DNA of 64,000 nt from Ulvibacter algarum (lineage in GTDB: Bacteria; Bacteroidota; Bacteroidia; Flavobacteriales; Flavobacteriaceae): assembly GCA_947488905.1 (NCBI GenBank), contig CANLBJ010000001.1, positions 124,001 through 188,000 on the forward strand. The letters are read 5' to 3'. Under the pieces are notes generated by a model, which had not been told where the DNA came from, did not search any database, and was given only the letters and a program-made list of their open reading frames with translations. Positions 1-64,000 of the stretch are shown here, piece after piece (the first letter of the stretch is position 1; every line of letters begins with the position of its first letter). The position numbers and the translations under genes are program-made.

Positions 1-34
1 GTAGGATAGAATAACAACCAAATAATTATTTAAA

Positions 35-463
35 ATGAAAAAGCAATTATTCGTTTTGTGTCTATTAGCAATGACACTTTTCGCTTGTAAAAATGGTGAA
101 GAAAAAGAAAAGGTAATAAGTGATAACGTTTCTGAAGTTAACACAAAAACGTCATCACCTTTTAAAACTTTTAATGGTGAGTTTATTTATATCGCAGATG
201 GTGCGGTGTTAAAAGGCAAAAACTTTATTTATGGTGTAACTATAGATGAAAAAATGCACGAGCTAGCAGATATGGTAGCACCTATTAAAAAAGATGAGTT
301 TGATATGGTTCCAGTAACCGTTAAAGGAGAACTCGTTGCAAACCCGCTTTTTGCAGAAACTGGCGAAGGATGGAGACTAAACGTGACTATTAAAGAAATT
401 ATTAAAGTAAGCGACACACCATCGCCTGCAGATGTAAAAATTGAAGAAAAGAAAAGAAAATAA
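35..463 (+). CDS. Small lipoprotein of unknown function at the head of the visible suf operon
   Basis: This is a 142-residue protein that starts with a lipoprotein signal: Lys-Lys, a hydrophobic stretch, then a lipobox ending LFAC with the lipidated Cys at 18. It should therefore be anchored in the cell envelope. The mature part is a short, mostly beta-looking domain (residues about 43-125) followed by a highly charged Lys/Glu-rich tail. It may be a small OB-like fold, but I do not recognise a named family. Its TAA stop overlaps the ATG of sufC by one base (TAATG), so the two are almost certainly cotranscribed and translationally coupled. An envelope lipoprotein inside an Fe-S assembly operon is unexpected, and its role there is unknown. 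sufB would be expected just upstream, outside the window. Confidence 0.8.
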   Translation: MKKQLFVLCLLAMTLFACKNGEEKEKVISDNVSEVNTKTSSPFKTFNGEFIYIADGAVLKGKNFIYGVTIDEKMHELADMVAPIKKDEFDMVPVTVKGELVANPLFAETGEGWRLNVTIKEIIKVSDTPSPADVKIEEKKRK

Positions 464-1215
464 TGTTACAGATAAAAAATTTACACGCAAGTGTTGAAGA
501 TAAAGTGATCCTTAACGGGATTAACCTTGAAGTAAAAGCTGGAGAAGTACACGCAATTATGGGCCCTAACGGAGCAGGTAAAAGTACACTAGCTTCTGTA
601 ATTTCAGGGAAGGATGAGTATGAAATGACTGAAGGTGAAATACTTTTAGACAATGAAGACATCACAGAATTAGACCCAGAAGAGCGTGCTCATAAAGGTG
701 TATTTATGTCTTTTCAATACCCAATCTCTATTCCTGGAGTATCTACAACAAACTTTATTAAAACAGCAATTAACGAAACTCGCAAGTCTAAAGGACTAGA
801 AGATATGCCTGCTTCAGAAATGCTGAAAATGATTAAAGAGAAGGCAGAATTATTAGACATAGATCGCAAGTTTTTATCAAGATCTCTTAACGAAGGTTTC
901 TCTGGTGGAGAAAAGAAACGTAATGAGATTTTCCAGATGGCAATGCTAGAACCTAAACTTGCTATTCTTGACGAAACAGATTCTGGTCTTGACATTGATG
1001 CACTTAAAATTGTTGCTAACGGTGTTAATAAACTAAAAAACAAAGACAATGCTGTAGTTGTAATCACACACTACCAGCGTTTACTAGATTATATAGTGCC
1101 AGATTTTGTACACGTACTTATGGATGGTAAGATTGTAAAATCTGGAACAAAAGAATTAGCATACGAGCTAGAAGAAAAAGGATACGACTGGATTAAAGAA
1201 GAACTAGTTAAATAA
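463..1215 (+). CDS. sufC: SufC, Fe-S cluster assembly ATPase
   Basis: This is the ABC-type ATPase of the SufBCD scaffold, which builds Fe-S clusters in the cytoplasm. The 250 residues match the family length. Walker A GPNGAGKST lies at 34-42, the signature SGGEKKR at 147-153, Walker B with LAILDE followed by TDSGLD at about 166-176, and the switch His at 203 (ITH). The SGGEKKR signature in place of LSGGQ is typical of SufC. No membrane segment is present. The start overlaps the stop of the preceding lipoprotein gene, and sufD follows after a 96-base spacer with no ORF. The identification is secure. Confidence 0.97.
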   Translation: MLQIKNLHASVEDKVILNGINLEVKAGEVHAIMGPNGAGKSTLASVISGKDEYEMTEGEILLDNEDITELDPEERAHKGVFMSFQYPISIPGVSTTNFIKTAINETRKSKGLEDMPASEMLKMIKEKAELLDIDRKFLSRSLNEGFSGGEKKRNEIFQMAMLEPKLAILDETDSGLDIDALKIVANGVNKLKNKDNAVVVITHYQRLLDYIVPDFVHVLMDGKIVKSGTKELAYELEEKGYDWIKEELVK

Positions 1216-1311
1216 AGTTTCTGATTTAATTTAATTTAAAGATTACAAAGGAAAATAGGTTTTGAGCTTCTAATAACTAGATGCTTAAAACTAAAAACCT
1301 TAAACTATATT

Positions 1312-2625
1312 ATGGATTTAAAAGATAAATTACTTACATCACACATTGCTTTTGAAGATCAATTAAAGGCAGACTCGCCATTACACGACCTTCGTTCTAA
1401 TGCACTTAAAGTGTTTGAAACAAAAGGATTTCCGAGTAAAAAAGAAGAGAATTATAAATATACCTCTCTTAATTCTTTACTTAAAAAAGACTATTGTATT
1501 GCTCCTAAAAGCGAAAACACAGTAGAATTTAAAGATGTAAAACAATACTTTTTACACAATGTAGACACATATAAAGTTGTTTTTATTGACGGCGTTTACA
1601 GCTCGTTTTTATCTGAGACCACTCACGACGGTGTTGATGTATGCTTATTATCTTCTGCTTTTGAAAAATCTAAATACAGACCAGTAATAGAGGCTTACTT
1701 TAATAAAGCAGCAAAAGAAGAGGGAATAACTCAACTTAATACTGCATTTACAAAAGAAGGAGCGTTTATCCATATACCTAAAAACAAAGAAGTAGATAAG
1801 CCTATTGAGATTATATATTTCTCTACTGGTAACGAGGCTTCTATGTTTATACAACCACGTAACTTAGTTGTAGCAGATGAGAACTCTCAAGTACAAATTA
1901 TTGAGCGTCATCAAAGTTTATCTAGTAATGCTGTTTTTACAAACGCTGTTACAGAGATTTTTGCTAACAAACGCTCTATGGTTGATTATTATAAAATCCA
2001 GAATGATACCGCAGAAGCTTCATTAGTAGATAGTACATTTATTATACAGCAGCGTGAGACTATTGTAAGCGTACATACATTTTCTTTTGGTGGTCAAATT
2101 ACACGTAACAACCTTCAATTTAGACAAGAAGGAGAACACTGTGATTCTATCTTAAATGGTATTACAATCATTGGTGATAAACAACACGTAGATCACAACA
2201 CACTAGTACACCATATTGCAGAAAACTGTGAGAGCCATCAAGACTACAAAGGTATTTTTGACGATAGCTCAACTGGAGTATTTAACGGGAAGGTGTATGT
2301 AGAAAAAGAAGCTCAAAAGTTAGACGCTTTTCAGCAAAACAACAACATCTTGATTAGCGATAAGGCAACAATCAATGCTAAACCTCAATTAGAGATTTTT
2401 GCAGATGATGTAAAATGCTCACACGGTTGTACTATAGGACAAATGGATAGTGACGCTTTATTCTATATGCGTTCTAGAGGTATTGGAGAAAAAGAAGCAA
2501 AAGCTTTATTAATGTATGCATTTGCTAATAACGTATTAGAAAGCGTTAAAATACCAGAATTAAAATCAAGAATCAATAAACTTATTGCCGATAAAATAGG
2601 CGTGAGTTTAGGTTTTGAACTATAA
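1312..2625 (+). CDS. sufD: SufD, Fe-S cluster assembly scaffold protein
   Basis: SufD is the paralogue of SufB that pairs with SufC to form the SufBC2D scaffold and helps recruit iron. The 437-residue length fits SufD rather than the longer SufB. The N-terminal helical part contains the family-typical KKEENYKYT segment (about 43-51). The long beta-helical core follows, ending in the conserved region DDVKCSHGCTIGQMDSDALFY (about 365-385), then the helical end with RGIGEKEAKALLMYAFANNVLE. The CSHG and GQMDSDALFY motifs are diagnostic of the SufB/SufD family. It lies between sufC and sufS, with sufS starting 13 bases downstream. Confidence 0.96.
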   Translation: MDLKDKLLTSHIAFEDQLKADSPLHDLRSNALKVFETKGFPSKKEENYKYTSLNSLLKKDYCIAPKSENTVEFKDVKQYFLHNVDTYKVVFIDGVYSSFLSETTHDGVDVCLLSSAFEKSKYRPVIEAYFNKAAKEEGITQLNTAFTKEGAFIHIPKNKEVDKPIEIIYFSTGNEASMFIQPRNLVVADENSQVQIIERHQSLSSNAVFTNAVTEIFANKRSMVDYYKIQNDTAEASLVDSTFIIQQRETIVSVHTFSFGGQITRNNLQFRQEGEHCDSILNGITIIGDKQHVDHNTLVHHIAENCESHQDYKGIFDDSSTGVFNGKVYVEKEAQKLDAFQQNNNILISDKATINAKPQLEIFADDVKCSHGCTIGQMDSDALFYMRSRGIGEKEAKALLMYAFANNVLESVKIPELKSRINKLIADKIGVSLGFEL

Positions 2626-2638
2626 AAAAACACTTCTC

Positions 2639-3856
2639 ATGAGCTTTGATATAAAAAAGATACGAGAAGATTTTCCTATCCTGAAAAGAAAGGTGAATGG
2701 TGTGCCATTAGTATATCTAGACAATGCCGCAACTTCTCAAAAACCACAACAAGTAATAGATTGCATTGTAGACTATTATAGCAACTACAATGCAAACATA
2801 CACCGTGGTGTACATACACTCTCTCAAGAAGCTACAGATGCTTATGAGAAAGCAAGGAAAATAATACAAGTACATTTTAATGCAGCTCACGCTCATGAGG
2901 TTTTATTTACCTCAGGGACTACAGAGAGTATCAATCTTGTTGCATCTGGTTTTTCTGAAATTTTAAAAACGGGAGATGAGATTATTGTATCTGCACTAGA
3001 GCATCATTCAAATATAGTGCCTTGGCAAATGCTTTGCGAAAGAACGGGTGCCATCTTAAAAGTCATCCCAATGAATGAGGATGGTACTTTACAGATGGAT
3101 GTCTATGCTAGTTTACTCAATGAAAAAACGAAACTTGTTTTTGTAAATCATATATCTAATGCATTAGGGATTATTAATCCCATTAAAGAAATTATTGATG
3201 CTGCTCATAAAGTAGGTGCTGCAGTTTTAATAGACGGAGCGCAAGCTTGTTCACATATTAAAGCAGATGTACAGGCATTAGATGTAGATTTTTACGTGAC
3301 TTCTGCGCATAAAATGTGTGGACCAACAGGCGTAGGTATATTATATATGAAAGAAGATTGGGGTAAAAAACTCCCTCCATATCAAGGTGGTGGCGAGATG
3401 ATTGCAACGGTAACTTTTGAGAAAACCACCTATGCAGAGATGCCTCATAAATTTGAAGCAGGAACCCCTAATATTTGTGGCGGGATTGCCTTTGGAGCAG
3501 CTGTAGACTACCTCAATAACATAGGGTTTGACGCTATATATAAACAAGAGGAATCATTATTAAGTTATGCTACAGAGCAGTTATTGCAAATAGAAGGCTT
3601 GAAAATTTATGGAGTTTCTCCAGAAAAAACTAGCGTGATTTCTTTTAATGTAGGTGAGATTCACCCATATGATATAGGTACAATTTTAGACAAACTAGGT
3701 ATAGCAGTGCGTACAGGACATCATTGTGCACAACCTATAATGGACTTTTATTGCATACCCGGAACAGTGAGAGCATCTTTTGCATTTTACAACACAATAG
3801 AAGAAGTAGACGCCCTTGTAGCTGGTGTAAAAAAAGCAGTGATGATGTTTGGTTAA
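2639..3856 (+). CDS. sufS: SufS, group II cysteine desulfurase
   Basis: SufS is a PLP enzyme that removes sulfur from L-cysteine and passes it as persulfide to SufE. I place the start at the ATG at 2639 (MSFDIKKIREDFP), giving 405 residues. A TTG-initiated extension from 2615 would overlap sufD and add residues not seen in the family. From this start, the N-terminal DNAATSQKP motif lies at about 28-36, the PLP-binding Lys is K225 in TSAHKMCGPTG, and the catalytic Cys is C363 in RTGHHCAQP. The E. coli enzyme uses K226 and C364. The RTGHHCAQP context marks group II (SufS) rather than IscS. Its partner sufE lies two genes downstream. Confidence 0.97.
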   Translation: MSFDIKKIREDFPILKRKVNGVPLVYLDNAATSQKPQQVIDCIVDYYSNYNANIHRGVHTLSQEATDAYEKARKIIQVHFNAAHAHEVLFTSGTTESINLVASGFSEILKTGDEIIVSALEHHSNIVPWQMLCERTGAILKVIPMNEDGTLQMDVYASLLNEKTKLVFVNHISNALGIINPIKEIIDAAHKVGAAVLIDGAQACSHIKADVQALDVDFYVTSAHKMCGPTGVGILYMKEDWGKKLPPYQGGGEMIATVTFEKTTYAEMPHKFEAGTPNICGGIAFGAAVDYLNNIGFDAIYKQEESLLSYATEQLLQIEGLKIYGVSPEKTSVISFNVGEIHPYDIGTILDKLGIAVRTGHHCAQPIMDFYCIPGTVRASFAFYNTIEEVDALVAGVKKAVMMFG

Positions 3857-3891
3857 GACCCAACACTTGCTTCATTATAAAATAAAAAATT

Positions 3892-4296
3892 ATGAAAACA
3901 GTATTTAAAACAATACTCATTTGCATACTTTTTACTGCAATGAGTTGCGAAGACACTAAGAATACCAAACCGTCAGGCGATTATCAAATAGCGATACTTA
4001 ATAACAATAATGTTCAAGATGCTATTACTTTAACTTTTGACGAAGCAAATAATAGAATAAGTGGTAACAGTGGTTGCAATTCTTATTTTGGGAGTTATAC
4101 AATTACAGATTCTCAAATAACCTTTGAAGGTCTGGGGAGTACAAAAATGGCTTGCCCTCCAGAAAAAATGAAATTGGAACAAGAATTTTTAACTACTATT
4201 AATACAGTAGATAGCTTCTTAATAGACAATAATAAATTGAGCTTATTTAATAATAATGGTGACGTTATTGTTATTTCAGAAATAAAAAAAGATTAG
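3892..4296 (+). CDS. META domain lipoprotein (HslJ-like)
   Basis: This 134-residue protein has a lipoprotein signal with the lipobox ending AMSC (Cys 19), followed by one META domain. The domain is recognised by GNSGCNSYFGSY at about 61-72 and TKMACP at about 89-94, the two conserved blocks of the HslJ/META fold. META proteins are small envelope proteins; some are linked to novobiocin or heat resistance in E. coli, but there is no agreed biochemical function. It sits between sufS and sufE on the same strand with short spacers (35 and 17 bases), so it is probably in the suf transcript. The last codons contain ATTTCAGAAAT, the same short element found between genes elsewhere in this window. Confidence 0.85.
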   Translation: MKTVFKTILICILFTAMSCEDTKNTKPSGDYQIAILNNNNVQDAITLTFDEANNRISGNSGCNSYFGSYTITDSQITFEGLGSTKMACPPEKMKLEQEFLTTINTVDSFLIDNNKLSLFNNNGDVIVISEIKKD

Positions 4297-4313
4297 CTTT
4301 AATCATACTATTT

Positions 4314-4736
4314 ATGACAATTAAAGAAATACAAGAAGAATTAATTGATGAGTTTGCCATGTTTGAAGACTGGATGCAGAAGTACGAGTACATGATAGAT
4401 TTAGGCAAATCACTCCCGCTAATTGACCCAGTTTTAAAGACTGATGATAAACTCATAAAAGGTTGTCAATCTAAGGTTTGGTTACAGAGTGAGATGGACG
4501 GAGATAAAATTATATTTACTGCAGACAGTGATGCGATAATCACAAAAGGGATTATTGCAATTTTAATACGTGTATTCTCTAACCAGACACCAGATGCAAT
4601 AGTAGCTGCAAAAACAGATTTTATTGCTGAAATAGGATTACAAGAACACCTCTCACCTACCCGTGCAAATGGGTTAGTGTCAATGGTAAAACAAATGAAA
4701 TTATACGCAATCGCTTATCAAGCGACTAATAAATAA
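4314..4736 (+). CDS. sufE: SufE, sulfur-acceptor protein for SufS
   Basis: SufE accepts persulfide sulfur from SufS and delivers it to the SufBCD scaffold. The 140-residue length is standard. The active-site Cys is C51 in LIKGCQSKVWL, the hallmark motif of the family and the same number as in E. coli SufE. The C-terminal half is helical (SPTRANGLVSMVKQMKLYA), as in known SufE folds. It stands 17 bases after the META lipoprotein gene and 4 bases before the DUF59 gene, so it is cotranscribed with both. The identification is secure. Confidence 0.96.
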   Translation: MTIKEIQEELIDEFAMFEDWMQKYEYMIDLGKSLPLIDPVLKTDDKLIKGCQSKVWLQSEMDGDKIIFTADSDAIITKGIIAILIRVFSNQTPDAIVAAKTDFIAEIGLQEHLSPTRANGLVSMVKQMKLYAIAYQATNK

Positions 4737-4740
4737 GAGT

Positions 4741-5073
4741 ATGGCAGAAGCTAAAAAAGAAATAGACGTTCAAGAATTAGGAGAAAAAATAGTAAGAGTA
4801 ATCAAAACTATTTATGACCCAGAGATTCCAGTTGATATTTATGAACTTGGCTTGATTTACGATGTATTTGTAAATGAAGATCACGAAGTAAAAATATTAA
4901 TGACATTAACTACACCTAACTGTCCAGTAGCAGAAACGCTACCTGTAGAAGTTGAAGACAAAGTAAAGTCTTTAAAAGATGTAAAAGATGCAGAGGTAGA
5001 AATCACCTTTGACCCACCTTGGACAAAAGACTTAATGAGTGAAGAAGCATTGCTTGAATTAGGGATGTTATAA
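4741..5073 (+). CDS. DUF59 / MIP18-family Fe-S assembly protein (SufT-like)
   Basis: This 110-residue protein of the MIP18/DUF59 family carries DPEIPVDIYELGLIY at 26-40 and the conserved Cys 61 in TTPNCPVAE. Family members in SUF operons (often called SufT or YitW) act in Fe-S cluster carrying or maturation of client proteins; PaaD is a related family member. Position inside the suf operon, 4 bases after sufE, supports a role in Fe-S maturation. It ends with the acidic helical tail typical of the Bacteroidota version. I assign no formal symbol because sufT is used inconsistently. Confidence 0.93.
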   Translation: MAEAKKEIDVQELGEKIVRVIKTIYDPEIPVDIYELGLIYDVFVNEDHEVKILMTLTTPNCPVAETLPVEVEDKVKSLKDVKDAEVEITFDPPWTKDLMSEEALLELGML

Positions 5074-5086
5074 TCTCAAAACAATT

Positions 5087-5593
5087 ATGGCAGACGAAAT
5101 AATAAATAGAATAGCAAACAGTAAGCTTGTTACCCTAGACCTTGAGGATTACTACCCACAAGGAGAAAGAGTTCAACTTGACATATCTCAATGGTTAGCT
5201 AATGGGTTTATATTACGTGAGGTCGATTTTAGAGCTTCCTTAGCAAATTATAACTGGGAGCAACACCAAAACCAGTACGTGGCATTATCTTGCAGCACAG
5301 ACGCTATATTACCCGCCTGGACATACTCATTAGTATCATTAATGTTAGCTCCATTTACAAAAAAAGTAATTGTAGGTGACCAAGATCAACTAGAATCTAT
5401 TATCTATACAGAAATAATACAAAATCTAGATTTGAGCTACTGCAAAGGAAAACCTTGTATTATAAAAGGTTGTTCAAACAAGCCTATTCCACAAAATGCA
5501 TATGTATTATTGGGGCAAAAATTATTGCCTATAGCTAAAAACATTATGTATGGCGAGGCTTGTAGCTTTGTCCCTCTTCACAAAAACAAGTAG
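5087..5593 (+). CDS. DUF2480 family protein, end of the suf operon
   Basis: This 168-residue protein matches the Bacteroidota family DUF2480 in length and motifs (LEDYYPQGERVQLDISQWL near the N terminus, WEQHQNQYVALSCSTDAILPAW in the middle). It has no signal peptide or membrane helix, so it should be cytoplasmic. It carries several well-placed cysteines: one in LSCSTDAI, three in YCKGKPCIIKGCS (about 117-129), and one in GEACSFVPL near the end. Such an arrangement could bind metal or an Fe-S cluster, which would suit its place 13 bases after the DUF59 gene at the end of the suf operon. That function is inference; the family has no assigned role that I know of. Confidence 0.85.
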   Translation: MADEIINRIANSKLVTLDLEDYYPQGERVQLDISQWLANGFILREVDFRASLANYNWEQHQNQYVALSCSTDAILPAWTYSLVSLMLAPFTKKVIVGDQDQLESIIYTEIIQNLDLSYCKGKPCIIKGCSNKPIPQNAYVLLGQKLLPIAKNIMYGEACSFVPLHKNK

Positions 5594-5648
5594 TTTACCG
5601 CTTATACATACAGTTTAACGAATTCCAAAAGTATTTTGTATTCACCTC

Positions 5649-5680
5649 TTGAGAGGATATAAAAATATCAACTAATTTTG
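5649..5680 (+). promoter_or_regulatory. Promoter of the DUF3078 gene
   Basis: TTG at 5649-5651 and TAATTTTG at 5673-5680 are separated by 21 bases, matching the Bacteroidota sigma consensus TTG-N17-23-TAnnTTTG. Transcription would start near 5687 and give a leader of about 14 nt to the ATG at 5701. This also rules out the GTG start at 5680. A short inverted repeat CCTCT-TG-AGAGG (5645-5656) overlaps the -33 box and could be an operator half. Confidence 0.7.
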
Positions 5681-5700
5681 TGGAAATTAAATTTAACAAA

Positions 5701-6639
5701 ATGAAAAAAATACTATTACTAGCAGCTTGTCTAAGCCTTGGGTTTAGCTCATATGCTCAAACAGAAGACGAATTAAAGGCAGACCAAGCTCCTAAAAAAG
5801 CTGAAATTGCAAAACTTCAAGGTGAAGTTGATGCATTACAAGCTAAAATAGATGCTTTACCAGGATGGAAGTATGGTGCATTTGGTACTGTAGGTGTAAA
5901 CTTATCAAGTTTTGACAACTGGTATGCGCAAGGAAGCCCTAATGTAAATACAGGTAACATAGGAATTACAGCTAATGGTTTTGCTAACTTAAAGGAAGAG
6001 AAGTTTTTCTGGCGTAACGCATTAAACGTAAACCTAGGATGGGTAAAGTTTGATGATAAAGATGATGCTACAGATGATGATAGCTTTAGAGAAGGAACAG
6101 ATGTTTTTAATATTTCTTCTTTATATGGTCGTAACATTGCTAAAAACCTTGCTGCTTCTGGTTTAGTAGAATACCGTACTACACTTTTAAACAACTTTAA
6201 TGACCCAGGTTATTTAGATGCTGGTATTGGTGCAACATGGACTCCACTTGAAAACCTTGTAGTTGTTGTTCACCCATTAAACTACAACTTTGTATTTGCA
6301 AAAGACGATAGTGTTTTTGAATCTTCTTTAGGAGCAAAAATATTAGTTGATTATACTCGTAAGATTGGTGCGATTAACTTTAAGTCTAATCTATCTGCTT
6401 TTCAGAGCTACAAATCTTCAGACCTTTCTAACTTTACTTGGGTAAACTCTTTTGGTTACACACTATGGAAAAATATAGGTGTAGGATTTGAGTTTGGGTT
6501 AAGAGGTAACAAGCAAGAAGCTGTAAACTACCAGACAGGTCTTGAGAGTGCAGCTGGTGTAACTCCAACTACTACTTTTGACAATGTTGACAATAAAGTA
6601 CAATCATATTACTTAATAGGTCTTAACTACTCTATCTAA
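5701..6639 (+). CDS. DUF3078 family outer-membrane protein
   Basis: This 312-residue exported protein starts at 5701. A signal peptide (KKILLLAACLSLGFSSYAQ) ends near residue 20. It is followed by a short heptad-like Lys/Glu/Leu segment (about 22-50, probably a small coiled coil) and then repeated amphipathic strands rich in Asn, Tyr, Trp and Gly, ending in Ile after aromatic residues. This is the pattern of DUF3078, a Bacteroidota family predicted to form an outer-membrane beta barrel. It has its own promoter and a strong terminator, so it is monocistronic. The substrate or role of the barrel is unknown. Confidence 0.85.
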   Translation: MKKILLLAACLSLGFSSYAQTEDELKADQAPKKAEIAKLQGEVDALQAKIDALPGWKYGAFGTVGVNLSSFDNWYAQGSPNVNTGNIGITANGFANLKEEKFFWRNALNVNLGWVKFDDKDDATDDDSFREGTDVFNISSLYGRNIAKNLAASGLVEYRTTLLNNFNDPGYLDAGIGATWTPLENLVVVVHPLNYNFVFAKDDSVFESSLGAKILVDYTRKIGAINFKSNLSAFQSYKSSDLSNFTWVNSFGYTLWKNIGVGFEFGLRGNKQEAVNYQTGLESAAGVTPTTTFDNVDNKVQSYYLIGLNYSI

Positions 6640-6666
6640 GAGTTTTATAAAATCTAGAATAATTAA

Positions 6667-6697
6667 AGAGGCTACCATTGGGTAGCCTCTTTTTTTG
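6667..6697 (+). terminator. Rho-independent terminator after the DUF3078 gene
   Basis: A perfect 10-bp stem, AGAGGCTACC (6667-6676) and GGTAGCCTCT (6681-6690), with an ATTG loop, is followed directly by a T run. It lies 28 bases after the stop codon. Confidence 0.93.
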
Positions 6698-7072
6698 TGC
6701 CGAAATATTAACAACTTGAATGTTGTCACGTTTCATTTACTTTATTGTAAATATATTGAGTAGTACATATAAAACACTTCTTATCATTAAAAACAACTGC
6801 TACAAAGCTCATATTAGAGCCTCTAGAGTACAAACAACATAAACCTAACCTTCTAGTTGGCTAGTTATAAACTGATGAGTAAACAGTCTTAAATCCCTCG
6901 ACTATGTTAGAGTAGTGTCAATTACTATTATTTGTCTTGTACCTAAGTGCTAATCAATGAAACATTATAGTATATAAATAACATTTCCGAAGCAATTAAA
7001 GCATTAGTAATACACTAAAGGCAACAAAAAGTTAAACGTAATACAATACTATATTACTAAAATAAAGACATC
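6698..7072. other. Gene-free stretch between two facing terminators
   Basis: About 375 bases with stops in all frames and no ORF of note, bounded by a plus-strand terminator on the left and a minus-strand terminator on the right. I see no tRNA, no promoter with both boxes and no clear hairpin. It holds one copy of TTTCCGAAG at 6984-6992. It may be spacer or could encode a small RNA; the sequence alone does not decide. Confidence 0.5.
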
Positions 7073-7105
7073 AAAAAACCCCTAATGCTATTGCAAAAGG
7101 GGTTT
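7073..7105 (-). terminator. Rho-independent terminator of the adhesin/SprF/PorE operon
   Basis: The stem AAACCCCT (7076-7083) pairs with AGGGGTTT (7098-7105) and, read on the minus strand, is followed by a T run (the A run at 7073-7078). It lies 30 bases after the stop of the minus-strand OmpA-family gene. Confidence 0.88.
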
Positions 7106-7134
7106 CTTTAATTGGTTGGTTAATGGTATTGTTA

Positions 7135-9030
7135 CTATTGAGCAGTGATCGTAAATTCTGATCTTCTGTTTCTAGCATGTTGGTCATCAGTACAATTGTC
7201 ACCACAGTTGTAGATAGGAGAGTTTTCACCTCTTCCTACTCCTGATATTCTATTAGAACTAATTCCTTTAGAAATAATGTATTGAACTGTAGACTGTGCT
7301 CTTCTATTAGATAGCTTTAAGTTATAAGCATCACCAGCTCTATTATCTGTATGGCTATCTGCACGTACTACCATTTTAGGGTACTTTTTCATTAGGGCAA
7401 CTACTTTGTCTAATTCAAATGCAGCTTGAGGCTTAATATTATGTTTGTCATAGTCAAAATAGATAGGGTTTAATACAATTTTGTCTTCAACAACAATTTT
7501 CTCGATAGGTTGTAGAGCGATAGTTACACGAACATTCTCGTCATTACCAGCAGGAACATCCATAGAAGCACTCTCATAATCTTTCATTACCGCTTGAGAT
7601 ACATAAGCTACATCACAAGTAGTATCAAATGTAGTTGTACCGTTAGATACAGATGTTAATGTACCTACTTTGTTTTCCATTGTATCATAAAAATCAACTC
7701 TTGCTCCAGAGATAGGTTTTTTTGTGATTGCATCTATTACTACAACAGTAGCAGTTGACTCACATAATGGCTCTAACTGTTTAACTTTATAGATATCATC
7801 ACTTCCTTTTCCTCCTTTACGGTTAGAAGAAACAAATCCTTCTTGTGTATTACCATCAAAGATAAAAGCAAAATCATCATCTGTACTGTTAACTACATTC
7901 CCCATGTTTTTAACTTTTCCGAAGCCATTACCTTTTGCTTCTGCGTAAAAAACATCAAGACCTCCAAGACCTAAATGACCGTTACTAGAAAAATACATTG
8001 TTCCGTTACTATCAACGTATGGAAACGCATCTGATCCTTCTGTATTAATGCTTCCAACTACTGGTGTAGGATTACCAAATGTTCCATCTGCAAGAACGCT
8101 TACTTGGTAAATATCTGACATTCCTTGACCTCCTGGTCTATCACTTGAAAAATAAAGTGTTTTACCGTCAGGGCTTAATGCAGGGTGACCTGTAGAAAAC
8201 TCACTACTATTAAAAGGTGCTGGCTGTACGTCTTTCCAAACTCCATTTACATTTTCAGCAAAGTATAAGTTAATCTGGTTGATCCCTTCTTCATCTTTTT
8301 CATAATCTCCATCATCATAGTCATTACGGTCAAAATACATACGCTTACCGTCTTGAGTTACAATAGCATTTGCCTCATGGTACTTTGTGTTAACTTCACT
8401 ACCTAATAAGGTTGCGTTTTTTATTGCATTATCTCCTACTTTACCAGCTTTATAAAGATCTAAAAATGGTTCGTCATTCCAGTCATACGTTTTTCTTGCT
8501 GTGTTTCTTGCAGATGCAAAATAGAAGTCTTTACCTAGCATAAAACCTCCAAAATCTGAATATTTACTATTCAAGTCTGTCATATTAGTAGCAGAAAATT
8601 TTGCTTTTTTCTCAAGTAATTGAGGAAGATAATCAGGGTTCTTCAAGAACTCTGTAGCACGATTATCGTTTGGTTTCATTGCAGCAAACTTTTTCATAAA
8701 CTCATTAGACTCAGCATATTTACCATTAGCCTTAAGAGATTGTGCATAATTGAAAACCGTTTCTGCTTTCACGTTTCTATCTTTAACTACTCGCTTGTAG
8801 TATGTTTCAGCCTTTTTAGTATCATTTATAAAATAATAACTATTAGCTAATCGCTCGTAAACGTATCTGTCTGCTTTGTTCTTTTTAAGCAGTTTTTGAT
8901 ATTCGTTTGCTGCGTCTGTATAGGCTAAACGATCATAATAACCATCTGCCTTTTTTGTGTCTTTATTTTGAGCCATCATCGTGCTGGTGCTAACGGCTAC
9001 TAAGAGTAAGAAAGTAAATATTTTTTTCAT
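7135..9030 (-). CDS. PorE-like protein: TPR, beta-propeller, CarboxypepD_reg-like and OmpA domains
   Basis: I start this 631-residue protein at 9030 (MKKIFTFLLLVAVSTSTMMAQ), a clean signal peptide; the longer frame from 9114 would overlap the sprF-like gene. Domain order: TPR-type helices (about 25-130), a PD40/WD40-like propeller (about 150-430; repeats such as GHPALSPDGKTLYFSSDRPGG), a small beta domain in CarboxypepD_reg style (about 440-520), and an OmpA peptidoglycan-binding domain (about 525-631) with the Asp of ADSHTDNRAG and the downstream SNRRAQS arginines. This is the architecture of PorE (PG1058) of the type IX secretion system, which links outer-membrane components to peptidoglycan. 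It follows a PorP/SprF gene after 34 bases, a standard pairing. Confidence 0.9.
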   Translation of the reverse strand: MKKIFTFLLLVAVSTSTMMAQNKDTKKADGYYDRLAYTDAANEYQKLLKKNKADRYVYERLANSYYFINDTKKAETYYKRVVKDRNVKAETVFNYAQSLKANGKYAESNEFMKKFAAMKPNDNRATEFLKNPDYLPQLLEKKAKFSATNMTDLNSKYSDFGGFMLGKDFYFASARNTARKTYDWNDEPFLDLYKAGKVGDNAIKNATLLGSEVNTKYHEANAIVTQDGKRMYFDRNDYDDGDYEKDEEGINQINLYFAENVNGVWKDVQPAPFNSSEFSTGHPALSPDGKTLYFSSDRPGGQGMSDIYQVSVLADGTFGNPTPVVGSINTEGSDAFPYVDSNGTMYFSSNGHLGLGGLDVFYAEAKGNGFGKVKNMGNVVNSTDDDFAFIFDGNTQEGFVSSNRKGGKGSDDIYKVKQLEPLCESTATVVVIDAITKKPISGARVDFYDTMENKVGTLTSVSNGTTTFDTTCDVAYVSQAVMKDYESASMDVPAGNDENVRVTIALQPIEKIVVEDKIVLNPIYFDYDKHNIKPQAAFELDKVVALMKKYPKMVVRADSHTDNRAGDAYNLKLSNRRAQSTVQYIISKGISSNRISGVGRGENSPIYNCGDNCTDDQHARNRRSEFTITAQ

Positions 9031-9064
9031 TTGTGATGAATTTATTTTAAAGAAAAATGGTTTT

Positions 9065-9979
9065 TTAGAAGTATCTAGGTGAACGTAATGCCTTCTTGTT
9101 AAAGATAAGATCAAACGTTAGGATTACTTCGTGTGATGATGGAGCAACTACATTAATATCACTCGTTACCGCATCATATGCATAACCAATACGTATTGCT
9201 GGTGTTGCTTGAAAACCAACAAGACCACTAAATGAATCATCGAGTCTATAAGAAGCTCCTATTTCAAATTTATCGTAGAACAATGCGTTTATATTACCAT
9301 CAAATGATGTAGGTGCATCAAATGCAGACTTTACCATTACAGAAGGCTTTAACTTAAAGTTGTCGTTAACTTGAAACACATATCCGGCTGTACCAAAATA
9401 GTGATTAGTTTCAGAACCAAACTTAAGTCCGTTTTCTTCAAGGTGAACAGACTTTAACATGTTAGGTACAGAAAGACCTACATAGAAGTTATCTGTGTAT
9501 AAAAATGCACCGGCACCTACATTAGGGTAAGTAGCATTAACATCTTGAGAGAAAAAAGGATCATTGTCATCCTGTAATTCAAGATCAACTAATCCTACAT
9601 CATGAAATGTTGCTCCAGCTTTTAATCCTAAAGCAAGTTTTGTGTTTCCTCCTACTTGCAACGTGTAAGAGAAATCTGCATAAGCGTTTGTCTCACTTAT
9701 TGGTCCTAGTTCATCTTTTATCACAGAAAGACCAAGCCCTACATTATCACCAACAGGTGCGTGCCCTGAAAATGTAATAGTTTCTGGAGCTCCATCAAAA
9801 CCTGACCATTGCTTACGGTAAAGCGCGGTAAGCGACAATGCTTCTTTATTACCTGCATATGCCGGGTTTACGACATTCATGTTGTACATATACTGCGTGT
9901 ATTGCGGATCTTGCTGTGCTGATGCCAATTGGGCAGTAAATCCAACAATTAGGAGTACTAATAACGTTCGTTTTTTCAT
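9065..9979 (-). CDS. PorP/SprF family type IX secretion outer-membrane protein
   Basis: This 304-residue protein has a signal peptide cut near AQLASAQ and the diagnostic start of the mature chain, QDPQYTQYMYNMNVVNPAYAG, followed by RKQWSGFDGAPETITFSGHAPV. These motifs define the PorP/SprF family. The rest is an outer-membrane barrel with alternating strands, ending in a strand with terminal aromatic residues. SprF of Flavobacterium johnsoniae is needed to export and attach its partner adhesin SprB through the type IX system. Here two giant adhesin genes lie directly upstream (26 bases to the nearer one) and a PorE-like gene follows, so this copy probably serves those adhesins. Confidence 0.93.
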   Translation of the reverse strand: MKKRTLLVLLIVGFTAQLASAQQDPQYTQYMYNMNVVNPAYAGNKEALSLTALYRKQWSGFDGAPETITFSGHAPVGDNVGLGLSVIKDELGPISETNAYADFSYTLQVGGNTKLALGLKAGATFHDVGLVDLELQDDNDPFFSQDVNATYPNVGAGAFLYTDNFYVGLSVPNMLKSVHLEENGLKFGSETNHYFGTAGYVFQVNDNFKLKPSVMVKSAFDAPTSFDGNINALFYDKFEIGASYRLDDSFSGLVGFQATPAIRIGYAYDAVTSDINVVAPSSHEVILTFDLIFNKKALRSPRYF

Positions 9980-10005
9980 TATAGTTGCTTATTAATATTA
10001 GTCAA

Positions 10006-13000
10006 TTATTTGTTTAAGTAGATAAAACCTGTTAATGTTTCACCTTCTACTAAGTTTATTACATAGTAGTAATTACCTACTGGTAGGTCGCTACCGTCGT
10101 CTGCTTGTCCTCGCCATTCGTTTACATAATTTTCTAGTTCGAATACCGCACGACCGTGACGATTAAATATAGTTACTTTTTCTATACCAGGTTCAACACT
10201 TAAGAACTCTAAATCTAAAGAGTCATTAAGACCATCACCATCTGGCGAAATACCTTGAGTAATGATACAGTTTTCGTTATCAAAGAATCTTACAAAAATG
10301 TCATCTGATGCTAAACATCCTGCACCATTAACTTCTACTTGATATAAACCTCTTTCTGTGATTTCTATCGTTGGATTTGTTTCTCCAACTATCTCACCAC
10401 CATCTAAAAACCACTTATACGTTACTGCATTAGGGTCTGTCTCTGTAACTGTAGCTGTTAGTGTTTCTGTATCATTTGCGCATTTTACAACTACATCGCC
10501 AGAAGCATCCATTCTTGTTGCAGATACAACCACAACAGGTTGGTCTAATAATGTGATTGATACTTCATCTGTGTTAACACATCCTTCTATTGTAACTTCT
10601 AAAGAATACGTCCCAGAGGTTGTTACCACTATTGTAGGAGATGTTTCTCCCGTACTCCACAAGTAGGTTGCTAACGCAGGATCTTCACCATCTATTTCTG
10701 GAACGATTTCAAACGAATCTTCGCCACAGAATGATAAATCTCCTCCTATATCAACATTATAAGCTACCGCGTTAATAAAGATATCATCAGTGCCCATACA
10801 TCCACCACTTGAAGTTACCACTACACTATAAGTACCTTGTGCTGTGACAACAAGTGTAGCATTTGTTTCTGCAGCAAGCTCGGTACCATCTAATGACCAC
10901 TGATAGTTCACCATAGTTAAGTCTGCAATGTTTGTAGGTGTACCGTCAATAGTTATTGATCCACCATCGCATACTAAAATATCTGCTCCTAAATCCACTT
11001 CTGGAATAGGGAAGAACTCTACAAAAATGGTATCTGTTATTTCACAAGTAGTATTATTAAAAGTAACTGTTACTTCATAGTTTCCTGTTTCTGTAACAAC
11101 CAATTCTCCGTCAGTTTCTCCTGCAAGTACATCACCATCTTTAGTCCATACAATAGTTACATCATCAAACTGACCAGCATTTAACACAATTTCTTCACCT
11201 TCACAAAGTGCATCTCCACCAGAAATAGTTATATCTCCTCCTAGGTCTAAAGAACCTAAATCGAAACTTCCACCTGCTAAGAAAACAGCAGAGTCAAATG
11301 AAGCATCTGATCTATCACCAATAACAAGTTTTACGGTATAAGTTTCACCAACTTCTAATGGCACAGTTGCAGTAGTTAAAGTTGAAGTTAATCCATCATA
11401 CTCCACAGGTTGCGCATCTAAGTTGTCATCCCAATTACTAACATATAGGTCTGGGAAATAATCTACACCTTCTGTTTCTCCTCCACATAAGAAAGTATCT
11501 CTATGTATTGTAAAAGTACTTACAGGTACATTACTTGATCCTTCTATTGAAGCAATGTTTACACCTCCAAAAGGAGCTCCAGAAGTATCTGGAATACCTG
11601 GCCCCTTAACTAAAAAGGCAAAACCATCTCTAAACAAATCACTACACTCAAAATCATCTTCATATTCTTCAGATGCAAAAATGAAATCGAAAGTTACGAA
11701 TGGAATATTTGATGTAAACTCAAATTCAAATACTGTTGCATTCTGTGTTGGTACTGTAGTACCATATTGGTTATCTAAAATAGCTTGTAAATCTGTATCA
11801 CCTAACCATCCTGTTCCATTACCAGAAGTACCAGACTGACTGTTTGGTCCTTCTGCAGAATCTGCGAATCCTGATGATAAAATTATTCCGTCTTCTAATT
11901 CAAAATCTGTATTCCCCTTTTTAAAGTAACCCCAGCTTCGTTCTGCAATATTTGTTGTTCCTGAAGGGTTTTCTTGAAGGTTAGTAAAAGTTATATCTAT
12001 TGATCCACAACCACCTTGCTCTACAAATACTTGCTCTACAAGTTCTTCTGCAGTTAGCAACGTTTCAGGGTCATTAATACCGTTTACAATTATTGTATCT
12101 GCTCCTACATTAATACATATATTAAAGTCAATTTCTTGAAAAGGCACATTTCCGAAGCTATACACTCTAATGTAATATGTATCACCAATAATAAAATCAC
12201 TGCTTGTACTATTATTAGCATCACTACAGTACATTTCTGTGAGGTTATCACAATCTGGCCCTGTATAAAGTGAGTGTACTAAATCTGGAAAACCGTCTCC
12301 TACTATATCTTGAAGACTAATATTATGCACATTTGCAGTTGCTGTAAACTCAAACCAAACATCATCATCTGCTGTTCCTGGACAAGTGGATGTAACTCCA
12401 GAATCTGTTGCTCCTGTTACAGTACCAGCAGTTAAGATAGTACAAGAATCATCAGTATTTACTCCTGCCATTATTGCTGCATCACACTCATCATTCACCG
12501 GTGGTGGTGGTGGAGTAAAAGAAGCAATACATAAATCAAAAGTGGTCATATTTAATAGTGTGTTACCAAATGACCAAATACGTATATAATACGTCTCTCC
12601 TACCGTTAATCCTGTAACAAAACTGTCATTAGGATCATTACAAAAAAGTTGAGTTAAGTTATCACAGTCTGCACCTTCATATACTGCGTGAACAAGATCT
12701 GTTGTTCCTCCTGCGATATTTAACAGTTCAATTGTGTGAACTTGTGTAGTAGCTACAAAAGTATACCATACATCATCGTTTGCAGTCCCAACACAACCAT
12801 TAGCCTGATCTGATGTTGTTGCTCCAGCTAGGGTACCTGGATTTAATAAAGTACATTGATCATCTGCATTAACTAAAGCAGGTGTCGCTGCTAAATCACA
12901 GTTGTCATTAACCGGTGGTGGTGGTGGTGAAACACATGTGATCTCAATATTATAATTGCCAGTAGCTGCTCCAAAACCATTTATATAAAATAAATATTCT

Positions 13001-13806
13001 GTAGATGCATCTGACTCAAATGTAAGTTCTGAATTGTTACCTGCCCCACAAGCGGCAAAATTATCGTCATTCCCTGCTACACAAACTAAACCATTACAGT
13101 TACCAGAAAAAACCTGTAATAGTGTATCAAAGTCTGACCCGCATAAAGAAACAGTTACAATGTCTCCTGTTCCGGTAAAGCTATACCATACTCCTGGAGA
13201 TGTACCATTATTAAAAACTCCGCACAAAGTATCTGGCTCGTCATCTTGTGTTGCTCCAACTGTTGTTCCAAACACACTATCTCCACATTCAATATCTAGT
13301 GCATCTGCACATAAATCATTAGTAACAGGTGGTGGTGGTGCTTGACAAGTAATTGCTAACTCAAAAGGACCTGCGTTGTTATCGGCTGTTCCCCAACCAT
13401 ACACATATACTAAGTAATCAGTAGAAGCATCTGACGTAAATGAAAATTCTGATTGATTACCGCAACTTTGATCATTTCCTCCTATACAAACTTGACCGTT
13501 ACAATTACCAGAATACACGGCAATTTGAGTATCAAAGGCTGTGTTATTACATAATGAGACGGTAATAATATCTCCAGTACCCGCTATGCTATACCAAACT
13601 CCTCCAGCATCACTGTTATTAAAAGTGCCACAAGCATCTGTTGGCTCATCTGCTTCCCCAGCCATAGTTGTATCTCCGGTAATAATATCACCACACGAAA
13701 CTACAATAGCACCGGCACAAAGGTCATTAGTAGGAACCTGCGCTTTTACCTGCATTCCTATTAAAACAACAATAAAACTAAAAAGTATTTTTTTAATCAT
13801 AAGCAT
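10006..13806 (-). CDS. Large modular T9SS-exported surface protein with type B sorting domain
   Basis: This 1266-residue exported protein has a signal peptide ending VKAQ (start at 13806 or the ATG at 13800). Modules in order: two 'NDLCADA...' units with paired Cys (about 27-150 and 160-290), two related 'VNDxCD...' units (about 295-430 and 440-565), all joined by Pro-rich linkers (PPPPPV); a choice-of-anchor-L-like domain (about 570-845, FEFTSNIPFVTFDFIFASEEYED); three to four Ig/PKD-like repeats; and a C-terminal gliding-motility-associated (type B) sorting domain of about 85 residues with GISPDGDGLND, IFNRHGRAVFE and LPVGNYYYVI. It should be secreted by the type IX system and held at the cell surface by the SprF-like protein encoded next. 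Binding target unknown. It shares its first modules with the upstream neighbour. Confidence 0.92.
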   Translation of the reverse strand: MLMIKKILFSFIVVLIGMQVKAQVPTNDLCAGAIVVSCGDIITGDTTMAGEADEPTDACGTFNNSDAGGVWYSIAGTGDIITVSLCNNTAFDTQIAVYSGNCNGQVCIGGNDQSCGNQSEFSFTSDASTDYLVYVYGWGTADNNAGPFELAITCQAPPPPVTNDLCADALDIECGDSVFGTTVGATQDDEPDTLCGVFNNGTSPGVWYSFTGTGDIVTVSLCGSDFDTLLQVFSGNCNGLVCVAGNDDNFAACGAGNNSELTFESDASTEYLFYINGFGAATGNYNIEITCVSPPPPPVNDNCDLAATPALVNADDQCTLLNPGTLAGATTSDQANGCVGTANDDVWYTFVATTQVHTIELLNIAGGTTDLVHAVYEGADCDNLTQLFCNDPNDSFVTGLTVGETYYIRIWSFGNTLLNMTTFDLCIASFTPPPPPVNDECDAAIMAGVNTDDSCTILTAGTVTGATDSGVTSTCPGTADDDVWFEFTATANVHNISLQDIVGDGFPDLVHSLYTGPDCDNLTEMYCSDANNSTSSDFIIGDTYYIRVYSFGNVPFQEIDFNICINVGADTIIVNGINDPETLLTAEELVEQVFVEQGGCGSIDITFTNLQENPSGTTNIAERSWGYFKKGNTDFELEDGIILSSGFADSAEGPNSQSGTSGNGTGWLGDTDLQAILDNQYGTTVPTQNATVFEFEFTSNIPFVTFDFIFASEEYEDDFECSDLFRDGFAFLVKGPGIPDTSGAPFGGVNIASIEGSSNVPVSTFTIHRDTFLCGGETEGVDYFPDLYVSNWDDNLDAQPVEYDGLTSTLTTATVPLEVGETYTVKLVIGDRSDASFDSAVFLAGGSFDLGSLDLGGDITISGGDALCEGEEIVLNAGQFDDVTIVWTKDGDVLAGETDGELVVTETGNYEVTVTFNNTTCEITDTIFVEFFPIPEVDLGADILVCDGGSITIDGTPTNIADLTMVNYQWSLDGTELAAETNATLVVTAQGTYSVVVTSSGGCMGTDDIFINAVAYNVDIGGDLSFCGEDSFEIVPEIDGEDPALATYLWSTGETSPTIVVTTSGTYSLEVTIEGCVNTDEVSITLLDQPVVVVSATRMDASGDVVVKCANDTETLTATVTETDPNAVTYKWFLDGGEIVGETNPTIEITERGLYQVEVNGAGCLASDDIFVRFFDNENCIITQGISPDGDGLNDSLDLEFLSVEPGIEKVTIFNRHGRAVFELENYVNEWRGQADDGSDLPVGNYYYVINLVEGETLTGFIYLNK

Positions 13807-13893
13807 GTTATTTAATATTAGTTACAATTAATCAACTTTGTGTTAGACTTAATATTTAGAAGCTAAATCTAACACAATGTTGTTAATCAATTT

Positions 13894-16800
13894 TTATTCT
13901 TCTCTATTTAAATATACCCATCCAGTTGCTTCTTTTCCGTAAGCAGCATCTTCTTTATCAAGTATAATTACATAAAAATATGTTCCTGTAGGCAACTCAT
14001 CACCATCTGTAGTTTGACCTCCCCATTGATTTGTATAATCATTCTCTTCATAGATAGCTCTACCGTGTCTATTGAAAATTTGGAATAACTCTATACCAGT
14101 ACGATCATTTAAAAATTGTAAGTCTAATGTATCATTCATTCCATCTCCGTTAGGTGATATTCCTTCAGAAATAATACAGTTATCAACATCGTACAATGAA
14201 ATATCAATAGTGTCTGTACCAATACAACTTCCGTTAAGAACGTTGACAGTATAAGTAGAATCGCCAATTGTTCCTGCTGGCACTTGAACAACAATAGAAC
14301 TTCCTGTTTCATTAGGTATAACATTTCCGCTAGGATCTAACCATTCATACAATACATCTCCTTCAACATTTACTGTCGCAGTTAACATTGCATCCATATC
14401 TGGACATGTTTTAAAATCTGCTCCTAATGTTACTTCAGGGTTTGCTAGGTATTCAATTTCTACAGTAGATTCTACTGTACAAACATCTACAGTTAGTGTA
14501 AGCGTATAAACTCCTGTAGCGCTCACTGTAATTGTAGGTGTAGTTTCTCCTGTACTCCATAAGTAAGTAGCGCCGGTTACGTCTCCTGTGATATTTGGAA
14601 CAATTTCAAAAGCATCGTCACCTTCACAAAAAGATTCATTCATTCCTAAATCTAATACAGGCGCATCATATACAGTAAGTTCTGTTGTATAGACATTAAC
14701 ACCACATACTGGAGCAAAAACTTCTAGTGTATAAACACCAGCTACTGTAGGAACAAAGATAGCATCTGTAGACACTACTGTTCCGGCTGCATTTTGCCAC
14801 TCATAAGTTACTTGTGCTAAATCAACATCAGGATTTGTTACCGTACCATCAATTGCAGGAAAGTCTTCGTTAGAACAGATTTCAAATAAAGGTGGCAATA
14901 CAATACCAAGATCAAGATTTGGACCTATTTCAATATTAAACTGAGTAATACTATAACAAGTATCCTGGCCTACACGTTGCACACGTACCCAAATTGTTTC
15001 TGGATCTACTGTATTATCATACATAGTGGTATTTGCAATAAGGTTATCACCCGTCATCGCATCTGCCTCTGAATTATGGAATGTAATAACCACATCTGCA
15101 GGGTCTATTCCATTTAAGATTACATCATTCTGAGATGTTAAGTCATATGTTGCAGTTCCATCTTCGTCTTCATCACAACCTACTAGATCATCTGGCATTT
15201 CAATTTCTGGAGGAGTACCCTCAGAGTACAAGCCTATGTCATCTATTGCAAAATCACTTCCACAAACTCCAAAGACATTAAGTTCCATTACCAATACTAC
15301 ATCTGTATTAGCACCAGTGTTAAACTCAAGATTAAAAGCAAACCATTGTGGAGCGTCTGTATTATCTACATCACCTGTATTACCCATTGCTAACACAACT
15401 CCACTACTATCTTCAAAGTAATAATTTACGTTAGAAGGCACTCCTAATCCTCCATTTTCTGAACAAATGTTTGTAGTAGTATCATATACGGTCGCTAACC
15501 AAAAACGTAATGCATAATCCTTATTAGCTTCTAAAGTAATAGGTCTTCTGTAAAACTCAGCATTAGTTGGGTCACTATCACCATTAACTACAAGCATATT
15601 ACCATTTGTATCACCACCTGTGTGATCTTCTAAATCAAAATGCCAGAAAGGATTAAGACCCACTAACGTACTACTAACAGCATGTGTACCCTCATCTAAG
15701 CCTCCTGTATTATCAAATGGATATACTGCAAAATCATCTTCAGTACTTGCAGTTCCTTCACCAAAGCTTTCAAATAAGTTATTATCTGTACAATCAAAAT
15801 TAACACAACCAGCCTCACGCTCTACGGTTACATCATCTTCTCTAACATCTAATGTTCCGTCAGGTAATTCTACTGTAAGTGTTGCTGTATATACCGTTGT
15901 TCCTGTTGGGCATACATTTACTAACTGCTCTGTACCTACCACCGTACCAGCTGGGTCTGTCCAAGTAAAAGAACTCTGTGAGTTTTGCGCTCCGTTAGGT
16001 ACAAATCTCCAAGTTTCATCTACAGCATCCCATACACCAGTGTTTCTATCTACAGGCACACTAAACTCTGTAAGGTCGTTTCCTTGTAATCCCAATGTAG
16101 CTAAACCATCATTCCAAGCAGTACAAGAAGGCTTATTAATTAAGTTTACATCAATAACATTTAATGATTCATATAATAATATCTGTTGAGATGTAAAGAA
16201 AGTATCATTACAAGCTCCACCAAAATGAGGTATATTATTAAAGTTTACTACAAAAATTCTAAATGGCGCAACACCAGAAATAAAATAGTTAATTTGAGTT
16301 GGATCATCTGTCACACCTGGATCAATATCATGAAAAGCACCGTGAATTGTATTTGGTGGAAATTGATTACCCGCTATTCTTGGTAAAGTTTCACCTGGAT
16401 TTATAGCAAAACCACTAGGAGAATCAAAAGATGCTGCATTAAAAGTAAGCTGCCCGTTTGCACCTACCGAAACCTGAGTATAGTCATTATCATAAAAATT
16501 AAAAGTAAAAGGTAAATCTATTGCCTCACTAAATCTATCATCTATAGTTAGACCTGTTGGAGTACCACCTTCTAAAGGAGGCACATCACATAAAGGTCCT
16601 TGTATTATGTACTCTGTAGTATCTAAACCTGGCTCCACAATATAGTTTGCCATTAAATCTACACACTCTGTATCACAATCTAAGAACACATCTTCTCCTG
16701 CATCAAGAATAGTATAACACCCATCTACTATACATAAAAATGAGAAAGGTTCACTAGTCAACATACAGTTTGCATCACCTGGATCTACAGAAAGAGTAAC

Positions 16801-18612
16801 AATATCTGTTGTAGGGTCATAAGGCCCCATTACTATAATTCCTGGTGCAGTAGCAGTTTGAGGTGCACCTCCTACATTATCTGTAATGGTCACTCCACCT
16901 CCAGAACCAATATCTGTCACGGTAACCTCTACATTAAAAGTAGCAGTAGGCTCACACATTCCAACTATCTCATAACTAACTTCTGGCTCTGTACACTCTA
17001 AACAGATTACAGTATAATCTATAGGATCATTAGAACCACTAGCACAACTTACAGAACCATCACTTTGTACCAGAAAAGAAATAGAGTTTCCAGAAGCAGT
17101 AAAAGTCAATCCTGTTAAATCACCATTGTTACCGTATGGAGTTGCTGCATTTAAATTAGTAACTCCATCAGAATCTAAAACAATAAGTTCATCTATAAAG
17201 CCTTCTACTTCTCCAGAGTTAAATGTTAAACGTAATGGAAAAGCACTGTCTCCTTGAAAAATATTTTGAACCACACTATTGTCATCATAACAATACGTAT
17301 TATTATATTCTCCATCAGCACATGCTATATCTATTTGTCCATTACGAATACAAAGATCAAAAGTCACATCGTTTACTGGATCTGATCCAGCTGTAAATAC
17401 TCTAATATAATATGTCTGCCCCACAGTAAGTCCTTGATTAAAACTTTGATCTGCCGCACTACAATTCACTTCTACTAAAGCATCACAAGTACCTTCATAC
17501 AAACCATGTGTTAAATCATTAGGAGTACCCGTTACATTTAAAAGTTCTATAATCTGAACACCAGATAAAGCTACAAACTCAAACCAAATATCATCATCTG
17601 CAATTCCTGGACATCCATTAGCTAGGTTAGAATCTGTTGCTCCAGCTAAGTTTCCTGGAGTACTAATGTTACAAAAAGAGTCTGGATTTACGCCAGCCAC
17701 AGTTGCCTCTATACACTCATCATTTTCTGGTGGCGGTGGCAATTGTCTAATACATAAATCAAAAGTTGTAGTTACTATAGGTGTAGTCCCAAAAGAATAA
17801 ATACGAACAGTATAAGTATCTCCCACTGTTAAGCCTTGTAATAAACTTTGATTAGGATCACTACAAGCAATGTTCACTAAAGCATCACAAGGACCACTGT
17901 AAACAGAATGAACTAAATCTGTAGGTGCTCCTTGAACATTTGATATTTCTAATATGTGAGATGTTGCTGTTGCTACAAAAGTAAACCAAGCATCATCGTT
18001 TGCTGTTCCCGTACAAGGATTAGCTTCTGCAGAGGTAGTTGCTCCTCCTATAGTTAATGTCTCATTTAACACATCACAAGACTCATCTGGATTAACCAAA
18101 AGAGGCAGTGCTGCTAGACACTCATCATTAACAGGTGCAGGTGGTGGCGTTACGCAGGTTAATTCAATATTAAAATCACCTGTATTTGCACCATATCCAT
18201 TTACATAGATTAAGTAATCTGTAGAAGCATCAGATACAAAAACCAACTGAGAGTTGTTTCCCGCACCACAAGCAGCAAAATTATCATCATTTCCAGCAAC
18301 ACAGACCAAACCATTACAGTTCCCAGAAAATACTTGCAATTGTGTATCAAATCCTGACCCACATAAAGAAACAGTTACTATGTCTCCATTACCAGCAAAA
18401 CTATACCATACTCCCGGAGCGGTACCGTTATTAAAAATGCCACATAAATCTGTGGGTTCATCGCTATCTGTTGCATCTGTATTTGAACCCGTTAAACTAT
18501 CTCCACAAGAAATAGCAATGGCATCTGCACAGAGATCATTTACTGGCGCTTGCGCAAAAGTTAAAAAGGATGTAAAAATAAAAGTAAGTCCTAAGAGTAG
18601 TTTTTTTGTCAT
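13894..18612 (-). CDS. Giant modular T9SS-exported surface protein with type B sorting domain
   Basis: This is the largest gene in the window (1572 residues), with a signal peptide ending LTFAQ. It opens with one 'NDLCADA...' Cys-containing unit (about 24-150) and two 'NDEC...' units joined by PPP linkers, close paralogues of the start of the next gene. A CUB-like Cys-rich stretch follows (about 430-545), then a nidogen-like region (about 640-860, FNFYDNDYTQVSVGANGQLTF and the FGGACNDTFFTSQQILLYE segment), a jelly-roll/MAM-like carbohydrate-binding-type domain (about 950-1130, ending SDFAIDDIGLYSEG), Ig-like repeats, and a type B sorting domain (GISPNGDGMND, IFNRHGRAIYE, LPTGTYFYVI, TGWVYLNRE). 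Likely a type IX-exported adhesin. It is first in an operon of adhesin, adhesin, SprF-like and PorE-like genes. Confidence 0.92.
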   Translation of the reverse strand: MTKKLLLGLTFIFTSFLTFAQAPVNDLCADAIAISCGDSLTGSNTDATDSDEPTDLCGIFNNGTAPGVWYSFAGNGDIVTVSLCGSGFDTQLQVFSGNCNGLVCVAGNDDNFAACGAGNNSQLVFVSDASTDYLIYVNGYGANTGDFNIELTCVTPPPAPVNDECLAALPLLVNPDESCDVLNETLTIGGATTSAEANPCTGTANDDAWFTFVATATSHILEISNVQGAPTDLVHSVYSGPCDALVNIACSDPNQSLLQGLTVGDTYTVRIYSFGTTPIVTTTFDLCIRQLPPPPENDECIEATVAGVNPDSFCNISTPGNLAGATDSNLANGCPGIADDDIWFEFVALSGVQIIELLNVTGTPNDLTHGLYEGTCDALVEVNCSAADQSFNQGLTVGQTYYIRVFTAGSDPVNDVTFDLCIRNGQIDIACADGEYNNTYCYDDNSVVQNIFQGDSAFPLRLTFNSGEVEGFIDELIVLDSDGVTNLNAATPYGNNGDLTGLTFTASGNSISFLVQSDGSVSCASGSNDPIDYTVICLECTEPEVSYEIVGMCEPTATFNVEVTVTDIGSGGGVTITDNVGGAPQTATAPGIIVMGPYDPTTDIVTLSVDPGDANCMLTSEPFSFLCIVDGCYTILDAGEDVFLDCDTECVDLMANYIVEPGLDTTEYIIQGPLCDVPPLEGGTPTGLTIDDRFSEAIDLPFTFNFYDNDYTQVSVGANGQLTFNAASFDSPSGFAINPGETLPRIAGNQFPPNTIHGAFHDIDPGVTDDPTQINYFISGVAPFRIFVVNFNNIPHFGGACNDTFFTSQQILLYESLNVIDVNLINKPSCTAWNDGLATLGLQGNDLTEFSVPVDRNTGVWDAVDETWRFVPNGAQNSQSSFTWTDPAGTVVGTEQLVNVCPTGTTVYTATLTVELPDGTLDVREDDVTVEREAGCVNFDCTDNNLFESFGEGTASTEDDFAVYPFDNTGGLDEGTHAVSSTLVGLNPFWHFDLEDHTGGDTNGNMLVVNGDSDPTNAEFYRRPITLEANKDYALRFWLATVYDTTTNICSENGGLGVPSNVNYYFEDSSGVVLAMGNTGDVDNTDAPQWFAFNLEFNTGANTDVVLVMELNVFGVCGSDFAIDDIGLYSEGTPPEIEMPDDLVGCDEDEDGTATYDLTSQNDVILNGIDPADVVITFHNSEADAMTGDNLIANTTMYDNTVDPETIWVRVQRVGQDTCYSITQFNIEIGPNLDLGIVLPPLFEICSNEDFPAIDGTVTNPDVDLAQVTYEWQNAAGTVVSTDAIFVPTVAGVYTLEVFAPVCGVNVYTTELTVYDAPVLDLGMNESFCEGDDAFEIVPNITGDVTGATYLWSTGETTPTITVSATGVYTLTLTVDVCTVESTVEIEYLANPEVTLGADFKTCPDMDAMLTATVNVEGDVLYEWLDPSGNVIPNETGSSIVVQVPAGTIGDSTYTVNVLNGSCIGTDTIDISLYDVDNCIISEGISPNGDGMNDTLDLQFLNDRTGIELFQIFNRHGRAIYEENDYTNQWGGQTTDGDELPTGTYFYVIILDKEDAAYGKEATGWVYLNREE

Positions 18613-18826
18613 GATGGTCTACCTAAATAAATATTTGAGGGTACTAAAATATTCAAAATTTAGGACTAACAGCAATTAGTTAGACAAAATTGTTATAGTG
18701 TGAGAAAATTAGGATAAAGTGTGAAGGAATTGTTAAAAAAACAGTTAAATAATGTAAATAATAAATGTGTTTTCGGTGAATCAACTTAAAACAAAGATGT
18801 AGAACGCGGAAATTTGACCACCAATT
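18613..18826. other. Leader region of the adhesin operon
   Basis: AT-rich non-coding DNA between the adhesin start and a terminator. It must contain the promoter of the adhesin operon on the minus strand, but I find no exact TAnnTTTG box with a matching -33 box, so I do not place one. No ORF or strong hairpin is visible. Confidence 0.4.
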
Positions 18827-18861
18827 AAAAAGGGTTAAACATAAATATTTTAACCCTTTTT
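18827..18861 (-). terminator. Bidirectional-looking terminator
   Basis: AAAAAGGGTTAAA (18827-18839) pairs with TTTAACCCTTTTT (18849-18861), giving a 13-bp stem with T runs on both strands. It follows the small membrane-protein gene on the minus strand and insulates it from the adhesin operon. Confidence 0.85.
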
Positions 18862-18915
18862 AATCTTAGGCAACAATTGTTATTGTTAGTATTTTAATAA
18901 ATGTAATTAGAAATC

Positions 18916-19092
18916 TTATTCTGGGAGCTCCTTCAAAAGATATTTAGAAATCATAGCGTAGATTTTATTTTTCTTGGTAATATTCTTACCATAAAGCCGC
19001 GCCTCTTTTATTCTATATATTATGTTAATTACACTTGCAAAAATGACTAACACTACTACAGAAAAAATTATAAAACTAAGAAAACTCATCAT
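18916..19092 (-). CDS. Small single-pass membrane protein
   Basis: This 58-residue ORF (ATG at 19092; a GTG six bases earlier is also possible) has one strong hydrophobic helix (FLSFIIFSVVVLVIFASVI, about 3-22) followed by a basic, Lys-rich cytosolic tail (NITKKNKIYAMISKYLLKELPE). No family is recognised. A real gene is supported by the sensible membrane topology (positive-inside), an isolated position and a terminator 54 bases after its stop. It is short enough that this remains moderately uncertain. Confidence 0.5.
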   Translation of the reverse strand: MMSFLSFIIFSVVVLVIFASVINIIYRIKEARLYGKNITKKNKIYAMISKYLLKELPE

Positions 19093-19205
19093 GCCCACAA
19101 GTATAATGGTTTAGCAAAAAAGATGACTTTTTATCGAATAGAAAAAATAAACCTCAATTATAGTTTTCGATTTAAAACCTATGATTTCGATAAACGACAA
19201 TAATA

Positions 19206-20144
19206 TCATGTCTCAATCTCAAAAACAGCATATACCGGAAAATGATCACTTACTCCTCCTAGGTATTTTGGACCAGCATATGTTCTAAAGGGGTTTCCTT
19301 TGTATTTCCCTTTTTGGATTACCACAGATGCAGCATTAAATATATCTGCCTTCTCAAAGACAAAGGGATTTTGGTAGGGCTTCATAAAATTATTAGTGAA
19401 AATAATTTGGTCAAATAAATTCCATTTCCCCCTATAAGTAGTACTCCCCTCATCATTTGTAAGTAGTAACTCCATTGGATTATAAAAATCTGTATCCATT
19501 AAATGAGTAATACTATCACTTTGTGGGTCATCATTAAAATCTCCCATCACTATAATACGCGCATCAGGTTCTTCACTTTTAATCTTTGAGATAATAATTC
19601 TATTTTGTTTTGCAGCCTCAAGTCGCTTATAGGCCGTCTCAGCTTCTCCAGCTCTTTTAGATGGCCAGTGATTTACTAAAACATGTACTCTTTGACCAGC
19701 TAACTCACCTATTACATACAGTATATCGCGAGTAAGATCAGGTTGTCCTTCTGGTGTTTTAAGAAACATATTAACCGCTTCACTACTAAGAATCTTAAAA
19801 AAACGAGACCTATATATAAGAGCTGTATCTATACCTCTTTCATCAGGAGAGTCATAATGCACAAAAGAATACCCAAGCTCTTTTAATTGAGGTGAATTTA
19901 TTAATTTTTCTAAAACAACAGCATTCTCTACCTCAGCAACACCTATTAACACAGGTTTATAAGGATTATCTTGCTGCCCAATACTTGCAATCACACTCCC
20001 TAGTTTACGCACCTTTGCTTTAAGTTTTTTCTCATCCCACCTAGCCTCTCCCACTGGGGTAAAAGTTTCATCCATTCTATCAGGATCATCAACGGTGTCA
20101 AATAGATTTTCTAAATTATAAAATGCAATAGTGTAAAGGCTCAT
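19206..20144 (-). CDS. Endonuclease/exonuclease/phosphatase (EEP) family protein, cytosolic
   Basis: This 312-residue EEP-fold enzyme lacks a signal peptide when started at 20144 (MSLYTIAFYNLENLFDTVDD). A longer frame reaching 20216 adds 24 residues not seen in the family. Catalytic motifs are the Asn of FYNLENLFD, the Glu of AEVEN, the HWPSKRAGE segment, GDFNDDP and the C-terminal SDHFPVYA. These are metal and phosphate ligands in DNase I-like enzymes that cleave phosphodiester or phosphomonoester bonds; the substrate cannot be told from sequence. A paralogue with a signal peptide lies at 50065-51117, so the species appears to hold an internal and an exported version. Confidence 0.88.
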   Translation of the reverse strand: MSLYTIAFYNLENLFDTVDDPDRMDETFTPVGEARWDEKKLKAKVRKLGSVIASIGQQDNPYKPVLIGVAEVENAVVLEKLINSPQLKELGYSFVHYDSPDERGIDTALIYRSRFFKILSSEAVNMFLKTPEGQPDLTRDILYVIGELAGQRVHVLVNHWPSKRAGEAETAYKRLEAAKQNRIIISKIKSEEPDARIIVMGDFNDDPQSDSITHLMDTDFYNPMELLLTNDEGSTTYRGKWNLFDQIIFTNNFMKPYQNPFVFEKADIFNAASVVIQKGKYKGNPFRTYAGPKYLGGVSDHFPVYAVFEIET

Positions 20145-20200
20145 GAATGTAAAATTTTCTGTGGTAACGTTTGCAAAATATACTTCAGTAACTTCTTTTG

Positions 20201-20234
20201 CTTCGGAAATATACAACCTTTAAAATTTCCGAAG
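20201..20234. repeat. Inverted pair of the CTTCGGAAAT element
   Basis: CTTCGGAAAT (20201-20210) and its exact reverse complement ATTTCCGAAG (20225-20234) face each other with a 14-base spacer between the divergent EEP and hflX genes. It could form a 10-bp hairpin in RNA or bind a dimeric or tetrameric protein. There is no T run, so it is not a terminator. Confidence 0.75.
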
Positions 20235-20395
20235 AGAAATAATTTAAAGCGCTTTCATAACGCAAGGAGAGTATACTGATGATTTTGAAACAATATTCAA
20301 ACACTTAAGATTTAAGAAGTAAAAGATCTTTTTCACCTCATCTTGCCTCGAAACGCATATTTATTAACATAAAACACACAAAACCTTCCCAATTT

Positions 20396-20438
20396 TTCAA
20401 ATTTCGATTTCGATTTCATTTTCATTTTCGATTTCATC
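20396..20438 (+). repeat. Degenerate TTTCGA/TTTCAT hexamer repeat before hflX
   Basis: A strongly strand-biased pyrimidine-rich tract made of TTTCGAT/TTTCATT-like units, ending two bases before the -7 box of hflX. It occupies the place where a -33 box should be. It may be slippage-prone or act as an upstream element. Confidence 0.6.
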
Positions 20439-20439
20439 G

Positions 20440-20447
20440 TATCTTTG
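20440..20447 (+). promoter_or_regulatory. -7 box of hflX
   Basis: TATCTTTG matches TAnnTTTG and ends only 5 bases before the hflX ATG. Transcription would start at or within one or two bases of the start codon, suggesting a leaderless mRNA. No TTG -33 box is present. Confidence 0.6.
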
Positions 20448-20452
20448 CTATT

Positions 20453-21664
20453 ATGCTAGATGAACAGAAAATAGAATACGAAAAAACCATATTAATTGGT
20501 GTAATTACGCAAGATCAAAACGAAGAGAAATCTACGGAGTATCTTGACGAATTAGAGTTTTTAGCCTACACCGCGGGTGGAGAGGTAAAAAAACGTTTTA
20601 CCCAAAAAATGGCATCTCCTAACCCAAAAACTTTTGTGGGTGCAGGTAAAATGGAAGAAATACAAGCATACATAGAGACACATAATATCGCTACCGCTAT
20701 TTTTGATGACGAACTAAGCCCCGGGCAGCAGCGTAATATTGAGAAAATACTAGAGTGCAAAATTGTAGATCGTACCTACCTTATCCTTGATATTTTTGCA
20801 CAACGAGCACAAACTAGCTACGCACGCACACAGGTTGAGTTAGCGCAATATCAATATTTACTACCTCGTTTAACGGGATTATGGACACACCTTGAACGTC
20901 AACGTGGAGGTATAGGAATGCGTGGACCTGGAGAGACAGAGATTGAGACAGATAGACGTATAGTACGGGATCGTATTACTTTATTAAAGAAAAAAATGCT
21001 TGCTATAGACAAGCAAATGGCAACCCAAAGAGGCAACCGTGGTTCACTTATAAGAGTAGCACTTGTGGGTTATACAAACGTAGGGAAATCTACTTTGATG
21101 AATGTAATAAGTAAAAGCGACGTCTTTGCAGAAAACAAGCTTTTTGCAACTTTAGATACCACAGTGCGTAAGGTGGTGATTGGCAACTTGCCCTTTTTAC
21201 TCACAGATACCGTAGGGTTTATTAGAAAATTACCTACACAACTAGTAGAGTCATTTAAGAGTACACTAGATGAAGTACGTGAAGCAGACTTATTACTTCA
21301 TGTAGTAGACATCTCACACGAGTCTTTTGAAGATCACATAGATTCTGTAAACACGATACTTACAGAAATTAAAAGTGCAGATAAACCTATTATAATGGTT
21401 TTTAATAAGATTGATGCGTATGTTCCAGAAACGATAGATGAAGATGATTTAATCACAGAAAAAACAAAAGCACATTACACCATAGAAGACTGGAAGCGCA
21501 CGTGGATGAATACAGAAAACGAAACCTCGATTTTTATTTCTGCTACAGAAAAAGAGAATTTAGTGAATTTCAGGAAAATAGTTTACGATAAAGTACGTGA
21601 GCTACACAGCAAGCGTTTTCCTTATAACAATTATCTATATCCAGATTATCAAGAAGAAGAATAG
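20453..21664 (+). CDS. hflX: HflX, ribosome-associated GTPase
   Basis: HflX binds ribosomes and can split stalled 70S particles, for example under heat stress. The 403 residues begin with the HflX-specific N-terminal domain (GAGKMEEIQAYIETHNI, FDDELSPGQQRNIE), followed by the glycine-rich linker RQRGGIGMRGPGETEIETDRR (about 160-180). The GTPase domain then shows G1 GYTNVGKST, the G3 region DTVGFIRKLPTQLVESFKSTL and G4 NKID. GPGETE and FIRKLP are unique to HflX. It is monocistronic, divergent from the EEP gene, and convergent with the next gene, from which it is separated by only 11 bases. Confidence 0.97.
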   Translation: MLDEQKIEYEKTILIGVITQDQNEEKSTEYLDELEFLAYTAGGEVKKRFTQKMASPNPKTFVGAGKMEEIQAYIETHNIATAIFDDELSPGQQRNIEKILECKIVDRTYLILDIFAQRAQTSYARTQVELAQYQYLLPRLTGLWTHLERQRGGIGMRGPGETEIETDRRIVRDRITLLKKKMLAIDKQMATQRGNRGSLIRVALVGYTNVGKSTLMNVISKSDVFAENKLFATLDTTVRKVVIGNLPFLLTDTVGFIRKLPTQLVESFKSTLDEVREADLLLHVVDISHESFEDHIDSVNTILTEIKSADKPIIMVFNKIDAYVPETIDEDDLITEKTKAHYTIEDWKRTWMNTENETSIFISATEKENLVNFRKIVYDKVRELHSKRFPYNNYLYPDYQEEE

Positions 21665-21675
21665 AGCATTTATAC

Positions 21676-22479
21676 TTAAAGCTCTCTTTTAAATTTATAC
21701 CCTAACACCGCTTTTACATTTATGGAGTCAACTTGCTTGTAATTTGCATCAGCATCTTCAGCAAATGTAGGCGGTTCTAGATTTAACTCTTCGGCTTTTG
21801 CCTTGTAATACTCTTTTTTTAATGGGTGTGATGGATGCACGGCATTAAATATTTTGCCAAAGCTTTGTTGTTTTATTATTTCAGAAATAATCTCAATGCA
21901 ATCATCTCGATGAATCAAGTTTACTGGCGCACTACCACCACTTAATTCTTTTCTGCCTGCAAGAAACTTTACAGGTTGTCTTGAACCACCATACAACCCA
22001 CCAAAACGCACAATACTTGTTTGTAATCCAGTAGCATTAAAAAACAACTGTTCTGCCTGCAATAGTTGCTTACCACCTTCATTTTCTGGCTCAGGAAAAT
22101 CTCGCTCTGTCACAATACCTTGATCATCTCCATAAACAGAAGTACTACTAATAAAGATTACTTCGGAAACGTCACTAGCTTGAACCTCTGTTAAAAAATG
22201 AGACATCTTGCCCACATAATTTGATCCAGAATTGCGACGCAAACCAGGAGGTATCATAATAATTAAAATTTCAGCATTCTTTAGCAAACCTTGAGGAGCA
22301 CCTACTACACCTTCTTCTGTCATATCTACAGCATAAGCATCTATACCTTTTGCCTGCAGAGTAGTTGCTTTTTTTACTGTTGTAACAGAACCTTTAATAC
22401 GATAACCCCGCATCATTAACTTTTGAGCTAAGGGCATCCCTAACCAACCTAAACCTGCAATCGCTATTGTTTTACTCAT
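21676..22479 (-). CDS. NAD(P)-binding epimerase/oxidoreductase (YeeZ-like)
   Basis: This 267-residue Rossmann protein carries the dinucleotide-binding motif GLGWLG at 9-14, FISSTSVYG (about 109-117) in place of the usual SDR catalytic block, and VRFGGLYG (about 156-163). The overall layout is that of atypical extended SDRs of the YeeZ type, annotated as NAD-dependent epimerase/dehydratase family; substrates are unknown. Its ATG overlaps the stop of the upstream M28 peptidase gene by 8 bases (ATGAGTAAA), so translation is coupled to that gene. Both point to cotranscription but not to a shared pathway. Confidence 0.85.
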   Translation of the reverse strand: MSKTIAIAGLGWLGMPLAQKLMMRGYRIKGSVTTVKKATTLQAKGIDAYAVDMTEEGVVGAPQGLLKNAEILIIMIPPGLRRNSGSNYVGKMSHFLTEVQASDVSEVIFISSTSVYGDDQGIVTERDFPEPENEGGKQLLQAEQLFFNATGLQTSIVRFGGLYGGSRQPVKFLAGRKELSGGSAPVNLIHRDDCIEIISEIIKQQSFGKIFNAVHPSHPLKKEYYKAKAEELNLEPPTFAEDADANYKQVDSINVKAVLGYKFKREL

Positions 22480-24838
22480 TTACTACAGTTTCATTATTTA
22501 CAAAAAGGGTGTCTTTTTTCTGCACTTTCATACTATCTAATATAAATGTCTTTTTAGTCACAATCGCATCTGTATTTACAAATGGCATAGGCATCATATA
22601 AGATGGTCTTTTGTTAATACTAAATTGTGGATGTGTCAATAAATCATAAGAATACTCCATCACACTAAGGCGAGGCATCTCTCTATTAATTGTTGTATAC
22701 TTAAGTTCTAAAGAGTCATTGTCTGCAACATAATAGCGCAGTAAACGATTACTTACTCTATCTGTAAAACCACTTATCGCTGTGTCTTGTGATACTTTTT
22801 TACCATTAACCTCAAGAGTTTCAAAATTAAAAGTTTTATCAAGATACACAAAGAGCTCGTGTGTATCTCTTTGCGGTAAAATGGTTACTGTAGTGGCACG
22901 AGAAGTAGCCATAACAGAATCTGCTTCTATTCTTATTGTAGCAGCGTTAATGTCTTTTACTGGAGCTTCTTTTGCATACGTAAACCCATTGTTATACTTG
23001 CTACCAGCAGCACTCTCTATAAACTTAGATGCTTGCTCTGGAGCTTCACCTAAATATCCTTTTGTCCACTCATCTAGATTTGTATCATAAGTAAGCCAGT
23101 AGTTTTTATTGGTATCTTGATCTTGATAATACAATAAACTATTTGGTTTTTTACGGTTTTCTGTATAGTCGCTTTTTGCGTGTGCAACAATAAAACAACC
23201 TATAGCCATTATAAAGGTAATTGTAGAAATAAAGTTTTTCCAGCGGTAAAAACCAAAAACTGGTAACAATAAACCAAAAGTAAGAACAACAAAAGCACTA
23301 CTCACAACTAACATCTTTAAACCTAACCCAACAGGGAAAAACTGAATTAATGGTGAAAAGAAAAATATAGCCGGAATACCCAATAATGTGAGCAATAAAA
23401 GACTTGGCTTTTCTTGACGTAGTAGTACAAAAAAGGATAATAACCCAAAAAATATAGGGATAATCCAATAAGCCGCTCCTTTTAAAATAATAGAAACTGC
23501 GACATTAATTATAAGCCAGAATAGTAGTGGAGCGACATAAAAATCTACCACATAATACTGTGCTTTATATCTTTTATACACTTTAAAACAAACTGCTAAA
23601 CTTAGTAATACAAAGAAAGCAATATACCAATGCCCATTATAAGTAAAGCCTTGCTGAATCTCTTGGTATTGCGGGTAAATTGCCTTTAATATAGACCACC
23701 CAAAATAACCAATAACTCCACAAATAATAAGTGAAACTAGAAAAGCTCCAAAACCACGGGTGATTTGTTTTGCTTTTAACCTCCCTTTACTAATACCATA
23801 AAAAACCAACACTATTAAAAGGACAAACGCCACGACTAGTAAAGGTATTACCCAAGCAAAAGGGTAACTTATCATCTTAACAAATGGTGCATTTACATAC
23901 ACATAGTCTTCTTCTGCCTTTAAACTGCTAAGATCTGCTTCTGCAAAATGGTGTAATAATGGTAATAAATAACTCCCTTGATGCTGTAGTGTTTCGCGGT
24001 TAAGATTTTCATACGTATCATTTGCAGTATGATAATCAAAGTGATCATCAATAAAAGCAAAGAAAAAACTATCAATATCACCGTCTTCTCTAAATACAGT
24101 CGAGTCTGTGTCATTAGGTAACAACTTATATACACTATACATTAATGATGAAGCTACTGGATAGTCTGGATTAGCATCAATAAAAGCTTTTACAAGGTTA
24201 GCATTCCCGCCATTAGTCTCAAGAATCATATTGCTTGGACCACCGCTTCCTCTGGCTTCAAAATTAAGGACCAACCCTACGTTATCTGCTAAAGGACTAC
24301 TATCCACAAAATTTTCTGCACCATCTAATCCTATTTCTTCACTATCTGTAAACAGTACTATAATATCATTTTTAGGTGTTTTGCCAGAAGCTTTATAAGC
24401 CCTTAAACTTTCTAGAATAGTCACCACACCGCTACCCGCATCACTTGCCCCAAAAGAAGGGACTTTTGCGCTATCATAGTGAGAAAGCAATACTAAAGAT
24501 TTTCCGTTACCGCTCCCTTTTAAGACAGCTACAATGTTCTTAGGTTTTACAAGTACTCGAGACCACTGGTTTAAGTTAAACTCATCTTGTACGTAAGTTT
24601 CAAGCCCTAAATCTTTTAATTCTGAAACAAGAAATTCTCTAACTCTTGTATGCTCTTCGCTACCGTGGTAATGTGGTGCTTTTGTTATTTCTTTTAAAGG
24701 TACAAGTGCTCTTTCTGTAGAAAATTTAGTTTCAGCAATAGTTGCTGGCGTTCCTTCTTGAGGCATTAAACTATAAAAACTGTAATAAATACAGCCTAAA
24801 ACTACAAGGAGTGATATGATTCCGGCAATTCTTTTCAT
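22472..24838 (-). CDS. M28 family aminopeptidase with a multi-pass membrane C-terminal half
   Basis: This 788-residue protein has an N-terminal membrane anchor (about 7-25) and a periplasmic M28 zinc-peptidase domain (about 45-300). Expected metal and catalytic residues are all visible: H120 and D133 (LLSHYDSAKVPSFGASDAG), E167/E168 (FTDSEEIG), E194 (NFEARG) and H270 (FDYHTANDTYENL). About eight hydrophobic helices follow (roughly 330-560), then a second soluble domain (about 575-788). M28 enzymes with this plan resemble eukaryotic ER-resident Fxna-type peptidases; in bacteria their substrates are unknown. The gene is intact and overlaps its downstream neighbour by 8 bases. Confidence 0.9.
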   Translation of the reverse strand: MKRIAGIISLLVVLGCIYYSFYSLMPQEGTPATIAETKFSTERALVPLKEITKAPHYHGSEEHTRVREFLVSELKDLGLETYVQDEFNLNQWSRVLVKPKNIVAVLKGSGNGKSLVLLSHYDSAKVPSFGASDAGSGVVTILESLRAYKASGKTPKNDIIVLFTDSEEIGLDGAENFVDSSPLADNVGLVLNFEARGSGGPSNMILETNGGNANLVKAFIDANPDYPVASSLMYSVYKLLPNDTDSTVFREDGDIDSFFFAFIDDHFDYHTANDTYENLNRETLQHQGSYLLPLLHHFAEADLSSLKAEEDYVYVNAPFVKMISYPFAWVIPLLVVAFVLLIVLVFYGISKGRLKAKQITRGFGAFLVSLIICGVIGYFGWSILKAIYPQYQEIQQGFTYNGHWYIAFFVLLSLAVCFKVYKRYKAQYYVVDFYVAPLLFWLIINVAVSIILKGAAYWIIPIFFGLLSFFVLLRQEKPSLLLLTLLGIPAIFFFSPLIQFFPVGLGLKMLVVSSAFVVLTFGLLLPVFGFYRWKNFISTITFIMAIGCFIVAHAKSDYTENRKKPNSLLYYQDQDTNKNYWLTYDTNLDEWTKGYLGEAPEQASKFIESAAGSKYNNGFTYAKEAPVKDINAATIRIEADSVMATSRATTVTILPQRDTHELFVYLDKTFNFETLEVNGKKVSQDTAISGFTDRVSNRLLRYYVADNDSLELKYTTINREMPRLSVMEYSYDLLTHPQFSINKRPSYMMPMPFVNTDAIVTKKTFILDSMKVQKKDTLFVNNETVVNE

Positions 24839-24884
24839 TGGTGGTTATTTGTTTTTAAAAATACAAATTTTAAAGGTTTTAAAG

Positions 24885-24893
24885 TTTCCGAAG
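24885..24893 (+). repeat. TTTCCGAAG element upstream of the M28 gene
   Basis: Lies 47 bases upstream of the M28 peptidase start and 30 bases downstream of the zinc-ribbon gene stop, on the minus-strand transcript. Confidence 0.7.
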
Positions 24894-24922
24894 CAATTAT
24901 GGAAACCTACTCTGCAGAAATA

Positions 24923-25279
24923 TTATAATTGAATATCAACTTTCACAATTAAGAACCAATCATCTTCTAACTCTAAATATCCTTGATCGTAGACATAAAA
25001 ATATGTTGATCCTTTTTTTGTAATATATTGTCCTGTAAAGAACTTAAAATTAAAGCCATGCTTTACTAAGGTTTCTCTTTTAGTTTTGGTTTTATCTTTA
25101 GTATTTAGTTTGGTAAGAATACGATGATTTTTACGTATTCTGTTATTCACATTACGTATTAAGTTACTTTGATCTTTATTAAGATTATTGTTGTGCGCGT
25201 TGCGACACGCATCACTACAGAATTTTTTATCTGCACGACCTAAAACACGACCTCCACATTCTGGACACTCTTTTTCCAT
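24923..25279 (-). CDS. Small zinc-ribbon protein (DUF2116-like N terminus)
   Basis: This 118-residue basic protein has an N-terminal treble-clef-like zinc ribbon: CPECGGRV with CxxC at 5-8, then KFCSDACRNAHNN with a second Cys pair at about 21-25. The FCSDACR spacing matches the DUF2116/MYND-like ribbons seen in small nucleic-acid-associated proteins. A helical Asn/Lys-rich middle follows, then a beta-rich C terminus (FKFFTGQYITKKGSTYFYVYDQGYLELEDDWFLIVK). No export signal. It starts 18 bases after the stop of the DUF6268 gene and probably shares its transcript. Function unknown. Confidence 0.8.
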   Translation of the reverse strand: MEKECPECGGRVLGRADKKFCSDACRNAHNNNLNKDQSNLIRNVNNRIRKNHRILTKLNTKDKTKTKRETLVKHGFNFKFFTGQYITKKGSTYFYVYDQGYLELEDDWFLIVKVDIQL

Positions 25280-25297
25280 CTTTTTTAAGTTTTACTT

Positions 25298-26239
25298 TTA
25301 TTTATCGCTTAAATCAAAACGATATACAGCCTCTACTTTTGCAAACAAAGAACTACTCAAGTCTGTGTTTAACTGTGTTCTATCATCACCTATATCAAAC
25401 GCAGATATTCTAAAGTCTATTTTATCATTAGTTGCATACACCTCTGCATTGTTAGACGCAAGCCCGGCTTTAAGTCTTAATAACACAGTGTTCTCCATAA
25501 AACCGTATTCAAAATACCCTGTAAACTCTAATGCAGAATAGTCTACATAACGGTCTTGCAAATATTTTTTATGTATTTCAAAACTTCTCCCTATAGCATA
25601 ATAATTAAAGCCCACTTTTGTGTTTTTCCCTATTTTATAATTAGCATCTAATGAGACTGGCAGAGAGACATCCATCTCTAATTTTTTATCTGGGCTTGAG
25701 TAGTAAAACCCAATTACAGGGGTCGTAAACACCCCAAAAGCTTGTTCCATAGCATACCAGCCTACCTTATATCTTATGTTTTCATTTTTCTGAAATTTTA
25801 ATAATGCCACACCTCCTATATAAAAATCATCACCGCTAAGGTCTTGATAATCTGATGCCAATTTAGGAAGCACAACAAAAGTACCGCTCCATTTTTCATT
25901 AAAATTAGTAGCTAATCCTAGTTTTAAAATAGTGTTATACAAACTTACATTGCTAGAAAAATCTGGTAAAGGATCAGGCTCAAAAGGATAAAACTCCAGT
26001 TCTGGATATAAATCTAGATTGTTTTTACTAAATAAAACTCCCGTGACAATCGCATTATTTTCATTAATCTTAAAAGGCACTGTGAGGTCTACATCTATAG
26101 AGTTAATACTGGTAGCACTATCTGTACCTTCAAACTTATTATTAAAATTTTGAGAGTAGCCTATCTTAAAAAGATCTATGTAGTTTTGAGAAAAAGCTAA
26201 CGTTGGTATAAAAAACAAGAGGAGTAAAAGTCGTTTCAA
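25298..26239 (-). CDS. DUF6268 family outer-membrane beta-barrel protein
   Basis: This 313-residue exported protein begins at a TTG (26239) with the signal peptide KRLLLLLFFIPTLAFSQ. The mature chain is a run of amphipathic strands (NFNNKFEGTDSATSINSIDVDLTVPFKI, KWSGTFVVLPKLASDYQ, KVGWYAMEQAFGVFTTPVIGFYYSS), ending VEAVYRFDLSDK. This matches DUF6268, a Bacteroidota family of predicted outer-membrane barrels. No transport substrate can be inferred. No in-frame ATG exists upstream, which supports the TTG start. Probably cotranscribed with the zinc-ribbon gene. Confidence 0.8.
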   Translation of the reverse strand: MKRLLLLLFFIPTLAFSQNYIDLFKIGYSQNFNNKFEGTDSATSINSIDVDLTVPFKINENNAIVTGVLFSKNNLDLYPELEFYPFEPDPLPDFSSNVSLYNTILKLGLATNFNEKWSGTFVVLPKLASDYQDLSGDDFYIGGVALLKFQKNENIRYKVGWYAMEQAFGVFTTPVIGFYYSSPDKKLEMDVSLPVSLDANYKIGKNTKVGFNYYAIGRSFEIHKKYLQDRYVDYSALEFTGYFEYGFMENTVLLRLKAGLASNNAEVYATNDKIDFRISAFDIGDDRTQLNTDLSSSLFAKVEAVYRFDLSDK

Positions 26240-26379
26240 GTGCGATATGTTTGGTTTAAAGATATGAAAAATAAAAAGATAGCAACCTTATTGAGGTTGT
26301 GGGTATTATTGTAAAGATTTTTAGTAAAACTCACTTAAAATTGTAGCTAAATATTTCGACTAAAATTCCGTAAATTCGC

Positions 26380-26387
26380 TACCTTAA
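26380..26387 (+). promoter_or_regulatory. Possible -7 box of ileS
   Basis: TACCTTAA resembles TAnnTTTG with one mismatch in the TTTG half. It would give a leader of about 75 nt that contains the ATTTCAGAAAT element. Confidence 0.35.
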
Positions 26388-26429
26388 ATCATAAGTTTAA
26401 ATATTACTGAATCCTGTTATTAAAAGCAC

Positions 26430-26440
26430 ATTTCAGAAAT
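26430..26440. repeat. ATTTCAGAAAT palindrome in the ileS leader
   Basis: An 11-bp near-perfect palindrome centred on the single A, 30 bases before the ileS ATG and downstream of the likely start of transcription. It would therefore be part of the mRNA. Confidence 0.7.
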
Positions 26441-26470
26441 TACAAAAACTACCATTTTACAAGTATCGCT

Positions 26471-29400
26471 ATGGCAAAACAATTTAACACGTATAAAGGA
26501 TTAAACCTCCCAGCATTAGGTGAGGACATACTCAAATTCTGGAAAGAAGAAAACATCTTTGAAGAGAGTATTGCCATTCGCGAAGGGGCAGAACCTTTTG
26601 TGTTTTTTGAAGGTCCACCTTCTGCAAACGGAATGCCTGGTATTCACCATGTAATGGCACGTGCTATAAAAGATATTTTTTGCCGCTATAAAACACAAAA
26701 AGGTTTTAAAGTAGATCGTAAAGCAGGTTGGGATACCCACGGTTTACCTATTGAGCTTGGGGTAGAAAAAGAACTTGGTATTACTAAAGAAGATATTGGT
26801 AAAAAGATCTCTGTAGAAGACTATAATGACGCCTGCCGTAAAGCAGTGATGCGCTACACAGATGTGTGGAACAGAGTGACAGAGGAGTACGGTTATTGGG
26901 TAGACATGGAAGACCCATATATCACCTACAAGCCAAAATACATGGAGACTGTATGGTGGTTGTTAAAACAAATTTACAACAAAGACTTACTGTATAAAGG
27001 GTATACAATACAACCGTATTCGCCTAAAGCAGGTACAGGTTTAAGTAGTCACGAACTTAACCAGCCGGGTACCTATCAAGATGTTACAGACACAACGGTA
27101 GTCGCTCAGTTTAAAGCAGTGGTAAGTTCATTGCCAGACTTTCTTAAAAAATATGACAACCTTAATTTTATCGCTTGGACTACTACACCATGGACATTGC
27201 CATCAAACACGGCATTAACCGTTGGGCCTAAGATAGAATACGTTGTGGTTGCCACTTATAATCAATACACTTTTGAGCCTGTTCACGTGATTCTTGCTAA
27301 GAATCTTGTAGGTAAACAGTTTAAAGGAAAATACGAACAAACAGAAGATCTTGACGTTTTAAAAAATTACACAAAAGAGGACAAGAAGATTCCGTTTTTT
27401 GTTGCTGAAACATGCAAGGGATCAGACCTTTTAGAAATAAGATACGAGCAGTTATTAGATTACGCAACACCAGATGCTGGCGCAGAAAATGCATTTAGAG
27501 TAATAGCAGGAGATTTTGTGACTACAGAAGATGGAACAGGAATAGTACACACCGCTCCTACTTTTGGTCAAGATGATGCCATGGTTGCTAAACAAGCAGT
27601 GCCGGAGGTTCCGCCTTTGTTAGTAAAAGATGAAAACGACAATCTAGTGCCACTTGTAGACTTACAAGGTAAATTTAGACCAGAAATGGGCGAGTTTGCA
27701 GGTAAGTATGTAAAGAACGAATACTATGATGATGGAGCAGCTCCAGATAAAAGTGTTGATGTGGAGCTTGCTATTAAATTAAAAACAGAAAACAAGGCAT
27801 TTCATGTAGAGAAATATGTACACAGTTACCCTAACTGCTGGCGTACAGACAAGCCTATTTTATATTACCCTTTAGACTCATGGTTTATTAAAGTTACAGA
27901 CTTTAAAGACCGTATGCACGAGTTAAACAAAGAGATTAACTGGAAGCCTAAATCTACAGGTGAAGGTCGTTTTGGTAACTGGCTTGCCAATGCTAATGAC
28001 TGGAATCTATCTCGTTCACGTTACTGGGGAATCCCATTACCGCTGTGGCGTACAGAAGATGGTACAGAAGAAATTATCATAGGCAGCATAGAAGAACTTA
28101 AAGCAGAGATGCAAAAGGCAGTTACGGCTGGCGTGATGACTTCAGAAATGTTCCAGGATTTTCAAGTAGGTGACTTTACTGAAGAAAATTATGACAAAGT
28201 AGATTTACATAAGAATATCGTAGATGACATCACATTAGTTTCTGCAAGTGGAAAACCAATGAAACGTGAGTCAGATTTAATTGATGTTTGGTTTGATAGT
28301 GGTTCTATGCCTTACGCACAATGGCACTACCCTTTTGAGAACAAAGAGAAAGTAGAAAAAACGTGGCGCAAAGCAGATTTTATTGCTGAAGGTGTTGACC
28401 AAACTCGTGGATGGTTTTACACTATGCACGCTATTGCTACAATGATTTTTGATGATGTAGCCTATAAAAATGTAGTTTCAAACGGTCTTGTACTTGACAA
28501 GAATGGACAAAAAATGTCTAAACGTCTTGGTAATGCCGCAGACCCGTTTGATGTTTTAGAAAAATTTGGTCCAGATGCAACACGCTGGTACATGATAAGT
28601 AACGCAAACCCTTGGGACAACTTAAAGTTTGATCTTGACGGGATAAGTGAAGTACGTAATAAGTTTTTTGGGACACTTTATAATACGTATAGCTTCTTCA
28701 GCCTGTACGCTAATCTTGACAACTTTGATTATAGTGAGGCAGACATTGCTCTAGAGAAAAGACCAGAAATAGACCGCTGGATATTGAGTGAGTTAAACAC
28801 TTTAATCGCTACAGTAGACGAAGCTTTTACAGACTACGAACCTACTAAAGCAGCGCGTGCAATCCAAAATTTTGTGGGTGAGAATCTAAGCAACTGGTTT
28901 GTAAGATTAAGTAGAAGACGCTACTGGAAAGGCAGCTATGCAGAAGATAAAATCTCTGCTTACCAAACACTATATACTTGCTTATTAACGGTCTCTAAAC
29001 TAGGCGCACCAATCGCTCCCTTCTTTATGGATAGATTATACCGCGATCTAGTTGCAGTAACAGGTGATGGAGCAAAATCTGTGCATTTAAGTGACTTTCC
29101 TGTGAGTAATGCTAGTTATATAGACAAAGATTTAGAACGTAAAATGGAGAAAGCACAAACGGTTTCTTCATTAGTTTTATCACTGCGTCAACGTGAAAAA
29201 ATTAAAGTAAGACAACCGCTTCAAAAAATTATGATTCCTGTGCTAGATGCGCAAGAAAAAGAAGAGATAGAAGCAGTAAGTGATTTGATTAAAAGTGAAG
29301 TAAATGTAAAAGAGATAGAGCTTATAGGAGAAGGTTCTGGAATACTTGTAAAACAGATTAAACCAGACTTTAAAAAATTAGGACCACGTTTTGGGAAAGA

Positions 29401-29869
29401 CATGAAGCAAGTGGCGGCTGCTATCACTAATTTTGGCCAAGAAGAAATTGCAACTTTAGAAAAAGATGGTGAAATGGCACTTAACATTTCAGAAAAAAAC
29501 ATTACATTGACACTTGAAGACGTGATAATAAGCTCACAAGACATTGAAGGGTGGCTTGTTGCAAATAATAAAGGGATTACGGTAGCGTTAGATATTACAA
29601 TCACAGAAAGCCTTAGAAACGAAGGAGTAGCTCGTGAGCTTGTAAATAGAATACAGAATATTAGAAAAGATACTGGTTTTGAAGTTACAGACAGAATAAA
29701 AGTGACTATTCAAAATCAAGAAGCATTGCAAAAAGCAGTGGCAGAAAATTTAGAATACATTAAACAAGAAACCTTAACAGACACTCTTGATTTTAGTCCT
29801 TCTATAACAAATGGTACAGAAATTGCCTTTGATGATATAGAAACACAAGTAAGTGTAGAAAAAATATAA
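26471..29869 (+). CDS. ileS: Isoleucyl-tRNA synthetase
   Basis: IleRS charges tRNA-Ile and edits misactivated valine. The 1132 residues fit the large class I form. The HIGH-type motif is GIHH at 57-60 (PSANGMPGIHHVMAR) and KMSKR is at 681-685 (DKNGQKMSKRLGNAADPFD). Between them lies the CP1 editing domain with TTTPWTLPSNTA and GTGIVHTAPTFGQDD. The anticodon-binding domain includes SNWFVRLSRRRYWKG, and the C terminus is the extended DUF5915-like region. No zinc-finger Cys cluster is evident at the end, consistent with the eukaryote-like IleRS type. The dksA-like gene follows after 4 bases. Confidence 0.97.
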   Translation: MAKQFNTYKGLNLPALGEDILKFWKEENIFEESIAIREGAEPFVFFEGPPSANGMPGIHHVMARAIKDIFCRYKTQKGFKVDRKAGWDTHGLPIELGVEKELGITKEDIGKKISVEDYNDACRKAVMRYTDVWNRVTEEYGYWVDMEDPYITYKPKYMETVWWLLKQIYNKDLLYKGYTIQPYSPKAGTGLSSHELNQPGTYQDVTDTTVVAQFKAVVSSLPDFLKKYDNLNFIAWTTTPWTLPSNTALTVGPKIEYVVVATYNQYTFEPVHVILAKNLVGKQFKGKYEQTEDLDVLKNYTKEDKKIPFFVAETCKGSDLLEIRYEQLLDYATPDAGAENAFRVIAGDFVTTEDGTGIVHTAPTFGQDDAMVAKQAVPEVPPLLVKDENDNLVPLVDLQGKFRPEMGEFAGKYVKNEYYDDGAAPDKSVDVELAIKLKTENKAFHVEKYVHSYPNCWRTDKPILYYPLDSWFIKVTDFKDRMHELNKEINWKPKSTGEGRFGNWLANANDWNLSRSRYWGIPLPLWRTEDGTEEIIIGSIEELKAEMQKAVTAGVMTSEMFQDFQVGDFTEENYDKVDLHKNIVDDITLVSASGKPMKRESDLIDVWFDSGSMPYAQWHYPFENKEKVEKTWRKADFIAEGVDQTRGWFYTMHAIATMIFDDVAYKNVVSNGLVLDKNGQKMSKRLGNAADPFDVLEKFGPDATRWYMISNANPWDNLKFDLDGISEVRNKFFGTLYNTYSFFSLYANLDNFDYSEADIALEKRPEIDRWILSELNTLIATVDEAFTDYEPTKAARAIQNFVGENLSNWFVRLSRRRYWKGSYAEDKISAYQTLYTCLLTVSKLGAPIAPFFMDRLYRDLVAVTGDGAKSVHLSDFPVSNASYIDKDLERKMEKAQTVSSLVLSLRQREKIKVRQPLQKIMIPVLDAQEKEEIEAVSDLIKSEVNVKEIELIGEGSGILVKQIKPDFKKLGPRFGKDMKQVAAAITNFGQEEIATLEKDGEMALNISEKNITLTLEDVIISSQDIEGWLVANNKGITVALDITITESLRNEGVARELVNRIQNIRKDTGFEVTDRIKVTIQNQEALQKAVAENLEYIKQETLTDTLDFSPSITNGTEIAFDDIETQVSVEKI

Positions 29870-29873
29870 AATT

Positions 29874-30251
29874 ATGAGCGATAATAGAGTTAGATACAGC
29901 GATGCAGACCTTGCAGAATTTAAAACATTAGTACAAGAAAAAATTGTAAAAGCCCAAGAGCAATTTGATCTTATAGAAGCTGCTTACAGAAACGACAGTG
30001 ACAATGGTACTAATGACACCTCACCTACTTTTAAAGCCTTTGATGAAGGTAGCGAAGTGATGAGCAAAGAAACGTCATCACAGCTTGCTATTAGACAAGA
30101 GAAGTTTATTCGTGATCTTAAAAATGCACTAATTCGTATTGAAAATAAGACCTACGGTGTTTGCCGTGTTACTGGAAAATTAATTAATCCAGAACGACTT
30201 AAATTAGTACCGCACGCAACTCTTAGTATTGAAGCTAAGAATATGCAGTAG
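29874..30251 (+). CDS. TraR/DksA family protein with degenerate zinc finger
   Basis: This 125-residue protein has the DksA coiled-coil layout (about 10-85, many heptads) followed by a DksA-type C-terminal segment YGVCRVTGKLINPERLKLVPHATLSIEAK (about 94-122). The classical four-Cys zinc site is reduced to one Cys (C97) plus a His. DksA binds the RNA polymerase secondary channel and works with ppGpp on stable-RNA promoters. This variant probably still inserts its coiled coil but may not hold zinc. It starts 4 bases after ileS and shares its transcript, ended by the hairpin at 30276-30308. Confidence 0.9.
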   Translation: MSDNRVRYSDADLAEFKTLVQEKIVKAQEQFDLIEAAYRNDSDNGTNDTSPTFKAFDEGSEVMSKETSSQLAIRQEKFIRDLKNALIRIENKTYGVCRVTGKLINPERLKLVPHATLSIEAKNMQ

Positions 30252-30275
30252 CATTTTAAAACAACAATTTATACT

Positions 30276-30308
30276 AAGCCAATTCTCTTTAAGTGATTGG
30301 CTTTTTTT
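30276..30308 (+). terminator. Terminator of ileS-dksA that abuts the next start codon
   Basis: AAGCCAAT (30276-30283) pairs with ATTGGCTT (30296-30303) and is followed by five more T, after which the ATG of the next gene begins at once. The hairpin would therefore also cover the start of any read-through transcript. Confidence 0.8.
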
Positions 30309-30935
30309 ATGAAAAGAATCTCTGTATTTATAATCGTCTTTATTATAACAAACTCGCTTTTTGCTCAAAAAGAGATGGAGAAGCAGCTTGATGTATCAGA
30401 TATTGAACGCATAGATTTTAATGCAGATGCTATTTTTAATATCAAAATAGCAACAGTAAAAACAAACACTCTTATCATTAGAGCTACTGTAGCTGGTGAC
30501 GCCGCAGAAAATGTGGTGATCGATATTAAAAAGACACCAACCTCTCTCAAAATAACACCAGGGTTCACGCCATTTTTCACACAAAAAAACGACAAACTTG
30601 CCGCCCATAAAGTGATGGCAATAGAACTTGAAGTATTGGTGCCAGAAAACAGAACTCTTTCTATCTCTTCAAAACTAGCATCTTTACAATGCTCCGGAAA
30701 TTTTAAATACTTGCAAGCTTATCTAGATCAAGGCACTTGCACTATTAAAAACTTTACAGGAGATGGGTTAATCAAAACCAAAAATGGTAATACTACCGTA
30801 AGTACTTCTCAAAATGTAGGTGTTTTGGCAACTTCTAAAAATGGTCTAGTGAAGGGAAAGTCATATCAAAAAGAATATTACAAATTAGAAATAAACAGCC
30901 TTTGGGGAGACATCACTATACTTCAAACCAATTAA
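30309..30935 (+). CDS. Exported DUF4097/DUF2807-like beta-helix protein
   Basis: This 208-residue protein starts at 30309 (a TTG 12 bases earlier lies inside the terminator stem). The signal peptide KRISVFIIVFIITNSLFAQ is followed by a repetitive beta-rich domain with short alternating strands (ELEVLVPENRTLSISSKLASLQCSGNFKYLQAYLDQGTCTIKNFTGDGLIKTKNGNTTVS). The stacked polar strands recall DUF4097/DUF2807 'adhesin-like' beta-helical domains. It should lie in the periplasm or outer surface. Function unknown. It stands between ileS-dksA and lspA. Confidence 0.7.
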   Translation: MKRISVFIIVFIITNSLFAQKEMEKQLDVSDIERIDFNADAIFNIKIATVKTNTLIIRATVAGDAAENVVIDIKKTPTSLKITPGFTPFFTQKNDKLAAHKVMAIELEVLVPENRTLSISSKLASLQCSGNFKYLQAYLDQGTCTIKNFTGDGLIKTKNGNTTVSTSQNVGVLATSKNGLVKGKSYQKEYYKLEINSLWGDITILQTN

Positions 30936-30941
30936 TATCGT

Positions 30942-30949
30942 TATTTTTG
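30942..30949 (+). promoter_or_regulatory. -7 box of lspA
   Basis: TATTTTTG matches TAnnTTTG. Transcription would start near 30956, giving a leader of about 40 nt. No clear -33 TTG. Confidence 0.5.
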
Positions 30950-30972
30950 CAACCGTTGTTTAAACCATTCAT

Positions 30973-30983
30973 ATTTCAGAAAT
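30973..30983. repeat. ATTTCAGAAAT palindrome in the lspA leader
   Basis: Ends 12 bases before the lspA ATG and downstream of its predicted -7 box, thus inside the leader RNA. Confidence 0.7.
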
Positions 30984-30995
30984 AAGATTGCATAT

Positions 30996-31625
30996 ATGTC
31001 ATTAAAAAAAGCGTACCTCATCATTATTCTTATCCTGCTAGTAGATCAAATTTCTAAGATCTACATTAAAACTAGCTTTGTTTTAGGAGAAGAGATAGAT
31101 GTCTTTTCTTGGTTTAAAATTCACTTTGTAGAGAATAAAGGGATGGCTTGGGGTGCCCAAATTCCTGGCGAATATGGCAAACTAATTCTTACTGTTTTTA
31201 GAATTTTTGCAATTGCAGGTATTGCTTGGTGGCTTAAAGATTCTGTCAAGAAAAAAGGGGCTAAAATTTTAATTGTAGCTATCGCATTAATCTTTGCAGG
31301 TGCTTTTGGTAACATTATTGACTCTGTTTTTTATGGAGTGTTATTTGACAGCAGTATATCTCAAGTAGCTCACTTTTTACCAGAAGCTGGAGGTTACAGT
31401 ACGTTGTTTCACGGCCATGTAGTAGACATGTTGTATTTTCCTATGTTTCAAGGTGTATTACCAGATTGGATTCCTTTTTGGGGAGGGGATTACTTTACCT
31501 TTTTTGATCCTGTTTTTAATGTTGCAGATACGGCAATTAGCACGGGAGTTGGTATGTTATTAGTCTTTCACAAAAAGACATTTCCAAATTCAGAAAAAGA
31601 ACCTATTGTAACAGTAGAAGCCTAA
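30996..31625 (+). CDS. lspA: Lipoprotein signal peptidase II
   Basis: LspA cleaves signal peptides of prolipoproteins after lipidation in the inner membrane. The 209 residues contain four hydrophobic helices. Conserved blocks are ILLVDQISKIYI (13-24), VENKGMAWG (45-53), FAGAFGNIIDSVFYG (100-114), GHVVDMLYF with catalytic D144, and FNVADTAIS with the second catalytic D178. An insert of about 25 residues (116-138) separates the GNIID and VVD blocks; longer LspA forms of this sort are usual in Bacteroidota. Many lipoproteins in the window (for example those in the suf operon) would be its substrates. Confidence 0.96.
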   Translation: MSLKKAYLIIILILLVDQISKIYIKTSFVLGEEIDVFSWFKIHFVENKGMAWGAQIPGEYGKLILTVFRIFAIAGIAWWLKDSVKKKGAKILIVAIALIFAGAFGNIIDSVFYGVLFDSSISQVAHFLPEAGGYSTLFHGHVVDMLYFPMFQGVLPDWIPFWGGDYFTFFDPVFNVADTAISTGVGMLLVFHKKTFPNSEKEPIVTVEA

Positions 31626-31644
31626 ATAAACAAGCTTTTATTTA

Positions 31645-32790
31645 TTAAAATTCTATTGTAAATGTAGTGTACCTGTCTGGAATACTCTCAATTTTTATTG
31701 TACCTCCTAAAGATTCTATTTGATTGCGTGTCATATACAAGCCTACACCTGTAGCGTTAGAGTTGTTATGAAAAGTTTGATACATATTAAATACACGATC
31801 GCCAAACACCTCTAGATCAATACCAACACCATTATCCTTAATTAAAAGACAGCCTTTTTCATCATCATTGATATATGTGCAAATCTGGATATTTGGATTT
31901 CGGTCTGGATGTTTATACTTAAGAGCATTAGATAATAAATTTTGCATAATACTCTCTAGATAAGACTCTATGTGGTTTACTTCAGGAAATTCTGTAAAAT
32001 CTACAAAGATATCTGCACCAGCACCAATAATTTCTTTTTTAAGCGTATGACACACGCGCTCATAAACACTTTGAAACTTAACAGCCTTAGTTGTATCTAG
32101 GTTTACATTACTTATTGCTACAACCTCATTTAAATCTGAAATTGTGTGATTTAAATTTTTTGATATTACAGTTAGACCATTTAGGAGCTCTATATTATCT
32201 GTAAAAGTATCGTTACCGGTTAGATCTAATAACTCTAATGTTAATTGCAGATTACTAGTATGAGATCTTAAATTATGAGAAACAATATGTGTAAAATTTT
32301 GTAAACGTTTATTCTGTTGGTCAATAACTTTAATAGATTCTTCTAGAGCTAGTTCTTTAGTTTTTTCTTCATTAATATCGATAAAAACACCGCGTAAGCC
32401 TATGATTTCTGCTTTATCATTGTAACAAGGTCTGCCAGTTGCTTTTACCCAAAAATGCTTCATGTTATAATCTTGCATTTTTACAACTGTTTTAAATGCA
32501 GTCCCATTACTACAAGCTAAAAAAACCTCTACGGCTTTATCTCTATGCTCACCTTCTACATAAAAATCTACTAGTTTAAACAATGAAGGCTTGTAATCTT
32601 CAGGAAGAGCAAGAATTGCTCTGGCTTCTGGATCTAAATATGATTTTTTGTTTTCAAAATCAATGCTCCATCCACCAGCACCCGTTAGTGAGGCAACTTC
32701 TTTGTAATAAAAATCATCAAAAGAATGTAATGGCTTTTTACGGTACTCTTTCATAAATTTTCTTTGCCTTTTATGAGTCAAGATGTTCAT
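31645..32790 (-). CDS. PAS-domain sensor histidine kinase, no membrane segment
   Basis: This protein is about 381 residues from the ATG at 32790 (another ATG at 32754 is possible). A PAS domain with PAC-like end (about 30-150; GGWSIDFE, FWVKATGRP, GLRGVFIDINEEK) is followed by a HisKA dimerisation helix with the phospho-acceptor in FTHIVSHNLRSHTSN, then an HATPase_c domain with N box NLLSNALKYKHPD, G1 DNGVGID and G2 GVGLYMTRNQIESLGG. No signal or membrane helix is present, so it is a cytosolic kinase. There is no response regulator next to it, making it an orphan. The PAS domain belongs to the group that senses redox, light or small ligands, but no cofactor site can be named. Confidence 0.9.
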   Translation of the reverse strand: MNILTHKRQRKFMKEYRKKPLHSFDDFYYKEVASLTGAGGWSIDFENKKSYLDPEARAILALPEDYKPSLFKLVDFYVEGEHRDKAVEVFLACSNGTAFKTVVKMQDYNMKHFWVKATGRPCYNDKAEIIGLRGVFIDINEEKTKELALEESIKVIDQQNKRLQNFTHIVSHNLRSHTSNLQLTLELLDLTGNDTFTDNIELLNGLTVISKNLNHTISDLNEVVAISNVNLDTTKAVKFQSVYERVCHTLKKEIIGAGADIFVDFTEFPEVNHIESYLESIMQNLLSNALKYKHPDRNPNIQICTYINDDEKGCLLIKDNGVGIDLEVFGDRVFNMYQTFHNNSNATGVGLYMTRNQIESLGGTIKIESIPDRYTTFTIEF

Positions 32791-32859
32791 ATTAATACAT
32801 TTAGGGGTATGCAATATATGAAAATTAATAATTAAGTAGGATAATTCCTTCGCTTAAAA

Positions 32860-33273
32860 TCAATTACCGCTTGATAAAATTGTAAAAGGATATACGTCTA
32901 TATTTCTTGCAATGGCAAACAAAATGGCAAGACCAAAATAGCCATAAATAAACCATTTATGATAAAACAACATAAAACGACGGGTGTCATTAAAAAGATA
33001 ATTGTACACTTTAAGGCCTAGGCTATATACTATTAAAGGGAGAGAAAGTAACAAAAAGGGATTAAGACCAAATGCCTCTCTTATATTACCATGTAATAAT
33101 TGATGAATGGCACGTTGAGAGCCACAACCCGGGCACTCAAGACCTGTTGCATATCTTAATGGACACGATAAAAAGAATGAATGTTCTGTAGGGTTAAACG
33201 TAAAGTAAAAAAAACAAACCCCGCCTATACCAATTATAGACAGGGTTAGTATTATTAATCGTTTTATATTCAT
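32860..33273 (-). CDS. DUF2752 membrane protein
   Basis: This 137-residue integral membrane protein has about three helices (7-27, 70-90, 108-125) and the DUF2752 signature: CPLRYATGLECPGCGSQRAIHQLLHGNIREAFGLNP (about 37-72). Conserved Cys and His in this motif suggest metal binding. The family occurs widely in Bacteroidota and Actinobacteria without known function. Its ATG overlaps the stop of the CD225 gene upstream (TAATG), so the two form a coupled pair. Confidence 0.88.
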   Translation of the reverse strand: MNIKRLIILTLSIIGIGGVCFFYFTFNPTEHSFFLSCPLRYATGLECPGCGSQRAIHQLLHGNIREAFGLNPFLLLSLPLIVYSLGLKVYNYLFNDTRRFMLFYHKWFIYGYFGLAILFAIARNIDVYPFTILSSGN

Positions 33274-33548
33274 TACATATTACCAGCAACGCCTATAACT
33301 ACCATAAAAATAATATATAGCACGATAAAAATTCCAGAGATAACCGCTCCCCAAATAGAATATTTTTTTGCATCATCTGCTGCTTTTTGTGCACCGGCAT
33401 GATCGCCCTGTAACCAAAGCTCTTTAACTTTTGTTGATTTAATAATTGCCACAACGCCAAGAGGCATACAGCACATAACGGTACAAAGGATTGCCCACAC
33501 TAGATTATTTTCTGGTGGTGCTCCTGCTGGTGTATTTAAATTTTCCAT
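33273..33548 (-). CDS. CD225/dispanin family membrane protein
   Basis: This 91-residue protein starts at 33548 (MENLNTPAGAPPEN). The longer frame back to 33593 would overrun a good -7 box and lacks support from the paralogue. It has two helices: NNLVWAILCTVMCCMPLGVVAIIKS (about 16-40), with the CC pair and the conserved KSxKVxELWxxGDxxGAxKAADDAKK loop, and a second one at about 67-89. This is the CD225/dispanin (interferon-induced transmembrane-like) family. Bacterial members are of unknown function. It is paired with DUF2752 downstream and has a tandem paralogue upstream. Confidence 0.88.
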   Translation of the reverse strand: MENLNTPAGAPPENNLVWAILCTVMCCMPLGVVAIIKSTKVKELWLQGDHAGAQKAADDAKKYSIWGAVISGIFIVLYIIFMVVIGVAGNM

Positions 33549-33567
33549 AGAGTAAGTTTTAGTTTGC

Positions 33568-33575
33568 CAAATATA
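33568..33575 (-). promoter_or_regulatory. -7 box for the CD225-DUF2752 pair
   Basis: Read on the minus strand this is TATATTTG, an exact TAnnTTTG box, 20 bases before the ATG at 33548. It supports the shorter start chosen for the CD225 gene. The best TTG upstream is only 15 bases away. Confidence 0.55.
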
Positions 33576-33693
33576 ATGAAAAATTAAAATCAATACGCCT
33601 AAGAAGTTAGCATATCACAAGTAAGCGAGATGTTTCTCTCACTTTAATTTTATAAAAAAAGCAGTAGTATATTTAGTAAATATCAAACTTTTT

Positions 33694-33993
33694 TTAACTG
33701 CTTAAAATAGCTCCTGCTAAGCCAAAAATAATTGCAAAAAGATAAAATGCAATCACTAAGACTGGTACAACAATTGCAGACCAAATAGCATATTTTTTTG
33801 CGTCATTTGCAGCCTTATGAGCACCAAAAGTATCTCCCATCGCCCAAAGCTCATTTACTTTTGAAGATTTGATAATAGCAACAATACCTAAAGGTATACA
33901 GCACATAACTGTAGCTAATATTGCCCAGACCAAATAATTTTCTGGTGGTGGTCCAAGTGGATTAATATTTTGTTGCGATTTTTGAATTTCCAT
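33694..33993 (-). CDS. CD225/dispanin family membrane protein (second copy)
   Basis: This 99-residue tandem paralogue of the gene downstream carries the same layout: a Pro-rich N terminus (NINPLGPPPENY), helix one VWAILATVMCCIPLGIVAIIKSS, loop KVNELWAMGDTFGAHKAANDAKKY, and helix two VVPVLVIAFYLFAIIFGLAG. The core is close to identical in motif to the other copy but the termini differ. It is separated from that copy by 145 bases, so it may have its own transcript. Function unknown. Confidence 0.88.
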   Translation of the reverse strand: MEIQKSQQNINPLGPPPENYLVWAILATVMCCIPLGIVAIIKSSKVNELWAMGDTFGAHKAANDAKKYAIWSAIVVPVLVIAFYLFAIIFGLAGAILSS

Positions 33994-34025
33994 TTATTTA
34001 ATTAATGTGTAAGACACTATTTATC

Positions 34026-34589
34026 CTAAAAACTGATTGTCTTTTCTGGTGTAATCATATAGTTAAGAGGAATATCCGTAGGTATCGTCTCAATAAGTTC
34101 TTCTGCTTCAAAAAACGAAAGTCCAATTGTAATTACCTCTTTTTTACATTCTGATAAAAAGCGATCATAAAAACCTTTACCGTAGCCTAATCTGCTACCT
34201 TTTTTATCATAAGCTAATAAGGGAACAAAAACCACATCTATATGAGAAGCTGGCAATTCTATTCCATCTTTAGGTTCTGGTATCCCATATTCTGAAATAT
34301 TAATCACTGTGTTTTCTTGCAATAAAATATGCTTCATTGCCATCGCTTTAAAATCTGTTTTTGAAATAATCACAGTTTTATCTTTTCCTTGTAGAATGTG
34401 TAATAAATACTCAGTGTTTACTTCTTTTTTACCCTCAATAGGAAGAAAAATGTGATAATTTACAGCCCCCCAAATAGGTAATCGCAGCGCTTGATTAGCG
34501 ATAGCAAGACTCATTTCTTCTATAGAGTCTTCAGAAAGTTGTGCCCGTTTTTCTTTGTAGACTTTTCTTAATTGTTGCTTGTTTATCAT
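34026..34589 (-). CDS. 5-formyltetrahydrofolate cyclo-ligase
   Basis: This enzyme of one-carbon metabolism converts 5-formyl-THF to 5,10-methenyl-THF with ATP. The 187-residue protein begins with the usual INKQQLRKVYKEKRAQLS helix and carries the diagnostic motif KGSRLGYGKGFYDRFL (about 130-145), preceded by VVFVPLLAYD. It starts 2 bases after the stop of the aspartoacylase-like gene, so it is the last gene of the RimK cluster transcript. The chemistry also includes ATP-driven activation, but no functional link to the RimK genes is obvious. Confidence 0.94.
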   Translation of the reverse strand: MINKQQLRKVYKEKRAQLSEDSIEEMSLAIANQALRLPIWGAVNYHIFLPIEGKKEVNTEYLLHILQGKDKTVIISKTDFKAMAMKHILLQENTVINISEYGIPEPKDGIELPASHIDVVFVPLLAYDKKGSRLGYGKGFYDRFLSECKKEVITIGLSFFEAEELIETIPTDIPLNYMITPEKTISF

Positions 34590-34591
34590 TA

Positions 34592-35584
34592 CTAACTGTC
34601 TTCATCATTTCCTATTTCCGTAGTACTCTCTGTAGAAAGATGGAAAATTGCATCACCTTGATTTACAATAGGTGCTTGATTTATATTAATTATATACCCT
34701 TCATTAGGCGCAGTAACTTTAATTCTCATTTTTCCGTAGGGATCTGTAATAGTGGCAAGAAACTCACCTTTTTGCACGTGTTTATTACAGTCTATTTTTA
34801 CATGTAATAAACCACTTTTATGAGCACGAACCCACCTGCTTTTTGAGATAACTACGGGCGCAGCTTTTGCTTCAGGCACCATAACGTTAGGACTAAGCAT
34901 TTCTAGATATGATAGCACGCGTTTTACACCATCTACTCCGTCTTTAACTATATATTTATTACTCTCTAGTGATTTTCCGCCCTCAAAGAGTAATGTTGGT
35001 ATTCCCATTTTATCGCAGGTATGCCTATAACTTTTAGTAATATTTGATGAGTAAACCGTAAATGGAGCATTAAAGACATTTGCTAATGTTTTTAATTCGC
35101 TTTGCCCTGGAGTAATACGTATTTGTGATGCATTAAAACGTTGAGCACCACCTGTATGAAAATCCATACAGTAGTCTGCAAAAGGTAAAATCTCTTTTGT
35201 AAAATGATATGCAACTCTACTAGCGAGTGAACCCGTTTTTGTCCCAGGAAAAACCCTGTTAAGATCTCTTCCGTCTGGAAAAGCTCTGCTGGCATTTAAG
35301 AACCCAAAAATATTTAAGATAGGTATGCATATTATGGTACCTCTAGTAGGTTTATTAATCTTACTTGCAATAACTTGACGTACAATCTCAACACCATTAA
35401 TCTCATCACCATGAATACCTGCCGTTAACAATATGGTAGGGCCGGGCTCTTTTGCTCGCTCTATAATTATTGGTATCTCTACGTTTGTAGAGGTGTACAG
35501 TTTTGCAAAACTAAAATTAATAGTCTTGCTATCACCAGGTGACACTCTCTCGTTTAATATAATCAAGTCTTGATTGTCTGCCAT
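34592..35584 (-). CDS. Succinylglutamate desuccinylase/aspartoacylase family zinc hydrolase
   Basis: This 330-residue M14-like zinc hydrolase shows TAGIHGDEINGVE with the HGDE zinc ligands (about 54-57), NPDGR-equivalent FPDGRDLNRVFPG (about 100-112) and the later His in YCMDFHTGG. The C-terminal part (about 250-320) looks like a barrel/lipoyl-type add-on (VQKGEFLATITDPYGKMRIKVTAPNEGYII). Family members cut amide bonds of N-acyl-Asp or -Glu, or C-terminal residues. In this place, 4 bases after rimK, it is best read as the enzyme removing what RimK adds, or processing the same substrate. That link is inference from gene order. Confidence 0.88.
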   Translation of the reverse strand: MADNQDLIILNERVSPGDSKTINFSFAKLYTSTNVEIPIIIERAKEPGPTILLTAGIHGDEINGVEIVRQVIASKINKPTRGTIICIPILNIFGFLNASRAFPDGRDLNRVFPGTKTGSLASRVAYHFTKEILPFADYCMDFHTGGAQRFNASQIRITPGQSELKTLANVFNAPFTVYSSNITKSYRHTCDKMGIPTLLFEGGKSLESNKYIVKDGVDGVKRVLSYLEMLSPNVMVPEAKAAPVVISKSRWVRAHKSGLLHVKIDCNKHVQKGEFLATITDPYGKMRIKVTAPNEGYIININQAPIVNQGDAIFHLSTESTTEIGNDEDS

Positions 35585-35588
35585 ATTA

Positions 35589-36464
35589 TTAATCTACGTT
35601 ACGCTCTATATATTTAATGATTTTTGTTGCAATATCTTTTCCTGTTGCCGCCTCTATACCTTCTAGTCCTGGCGAGCTATTCACCTCAAGAATTAATGGT
35701 CCTCTAGATGATTGAAGCATATCTACACCTGCAATACCTAAGCCCATTGCTTTTGCTGCTTTTAAGGCTGCTGTCTCTTCTTCGTCAGTCAATTCTATCA
35801 CCTCTGCAGAACCTCCTCTGTGTAGGTTACTTCTAAACTCTCCTTCTTTTCCTTGACGTTTCATGGCACCCACCACTTGACCATCTACTATAAAAGCTCT
35901 AATATCTGCACCACCAGCTTCTTTAATAAACTCTTGCACGATTACTCTCGCTTGCAGATTATTAAAAGCCTCCATAACAGACTCTGCTGCTTTTTTAGTT
36001 TCGGCTAGTATCACTCCTATTCCTTGGGTTCCCTCAAGTAATTTAATGATTACTGGGGCTCCACCTGCTTGTTCTACAATATCTTCAACATTTTTAGAAT
36101 AATTAGTGAAAATAGTTTTAGGCAATCCTAGTCCGGCTCTTGATAAAATTTGTAAACTTCTTAGCTTATCTCTTGAGCGCACTAATGCCACAGACTCTGT
36201 AGTAGTAAAACAGCGCATCATCTCAAACTGGCGCACAACAGCAGTACCGTAAAATGTAACAGAAGCACCAATACGGGGTATAACAGCATCAACATTCTCT
36301 ATCGTTCTTCCTTTATACAAAACAACCGGATTCTTTTTTTCAATCACGATATCACACTTGGTATGATTAATTACTTCTACGTCGTGTTTTCTTTTTTTAG
36401 CTGCTTCTACTAATCTTTTTGTTGAGTATAAGTCTGGATTTGCAGATAATATTTTAATGTTCAT
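35589..36464 (-). CDS. rimK: RimK family ATP-grasp ligase (copy 1)
   Basis: This 291-residue ATP-grasp enzyme is close in length to E. coli RimK (300), which adds glutamate tails to ribosomal protein S6. N-terminal block [19 protein letters not shown] (about 67-85), ATP-binding [15 protein letters not shown] (about 138-152), [19 protein letters not shown] and the C-terminal metal block [17 protein letters not shown] are all intact. It stands between a RimB-type protease gene and an aspartoacylase-type gene on the minus strand. Whether it modifies S6 or another acceptor is not shown by sequence. Confidence 0.93.
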
Positions 36465-36498
36465 TGTTAAGGTTGTTATTGTTGCTTTTATTAGTCAC

Positions 36499-36933
36499 TT
36501 ATTTTTTATTAGCCTTTTCTTTAAGCTTAAAAGAGATATTTGTTTTGTTGATGTCTACCATAAAACGCTTGGTTAAAAACTTTCTGCCTATAAGCACAGG
36601 AAATTTCATTTCTGTGCGATCACTAAGGGTTAGAAATATAGGATAAATTTTACCAAACATTAAAACTTCGGTAAGAATTCTATAACGCACCTCTGTTTGC
36701 CCGTTGCTACTTTTTACAACACGCACATCATACTCGTCAAAAACAAACTCTTTATTATGATAATCAGGATGCTCTTCATCTAGAAAACGACACTTTAAAA
36801 AATTGTCTTCCACTCTCATTTCTTGACAATGTATAGAGGAGGTATATGCACCTGTATCTATCTTAATATCAATGTTTGTTAAATCTAGTAAAGGAAAATC
36901 TACCCTATCTGTACGTCCTATTTTACGTTTCAA
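36499..36933 (-). CDS. RimB-like retropepsin-fold protease ('ATP-dependent zinc protease')
   Basis: This 144-residue protein starts at a TTG (36933); no ATG is available. The active-site block is IDIKIDTGAYTSSIHC (about 22-37), the DTGA motif of a single-domain retropepsin. This is followed by VRYRILTEVLMFGKIYPIFLTLSDRTEMKFPVLIGRKFL, typical of the PF05618 family. Family member RimB works with RimK in Pseudomonas to modify S6. It sits between the two rimK genes. CTTCTGAAAT (36936-36945, minus-strand ATTTCAGAAG) lies two bases before the start codon. Confidence 0.88.
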   Translation of the reverse strand: MKRKIGRTDRVDFPLLDLTNIDIKIDTGAYTSSIHCQEMRVEDNFLKCRFLDEEHPDYHNKEFVFDEYDVRVVKSSNGQTEVRYRILTEVLMFGKIYPIFLTLSDRTEMKFPVLIGRKFLTKRFMVDINKTNISFKLKEKANKK

Positions 36934-37018
36934 TGCTTCTGAAATTTTAATGGGTGGAAAGATACTAAAAAGCCATTGTAGACTATACTAGGGTAGCAAA
37001 TTTTAGAATTTTTTTAAT

Positions 37019-37885
37019 TTAATTTTTTTCTATCAATTTTATGATGGCACTAGCTACCGAAACACCTGTAGTTGTCTCTATACCTTCAAGACCCGGGGTT
37101 GAGTTTACCTCAAGAACTAGAGGCCCTCTTGCAGATGGTAAAATATCAATACCGCAAACATCTAGATTTAAAACCCTTGCAGCTGCAATAGCCACTTCTT
37201 TTTCTTTTTCTGAAAGTTTATAGACTTTGGCACTCCCACCTTGATGAAGATTACTTCTAAAATCTCCCGGTTTAGAAAAACGCTTCATAGCAGCGACTAC
37301 TTCACCTCCCACAACAATTACCCTAATATCTGAACCCTTAGACTCTGCAATATATTCTTGCATAACAAAACGTGTATTTAAACCCTGCAAGGTCTCTACA
37401 GTAGATAATGCATTTACATAATTATCACATAAAATAACACCATTGCCATGAGTACCCTCTAAGATTTTAACAATCACTTTTCCTTCTCCAAAATCTTTAA
37501 GAAAATCTTTTAAATAAGCTGGAGAACCAAGCGTCGTTTTAGGTAATGGGATTCCCGCTTTTGCCAGTATTTGAAAACTAGTCCACTTATCTCTAGATTG
37601 TATTATCCCTTGCGACGATGCTGCTGTATAAACACCCATCGCCTCAAAATGTCGTACTAAAGATGTACCATAATAGGTGTTTGACGCTCCTATTCTTGGT
37701 ATAATAGCATCTATATCATCTATAATATCACCGTGATATTGCAAAAGCACTTTATTCTTCTCTATCATCACATTGCAATAGGTGGGGTCTATGACCTCAA
37801 CGTCGTGATTTCTTTTTTCTGCAGCATTTACTAGACTTTGTGTAGAGTATAAGTGTTCGCCTCTAGATAGGATTGCAATGTTCAT
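37019..37885 (-). CDS. RimK family ATP-grasp ligase (copy 2)
   Basis: This 288-residue protein is a clear paralogue of the other RimK in the cluster: PRIGASNTYYGTSLVRHFEAMG, IVKILEGTHGNGVI, QEYIAESKGSDIRVIVVGGEVVAAMKRFSKPGDFRSNLHQGGSA, and GPLVLEVNSTPGLEGIETTTG. All catalytic blocks are retained, so both copies should be active. It differs in the acceptor-side segments (for example residues 85-105), suggesting a different acceptor or amino acid. It is first in the minus-strand order rimK2, rimB-like, rimK1, aspartoacylase, cyclo-ligase, with an 85-base gap to the next gene. Confidence 0.93.
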   Translation of the reverse strand: MNIAILSRGEHLYSTQSLVNAAEKRNHDVEVIDPTYCNVMIEKNKVLLQYHGDIIDDIDAIIPRIGASNTYYGTSLVRHFEAMGVYTAASSQGIIQSRDKWTSFQILAKAGIPLPKTTLGSPAYLKDFLKDFGEGKVIVKILEGTHGNGVILCDNYVNALSTVETLQGLNTRFVMQEYIAESKGSDIRVIVVGGEVVAAMKRFSKPGDFRSNLHQGGSAKVYKLSEKEKEVAIAAARVLNLDVCGIDILPSARGPLVLEVNSTPGLEGIETTTGVSVASAIIKLIEKN

Positions 37886-38028
37886 TTTGTGAAGATAGAA
37901 GTTTTATGTTTTAAAAAATTAGCTATAAAAAAATTGATTTAAGCGCTAACTAAAAAAACAGCCGCAATTAATGGATAAAAATAAAACAAAAACTTTAACA
38001 AAAATTCAACCTATCACATTTCCGAAGG

Positions 38029-38051
38029 CAAAAAAATTGCTTTTATCTTTA
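38029..38051 (+). promoter_or_regulatory. TTTCCGAAG element and -7 box of uvrC
   Basis: TTTCCGAAG is at 38029-38037. TATCTTTA at 38044-38051 is one mismatch from TAnnTTTG and ends 4 bases before the ATG. The element thus lies just upstream of the -7 box, within the promoter. The transcript would be leaderless or nearly so. Confidence 0.5.
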
Positions 38052-38055
38052 CGCT

Positions 38056-39849
38056 ATGGCAGAAGCGTCTTTAAAACTACAAGTATCTACACTCCCCAGC
38101 ACGCCGGGAGTGTACCAGTACTATGATAAAGATGGTAAATTACTGTATATAGGGAAAGCAAAAAACCTTAAAAAAAGGGTTCAGAGTTATTTTAATAAAG
38201 AGCACGATCACGCAAAAACGCGCATTTTAGTTAAAAAAATAAGAGATATTAAGCACATTGTTGTCGAGACAGAAACAGATGCTTTATTGCTAGAAAACAA
38301 CCTAATTAAAAAATACCAGCCCAAGTATAATATTCTGCTTAAAGATGACAAAACCTATCCTTGGATTTGTATTAAAAATGAACGTTTTCCGAGAGTTTTT
38401 TCTACGCGAAGGCTTATAAAAGATGGCTCTGAGTATTTTGGGCCTTACACAAATTTTAAGACGATACATGCGTTGCTAGATTTAATAAAAGGGCTCTACC
38501 CTTTACGTAATTGCAACTTTGATCTTGCCGAAGATAAAATAAGAAATGGAAAATATAAAGTATGTTTAGAATATCATCTAGGTAATTGCCTAGGTCCTTG
38601 TGAGGGGCTTTATTCTGAAAAATTCTACAACGAAAACATAGCCTCTATTCGCAATATCTTAAAAGGAAACTTTAAAGAATCGCTACATCTTTTTAAAGAA
38701 CAAATGCACCAATTTGCAGATGAGTTATTATTTGAAGACGCTCAAAAAGTAAAAGAAAAAATAGATGCACTTGAAAACTACCAATCAAAATCTATGGTGG
38801 TACATCCTACTATTACAAACGTAGATGTGTTTTCTATTATTAGTGATGAGAGCTATGCTTATGTAAATTACCTTCAAGTAAGTTATGGCGCGATTATACG
38901 TAGCCACACACTAGAAATAAAAAAGAAATTAGATGAAACAGATGAAGATTTATTAGAAATGTCTGTTCTAGAAATAAGACAACGTTTTAATTCTTTATCT
39001 AAAGAAATTTACGTGCCTTTTAAGATTAGCGTAGAAGAGGGTGTAAAAATACACATACCAAAGGTGGGTGATAAAAAGAAGATTCTTGACCTCTCTACTC
39101 GTAATGCAAAATATTATAGACTTGAGCGTTTTAAGCAGTCTAAGATAGTAGATCCAGATCGCCACGAGAAGCGTATTATGGCGCAAATGAAAAAAGACCT
39201 TCGTCTCTCTGTTGAGCCAAGACATATTGAGTGTTTTGACAATAGTAATATACAAGGTACTAACCCAGTTGCTGCTTGTGTAGTCTTTAAAAACGGAAAA
39301 CCAAGTAAGAAGGATTATCGTAAATTTCATATAAAAACAGTAGAAGGCCCAGATGATTTTGCCTCTATGGAAGAAGTAGTTTATAGAAGATACAAAAGAC
39401 TCGTAGAAGAAAAACAACCCTTACCACAGCTTATTATTATTGATGGTGGTAAAGGACAATTATCTTCTTCACTAAAGGCGCTTGATGACTTAGGTTTAAG
39501 AGGACAAATAGCTATCATAGGTATTGCAAAAAGACTAGAAGAGTTATTTTATCCAGATGACCCTATACCATTATACTTGGATAAAAAATCTGAAACTTTA
39601 AAAATTATACAACAGTTACGTAATGAGGCACACCGTTTTGGGATTACTTTTCACAGACAATTAAGAAGTAAAGAAGCACTAAATACCGCGCTAGAAACCA
39701 TACCCGGCATAGGAGAAAAAACGGTAATAGATTTATTAAAACATTTTAAAAGTCACAAACGTATAGGTGAGGCTTCTTTTGATGATTTAGCAAAAGTTAT
39801 AGGGGCTAGTAGAGCAGAAAAAGTAAAGGCTTATTTTCAAACTTCATAG
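38056..39849 (+). CDS. uvrC: UvrC, nucleotide excision repair nuclease subunit
   Basis: UvrC makes the two incisions flanking a DNA lesion after UvrA/UvrB recognition. The 597 residues show the GIY-YIG nuclease (GVYQYYDKDGKLLYIGKAKNLKKRVQSYF, about 17-45), the Cys-containing linker NCLGPCEG, a UVR motif (about 200-235), the RNase H-like C-terminal nuclease with IECFDNSNIQGTNPVAACVVF and LIIIDGGKGQLS, and the HhH end IPGIGEKTVIDLLKHF. All are in the expected order. It is divergent from the rimK cluster and is the first gene on its strand. Confidence 0.97.
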   Translation: MAEASLKLQVSTLPSTPGVYQYYDKDGKLLYIGKAKNLKKRVQSYFNKEHDHAKTRILVKKIRDIKHIVVETETDALLLENNLIKKYQPKYNILLKDDKTYPWICIKNERFPRVFSTRRLIKDGSEYFGPYTNFKTIHALLDLIKGLYPLRNCNFDLAEDKIRNGKYKVCLEYHLGNCLGPCEGLYSEKFYNENIASIRNILKGNFKESLHLFKEQMHQFADELLFEDAQKVKEKIDALENYQSKSMVVHPTITNVDVFSIISDESYAYVNYLQVSYGAIIRSHTLEIKKKLDETDEDLLEMSVLEIRQRFNSLSKEIYVPFKISVEEGVKIHIPKVGDKKKILDLSTRNAKYYRLERFKQSKIVDPDRHEKRIMAQMKKDLRLSVEPRHIECFDNSNIQGTNPVAACVVFKNGKPSKKDYRKFHIKTVEGPDDFASMEEVVYRRYKRLVEEKQPLPQLIIIDGGKGQLSSSLKALDDLGLRGQIAIIGIAKRLEELFYPDDPIPLYLDKKSETLKIIQQLRNEAHRFGITFHRQLRSKEALNTALETIPGIGEKTVIDLLKHFKSHKRIGEASFDDLAKVIGASRAEKVKAYFQTS

Positions 39850-39904
39850 TTCATTTATAATAGTTTACTTATTTTACTGTTAGTATTAAAATCTAAATAG
39901 ATTC

Positions 39905-42133
39905 TTGAAAAAACTCATTCTCATATTATTGCTTTTCCCGCTGTGTTTAGTTGCGCAAAAAGACACTACGCAAGACGTAAAGGTTGGTCTTGTGTTAAGT
40001 GGCGGTGGCGCAAAAGGTCTTGCGCACATCGGTGCCATTAAAGCTATTGAAGAAGCAGGAATACAAATAGACTATATAAGCGGTACAAGTATGGGTGCCA
40101 TAGTAGGCTCTCTCTATGCTGCTGGCTACAATGCTAAACAGTTAGACTCTATATTTAGCACTGTAGATTTTCAAACTCTTATTAATGATGAAGTCCCTCG
40201 AGGAGCAAAAACTTTTTATGAAAAAAAAGAAACTGACAGGTATGCGTTAACACTACCTTTTGATAATTTTAAAATAGGCTTCCCTTCTAGTTTATCTAAA
40301 GGACAAAATGTATACAACCTATTGTCAAACCTAACCTCACACGTAAGGGATTTTGATGATTTTAGCCAACTACCTATTCCGTTTTTATGTATTGCAACAG
40401 ATATAGAAACAGGCCAACCAGTTGTTTTAGAGTCTGGTTATTTACCAAAAGCCGTTGTAGCAAGTGGTGCTTTACCCACCCTTTTTAGCCCAGTTACTAT
40501 AGGTGATCGTGTTTTAATAGATGGAGGTGTAGTAAATAATTATCCCGTAGATGAATTACGCGCAAAAGGGATGGATATCATTATTGGAGTAGATGTACAA
40601 GATGACCTAAAAACCCGTGATAAAATTAACTCTGCCGTTCAGGTGATGGTACAGATTAACAATTTTGGCACTCAAAGCAACATGAAAGGTAAACGTGAAA
40701 AAACAGACGTTTATATTCAACCAGATATTCAAGATTACACTGTTGTTTCTTTTGATGAAGGGCGCAAAATTATAGACTCTGGTTACGAAGCCGCAACTGC
40801 CTACACAGATAAACTTGCAGAAATAGCAAGCAAACAACAAACTAAAAATCGTGACGAAGTCAAATTTCAGAAAGAACAATCCTATTATATAAGAGAGGTA
40901 GAAATAGAGGGTACAGACCGCTACACAAGGTCATACGTCTTAGGTAAATTAAAAATTAAAACCCCAGACCAAGTCACCTTCAAGAAATTTAATGACGGTA
41001 TAAACAACCTAGCTGCTACAGGCAATTATCAAAACATAGACTACCGTTTAATAAAAAATGATGACGGAACTCACAAAATAATATTTAAACTCACAGAGAG
41101 TGAAAACAGACTTCAGCTACGTTTTTCTGTTCATTATAACGACTTGTATAGATCTTCATTTTTAACAAATTTGACTAGAAAAAGATTATTTACAAATAAT
41201 GACATAGCCTCATTAGATGTTATTGTGGGTGATAATTTAAGGTACAGGGCAGATTATTATATAGACAAAGGGTATTACTGGAGTATAGGTTTATCTTCAG
41301 AATATAACTTTTTTGATAAAGACGTGCCTATAGGTTTAATGTCTTCGGAAATATCCTTGGACACCCCAACTCTTAATGAAATTGAAATAGAATATTCTGA
41401 CTACACAAACAGACTTTATTTTGAAACCATTTTTCAAAGAAGTTTCTTGATTGGTCTTGGAGCAGAACATAAACACCTTAAATATCTCTCTAAAAATATA
41501 GGCGTAGACAAAAATCAAAATCTGCAAACCGTATTTGAAAATACTAATTACTACAATGCATTAGGTTACTTAGTTTTTGACAGTTTAAATGACACCTACT
41601 TTCCCACAAAAGGTTTTATTTTTCAGGGAGATTTTAAATTATATCTCTTTGCCCAAGGTAGAAATGAAGATTTTGAAAGCTTCTCTATTGCAAAAAGCAG
41701 GTTTGGGTATGCCCACAAAATAGTAGACAACTTATCTTTTTTTATAAATAGTGAAGGTGGTTTTAAAATAGGAGGAAACGACACCTCGTCTTTTGACTTT
41801 TTCTTAGGAGGTTATGGCTTTAAGCAGGTAAATAACATATTACCTTTTTATGGATATGAAGCCCTTTCTTTACGTGGTGATACCTATCTTAAAACCTCAT
41901 TATCTGTAGACTGGGAGTTTGCAAGAAAAAACTATCTTTCTGTTTTCGGGAACATTGCAAACATAGGAGATGATCTTTTTTCTACAAAACAATGGATAGA
42001 CGGAGTAGACTACAGTGGGTATGGTCTTGGGTATGGTCTAGAGACCCCATTAGGACCATTAGAAGTAAAATACACCTACTCTCCAGAGCGCGACACTACA
42101 GAATGGCATATAGCTGCTGGTTTTAAGTTTTAG
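39905..42133 (+). CDS. Patatin-like phospholipase fused to POTRA and outer-membrane barrel (PlpD/BamA-like)
   Basis: This 742-residue protein starts at TTG (39905) with the signal peptide KKLILILLLFPLCLVAQ. The patatin domain (about 27-310) has the oxyanion loop SGGGAKGLAHIG, the nucleophile S62 in GTSMG and the partner D206 in DGGVVNNYP. A POTRA-like domain follows (about 325-400), then a 16-strand-type barrel of the Omp85 family to the C-terminal Phe. The layout is that of type Vd autotransporters such as PlpD, although release of the patatin domain is not certain in Bacteroidota. It probably acts on outer-membrane or external phospholipids. Its transcript may include or follow uvrC (55-base gap). 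Confidence 0.93.
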   Translation: MKKLILILLLFPLCLVAQKDTTQDVKVGLVLSGGGAKGLAHIGAIKAIEEAGIQIDYISGTSMGAIVGSLYAAGYNAKQLDSIFSTVDFQTLINDEVPRGAKTFYEKKETDRYALTLPFDNFKIGFPSSLSKGQNVYNLLSNLTSHVRDFDDFSQLPIPFLCIATDIETGQPVVLESGYLPKAVVASGALPTLFSPVTIGDRVLIDGGVVNNYPVDELRAKGMDIIIGVDVQDDLKTRDKINSAVQVMVQINNFGTQSNMKGKREKTDVYIQPDIQDYTVVSFDEGRKIIDSGYEAATAYTDKLAEIASKQQTKNRDEVKFQKEQSYYIREVEIEGTDRYTRSYVLGKLKIKTPDQVTFKKFNDGINNLAATGNYQNIDYRLIKNDDGTHKIIFKLTESENRLQLRFSVHYNDLYRSSFLTNLTRKRLFTNNDIASLDVIVGDNLRYRADYYIDKGYYWSIGLSSEYNFFDKDVPIGLMSSEISLDTPTLNEIEIEYSDYTNRLYFETIFQRSFLIGLGAEHKHLKYLSKNIGVDKNQNLQTVFENTNYYNALGYLVFDSLNDTYFPTKGFIFQGDFKLYLFAQGRNEDFESFSIAKSRFGYAHKIVDNLSFFINSEGGFKIGGNDTSSFDFFLGGYGFKQVNNILPFYGYEALSLRGDTYLKTSLSVDWEFARKNYLSVFGNIANIGDDLFSTKQWIDGVDYSGYGLGYGLETPLGPLEVKYTYSPERDTTEWHIAAGFKF

Positions 42134-42189
42134 ATTGCATATTGTTTCGTCAATTTTTCCGATATTTGTAAGGATTAACACAGCACATT

Positions 42190-43353
42190 ATGCCACTATA
42201 CCACACCCTAGGAAAAATACCTCATAAGCGCCATACACAGTTTAGAAAACCTGATGGCAGCTTATATAGTGAACAACTTTTTGGAACCATAGGTTTTGAT
42301 GGAATGTATACAAATATGTACCATGAGCATCGCCCTACGATGGTCAAAGAAATTAAAAAACAATATAGTGTAGCCCCAAAAATTGCTGTAGAAAACAACA
42401 TAAAATCATACCGCTTAAAAGGTTTTCAAGTTAAACCAGAAGATGATTATCTAGACAGCAGAAAAGCAGTGTTAACAAACAGTGACTGCACCATTATCCT
42501 TGCTGCACCTAGACACTCTATTAAAGATTATTTTTATAAAAACACAGATGCAGATGAGCTTCTGTTTATTCATAAAGGAACAGGAAAACTGCGCACGCAA
42601 CTAGGTAATCTAGATTTTAAATATGGAGATTATATTGTGATCCCTCGTGGTATGATTTATCAGATAGATTTTGACACAGAAGACAATCGTCTTTTTATAG
42701 TAGAGTCTCGCAGCCCTATTTATACCCCAAAAAGATATCGCAATCATTTTGGTCAATTATTAGAGCACTCTCCTTTTTGTGAGCGCGATATACGCCGTCC
42801 ATATGAGTTAGAAACACATAAAGAACTAGGTGATTTTTTACTAAAAGTAAAAAAGAAAGATGAAATTATTGAAATGGTTTATGCTGCACACCCCTTTGAT
42901 GTAGTGGGTTATGATGGTTACAACTACCCTTACGCTTTTTCTATCCACGATTTTGAGCCTATTACAGGTCGTGTACACCAACCGCCACCAGTGCATCAAA
43001 CTTTTGAGACAAACGCCTTTGTAGTTTGTTCTTTTTGCCCAAGATTATATGACTACCATCCAGAGAGCATTCCTGCTCCCTACAATCACAGTAACATAGA
43101 TAGTGATGAGGTTTTATATTATGTAGATGGTGATTTTATGAGCCGCAACGACATAGAAGAAGGACACATAAGTCTGCATCCAGCCGGTATACCACACGGT
43201 CCCCACCCAGGAGCTGTAGAGAGAAGTATAGGTAAAAAAGGAAGCGATGAGCTTGCCGTCATGGTAGATACATTTAAGCCATTAATGGTAACAGAAGAAG
43301 GGTTAAACCTCTCTGATGACACTTACTACAAAAGCTGGTTAGATCACGATTAA
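42190..43353 (+). CDS. hmgA: Homogentisate 1,2-dioxygenase
   Basis: HmgA opens the ring of homogentisate in tyrosine and phenylalanine breakdown, giving maleylacetoacetate; it needs Fe2+. The 387-residue length matches bacterial members. Iron ligands fit the known His-Glu-His set (H335, E341 and H371 in the human enzyme): YNHSNIDSDEVLYY gives H and E six apart, and the later GIPHGPHPGA supplies the second His. FCPRLYDYHPESIPAPYNHSN is a strong family block. No other pathway genes (hpd, maiA, fahA) occur in the window. Confidence 0.95.
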   Translation: MPLYHTLGKIPHKRHTQFRKPDGSLYSEQLFGTIGFDGMYTNMYHEHRPTMVKEIKKQYSVAPKIAVENNIKSYRLKGFQVKPEDDYLDSRKAVLTNSDCTIILAAPRHSIKDYFYKNTDADELLFIHKGTGKLRTQLGNLDFKYGDYIVIPRGMIYQIDFDTEDNRLFIVESRSPIYTPKRYRNHFGQLLEHSPFCERDIRRPYELETHKELGDFLLKVKKKDEIIEMVYAAHPFDVVGYDGYNYPYAFSIHDFEPITGRVHQPPPVHQTFETNAFVVCSFCPRLYDYHPESIPAPYNHSNIDSDEVLYYVDGDFMSRNDIEEGHISLHPAGIPHGPHPGAVERSIGKKGSDELAVMVDTFKPLMVTEEGLNLSDDTYYKSWLDHD

Positions 43354-43371
43354 TATTTAATCGCTTCTTTA

Positions 43372-43380
43372 CTTCGGAAA
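43372..43380 (-). repeat. CTTCGGAAA element after hmgA
   Basis: Reverse orientation of TTTCCGAAG, 19 bases after the hmgA stop. A second, related element ATTTCAGAAAC lies at 43447-43457 in the same gap, upstream of the next promoter. Confidence 0.65.
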
Positions 43381-43493
43381 ACGTGCCATTTAAAGCTAAT
43401 CTATAATAAATGTTAAACTCTTTGTCTGATTTTTTTTATTTGTAATATTTCAGAAACAAATAGAATAACTCACCCTTTTCTGCGTTGAGTTTT

Positions 43494-43501
43494 TACATTT
43501 G
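43494..43501 (+). promoter_or_regulatory. -7 box of the DUF3108-kynA transcript
   Basis: TACATTTG is an exact TAnnTTTG match, giving a leader of about 33 nt to the ATG at 43541. No good TTG -33 box is found. Confidence 0.5.
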
Positions 43502-43540
43502 GTACAGCTATTGCAAACACTAGGGTAAAGACCCAAAAAG

Positions 43541-44320
43541 ATGAAAGCAAATTTAACAATCTTCTTATTTTTCTTAACGTTATTCTCGTTAGAAATAAAT
43601 GCGCAAGAATCTGTGTATCAAGACGGTGAATCTCTAAAGTTTAGAATGCACTACGGCTTTGTTACTGCAGGCTATGCAACCTTAGATATTGAAGAGAAAA
43701 CACTAAAGGGTAAAGAAGTTTTTCATATTAAAGGCTATGGCGTAACTACTGGAATGACTAAGCTTTTCTTTAATGTAGAAGATAGATACCAGTCTTATGT
43801 AGAGAAAGGCACAGATAGACCCTTACGTTTTGTTAGAAAAATAAACGAAGGAGGTTATAAAAAAGATCTAAGAATAGATTTTAACCATGAAAACCAACAA
43901 GCAACAATTAGTGATTTTAAATACGACAAAACAACAGTAGCATCATTCCCCAAAGACGCTCAAGATATGGTATCTGCATTTTACTATTTGCGTAATAACC
44001 TTGACACAAAAAACATAAAAGTAGGTCATGAAGAAGATCTTGACATGTATTTTGACAAAGGAGTTCATAAATTTAAGATGAAATTCTTGGGTAGAGAAAC
44101 CTTAAAAACTACTTTTGGGCAAGTTCCTTGTTTAAAGTTTAGACCTTATGTAGAAGCAGGTCGAGTTTTTAAAGAAAAAGAGAGCTTAACAGTATGGGTT
44201 AGTGATGACCAAAACAAAATACCAATTGTAATAAAAGCAGACCTTGCCGTAGGATCTTTAAAAGCTTCCTTAAGTGAATTTAGAGGATTAAAACATTCTT
44301 TTAGAATAATCGTAGATTAA
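43541..44320 (+). CDS. DUF3108 domain exported protein
   Basis: This 259-residue exported protein has a signal peptide ending LEINAQ. The mature domain begins with the DUF3108 block YQDGESLKFRMHYGFVTAGYATLDIEE and carries the middle motifs FHIKGYGVTTGMTKLFFNVEDRYQSYVE and DAQDMVSAFYYLRNNL. DUF3108 proteins are periplasmic beta-sandwich proteins, often near lipid or cell-envelope genes, with no proven role. It is followed by kynA after only 6 bases, so the two share a transcript, although a shared function is not apparent. Confidence 0.88.
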   Translation: MKANLTIFLFFLTLFSLEINAQESVYQDGESLKFRMHYGFVTAGYATLDIEEKTLKGKEVFHIKGYGVTTGMTKLFFNVEDRYQSYVEKGTDRPLRFVRKINEGGYKKDLRIDFNHENQQATISDFKYDKTTVASFPKDAQDMVSAFYYLRNNLDTKNIKVGHEEDLDMYFDKGVHKFKMKFLGRETLKTTFGQVPCLKFRPYVEAGRVFKEKESLTVWVSDDQNKIPIVIKADLAVGSLKASLSEFRGLKHSFRIIVD

Positions 44321-44326
44321 CAATAA

Positions 44327-45259
44327 ATGGAACCAACCAGAGAAGAGTTACTTAATAAACTAGAAGCAAAATACAGTGCTATAGGTCAAGATCTTGATAC
44401 ACATCTAGAGGGGCTTTTATATAGTGAACCTATTACATACTGGGACTATATAAAAACAGATGCGCTTTTAAGCTTACAAATACAGCGCACAGAGTTACCA
44501 GATGAGATGGTTTTTATTATGTACCATCAAGTAAATGAGTTGCTTTTTAAAATGATACTCTGGGAGATTGAACAAATAGCAGAATGTGATGAGATATGCG
44601 CTTCTTTCTTTTCTGAAAAGTTAATGCGTATAAGTCGTTATTTTGATATGCTTACCTCCTCTTTTACTATCATGCAAGATGGTATGGATAGAGAACAGTA
44701 TCTAAAATTTAGAATGACATTGACACCAGCCAGTGGTTTTCAGAGCGCTCAATATAGAATGATTGAGTTTGCATCTACAGATTTAATTAATTTAATAGAT
44801 GCTCGTTTTAGAGACAACATAGACAGAAACACACCTTATGAGCATGCCATCGATCACCTATACTGGCAAGCAGCAGGAAAAGATTTTAAAACTGGAGAAA
44901 AATCATATCTATTAACTGCATTTGAAGAAAGATACAAACAAGATTTTATAGACTTTACTCAAAAATACAACACCACAAATCTCTACGCTAAGTTTAAACA
45001 ACTACCACAAGACGTAAAAGAAGACCCTAAACTTATAAAAGCGATGCGTCATTATGACTACACAGTAAATATTACTTGGGTGATTGCACATTATAATGCA
45101 GCAAAGTATTATATAACAGGTAACAACCCAGAAAATAAAGGAGAAGCAACAGGCGGTAGTGACTGGGTAAAATATATGCACCCAAAATATCAGCGAAGAA
45201 TTTTCTTTCCAGAATTATGGAGTGAAGACGAACTAAAAAATTGGGGTAAAGACCTATAG
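44327..45259 (+). CDS. kynA: Tryptophan 2,3-dioxygenase
   Basis: KynA is a heme enzyme that opens the indole ring of L-tryptophan to N-formylkynurenine, the first step of the kynurenine route. The 310-residue protein shows PDEMVFIMYHQVNELLFKMILWEIEQI (about 58-84), including H67, the active-site acid/base helper, and the C-terminal ITWVIAHYNAAKYYITG with H255 as candidate heme ligand. The middle LTPASGFQSAQYRMIEF is a hallmark block (residues about 134-150). Cotranscribed with DUF3108. Confidence 0.94.
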   Translation: MEPTREELLNKLEAKYSAIGQDLDTHLEGLLYSEPITYWDYIKTDALLSLQIQRTELPDEMVFIMYHQVNELLFKMILWEIEQIAECDEICASFFSEKLMRISRYFDMLTSSFTIMQDGMDREQYLKFRMTLTPASGFQSAQYRMIEFASTDLINLIDARFRDNIDRNTPYEHAIDHLYWQAAGKDFKTGEKSYLLTAFEERYKQDFIDFTQKYNTTNLYAKFKQLPQDVKEDPKLIKAMRHYDYTVNITWVIAHYNAAKYYITGNNPENKGEATGGSDWVKYMHPKYQRRIFFPELWSEDELKNWGKDL

Positions 45260-45298
45260 TACTTAAACAAAACTGACAAATACAAATACCAATCATTG

Positions 45299-46528
45299 TT
45301 GAAAAAAATAGCCCTACTCCCTATATTATTCCTTTTCTTTTACGCTTGTAATGACAAAGAAGATGACGATTCATTAAATCAAATTTCAGAAAATGTTGAG
45401 AAAGAGACCCCTTCATTTCTGTATGGTTTTGATATTTCTGAATTTGACATCATTAAAGATACCGTGCGCAGTGGTGACACCTTTGGCGGAATCTTAGATG
45501 CTAATGGGGTTGCAAATGCAAAGATTTTTGAAGTTGCTACAAAGTTTAAAGATAGTTTTGATGTAAGAAAAATGAATGTAGGTAAACCCTACGCATTGTT
45601 TAATGCAAAAGACACAACGGCACAAACCCAGTTATTTGTTTATGAAAAAACTAGAGTGCACTATGTAGTAGTAGATCTCAGGGACTCTACAAGTGTTTTT
45701 AACGCTCAAAAAGAAGTTAAATATGTTGAGAAAGAAGCTTCTGGAATCATAAAAAGCTCTTTATCACAAACCATGGAAGAAGAAAACCTTAGTCCATACA
45801 TGTCAGACAAGTTATCAAACATATATGCCTGGACAGTAAATTTCTTTCAACTACAAGCAGGTGATCGTTTTAAAGTAGTTTACACAGAAAAATTTATAAA
45901 CGACACAATATCAGCTGGATTACATGATATTAAAGCAGCTTATTTTGAGCACCGCGGGCAGCCACTTTATGCTTTTGATTATCAAGCAGATTCACTACAG
46001 CTTTATTCAGATTATTATGATGAAGAGGCAAATAATTTAAGACGTGCTTTTTTAAAGGCTCCAGTCAAGTTTAGTCGTATCTCATCTCGTTACAACCTTA
46101 AAAGAAGAATAAAATATTACGGTTATAAACTAAAACCACACAGAGGAACAGATTTTGCTGCTCCCATAGGCACTCCTATTCTTGCAACTGCAGATGGAGT
46201 AGTATCAAAATCTGAAAAAAGAGGAGGAAACGGTAACTACGTGAAAATTAGGCATAATGGAACTTACGAAACTCAATATCTACACATGAAAAGTAGAAAG
46301 GTAAAAGTAGGTGAATATGTAAAACAAGGCGAAGTTATTGGCTATGTAGGGATGACTGGCAACACAGGCGGACCCCATGTTTGCTACCGTTTCTGGAAAA
46401 ACGGAAAAGAAGTAGACCCCTTTAAGCAAGATCTACCTGCCTCAAAACCACTACCTCAAGAATATGCTGCAGACTACCAGCAGTTTATTTCACCTCTTAA
46501 AGAGCAACTAGATTGCATCACTTACTAA
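45299..46528 (+). CDS. M23 family metallopeptidase-like lipoprotein
   Basis: This protein starts at one of two adjacent TTG codons (45296 or 45299). It has a lipoprotein signal (KKIALLPILFLFFYAC), an acidic N terminus, a long middle region (about 60-255, including OapA/LysM-like beta parts) and a C-terminal M23 domain: HRGTDFAAPIGTPILATADGV with metal ligands His and Asp, YLHMK, and TGGPHVCYRFWKNGKEVDP. In standard M23 enzymes the last motif is HLH or HVH; here the second His is Cys. The protein is probably a periplasmic or surface-anchored peptidoglycan endopeptidase or an inactive regulator. Function depends on whether Cys can hold zinc. Confidence 0.88.
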   Translation: MKKIALLPILFLFFYACNDKEDDDSLNQISENVEKETPSFLYGFDISEFDIIKDTVRSGDTFGGILDANGVANAKIFEVATKFKDSFDVRKMNVGKPYALFNAKDTTAQTQLFVYEKTRVHYVVVDLRDSTSVFNAQKEVKYVEKEASGIIKSSLSQTMEEENLSPYMSDKLSNIYAWTVNFFQLQAGDRFKVVYTEKFINDTISAGLHDIKAAYFEHRGQPLYAFDYQADSLQLYSDYYDEEANNLRRAFLKAPVKFSRISSRYNLKRRIKYYGYKLKPHRGTDFAAPIGTPILATADGVVSKSEKRGGNGNYVKIRHNGTYETQYLHMKSRKVKVGEYVKQGEVIGYVGMTGNTGGPHVCYRFWKNGKEVDPFKQDLPASKPLPQEYAADYQQFISPLKEQLDCITY

Positions 46529-46669
46529 AGAGCAGAATATCAGTTTGTTAATAACAATTTTATAATTCCTTTACAGAAATATTAACGGTTTTGTATTAAC
46601 GTTTATTTTTAAAAACAAATTCTTTACAATTTACTAACATTTCATTCTTTTTTAACTAAAGATTAATAG

Positions 46670-46677
46670 TATTTTTG
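46670..46677 (+). promoter_or_regulatory. -7 box of the first TonB-dependent receptor
   Basis: TATTTTTG matches TAnnTTTG, with a leader of about 38 nt to the ATG at 46722. It fixes the start of the receptor, since the longer frame from 46686 begins at the probable transcription start. Confidence 0.55.
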
Positions 46678-46721
46678 CAAAAAATTTGAGACTAACAAAC
46701 ACTCATTTAAAAACAAACATT

Positions 46722-49484
46722 ATGAAACAAATTTTACTTGCTGTATTCTTATTAGCAGGAATCGCAGTATCTGCACAAGGTACTGTAACCGGAATATTGA
46801 TGGACACCGAAACTGGGATGCCATTATCTGGAGCTAACGTTATTGAAACAGGCACTAATAATGGTGCTATTTCAGATTTTGATGGAAACTTTTCATTAAA
46901 GGTATCTTCTAATCAAGGTACAATTACTGTCTCTTACATTGGGTATGAGAACAAAACGATGCGTTTTAACCTTGCAGGAGGTAGCGTAGATTTAGGTAGA
47001 GTACAAGTTGCACAAGATGCAAACTCTTTAAATGAAGTAGTAATTAAAGCTACTGGTGTATTAGATATTGCTCAGGATCGTAAAACCCCAGTTGCAGTTT
47101 CTACAATTAGCGCTGCAGAGATCCAAACAAAATTAGGATCTCAAGAATTTCCAGAAATCTTAAACAATTCTCCTTCTATCTATGCAACTAAGCAAGGTGG
47201 TGGTTATGGAGATGCTCGTATTAATATTCGTGGTTTTGACACTCAAAACTCTGCAGTATTGATTAACGGTGTACCGGTTAATGATATGGAAAATGGTCAA
47301 GTATACTGGAGTAACTGGGCTGGATTAAGTGATGTGGCTTCTGCAATACAAGTTCAACGTGGTTTAGGATCTTCTAAACTTACGGTTTCTTCTGTAGGTG
47401 GTACTATTAACGTAGTAACAAGAAGTGCAGAAAGAAATCAAGGTGCTTTCTTAAGTGGAAGTGTTGGTAACGATGGTTATGTAAAAACAATCGCATCTTA
47501 TGCATCAGGTCTTACTGAAAGTGGATGGTCAGGGTCTTTTTTATTAAGTAACACAAGAGGTAATGGTTATGTTGATGGAACTCGTTTTCACGGTCAGAAC
47601 TACTATGCTGCTTTAGGGTACAAAGCAAGTGAAAAAAGTGCTTTTGAGCTTACAATAACAGGAGCACCACAACAGCACAATCAAAGAGGACGTGGTATTG
47701 AGATTAGTGAATTTCTTAAATATGGTGAGAATGGTGAGCCAGACATTAAGTATAATCCTAATTGGGGTGTCTTAGACGGAAGAGAATATACTTTTTCTGG
47801 AAACTTTTATCACAAACCTGTTATCAGTTTAAATTGGGATTATGAATTATCTGATGCAACTACACTATCTACCGTAGCATATGCTTCTTTTGGTAGAGGT
47901 GGTAGTATAGGTGAAATAGGACGTGTAGATGGTAAAAGACAATATGACACTCGTTTACAGACTGCAGATGGTATTACAGATGTAGGCCTTATACGTGATT
48001 ACAACCAAGGTTTACCAGTTGTTATTGCTGGAGAAACTGTACAGAGAGAACAAACTAACGGTATATTTTTAAACACAACTAGTGATGACAGATCTGCTCA
48101 AAATGGTATCACACGTAGGTCTTCAATAAACTCTCATAACTGGTATGGGGTTATTGCTAACTTAGGTACAGAATTAAATGACAACTTAAATCTTGATTTT
48201 GGAGTAGACTTAAGACAATACACTGGTTTTCACTACAGAAGAGTAAATGAACTATTAGGAGGAGATGCTTATTTAGCCGTAGACAATCAAAATACACCAA
48301 ACGAAATTTATAGAAACGAGTATGAGGCAAATAAGCCTTGGTGGGTTTTTGGAAACATTGATGATGAAGACAAAATAGATTACTACAATAAAGGATTTGT
48401 AACTTGGGCTGGAGTATTTGGTCAATTAGAGTACACAAGTGATGATGAACGTTACAACTTGTTTTTACAGGGTGCTGCTTCAAATCAAGGTTTTGCACGT
48501 GAAGAATTTTTTAACGAAGTTCCTGCAGAAAAGACAGATACAGAAAATCTTTTAGGAGGTAACATCAAAGCAGGTATTAATTTCAATATTGATGATCACC
48601 ACAACGTGTTTGCAAACGGAGGTTATTTCTCTAAGCAACCATTGTTTGATGCTGTATTCATTAATTTCGGAAACAACCTAAATCCAGAATTAATAAATGA
48701 AAAGATCATTGGTACAGAAATAGGATACGGTTTTAGAAGTTCAAAATTTAAGGCTAATGTTAACCTTTACAGAACTAGCTGGGCAGATAGATATGAGTCT
48801 ATTTCTCAAACATTTGATGTCTTAGGCAACAATAATGACGAGACTGTTCCAGAAGACATACGTGAAGACGATGATGTACGTGGTACAGCTAACCTTCAAG
48901 GTATAAAGCAAGTGCATATGGGTGTTGAAGTTGACGCTCGTCTTAAAATTACAGACCGCATAGGCGTTAGAGGTATGGTTTCTGTAGGAGACTGGCAATA
49001 TGAAGGAAATGTATCTGCTGCATTCTTAGATGCAGACCAGACTTTAATTCCTGGCTTTGATGAGCAAACATTATATCTTGACGAAGTAAAAGTTGGTGAT
49101 GCTGCTCAGTTTACTGCAAGTTTAGGTATTGATGTAGAGATTGTTAAAGGTCTTACTATAGATGCAAACTACAGAAGAGCAGATAACCTGTATGCTGCTA
49201 TTGATGCTACAGATTTTGGCTCTGAAGATAACGACGGGTCACTTGAGTTACCATCTTTTGGTTTACTTGATGCAGGTCTTGGATTCTCAGTACCTTTCTT
49301 AGACAACACAATGGATTTTAGATTTAATATGAATAACGTGTTAGACGAAACTTACATTTCAGAATCTGACACAAACAGATTTGCTCAAGAAGGTGATGAT
49401 ACGTATGATGGTATTTCAACTAGTAACAGAGTATTTTTTGGACTAGGAAGAACATGGAACGCAGCAGTTCGTTTTAACTTCTAG
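46722..49484 (+). CDS. TonB-dependent outer-membrane receptor with CarboxypepD_reg-like domain
   Basis: This 920-residue protein starts at 46722 (MKQILLAVFLLAGIAVSAQ). Domains: signal peptide (1-20), CarboxypepD_reg-like domain (about 21-95: GTVTGILMDTETGMPLSGANV, ISDFDGNFSLKV), plug (about 105-235: GGYGDARINIRGFDTQNSAVLINGVPVNDMENG), and a 22-strand barrel ending RFNF. Such receptors import large or scarce substrates using TonB energy. No SusD-like partner is next to it. Neighbouring genes do not show the substrate. It ends with a strong terminator. Confidence 0.93.
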   Translation: MKQILLAVFLLAGIAVSAQGTVTGILMDTETGMPLSGANVIETGTNNGAISDFDGNFSLKVSSNQGTITVSYIGYENKTMRFNLAGGSVDLGRVQVAQDANSLNEVVIKATGVLDIAQDRKTPVAVSTISAAEIQTKLGSQEFPEILNNSPSIYATKQGGGYGDARINIRGFDTQNSAVLINGVPVNDMENGQVYWSNWAGLSDVASAIQVQRGLGSSKLTVSSVGGTINVVTRSAERNQGAFLSGSVGNDGYVKTIASYASGLTESGWSGSFLLSNTRGNGYVDGTRFHGQNYYAALGYKASEKSAFELTITGAPQQHNQRGRGIEISEFLKYGENGEPDIKYNPNWGVLDGREYTFSGNFYHKPVISLNWDYELSDATTLSTVAYASFGRGGSIGEIGRVDGKRQYDTRLQTADGITDVGLIRDYNQGLPVVIAGETVQREQTNGIFLNTTSDDRSAQNGITRRSSINSHNWYGVIANLGTELNDNLNLDFGVDLRQYTGFHYRRVNELLGGDAYLAVDNQNTPNEIYRNEYEANKPWWVFGNIDDEDKIDYYNKGFVTWAGVFGQLEYTSDDERYNLFLQGAASNQGFAREEFFNEVPAEKTDTENLLGGNIKAGINFNIDDHHNVFANGGYFSKQPLFDAVFINFGNNLNPELINEKIIGTEIGYGFRSSKFKANVNLYRTSWADRYESISQTFDVLGNNNDETVPEDIREDDDVRGTANLQGIKQVHMGVEVDARLKITDRIGVRGMVSVGDWQYEGNVSAAFLDADQTLIPGFDEQTLYLDEVKVGDAAQFTASLGIDVEIVKGLTIDANYRRADNLYAAIDATDFGSEDNDGSLELPSFGLLDAGLGFSVPFLDNTMDFRFNMNNVLDETYISESDTNRFAQEGDDTYDGISTSNRVFFGLGRTWNAAVRFNF

Positions 49485-49492
49485 TCTTTTTT

Positions 49493-49549
49493 CTTCGGAA
49501 ATATGAAGCCCTTGCTATATGGTTCAACCATCAAGCAAGGGCTTTTTTT
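49493..49549 (+). terminator. CTTCGGAAA element followed by terminator
   Basis: CTTCGGAAA lies at 49493-49501, nine bases after the receptor stop. Directly after it, AAGCCCTTGCT (49506-49516) pairs with AGCAAGGGCTT (49534-49544) and runs into a T tract: a good rho-independent terminator. Confidence 0.9.
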
Positions 49550-49564
49550 ATTTGGAATAATCTG

Positions 49565-49572
49565 TACCTTTG
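49565..49572 (+). promoter_or_regulatory. -7 box of the small four-helix membrane protein gene
   Basis: TACCTTTG matches TAnnTTTG, 25 bases before the ATG at 49598. It sits just downstream of the terminator. Confidence 0.5.
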
Positions 49573-49597
49573 AAAAAAAATAATAAACAACCAATTA

Positions 49598-49993
49598 ATG
49601 TACACTACTTTAAAATACCTACACTCTGGATGGGCGTATATCGTTCTTATTGCTGTAGCACTTGCCACAATAAACGCACTCATAGGTTACTTTTCTAAAA
49701 GAGAATATAAGCCTAGAGATTTTAGACTTGCCCTTTTTAGCTTAATCGTTACGCATACAATGTTTTTAATAGGTATCGCCTTAATATTAGTTTCGCCTAT
49801 GGGGTTTAAAAGCGTTAAAATTGATCACCCTATAGTAATGCTAATTGCAGCTGTGTTAATAACAATAGGTTATTCTAAACACAAAAAGAAGCTGGTATCT
49901 ACACCAAAATTAAAGATGCTTGCCATATTCTATTCTATAGCATTTGTTTTAATATTAAGTAGAATTCCTTGGGGCCAGTGGGTTGGATTCTAG
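49598..49993 (+). CDS. Four-helix integral membrane protein
   Basis: This 131-residue protein has four clear transmembrane helices (about 12-30, 45-65, 78-94, 105-122). Conserved-looking polar spots are the N-terminal LHSGWAYIVL and the C-terminal SRIPWGQWVGF. Some Bacteroidota homologues of this size are annotated as cytochrome b-like or as unknown membrane proteins; I do not see enough His residues on helices to assert heme binding (only H9 and H53 are candidates). It has its own promoter and terminator, so it is monocistronic. Confidence 0.75.
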   Translation: MYTTLKYLHSGWAYIVLIAVALATINALIGYFSKREYKPRDFRLALFSLIVTHTMFLIGIALILVSPMGFKSVKIDHPIVMLIAAVLITIGYSKHKKKLVSTPKLKMLAIFYSIAFVLILSRIPWGQWVGF

Positions 49994-49996
49994 AAT

Positions 49997-50047
49997 ATTT
50001 CAGAAATAAAAAAAAGGAGCAATTATATAAATAATTGCTCCTTTTTT
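49997..50047. terminator. ATTTCAGAAAT element and 16-bp bidirectional terminator
   Basis: ATTTCAGAAAT (49997-50007) starts 4 bases after the preceding stop. It is followed by a perfect 16-bp stem (50011-50026 with 50031-50046) having A and T runs at its ends. This serves both converging genes. Confidence 0.9.
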
Positions 50048-50064
50048 AATGCCATTAAACATGG

Positions 50065-51117
50065 CTATTTAATCTCTTTGATTAATAATAAATATACAGG
50101 AAAGTGATCACTATAACCACCTGTAAAACCTCCTCCTGTAAAACTCCTATAAGGATATCCCTTGTAACGACCTCTTGGGTTAGCTAGGTAAGATTTGTTA
50201 TAAATACCCGCCTTATATAAACGGTATGAAGAGTAATCTTCTAAGGTAAGCTCTGTAGAAACTATCATTTGGTCAAATAAGTTCCAGCTGTCTCTATAAG
50301 CGAGTGTACCTAAACCTTTTTTGTGCATAGACTCCATAGGATTATATAATTCTTTTAATTTCATCCCTTCTTTAGTGTCTTTTGCTTTTAAATACTTTTT
50401 TACACTTTCATTAGTAGGGTCATCATTTAAGTCACCCATCGTAATTACTTTTGCATAAGGATCTTCACTAAAAAGCGAATCTATTATGTGTCTATTTAAC
50501 TCTCCTGCCTTGTTCCTTTTGTAGCGACTTCTTGCTTCTCCTCCACTTCTAGAAGGCCAGTGGTTTACAATAATATGTATTTTTTCTCCATCTAGCATTC
50601 CACTAACTAAAAGTTGATCTCTTGTAAAAACACGCTTTGTGTTATCATTATTATCATAAATATATAAAGGGTACGCCTTAGAGTTTGTAGGAGTAAATAA
50701 TCTTTTTTGATATATCAAAGCAACATCAATACCTCTTCTATCTGGAGACTCATATTGCACTATACCATAATCTTTTTGTAACAATGGGTCTTGATTTACA
50801 AGATCTTCTAATACACGTCTATTTTCAGTTTCGCATAATCCAACTATAGCCGGTGTTGTACCAGTTACATCAGAGCCTATTTCTGCAATAACCTTAGCCA
50901 TATTTACAAGCTTAGCGTTATAGATTTCTTCTGTCCAGTGATCTTTACCATCTGGTGTACGATCATCATCATAAGTGATAGGATCGTCCTCAAAATCAAA
51001 TAGGTTTTCTACATTATAAAAAGCTACAGTATTTACCTTATATTGTTTCTTTTCTTGAGCATAAAATGAGGTGATACTAAACACTAAAACTGCTAGTACA
51101 GAATATTTTAACTTCAT
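50065..51117 (-). CDS. Exported endonuclease/exonuclease/phosphatase (EEP) family protein
   Basis: This 350-residue protein starts at 51117 (MKLKYSVLAVLVFSITSFYAQ, a signal peptide). The frame open back to 51366 runs across the divergent promoters and is discarded. EEP motifs: FYNVENLFDFEDDP, LCETENRRVLEDL, DRRGIDVALIY, IIVNHWPSRSGGEARSRYKRN, MGDLNDDP and SDHFPVYL. GDLNDDP has Leu where the paralogue has Phe, still acceptable. It should be a secreted or periplasmic nuclease or phosphodiesterase. It is divergent from a TonB receptor with which it shares a candidate operator, suggesting joint nutrient scavenging. Confidence 0.9.
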   Translation of the reverse strand: MKLKYSVLAVLVFSITSFYAQEKKQYKVNTVAFYNVENLFDFEDDPITYDDDRTPDGKDHWTEEIYNAKLVNMAKVIAEIGSDVTGTTPAIVGLCETENRRVLEDLVNQDPLLQKDYGIVQYESPDRRGIDVALIYQKRLFTPTNSKAYPLYIYDNNDNTKRVFTRDQLLVSGMLDGEKIHIIVNHWPSRSGGEARSRYKRNKAGELNRHIIDSLFSEDPYAKVITMGDLNDDPTNESVKKYLKAKDTKEGMKLKELYNPMESMHKKGLGTLAYRDSWNLFDQMIVSTELTLEDYSSYRLYKAGIYNKSYLANPRGRYKGYPYRSFTGGGFTGGYSDHFPVYLLLIKEIK

Positions 51118-51163
51118 GGATTTCCGTATATTAAATTTATGTAAAGTCTTACAAATGTCTTGC

Positions 51164-51200
51164 CAAATGTAGAAAATCTCTACATAAATATGTAGATTTG
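51164..51200. promoter_or_regulatory. Divergent promoters around a three-half-site operator
   Basis: A minus-strand -7 box TACATTTG (51164-51171) serves the exported EEP gene; a plus-strand -7 box TAGATTTG (51193-51200) serves the TonB receptor. Between and over them lie TGTAGA (51168-51173), TCTACA (51179-51184) and TGTAGA (51191-51196), alternating in direction. The last two form the perfect 18-bp palindrome TCTACATAAATATGTAGA (51179-51196). A repressor or activator bound here would control both genes. Confidence 0.6.
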
Positions 51201-51247
51201 TCTGCCTTAATAACAATTTAATAAACTTACTAATCAACGATTTATTA

Positions 51248-54109
51248 ATGAAACAACTTTTACTTACTGTTTGTTTAACGGTCTTTACTTTATTCACAGT
51301 GTCAGCACAAGAAGCTGTCGTGAAGGGTAGGATTATAGATTCAAACTCGAATGAACCACTACCCAATGTAGATGTTCAAATTTTAGAAAGTGTATTTAGC
51401 ACTAAAACTAATGCAAAAGGTCTTTTTGCTTTTACTAGTACAGAGCTCCCTCAAGGAGAGCAAGTAATGGTAGTAACAAAAACTGGGTATCTTTCGCAAC
51501 AAATTAAAATTGTTGTACAAAACAACAGCCCTATAGATCTTAACCCTATACTCTTAGAGTTAGATCTAACAGAACTTCAATCTCAGATAGGAGTTATTAG
51601 CTTATCTGACAATGAGTTAGATCAAGATGACGGTACATCTTTTAACATCTCAGGTTTATTACAAGCATCACGTGATGCTTTTTTAAATGCCGCATCTTTT
51701 GATTTTAGCGCAACGTTTTTTCGCCCTAGAGGTTTAGACAACGCTAACGGTAAAGTACTTATCAATGGTCTTGAAATGAATAAAATGTATAGCGGTCGCC
51801 CACAATGGGGAGACTGGGGAGGCCTTAATGACATGCAACGTAACAGAGAGTTCTCAATGGGTTTAACCCCTAATGATTATGCTTTTGGTGATGTAGCAGG
51901 AACTACAAACATCATCATGCGAGCTTCACAAAACCGAGAAGGCGGTAGTATAAGTTATGCCGCTGGTAATCGTAGTTATACTGGTCGTATAATGGGCTCA
52001 TATAATAGCGGAGTCAATCAAAATGGCTGGTCTTACTCTGTACTTTTATCTCGCCGTTTTGGAGAAGAAGGATATCAAGAAGGGACTTTATATGACGCAA
52101 ATTCATTTTTTGCTTCCGTAGAGAAAAAATTAAATGACGATCATAGTTTAAACTTTACAGCTTTTTACACCCCTAACCGTCGTGGTCGTTCTACTGCGAT
52201 AACTCAAGAGGTAAAAGACCTTAAAGGCATTCAATACAACCCAAACTGGGGTATGCAGGATGGTGAGATTAGAAATAGCCGAACAAGAGAAATTGAAGAA
52301 CCAATCTTTATGTTAAACCACTTTTGGGACATAAACGAGAAATTAAAGTTAAATACAAACGTTGGTTTTCAAACCGGTTCAATAAAAAATAGCCGTATTG
52401 ACAATAATGGTACAACCTTAATTGGAGAACCTGGTAGCCAGTATGCAGGAGGTGGTGCTAGTAACCCACTTGCAAACTATTATCAAAATCTTCCTAGTTA
52501 CGCACTGTCTAGAAACGAAACCCCAACACCTATAGATTATCAAAGAGCTTACACAGCAGAGCAGGAGTTTATCAATGATGGTCAAATAGACTGGACAGAT
52601 ATCTACAGAGCAAATTTTGATGCCTTCGGAAATGCTAAAGCTTCAACTTATGTTATTCAAGATGATGTAAACCAAGACACACAAATCTCTTTTAACTCTA
52701 TTTTAAGCGCAGACCTAACAGAGAACATTACCTTTAATGGTAACATTTCTTATAGAAGCTTAAAAAGTGAAAACTACGCACAAATTAAAGATCTACTTGG
52801 TGGTACTGGATATTTAGATATTGACAACTTTGCAGAAGCAGCATCTGGAGACGCAGGTGAAGAGACAGATTTAGATAACTTAGGACAGAGTGATATTAAT
52901 AACATTAACCGTATTGCAGGTGAAGGCGATCGCTACAAATACAACTATATTATTAATGCTAACGATTTAAGCGCATTTGCTCAAGCTCAATTTAAGTACA
53001 AACAAGTAGACTTTTACGCAGCTTTATCTGGAGGAACAACAAGTTACCAAAGAGATGGACTATATGAGAATAGTAATTTTTTAGGTGATGCTTCTTTTGG
53101 TCTAAGTGAAAAATTGAATTTCACAAACTTTGGTATAAAAGGGGGCGCAACCTATAAAATTACAGGACGTCACTTAATTGATGTAAACTTAGGTTTGATA
53201 CAAAAAGCACCAAGTGTTAGAAACTCTTTTAGCAACTCACGTGTAAGTAATGCATCTACTATTGGTCTTGAAGAAGAAAAAATCACAAGTACAGATATTA
53301 GCTACATCTTTAAATCTCCTATAGTTAAAGCGAGGTTTACTGGTTTTTATAGTGGCTTTAAAGACGGTACAGACATTGGCTTTTATTTTACAGAAAACGT
53401 TTCTGGACAAGGTTCAGATGAAGACTTCTTTGTTCAAGAGGTAATGACAAATATTGAAAGAAGACATGTAGGTGGAGAGTTAGGTATAGAAGCACAAGTA
53501 ACCCCAACTATTAAGTTATTAGGAGCTGCATCTGTAGGTCAATACACTTATTCAAACAATCCAAATCTATATTTAGAGAGTGACGATCTTGACGGTCCTC
53601 TTTCTTTTGGAGACGGTACTGCAAAACTTAAAGACTATCACGTTGCTGGAGGTCCAGAAAGAGCAGCACAGATAGGATTTGAATATCGCGACCCAGATTT
53701 CTGGTGGTTTGGTGCTAGTTTGAACTTTTTCTCAAATGCATATTTAGATATAAACAACTTAGCTAGAACAGATAACTTTAGTTCAGATTTTGACGGTCAA
53801 CCATTTAGTGACTATGATGCAGATATTGCAAAAGACTTATTAAAGCAAGAAAAGTTTGACAGCTATAACCTAGTAAATCTTAAAGGAGGTAAATCTTGGC
53901 GAATTAAAGGATACTACGTTGGCTTCTTCGCTACAGTTAATAATATTTTTGACACTGAATATAAAACAGGAGGTTTTGAACAAGGTAGAAAAACAAACTA
54001 CAGAGATCTTGCAGAAGATACTTCATTGCAAAATGGAAGAGTGTTTGGTCCTAGATATTTCTTCGGAACAGGAACCAACTACTATGTAAGTGCTTACGTA
54101 AGATTTTAA
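51248..54109 (+). CDS. TonB-dependent receptor with CarboxypepD_reg-like domain
   Basis: This 953-residue protein has a signal peptide ending FTVSAQ. CarboxypepD_reg-like domain (about 22-105: VKGRIIDSNSNEPLPNVDVQI), plug with FRPRGLDNANGKVLINGLEMNKMYSGRPQWGDWGGLNDM (about 155-195), and a long barrel ending YYVSAYVRF. The plug segment is less canonical than in most receptors (it lacks the usual IRGxxS block). The downstream gene is a DUF5689 lipoprotein (34 bases on), and the divergent gene is a secreted EEP enzyme: together a receptor, surface lipoprotein and degrading enzyme, like a SusCD-type utilisation locus. Confidence 0.92.
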   Translation: MKQLLLTVCLTVFTLFTVSAQEAVVKGRIIDSNSNEPLPNVDVQILESVFSTKTNAKGLFAFTSTELPQGEQVMVVTKTGYLSQQIKIVVQNNSPIDLNPILLELDLTELQSQIGVISLSDNELDQDDGTSFNISGLLQASRDAFLNAASFDFSATFFRPRGLDNANGKVLINGLEMNKMYSGRPQWGDWGGLNDMQRNREFSMGLTPNDYAFGDVAGTTNIIMRASQNREGGSISYAAGNRSYTGRIMGSYNSGVNQNGWSYSVLLSRRFGEEGYQEGTLYDANSFFASVEKKLNDDHSLNFTAFYTPNRRGRSTAITQEVKDLKGIQYNPNWGMQDGEIRNSRTREIEEPIFMLNHFWDINEKLKLNTNVGFQTGSIKNSRIDNNGTTLIGEPGSQYAGGGASNPLANYYQNLPSYALSRNETPTPIDYQRAYTAEQEFINDGQIDWTDIYRANFDAFGNAKASTYVIQDDVNQDTQISFNSILSADLTENITFNGNISYRSLKSENYAQIKDLLGGTGYLDIDNFAEAASGDAGEETDLDNLGQSDINNINRIAGEGDRYKYNYIINANDLSAFAQAQFKYKQVDFYAALSGGTTSYQRDGLYENSNFLGDASFGLSEKLNFTNFGIKGGATYKITGRHLIDVNLGLIQKAPSVRNSFSNSRVSNASTIGLEEEKITSTDISYIFKSPIVKARFTGFYSGFKDGTDIGFYFTENVSGQGSDEDFFVQEVMTNIERRHVGGELGIEAQVTPTIKLLGAASVGQYTYSNNPNLYLESDDLDGPLSFGDGTAKLKDYHVAGGPERAAQIGFEYRDPDFWWFGASLNFFSNAYLDINNLARTDNFSSDFDGQPFSDYDADIAKDLLKQEKFDSYNLVNLKGGKSWRIKGYYVGFFATVNNIFDTEYKTGGFEQGRKTNYRDLAEDTSLQNGRVFGPRYFFGTGTNYYVSAYVRF

Positions 54110-54143
54110 TAAAAAAATAAGAGAATTAAATACCCATATAAAA

Positions 54144-56330
54144 ATGAAAAATTTAAAACTAACTCCATTTATCGCAATGCTTTTTGCATTAGCATTTGTT
54201 GTATCCTGTGTAAAGGATGATGACTTTGAAGTACCAGACACGAGTGTTTCTGAAGTTAATATAGATGGTACAATTATAGATATTGATGCCCTTTATGACT
54301 CTTGGGCACAGAATGTAACTGCTAATCAAGAAAACGCACTTACTTTTGAAGAAACAGACCAATACATATCTGGTTATGTAGTTTCTAGTGACGAGTCTGG
54401 TAATTTCTTTGAAGAAGTAGTTTTACAAAACGCAATAGAAAACCCTACAAGAGGGGTTAAAGTATTACTAGATGTAAACCCTTTATTCAACAAATATGAA
54501 ATAGGTAGAAAAGTTTATATAAAACTTGAAGGCCTTACAGCTGGTTTTGGTAATGGTGTATTTACGCTAGGGCTTAGAGGTAGCTCAGATGATAGATTTG
54601 AAAAAATTACTTCTGCTCAAGAAGAAGAATACTTTATAAGAGACCCAGAAGTTGCTGTTATGGTTCCTGCTGTTAAAACTCTGAGCCAACTTACAGATGC
54701 AGATGTAAACACATTAATTCAATTACCAGCTGCACAATTTACTTCTGGTCAAATAGACTTAAGTTTTGCAAATGAAGCAGGCGATGAGTTTGACGGTGAT
54801 AGATTAGTAGAGAGCTGTAGTGCAGATGGAGGAGATATTCTTTTTCAAACAAGTACATTTTCAGACTTTAAAGCAATAAACATCCCTGATGGTTCTGGTA
54901 CACTTACAGCGGTATTGTCAAAAGATTTTTTTGGTGAAAACTTTGCCTTAAACGTAAGAGACACAAATGACTTAGTTTTTGATGGTGAGCGTTGTGAATC
55001 TAGTCCTTTAAACCCTAATCTTACAGCAACCACTACTTTTTCTGCAGCAATAGCTCGCTTTACAAATGCAGGTGGGTATGCAGAATTTAGTACAGATGAA
55101 GCAGAGCTTATTATTGAAGGGTACGTAGTATCTAGTGATAAAGATGGTAACTATTTTGAAGAATTAGTAATACAAAATTCTATTGACGGAAACGACTTAA
55201 GCGCTAACGACCCTAGATTAGGTCTGCGTGTTGCAATAGACCGTGGTGATTTATACCTAAACCTACCAGTAGGGCGTAAAGTTTATATTAAATTAAATGG
55301 TCTTGCAATAGATGAAGATGCAGGTAATATCACTATTGGATATCCTAACGTTTCAGAAATAGAAAAAATTCCAGATGGTGTTGCAGATTTATTCGTGATA
55401 CCAGGAGAAGTAATCGCAGATATCACACCAAAGCTGACTACAGTAAACGGTCTTTCTACAAATGACTTAAACACACTTGTACAGTTTGAAGGTATGCAGT
55501 TTACCGCAGACAACCTAGGGCTAACTTACGCTGGTGAAGCTACAGATGGTTTTGATGGAGAACGTCAATTAGAAAGCTGTGATAACACAGGAGACATTAG
55601 ATTTTTTACAAGCTCATTTGCTAGCTTTAAATCACTTTTATTACCAGAAGGTGTAGGTAGTATTAGTGCTATTTACACTAATAACTTTTTTGGTGATGAG
55701 CGTATTTTAGAAATTAGAGCAACAGATGATATTCAGTTTACAAACCCTGAACGTTGTGATCCACCTATAGTAGATTGTGGTACAGCAGCTTCAGAGGGAG
55801 CAAATATTTTATTCTCAGAAAATTTTGAAACTCAAACAGTAGGTGCCCCTCTTTCTGGTAACGGAATGGTTAACTATCAAGAAGCAGGAACACAAGCTTG
55901 GACTTCTTTTTCAAGCACTAGTACAAACGCATCTATTGGAATCTCTGCAAGTATAGGCTCTTTTAATAGTGGTGATGACAGCACTGTATCTTGGCTTGCT
56001 TTTCCAGAGATTGATTATGATGCGCAAGACGGCGAGACATTACGTTTTATGAGCTCAAACAGCTTTTCTGATGGTAGTACATTAGAAATACTTTTTTCAA
56101 GCGATTGGGACGGTGTTGCAGCAAACATACCTAATGCTACTTGGGCTATATTACCTGCGGCTTCTATTGTTGCAGATGACGCCTTTTTTGGAGACTTTTT
56201 TGATAGTGGTATAGTAGATTTATCTTGTGTAGATGGTACAGGACATATCGCCTTTAAATATGTAGGTAGCGGAATCCCAGAATTTGATGGTACATACGAG
56301 TTAGACGAAATAGAAATTCGCTCTAATTAA
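54144..56330 (+). CDS. DUF5689 surface lipoprotein with C-terminal choice-of-anchor-J-like domain
   Basis: This 728-residue lipoprotein (lipobox FVVSC, Cys near 23, followed by Asp-rich VKDDD, a surface-sorting style often seen in Bacteroidota). It holds two tandem DUF5689 repeats (about 60-285 and 305-535) with the matching blocks QYISGYVVSSDESGNFFEEVVLQNAIE and IIEGYVVSSDKDGNYFEELVIQNSI, each an OB-like domain. The C-terminal domain (about 545-728: ILFSENFETQTVG... ELDEIEIRSN) looks like choice-of-anchor J. DUF5689 proteins replace SusD beside some TonB receptors. It should capture substrate at the surface for the receptor encoded just upstream. Confidence 0.9.
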   Translation: MKNLKLTPFIAMLFALAFVVSCVKDDDFEVPDTSVSEVNIDGTIIDIDALYDSWAQNVTANQENALTFEETDQYISGYVVSSDESGNFFEEVVLQNAIENPTRGVKVLLDVNPLFNKYEIGRKVYIKLEGLTAGFGNGVFTLGLRGSSDDRFEKITSAQEEEYFIRDPEVAVMVPAVKTLSQLTDADVNTLIQLPAAQFTSGQIDLSFANEAGDEFDGDRLVESCSADGGDILFQTSTFSDFKAINIPDGSGTLTAVLSKDFFGENFALNVRDTNDLVFDGERCESSPLNPNLTATTTFSAAIARFTNAGGYAEFSTDEAELIIEGYVVSSDKDGNYFEELVIQNSIDGNDLSANDPRLGLRVAIDRGDLYLNLPVGRKVYIKLNGLAIDEDAGNITIGYPNVSEIEKIPDGVADLFVIPGEVIADITPKLTTVNGLSTNDLNTLVQFEGMQFTADNLGLTYAGEATDGFDGERQLESCDNTGDIRFFTSSFASFKSLLLPEGVGSISAIYTNNFFGDERILEIRATDDIQFTNPERCDPPIVDCGTAASEGANILFSENFETQTVGAPLSGNGMVNYQEAGTQAWTSFSSTSTNASIGISASIGSFNSGDDSTVSWLAFPEIDYDAQDGETLRFMSSNSFSDGSTLEILFSSDWDGVAANIPNATWAILPAASIVADDAFFGDFFDSGIVDLSCVDGTGHIAFKYVGSGIPEFDGTYELDEIEIRSN

Positions 56331-56387
56331 TTCTGAAATATTAATTATTTAAAGCCGCTCTAGTAAAAACTAAAGCGGCTTTTTTTA
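56331..56387 (+). terminator. Terminator after the DUF5689 gene
   Basis: A weak copy of the element (TTCTGAAAT, 56331-56339) starts right after the stop codon. AAAGCCGCT (56351-56359) then pairs with AGCGGCTTT (56374-56382), followed by T residues. Confidence 0.87.
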
Positions 56388-56443
56388 TGAAAATCTAAAA
56401 TTTACACTTATAACATCTTATTCAATACTCCCTCTTTTTTACT

Positions 56444-56451
56444 TACATTTG
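56444..56451 (+). promoter_or_regulatory. -7 box of the acyltransferase gene
   Basis: TACATTTG matches TAnnTTTG and ends 6 bases before the TTG codon at 56458. The first possible TTG (56449) lies inside the box, so the second is preferred, implying a near-leaderless mRNA. Confidence 0.55.
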
Positions 56452-56457
56452 ACACCC

Positions 56458-57198
56458 TTGAAAATAATCAGCAACATATTTGGACTTCTATATCGTATTT
56501 GGTTTTATATCCTGATGCTACTACCTATTCTTATAATGTTACCATTGCTCATTATTAGTGTAATGAAACAATCTTGGTATCCTTTCTTTTTTAAGATGGC
56601 AAGAGTTTGGGCTATATTCATCCTTGTTGGTATGGGTTTTAAACCAAAAGTAAAAGGTGAAAAAGAATGGAAAAAAGGAGCATCTTACCTCTTTGTGAGT
56701 AATCACACCTCTATGACAGACATTATGTTGATGCTTTATACTGTTAAGAATCCATTTGTATTTGTTGGTAAAGCAGAACTGGCAAAATTTCCAATTTTTG
56801 GTTATTTCTATAAACGCACATGTATCCTTGTAGACAGAAGTAGTATGCAGAGTAGAAGAGCCGTTTTTGATAGTGCACAAGAAAAAATAAAACAAGGTCT
56901 AAGCGTATGTATATTTCCAGAAGGTGGTGTTCCAGATGATGAATCTATAGTTTTAGACAGCTTTAAAGACGGAGCATTTAGACTAGCTATTGATCATCAT
57001 ATACCCATAGCACCACTTACCTTTCACGATAATAAAAAAAGATTCCCTTTTAACATGTTTAAGGGTTCGCCAGGTATTATGCGCGTAAAAGTACACGCTA
57101 TTATACCAACAGAAAATCTTAAAGCCGACGACCGCAAATTGTTACGCGAAGAGACGCGAGAGATCTTGCTAAAAGAATTAAACACCCCTTCTGTTTAA
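56458..57198 (+). CDS. 1-acyl-sn-glycerol-3-phosphate acyltransferase family protein (PlsC-like)
   Basis: This protein of about 246 residues has an N-terminal membrane region (two helices, about 8-35 and 50-60) and the acyltransferase motifs HX4D in SNHTSMTD (block I, about 81-88), the Gly/Lys-rich block GKAELAKFPIFGYFYKR (block II), and FPEGG (block III, about 154-158). PlsC-type enzymes transfer acyl chains to lysophosphatidic acid or related lysolipids at the inner membrane. I prefer the TTG at 56458. No lipid genes are next to it. Confidence 0.93.
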   Translation: MKIISNIFGLLYRIWFYILMLLPILIMLPLLIISVMKQSWYPFFFKMARVWAIFILVGMGFKPKVKGEKEWKKGASYLFVSNHTSMTDIMLMLYTVKNPFVFVGKAELAKFPIFGYFYKRTCILVDRSSMQSRRAVFDSAQEKIKQGLSVCIFPEGGVPDDESIVLDSFKDGAFRLAIDHHIPIAPLTFHDNKKRFPFNMFKGSPGIMRVKVHAIIPTENLKADDRKLLREETREILLKELNTPSV

Positions 57199-57325
57199 AA
57201 GAAAGCTTTCTACAATTATCATAATTTATATTAAAAAGTGTTAAACACACTATTTGTTAAATTTCCTTTAACAAACCTTAGCATAAGCTTAGCTTAACAT
57301 CTTTTTCAACATTTCTACTCAACCG

Positions 57326-57333
57326 TATATTTG
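57326..57333 (+). promoter_or_regulatory. -7 box of the PfpI/DJ-1 family gene
   Basis: TATATTTG, an exact TAnnTTTG match, 29 bases before the ATG at 57363. Confidence 0.5.
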
Positions 57334-57362
57334 TATCATTATTAATTATAAAAACAGATATC

Positions 57363-57911
57363 ATGAATAAGAGAGTAGCAATTTTAGCAACAAATGGATT
57401 TGAAGAATCTGAACTAACAAGCCCAAAAGCGGCTATGGAAAATAAAGACATACAAGTAGACATTGTAAGCCTTGAAAATGGAACAATTAAAGGATGGAAA
57501 GACGGCAACTGGTCTAAGGAAATTAAAGTAGACAAAAAGCTTACAGATGTTTCTGCAAACGATTACAACGCATTAGTATTACCTGGAGGAGTAATGAATC
57601 CAGATACTTTAAGAAAAGATGACAACGCGCTTTTATTTGTGCGAGATTTCTTTAAACAAGGAAAACCTGTAGCAGCTATTTGCCATGCACCGTGGACATT
57701 GATTTCTGCAGATGTAGTAAAAGGCAGAAAAATGACATCTTATATTTCTATTAAAGATGATTTGATTAATGCAGGGGCAAATTGGGTTGACGAAGAGGTA
57801 GTAGTAGATTCAGGGTTTGTAACGAGTAGAAATCCTGACGATTTACCAGCTTTTAACAAAAAACTAATCGAGGAGATAAAAGAAGGAAAACACGATAAGC
57901 AGCACGCTTAA
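57363..57911 (+). CDS. PfpI/DJ-1 family type 1 glutamine amidotransferase-like protein
   Basis: This 182-residue protein carries the DJ-1/PfpI fold: start VAILATNGFEESELTSPKAAMEN with the Glu of the catalytic pocket (E15-E16), the oxyanion loop LVLPGGVMNPDTLR, and the nucleophile Cys in VAAICHAPWTLISA (about 98-111). Homologues include YhbO/YajL-type deglycases and general stress proteins; catalytic activity is debated. It has its own promoter and an unusually long terminator hairpin, so it is monocistronic. Confidence 0.92.
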   Translation: MNKRVAILATNGFEESELTSPKAAMENKDIQVDIVSLENGTIKGWKDGNWSKEIKVDKKLTDVSANDYNALVLPGGVMNPDTLRKDDNALLFVRDFFKQGKPVAAICHAPWTLISADVVKGRKMTSYISIKDDLINAGANWVDEEVVVDSGFVTSRNPDDLPAFNKKLIEEIKEGKHDKQHA

Positions 57912-57980
57912 ACTAACGCAAATATTTCATAAAAAAAGAGGCTCAATTTGAGTCTCTTTTTTTATGAAATATAGTTAGTT
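57911..57980 (+). terminator. Long hairpin terminator after the PfpI gene
   Basis: A near-perfect inverted repeat: an inner stem (57922-57946 against 57948-57972, with one G/T mismatch pair) containing A and T runs, extended outward by AACTAAC (57911-57917) and GTTAGTT (57974-57980). Total about 70 nt, much longer than other terminators here. Confidence 0.85.
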
Positions 57981-58069
57981 GTCTTAAAGTAAACTTGACG
58001 TACTTAGCAGTCAAAATTTATATGCTAAATAAAGCAGCAAATTATATAAGTACCTCTCGACAAACAAAA

Positions 58070-58094
58070 AAACCCTTCAATGGCGTTGAAGGGT
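58070..58094 (-). terminator. Terminator of the beta-barrel gene
   Basis: ACCCTTCAA (58072-58080) and TTGAAGGGT (58086-58094) form a 9-bp stem. On the minus strand it is followed by a T run (A run just left of 58072). It lies 49 bases after the stop at 58143. Confidence 0.87.
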
Positions 58095-58142
58095 CTTCTT
58101 ATAACAAGCTGTAATTTACAGCCAAACTAAAACTAACCTAAA

Positions 58143-59657
58143 TTAAAATTTAAAACTTAATCCACTATAAACTCCTACATAATACGGTTTAAATTGTACC
58201 GAGTTATCTGTGTATGGATTGAGTTGATATTTGAACATAGGCTCAACATTAAACTTAAACTTTCTTGATAGTTGATAACTTAATCCTAGCCCAACATTGG
58301 TGCTAAAACTAACGTCACTTAAATTATTTGCTTCACCAAGTACATTTTCAAAATCATTAGCAGTCACAGAAACTTCATTATTACCTAGCAGTAAAGTGCT
58401 GAAGCCTCCTATAAGATTAATTCCAAGCTTTTTGTTTACTAAAGCATATGTAAGCTCTGCGGGTATTTCTGTGTAGCTTATGTTTTGTGTTAATGACACA
58501 TCACCACTAGTAGATTTTTTTGTCAATTTTTCAAAAGGAGAACCAGCTTCTACATTGTTTAACGCACCTTGATCAACTGCGGTTACAACAATACCAGTAT
58601 CATTAAATGTAACAGCTTGTAATGCAACACTTGCATCCCCTGTAGCTAAATCAAGACCGCCTGTGGCATAACTTAGATTCACGCTACTCACACCAGATCG
58701 AACAGTTAGTCTAGGCGATAAAGCATAACTCACGTTAATACCATAACTCATATTAACCTCACCATTTTGTGTATTATCTGAAAATGAAGGATCAATAGAA
58801 GAGCCTTGACGTAATGTATTGTAATAAACAGGAGCTACATTTGGAGAAATTGCCCAACGATCTGCAGGCGTATCATCTGTGGTTTTTGCAACTGCTTCTT
58901 TCTGCTCATCAATAGCATCAAAAATGCTCTCTTTTTCTGTATCTATAATTTTGTCCTCTTCTAACTCTTCTTTTAATTTGTTTGATTCTGTTATAGCAAC
59001 ACCTTCTTTTACTGCTATAGCATCTTTAACAATATTAGATTCATTGCCTTTTACAACAGTAGTTATTTGATTAGATACAGGATTATTTTTTGCAATTGTA
59101 TTTTTAGCAATATTGCTTTTAGAGTTAGCAATCGTTATGTTTTTCTGTAACGTATTATTAGTATTAGTTGTAACAATGTTAGCAACAGATGAGTTAATCA
59201 AACGTTTTTTAGTTTTTAAAACATCTTTTTTAGGAAGGAAAGCATCTTTGTTTACTAAGGGTTTGTTAGCGACATTTGTATTTTGTGAGTTTATAACAGT
59301 GTTGTTAAACTCACTATCTGTTTTCACTTCTTCGATTAAAGTTTTTTCTTGCTTGTAATCATCATTAGTTTTTTGACTATTAAATTTGGTTTCTACCTCA
59401 TTTACTAATGAGTCATCATTAAGAATATGATTATCTGGATTTTCTGAAATAAACATATTTGATACCGCAAATAAGAGTACCAATGCGGCAGCAATACCCC
59501 CTAGTTTCCACCAAAGCGGAATCACCTTACGATCACGTTTATTGTGACCCAGTTCTTCTTGTATATTTGCCCAAACTGCAGGAGGAGGTGTAGACTCCAT
59601 CCCTTGCAGATGTTGCTTAAATAACTGGTCGATATTTTTATTTCCTTTACTTTCCAA
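58143..59657 (-). CDS. Single-pass membrane protein with outer-membrane-barrel-like C terminus, sigma-factor partner
   Basis: This 504-residue protein starts at TTG (59657). A cytosolic N terminus (1-45: NIDQLFKQHLQGMESTPPPAVWANIQEEL) resembles the anti-sigma-like start of many Bacteroidota proteins. It is followed by one transmembrane helix (about 47-68: WWKLGGIAAALVLLFAVSNMF), a low-complexity Asn/Lys/Thr-rich linker (about 75-265) and a C-terminal set of amphipathic strands (about 280-504) resembling a PF13568/PorT-type barrel, ending GVYSGLSFKF. The gene lies 159 bases after the ECF sigma gene on the same strand. It may be the sigma factor's regulator, sensing outer-membrane state. That role is inferred. 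Confidence 0.82.
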   Translation of the reverse strand: MESKGNKNIDQLFKQHLQGMESTPPPAVWANIQEELGHNKRDRKVIPLWWKLGGIAAALVLLFAVSNMFISENPDNHILNDDSLVNEVETKFNSQKTNDDYKQEKTLIEEVKTDSEFNNTVINSQNTNVANKPLVNKDAFLPKKDVLKTKKRLINSSVANIVTTNTNNTLQKNITIANSKSNIAKNTIAKNNPVSNQITTVVKGNESNIVKDAIAVKEGVAITESNKLKEELEEDKIIDTEKESIFDAIDEQKEAVAKTTDDTPADRWAISPNVAPVYYNTLRQGSSIDPSFSDNTQNGEVNMSYGINVSYALSPRLTVRSGVSSVNLSYATGGLDLATGDASVALQAVTFNDTGIVVTAVDQGALNNVEAGSPFEKLTKKSTSGDVSLTQNISYTEIPAELTYALVNKKLGINLIGGFSTLLLGNNEVSVTANDFENVLGEANNLSDVSFSTNVGLGLSYQLSRKFKFNVEPMFKYQLNPYTDNSVQFKPYYVGVYSGLSFKF

Positions 59658-59816
59658 AACTTTATGTGTACTGATATATTAAATCAGAATGTGTTTTACT
59701 TCTTTATGTAAGTCGTATTAAATGTTCAAACTTGTCATTTAAAACTTATAATCTAGACCTACTTGTTGTTATATTACTATATAATAACCCATTCACATTT
59801 TCGCCGTAAGGCAAAA

Positions 59817-60350
59817 CTACTGTTGGTTATCTTTAAAATTAGTCACTTTTTTTTGCAAAATCTTTCTTGCTCTTGCTAAGTTAGATTTTGAGGTTCCATC
59901 ACTAATACCTAATCGCTCTGCTATCTCTTTGTGGCTATAGCCATCTAAAACATATAATGAAAATACAAGCCGGTATTGGTCTGGGAGTTCTTGTACCATT
60001 TGCAACAAACCGTGTAATGGTATATTATTATCCTCGACTTCTACTTCTGCCTCATCTGCAATCTGATCTTCATTTACAATATCAAAATGTCGTTTTTTTC
60101 TATATTTCTGTAATACAGTATTAACGGTTACTCGTTTTATCCAGCCCTCAAAAGAACCTTTGCCTGAGTATTGTTCCACTTTTTTAAAAATGGTTAGAAA
60201 AGCATCTTGTAAATTGTCTTGAGCCTCCGCATAGTTAGGCGAATACCTTAGACAAATACCAAACAACACTCCAGAATATTTCTGGTAAAGTGCTCCTTGC
60301 GCATGCGCATCTTGCTTCTTACATTGTATAATGAGCTGCTCTTCTGTCAA
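59817..60350 (-). CDS. RNA polymerase ECF-type sigma factor
   Basis: This 177-residue protein starts at TTG (60350), preceded by an AAGGAG-like sequence 7 bases upstream, an unusual Shine-Dalgarno for this group. Sigma region 2 (about 15-80: LFGICLRYSPNYAEAQDNLQDAFLTIFKKVEQY..FEGWIKRVTVNTVLQKYRKK) and region 4 (about 115-165: LPDQYRLVFSLYVLDGYSHKEIAERLGISDGTSKSNLARARKIL) are complete, with a short acidic linker. It is of the ECF type. The membrane/beta-barrel protein downstream is the likely partner. Confidence 0.93.
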   Translation of the reverse strand: MTEEQLIIQCKKQDAHAQGALYQKYSGVLFGICLRYSPNYAEAQDNLQDAFLTIFKKVEQYSGKGSFEGWIKRVTVNTVLQKYRKKRHFDIVNEDQIADEAEVEVEDNNIPLHGLLQMVQELPDQYRLVFSLYVLDGYSHKEIAERLGISDGTSKSNLARARKILQKKVTNFKDNQQ

Positions 60351-60637
60351 CTGTAGGCTCCTTCTTTGGTTAGTATTATTGCGGTAATCTTGAATAAAGG
60401 TACCGTTTAATCACAACAAAATCAGGTTTCTACATACAATAGATACCTGATTTTGAAGATGGTTGCGTCAATAATTATCTTTAACAATAATTTTAACGAA
60501 CGATTATTATTTCTGAAATGTTCTAAACCAGATATTTAGAGTCTGATTTTGATGGTTTTTCAATAATAGTACGATTATATAATGAATTCTGTTTATAAAT
60601 GGCAGAAACCCAATTTATAATCCTAAATTCATAATGA
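60351..60637. other. Spacer between the sigma factor gene and recA
   Basis: Contains no ORF. It holds a possible minus-strand -7 box for the sigma gene (TACCTTTA at 60395-60402 on the minus strand) and the palindrome ATTTCTGAAAT at 60509-60519. No clear recA terminator is seen before the recA stop at 60638. Confidence 0.5.
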
Positions 60638-61651
60638 TTACTCTTGTAACGCTTTAATCGCTACTTTTATTTTACCCTCTAGTTCATCCATTAATTCTGG
60701 ATTGTCTAAAAGCAATGCTTTTACTGCATCACGACCTTGACCTAGTTTTGTCTCATCATAGCTAAACCAAGATCCAGCTTTTCTTATAATTTCAAAACTT
60801 ACACCTAGATCAATAATCTCTCCTACTTTAGAGATTCCTTTACCATACATAATATCAAACTCTGCAAGTTTAAAAGGCGGTGCTACTTTGTTTTTAACAA
60901 CCTTTACACGTGTTTTGTTACCTAGAACATTACTATCTGTATCTTTAATTTGTGTAGAGCGACGTATGTCTAGACGTACAGATGCATAAAATTTTAATGC
61001 ATTACCACCCGTAGTTGTTTCTGGATTACCAAACATCACCCCAATCTTCTCACGAAGCTGGTTAATAAACATTACAGTACAATTAGTTTTACTAATAGAC
61101 CCCGTTAATTTTCTAAGTGCTTGTGACATTAAACGTGCGTGAAGCCCCATTTTACTGTCTCCCATCTCACCTTCTATCTCACTCTTAGGCGTCAATGCAG
61201 CAACTGAGTCAATTACCACAATATCAATAGCGCCAGAGCGAATTAAATTATCAGCAATCTCTAAAGCTTGCTCACCATTATCTGGCTGTGAGATAATTAA
61301 GTTTTCAATATCAACACCAAGACTTTCTGCATAATATCTATCAAAGGCATGCTCAGCATCAATAAATGCTGCTATACCTCCTTTTTTCTGAGCCTCTGCA
61401 ATAGCGTGTAATGTAAGTGTAGTTTTACCAGAAGATTCTGGCCCATAAATTTCAATAACCCTTCCTCTAGGATATCCTCCAACTCCTAATGCAATATCAA
61501 GCCCTAAAGATCCAGACGAAATTGTTTCTACATCTACCACTTGCTTATCACCCATTTTCATAACCGTACCTTTACCATAAGTCTTGTCAAGCTTATCAAG
61601 GGTTAGTTTAAGTGCTTTTAATTTTGCGTCTTTCTCTTTATCACTACTCAT
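60638..61651 (-). CDS. recA: RecA recombinase
   Basis: RecA forms ATP-dependent filaments on single-stranded DNA for homologous recombination and repair. The 337-residue protein shows Walker A GPESSGKT (70-77), Walker B-type [14 protein letters not shown], the L1 region, [54 protein letters not shown] (L2), and a C-terminal domain ending in a helical tail. It is the only gene on its transcript. Its promoter has a candidate operator (61699-61725), and ATTTCTGAAAT lies at 61653-61663, one base upstream of the ATG. Confidence 0.98.
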
Positions 61652-61652
61652 T

Positions 61653-61663
61653 ATTTCTGAAAT
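61653..61663. repeat. ATTTCTGAAAT palindrome directly before the recA start codon
   Basis: On the mRNA strand ATTTCAGAAAT ends one base before the ATG (61651). It therefore covers the ribosome landing region and could affect translation if a protein or RNA recognises it. Confidence 0.7.
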
Positions 61664-61683
61664 TTTAATTTTTTAATCTGCGG

Positions 61684-61725
61684 CTAAATTACAACAACTT
61701 GGAATTATTCCAAAACAATTTGGAA
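61684..61725 (-). promoter_or_regulatory. recA promoter and candidate three-half-site operator
   Basis: On the minus strand TAATTTAG (61684-61691; one mismatch from TAnnTTTG) has a TTG box at 61711-61713, 19 bases away. Over the -33 region, plus-strand TTGGAA (61699-61704), TTCCAA (61708-61713) and TTGGAA (61720-61725) alternate, giving a perfect 15-bp palindrome at 61699-61713 and a second inverted repeat at 61708-61725. Bound protein would block the -33 box. Confidence 0.6.
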
Positions 61726-61899
61726 CTTAATTTATTTCACATAAATTATATGGTTTCTGTTTTAAATATTTAACCCATTTAAAGATTAAATATTTAAGTA
61801 AAAAAAAGACCTTATTACTGTTATACTTAGGTTTTGATTAATAACACCACCATAAATTTATTATTAAACAAACTATCATTAAATCCTCTTCAAAAACAA

Positions 61900-61930
61900 T
61901 TGCACACCAATATCAAAACACCTACTTTTG
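61900..61930 (+). promoter_or_regulatory. feoA promoter
   Basis: TTG (61900-61902) and TACTTTTG (61923-61930) are 20 bases apart, a full match to the Bacteroidota promoter. The leader to the feoA ATG at 61958 would be about 20 nt. No clear Fur-box palindrome is recognised. Confidence 0.72.
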
Positions 61931-61957
61931 CCTTGTTTAAAATCAATCTAAATAATA

Positions 61958-62182
61958 ATGCTAACAATTGCTACTTTAAAAAAAGGACAAAGAGCTACTA
62001 TCTTAGAGTTTTCTGTAGATGTGGTTCCACTAAAATTACTAGAGATGGGTTGCCTACCTGGTAATGAAGTAGAATTGGTACAAATAGCACCTTTTCAAGA
62101 CCCTTTATACTTAAATATTAACGGGAGTCACCTAGCAATTAGAAAAGAAACTGCAGAAAAAATTGAGGTAAAACTCATTTAA
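61958..62182 (+). CDS. feoA: FeoA, ferrous iron transport accessory protein
   Basis: This 74-residue SH3-like FeoA domain protein carries LKKGQRATILEF, the block LKLLEMGCLPGNEVELVQIAPFQDPLYLNINGSHLAIRKETAEKIEV, matching FeoA family length and motifs. FeoA supports the FeoB ferrous iron transporter in the inner membrane. It stands 91 bases before feoB, which also has its own -7 box. A conflicting frame (61834-62064) overlaps it and lacks these motifs. Confidence 0.94.
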   Translation: MLTIATLKKGQRATILEFSVDVVPLKLLEMGCLPGNEVELVQIAPFQDPLYLNINGSHLAIRKETAEKIEVKLI

Positions 62183-62202
62183 ATAAATTTAAGTATTGCC
62201 TT

Positions 62203-62211
62203 TTTCCGAAG
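62203..62211 (+). repeat. TTTCCGAAG element between feoA and feoB
   Basis: Lies 20 bases after the feoA stop and 48 bases upstream of the feoB -7 box. Confidence 0.65.
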
Positions 62212-62258
62212 TTAAAAAAAGACACTACTAATAAAGAGCACTTCGACTCTGCTCTAAG

Positions 62259-62266
62259 TAAATTTG
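62259..62266 (+). promoter_or_regulatory. -7 box before feoB
   Basis: TAAATTTG matches TAnnTTTG and ends 7 bases before the feoB ATG at 62274, so an internal promoter would make a leaderless feoB mRNA in addition to the feoAB transcript. Confidence 0.5.
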
Positions 62267-62273
62267 TCGAAAT

Positions 62274-64000
62274 ATGGCTAAACAGATTAATGTTGCATTA
62301 ATAGGAAACCCTAACACGGGTAAAACGTCTGTATTTAATAGACTTACAGGCCTTAACCAACAGGTAGGAAATTATCCCGGTATCACCGTTGAAAAAAAGC
62401 AAGGAACTTGCAAGTTATCACGCAACGTAAAAGCACACGTGATTGATCTTCCCGGCACCTATAGCTTAAATGCTTCTTCACTAGATGAAAACGTAGTAAT
62501 AGAATTATTACTTAACAAAAACGATAAAGATTTTCCAGATGTTGCTGTTGTAGTTGCAGATGTAGAAAATCTAAAAAGAAACCTTCTTCTTTTTACACAA
62601 ATAAAAGACCTAGGAATCCCTACTATCCTCGCCATAAATATGGCAGATAGAATGAAGCGAAAAGCAATATCTTTAGATATTGAGATCTTAGAAGAAAAGC
62701 TAGAAACAAAGATTGCCTTAATAAGCTCTAGAAAAAATGAAGGGTTTGACTCTCTTAAAGAGCTTATCACAAACTTTGGAAAACTTAACAACAAGCCTTG
62801 CTTAAACGCCTCTGTAATTGCTCCTGAGTATTTTAACAGATTACGTAAAACCTTCCCTAATCAAGATTTATACAAGCTATGGTTAGTAATCACCCAAGAT
62901 GTAAATTTTGGAAAACTAGACCGTCAAGAATTAAAAGTAGTTGCTAGTTTTAAAACAGAATCTGAGAGCAACCTTAAAAGACTTCAACAAAAAGAAACTA
63001 TTGCCCGCTACCAGTTTATCAACAAGGTTTTAAAAGAAACTCTCATTGTTGATGCTGCAAATGCAAAAGATTTAAGAAGTAGACTAGACAGAGTGTTAAT
63101 GCATAAATTTTGGGGCTATATTATTTTCTTCGGAATTTTACTCCTCATTTTTCAAGCAATTTTTGACTGGAGCACCTACCCAATGGACTGGATAGATAGC
63201 ACTTTTGCTTCTTTTAGTGAATGGACTAAAAGCGCCATGCCGGCAGGAGATTTTACAAACCTCATCGCCGAAGGTATCATACCTGGACTAGGCGGTATCG
63301 TTATTTTTATACCACAAATTGCATTTTTATTCTTGTTTATTTCAATCTTAGAAGAGAGTGGTTATATGAGTCGTGTGGTATTTTTAATGGACCGTGTTAT
63401 GCGACGTTTTGGGCTTAGCGGTAAAAGTGTCGTTCCTTTAATTTCTGGAACAGCCTGTGCAATACCAGCCATTATGGCAACAAGAAATATAGAAAACTGG
63501 AAAGAACGTCTCATTACTATTCTTGTAACACCATTTACTACTTGTGCAGCAAGATTACCTGTCTATCTTATTATTATTTCGTTAGTGATACCAGAACAAC
63601 GTGTACTTGGTATTTTTACTTTGCAAGGGCTCTCTTTACTATTTATGTACTTTTTAGGCTTTGCATCGGCTATTGTATCTGCTTGGTTATTAGACCGTTT
63701 TTTAAAGGTAAAAAGTAAAACATTTTTTGTGGTCGAAATGCCAAATTACAAGTTACCCTTGTTTAAAAACGTTGCTATTACGGTATTAGAAAAAACAAAG
63801 TCTTTTGTATTTGGGGCTGGTAAAATCATTCTTGCTATTTCAGTAATACTATGGGTGCTTGCCTCTTATGGGCCTGGAGATTTTAATAATGCAGAGTCAA
63901 TTGTTAATGAACAGCATATTTCAGAAACACTTACAGACCAAGAACTAGATACAAAAATCGCTGCCTTTAAACTAGAGCACAGTTACATAGGTATTCTTGG
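62274..64000 (+). CDS. feoB: FeoB, ferrous iron transporter (truncated by window end)
   Basis: FeoB moves Fe2+ across the inner membrane with an N-terminal G domain. The frame is open to the end of the window (about 575 codons of an expected 700 or so); the C-terminal part lies outside. G1 is IGNPNTGKTSVFNRLTG (10-26), G2/switch region NYPGITVEKKQG, G3 DLPGTYSL, G4-type NMADR. The membrane core begins near residue 280 with FWGYIIFFGILLLIFQ, then Gate motifs IVIFIPQIAFLFLFISILEESGYMSRVVFLMD and SGTACAIPAIMATRNIENWKERLITILVTPFTTCAARLPVY. No premature stop is seen. Confidence 0.95.
   Translation, partial: MAKQINVALIGNPNTGKTSVFNRLTGLNQQVGNYPGITVEKKQGTCKLSRNVKAHVIDLPGTYSLNASSLDENVVIELLLNKNDKDFPDVAVVVADVENLKRNLLLFTQIKDLGIPTILAINMADRMKRKAISLDIEILEEKLETKIALISSRKNEGFDSLKELITNFGKLNNKPCLNASVIAPEYFNRLRKTFPNQDLYKLWLVITQDVNFGKLDRQELKVVASFKTESESNLKRLQQKETIARYQFINKVLKETLIVDAANAKDLRSRLDRVLMHKFWGYIIFFGILLLIFQAIFDWSTYPMDWIDSTFASFSEWTKSAMPAGDFTNLIAEGIIPGLGGIVIFIPQIAFLFLFISILEESGYMSRVVFLMDRVMRRFGLSGKSVVPLISGTACAIPAIMATRNIENWKERLITILVTPFTTCAARLPVYLIIISLVIPEQRVLGIFTLQGLSLLFMYFLGFASAIVSAWLLDRFLKVKSKTFFVVEMPNYKLPLFKNVAITVLEKTKSFVFGAGKIILAISVILWVLASYGPGDFNNAESIVNEQHISETLTDQELDTKIAAFKLEHSYIGIL

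Follow-up and report, generated by a model that had tools for sequence, protein, structure and literature searches.

To our knowledge, Pasteurellaceae and Neisseriaceae, which both have type IV pili, are the only groups for which sequence-specific DNA uptake is established, and every uptake-sequence system that we know of uses the type IV pilus. In the USS of Pasteurellaceae, the core is flanked by A/T tracts spaced by about one turn of the helix; the DUS of Neisseriaceae is read by a pilin, and related genera carry variant words (dialects). The window analyzed here (the whole stretch of 64,000 nucleotides, from Ulvibacter algarum, Flavobacteriaceae) contained a dispersed 9-mer, TTTCCGAAG (CTTCGGAAA on the other strand), which was compared with these sequences.

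According to the passages of PMC2346458 on the USS of Pasteurellaceae, including Haemophilus influenzae, a short core is present there in hundreds to thousands of copies, both genic and intergenic, with neither orientation generally favored across the genome, and the present motif was alike in these respects. On the other hand, the core of the USS, AAAGTGCGGT, is unrelated and belongs to another phylum, and uptake there depends on the type IV pilus (as described in part of PMC7965970), whereas PF00437 remained under the cut-off here. A bias of copies toward gene ends, which the same passages of PMC2346458 describe for Pasteurellaceae (and for these only), was looked for in this genome and not found; since Neisseria is described there as also lacking it, this bias does not define the class of uptake sequences. 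The DUS of Neisseriaceae is likewise a dispersed word with one orientation in excess within genes, although its sequence (ATGCCGTCTGAA) is different. In the Pasteurellaceae and Neisseriae studied in PMC2346458 (same passages), one orientation is commoner in reading frames, as was the case in this genome: 79 vs 48 (first 800 kb). Inverted-repeat copies of the DUS prompted a terminator hypothesis (PMC2346458, same passages), whereas close inverted pairs of the motif were at the chance level: 3 observed vs 3.3 (800 kb).

Transformation-gene homologues in the window and the genome

The adjacent genes RA0C_RS04915 and RA0C_RS04920 are essential for natural transformation in Riemerella anatipestifer (PMC8459023), the machinery of which also includes ComEC, DprA, and ComF. 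A similar adjacent pair was found in the window:

51248-54109, + strand: outer-membrane barrel-like protein, 953 aa, with a carboxypeptidase-regulatory domain (Pfam PF13715/PF13620)
54144-56330, + strand: lipoprotein, 728 aa, with two DUF5689 domains and a choice-of-anchor J domain (PF18942, E=3.4e-101)

By domain and gene order, they are the homologues of RA0C_RS04915 and RA0C_RS04920, respectively, and the DUF5689 lipoprotein, the N-terminus of which was lipoprotein-like when read by eye, is a candidate surface DNA receptor. Its score was above the cut-off of NF038128 and under that of NF052645 (303 bits; model cut-off, 475). No solved structure was matched by sequence for the barrel or the lipoprotein, and structure prediction of the latter from sequence alone gave a mean pLDDT of 31.8. 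Among competence genes, the ComEC and DprA families were also present elsewhere in the genome, while no match to PF00437 (type IV pilus ATPase) over the cut-off was found in this genome, its congener G076, G012, G063, G039, G101, G027, G007, or G045. This cut-off was passed by 39 of 199 genomes, 37 of them with a strong match (E below 1e-119); the motif-richest genomes failed it, and the motif-elevated genomes G079, G090, G096, G114, and G156 passed it. The importer here is probably the pilus-independent machinery of Flavobacteriaceae: the barrel and the DUF5689 lipoprotein of the window, together with ComEC and DprA. In contrast to the case proposed here, no uptake sequence is established for R. 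anatipestifer in the relevant passages of PMC7965970; the k-mers tabulated in them for R. anatipestifer, R. columbina, and F. johnsoniae consist entirely or almost entirely of A/T, such as AAAATAAAA, and R. columbina is described as preferring its own DNA.

Copies of the motif and their placement

An exact search of both strands recovered all 13 copies in the window that the sequence-only reading had claimed, one of which had been placed ten bases off (38029; the true start is 38019):

6984-6992, + strand: TTTCCGAAG, intergenic; not alignable with the congener G076
7916-7924, + strand: TTTCCGAAG, inside a gene; 4 mismatches in G076
12149-12157, + strand: TTTCCGAAG, inside a gene; not alignable with G076
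20201-20209, - strand: CTTCGGAAA, intergenic between divergent genes; left half of the close inverted pair 20201-20234; not alignable with G076
20226-20234, + strand: TTTCCGAAG, intergenic; right half of the same inverted pair (20201-20234); not alignable with G076
22161-22169, - strand: CTTCGGAAA, inside a gene; 3 mismatches in G076
24885-24893, + strand: TTTCCGAAG, intergenic; not alignable with G076
38019-38027, + strand: TTTCCGAAG, intergenic, 28 bases upstream of a UvrC-domain gene; exact in G076
41343-41351, - strand: CTTCGGAAA, inside a gene; 5 mismatches in G076
43372-43380, - strand: CTTCGGAAA, intergenic; not alignable with G076
49493-49501, - strand: CTTCGGAAA, intergenic, 8 bases past the stop of ORF 46686-49484; not alignable with G076
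52624-52632, - strand: CTTCGGAAA, inside the outer-membrane barrel gene; 2 mismatches in G076
62203-62211, + strand: TTTCCGAAG, intergenic; not alignable with G076

Independent gene calls gave the same split as had been reported, 8 between genes and 5 within. Markov models of orders 0, 1, 2, and 3 predicted 0.43, 0.32, 0.18, and 0.08 copies in 64 kb, respectively (at orders 4 to 6, the model takes in the motif as such, and the expectation is 1.4 to 13). When one mismatch was allowed, there were 29 matches in the window against a mean of 12.3, and 0 of 100 dinucleotide shuffles reached 29. The whole genome (3,548,518 bases) contained 817 copies, 409 and 408 by strand, compared with 58 (32+26) of the word read backwards as a control. 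In the first 800 kb, 211 copies were found vs 1.8 predicted by an order-3 Markov model, and the motif ranked first among over-represented 9-mers. The genome-wide count, which had been suggested as a check, was far above the Markov expectation and not near it; hundreds of copies in such excess are a property of DNA uptake sequences.

Within the same 800 kb, 127 of the 211 copies were inside genes, at a density of 0.18/kb, and intergenic DNA was approximately 4.4-fold denser per kb. Only 2.4 genic copies (both strands, all frames) were obtained after synonymous-codon shuffling, an approximately 54-fold difference. The intergenic preference previously noted was real in this genome, but the motif is not restricted in nature to intergenic DNA because its genic copies were so far above the codon null. 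The densities in gaps between co-directional, convergent, and divergent genes were similar (0.84, 0.85, and 0.69 per kb, respectively; first 800 kb). Genic and intergenic copies independent of position, with one orientation commoner in frames, are as in DNA uptake sequences.

The core, ATTTCCGAAG, was found amid A/T tracts spaced by roughly one helical turn, as in the USS, with a consensus of about TTTT-n7-tTTAA-n-ATTTCCGAAG-n-AAwAA (a tag of ~25-30 bp) and a tolerated variant, ATTTCAGAAR. Few core positions tolerated mismatches, a pattern like that of a recognized site. Flank information was 4.5 bits, compared with at most 1.05 bits for control 9-mers (the 12 of 16 without overlap to the motif or its variant). 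Since the flanks beyond ~20 bp shared nothing, a longer dispersed element is unlikely, and a REP/MITE-type repeat was rejected because the flank profiles showed no homology over a longer element. The phased tracts were partly present in G076 (16 sites); only the downstream A tract was seen in G063, and they were weak or absent in G012, G101, and G007.

Conservation and distribution among relatives

In G076, 6 of 13 alignable copies were exact, compared with a rate of 8.0% for composition-matched words (p=0.0003), and the other 7 were changed; these values refer to aligned blocks of 73.6% identity, from which a 12-kb block of 94% identity was left out (8 of 16 exact and a baseline of 17-19% when this block was included). 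In the window alone, 1 of 5 alignable copies was conserved. The proposed check on conserved positions was answered in part: both alignable intergenic copies were exact in G076, but only one of the eight intergenic copies of the window was alignable.

The motif marks one clade of genera. Outside this genus, a locus of Arcticiflavibacter luteus carried 9 copies within 23 kb. Its ratio to the reversed word, a rough control with a median of 0.70, not 1, over 199 genomes, was at least 2 in 24 of 199 family genomes, and the motif was rarer than the reversed controls in 136; a high ratio means little at small counts, as in G022 (29/5) and G181 (30/11). G194, with 81% identity over 539 residues of IleRS and a ratio of 0.97, spoke against a clean clade rule. 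Intergenic copies were not clearly enriched in G063 (2/34), G101 (1/22), G012 (5/28), or G045 (0/9).

The presence of the machinery did not predict the motif because DUF5689 family matches occurred in 182 of the 199 genomes and a ratio of at least 2 in 24, and DUF5689 presence was, therefore, dropped as an uninformative predictor. Among the 17 genomes without DUF5689, many of which are small, none had a ratio of at least 2 (highest, 1.6). All 80 family genomes searched contained barrel relatives at E<=1e-40. The barrel sequence was also rejected as a predictor: its association with the motif vanished after correction for phylogeny, as IleRS similarity (partial rho, 0.00). This comparison covered 75 genomes, namely, the 80 searched minus this genome and minus G062, G080, G085, and G194, the last four because their IleRS match was partial or split.

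No clear comparable dispersed word was found in 16 samples of 20 kb from motif-poor genera, a size too small for certainty, since two of three such pieces of this genome also failed to rank the motif first; three further stretches were left out as too short. Apparent local repeats were seen in the motif-poor samples of G072, G087, and G174. In G010 (100 kb read), a different palindrome was observed, which, judged by count, is shared by G190.

Explanations for the motif

The tests speak against a regulator site, terminator, Chi, KOPS, and a longer repeat, and their outcome is like that expected of known DNA-uptake sequences. Among the options raised by the sequence-only reading, an uptake-like sequence was favored, while a Chi-like site (no polarity) and a longer dispersed element (flanks unshared past ~20 bp) were disfavored. 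We consider it rather probable that the motif serves as the core of an uptake sequence for which a surface receptor in the natural-transformation apparatus has a preference. The receptor would bind and import the ~25-30 bp tag by preference, tagged fragments would be imported and recombined more often so that copies accumulate, and these would spread in either orientation wherever the protein or promoter tolerates the tag. We infer sequence-specific uptake of tagged DNA, with the barrel/lipoprotein pair as its putative reader. A broader proposal, which we put forward tentatively and at somewhat less than even chance, is that an uptake sequence particular to one clade of Flavobacteriaceae, with genus dialects, is recognized by a SusC/D-like pair (a TonB-receptor-like barrel and the surface DUF5689 lipoprotein) instead of a type IV pilus, as a third independent origin of sequence-specific uptake. 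In the open-licence literature, no report of an uptake sequence in Bacteroidota, or of the motif as a genomic element, was found among the matches listed. If true, sequence-specific uptake would have arisen independently in Bacteroidota, through another outer-membrane importer, and the case would show what is general in the evolution of such tags; the tag, added to donor DNA, would be a tool to transform marine flavobacteria that are hard to engineer. The candidate tag also makes the self-DNA preference of R. columbina, left unexplained in the relevant passages of PMC7965970, testable.

A clade-specific chromosome-organizing (nucleoid) protein that binds the motif in either orientation, with phased A/T tracts helping to bend DNA, would agree with the non-polar copies dispersed over the part read, the phased flanks, and the clade association of the motif. 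This is unlikely, in our judgement, because a stringent nine-base core seems unusual for a structural protein, as do the strong enrichment inside codons (~54-fold) and the turnover at 7 of 13 sites between congeners.

The excess of copies along the chromosome and within genes would also suit a recombination or self-marking signal inside the cell, namely, a non-polar Chi-like site protecting or recombining the cell's own DNA, to which we assign a low probability. Chi and KOPS sites work in a single orientation with respect to replication, whereas the two strands carried the motif almost equally, with 48+/50- copies in the first 400 kb and 106/105 over 800 kb. The GC skew switched near 400 kb, with no motif polarity on either side, which answered the suggested check on strand bias, spoke against a polar Chi/KOPS site (co-orientation with replication was absent on both sides), and is as in DNA uptake sequences. 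Furthermore, neither phased A tracts nor an excess in intergenic DNA is characteristic of Chi.

A regulatory or RNA element (transcription-factor site, terminator, or RNA signal) appears very improbable. Although the density of copies was higher in intergenic DNA, hairpins could form at the three close inverted pairs of the first 800 kb, and one orientation relative to genes was commoner in co-directional gaps (35 vs 17; first 800 kb), more than half of the copies were within genes, neither convergent gaps (terminators) nor divergent gaps (promoters) showed an excess, and the close pairs did not exceed the chance number. An intrinsic terminator was rejected on the absence of convergent-gap enrichment and on inverted pairs at chance (the T run was left unscored), and a transcription-factor regulon because the sites were not confined to promoters (127/211 in genes, divergent gaps without excess).

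That the motif merely follows from codon usage or base composition, as a common frame of CTTCGGAAA, Phe-Gly-Lys/Asn (translated by eye), might suggest, was refuted by the synonymous-codon shuffles (2.4 vs 127) and by the intergenic counts in the first 400 kb: 46 copies vs 0.2-0.4 expected.

Abundance, placement and sequence context of the 9-mer

The 9-mer TTTCCGAAG/CTTCGGAAA, proposed as the core of a DNA-uptake sequence, was present in 13 exact copies in the window (C1 124001-188000), as the sequence-only reading had reported; 12 of its coordinates were right, and the copy placed at 38029 started at 38019. Its estimate of less than one copy by chance also held (0.08-0.43 under Markov orders 0-3). 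The whole genome (3.55 Mb; 35% GC in the part read) contained 817 copies (409 and 408 by strand) vs 58 of the same word read backwards, the control. In the first 800 kb of the first contig (C1 1-800000), the motif ranked first among 9-mers: 211 copies vs 1.8 expected (Markov order 3).

Gene calling by simple codon likelihood gave 635 genes over the 800 kb, with 86.5% of the sequence coding; 127 of the 211 copies fell in genes (0.18/kb), 83 in classifiable gaps, and one at an unclassified intergenic position.

Motif copies in gaps by orientation of the neighbouring genes (800 kb)
Co-directional gaps: 52 copies, 0.84/kb
Convergent gaps: 13 copies, 0.85/kb
Divergent gaps: 18 copies, 0.69/kb

Since these densities were similar, gaps with promoters or terminators were not favoured by the motif. 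Intergenic copies in the first 400 kb (46) far exceeded the 0.2-0.4 expected from intergenic composition. Codon usage as the source of genic copies was ruled out by synonymous shuffles (n=20; both strands, all frames), which gave a mean of 2.4 and a maximum of 4 copies vs 127. Sense-strand CTTCGGAAA was the commoner orientation in genes (79 vs 48), and one orientation was commoner in co-directional gaps (35 vs 17; p=0.018). Chromosome polarity was absent, with even orientation before and after the point near 400 kb where the GC skew changes. Close pairs (<60 bp) numbered three, all inverted, vs 3.3 expected in any orientation.

The base preceding the motif was A in 78% of 98 sites. Upstream, T prevailed in two blocks about 9 bp apart, at about -17 to -14 and at -7 to -5, and A prevailed at -12 to -10 and at -4 and -3; downstream, A prevailed at +10 to +14. 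This pattern was present at intergenic copies and weaker at genic copies. Flank information was 4.5 bits (5.0 on the opposite strand, where the preceding A is included). Of 16 comparably frequent control 9-mers, four were the motif or overlapped it or a variant, and the other 12 reached at most 1.05 bits.

Enrichment of single mismatches of ATTTCCGAAG was concentrated at three positions. At the first A, T occurred 28 times, G 19 times and C 4 times (vs 0.3-0.7 for each base); at the second C, A occurred 40 times and T 24 times (vs 3.4 for each); and the first A of AAG was replaced 37 times in total (vs 2.2). Small excesses were found elsewhere (G at the second A, 5 vs 0.2; A at the first T, 3 vs 0.3). 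A second word, ATTTCWGAAA (104 and 56 vs 5.0 each), had flank features in common with the main word, although the intermediate ATTTCCGAAA was rare (2 copies); we treated ATTTCWGAAA as a putative variant of the main signal. ATTTCAGAAA/TTTCTGAAAT, probably a variant of this signal, was strongly over-represented in the window (15 vs 0.4 expected), with some copies at gene ends or shortly after.

Examples of ATTTCAGAAA/TTTCTGAAAT copies (window positions)
4273
21878
26430
30973
43447
49997

Conservation and distribution among relatives

The congener G076 was compared in blocks of 73.6% identity (62,891 own positions aligned). Exact conservation was found for 6 of 13 alignable copies (4/11 genic, 2/2 intergenic), against baselines for any 9-mer of 9.2% in genes and 6.7% between them; for words matched in composition the baseline was 8.0% (motif excess, p=0.0003). 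Five of the 13 window copies were alignable, and one, at 38019 directly before uvrC, was conserved. Retention of copies was thus partial, with frequent gain or loss, a pattern that a drive such as uptake bias would predict more readily than regulatory sites at fixed positions. A 12-kb block excluded from this count (own C1 260969-272876, in locus L044 outside the window) was 94.4% identical to G076, where it occupied another map position (C1 about 1005622-1017541). In the own genome it contained three motif copies, two of them exact in G076, and a gene for a 2228-aa polyunsaturated-fatty-acid-synthase-like protein, and looks like DNA recently exchanged between the two species.

The motif was rarer than its reversed control in 136 of 199 family genomes, and the ratio of the two was at least 2 in 24, two of which (G022, G181) rest on about 30 copies. 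By IleRS, the nearest named relatives included Marixanthomonas, Pukyongia and Marinirhabdus (80-81% in the best segment). For 80 chosen genomes, kinship was approximated by IleRS identity to the window. Every ratio was within 1.8-10.5 in the 15 nearest genomes with a full-length match (79-87%), vs a median of 0.84 in the other 60, 7 of which reached at least 2; the exception was G194 (81% on a partial match; ratio, 0.97). The motif therefore marked one clade and occurred sporadically beyond it (e.g. G007, G045, G058, G100, and an Arcticiflavibacter luteus locus, L123, with nine copies in 23 kb). In G063, G012, G101 and G045, the core TTCCGAAG was 9-11 fold over the synonymous null, the preceding A did not dominate, and no clear preference for intergenic positions was found, a dialect-like difference from the own genome. 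In G007, TTTCCGAAG was just 2.9-fold over this null (6 vs 2) and TTCCGAAG 4.4-fold.

A sample of 196 genomes of the order, including 15 other families, showed no comparable enrichment outside the family; where copies numbered 100 or more, the ratio reached 3.2 at most (G323; 147/46). Several genomes of one of these other families, f5, showed a modest excess (ratios between 2 and 3, and about 2.5-3.2 in examples such as G323, G343 and G375).

Putative uptake sequence and candidate machinery

The motif is dispersed, non-polar, genic as well as intergenic, and indifferent to gene position; it has a stringent core with phased A/T flanks; and it is clade-associated, with variants and partial conservation with turnover. 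To our knowledge, no class other than uptake sequences combines all these traits. The motif is, somewhat more probably than not, an uptake sequence. Domain matches revealed two adjoining window genes of potential relevance:

51248-54109, barrel-like protein with a carboxypeptidase-regulatory domain
54144-56330, lipoprotein with two DUF5689 domains and a choice-of-anchor J domain

Domains, gene order and an NCBIfam name link this pair, putatively, to Riemerella anatipestifer genes. The lipoprotein scored 303 bits with the M949_1556 family model, under the cut-off of 475; M949_1556 is an R. anatipestifer gene according to PMC12566107. The transformation apparatus of Riemerella was shown by transposon mutants, and the R. 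anatipestifer counterparts of the pair were essential for transformation, alongside ComEC, DprA, ComF and RecA (PMC8459023); its authors proposed DNA binding by the lipoprotein and import through the barrel. PMC7965970 describes a preference of R. columbina for its own DNA, but the k-mers it tabulates are low-complexity A/T words.

ComEC and DprA families were present in the own genome and in 20 of 20 genomes tested. Strong matches to the ATPase family of type IV pili and type II secretion (PF00437) occurred in 37 of 199 genomes; none scored above the cut-off in the own genome, which appears to carry homologues of the transformation apparatus without known pilus parts. Reading of the motif as an uptake tag by the barrel/lipoprotein system is slightly less probable than not. 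Against the uptake interpretation, the presence of the apparatus (182/199 genomes) did not predict the motif (24/199), and the similarity of the barrel added nothing over phylogeny, which leaves the pair as a candidate reader of the tag. The lipoprotein of the window has two DUF5689 domains, and of two G076 matches counted, the one listed lay in a shorter frame (482 aa); receptor architecture may vary inside the genus.

Other words in other genera

The first 100 kb of a genome from another genus of the family (G010 C1 1-100000; L061-L065) contained zero TTTCCGAAG, whereas a long palindrome built on CGCTTTCGCGAAAGCG, in many cases TTCCG...CGGAA, occurred 17 times, 10 of them between genes. Counted over whole genomes, this core was present about 590 times in G010 and about 500 times in G190; it may be an uptake-type word distinct from the main motif, or one resembling HIP1. 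Also over-represented in these 100 kb was a further dispersed word, CTTAGTTTC/AGAAACTAAG. Among the matches listed for several further genera, copies of the palindrome CTTTCGCGAAAG were few and mostly gathered in one local cluster, as expected for a parS-like centromere.

Clusters of CTTTCGCGAAAG
G012, C18
G102, C1 61-112 kb
G078, C1 2.83-2.84 Mb
G087, C1 2.54-2.56 Mb

Dense local repeats were also found in G087 C1 1-20000 (L078), with the palindrome GTGATCAC 86 times over both strands and ACGACAGACG 25 times, probably reflecting a large repetitive gene or array.
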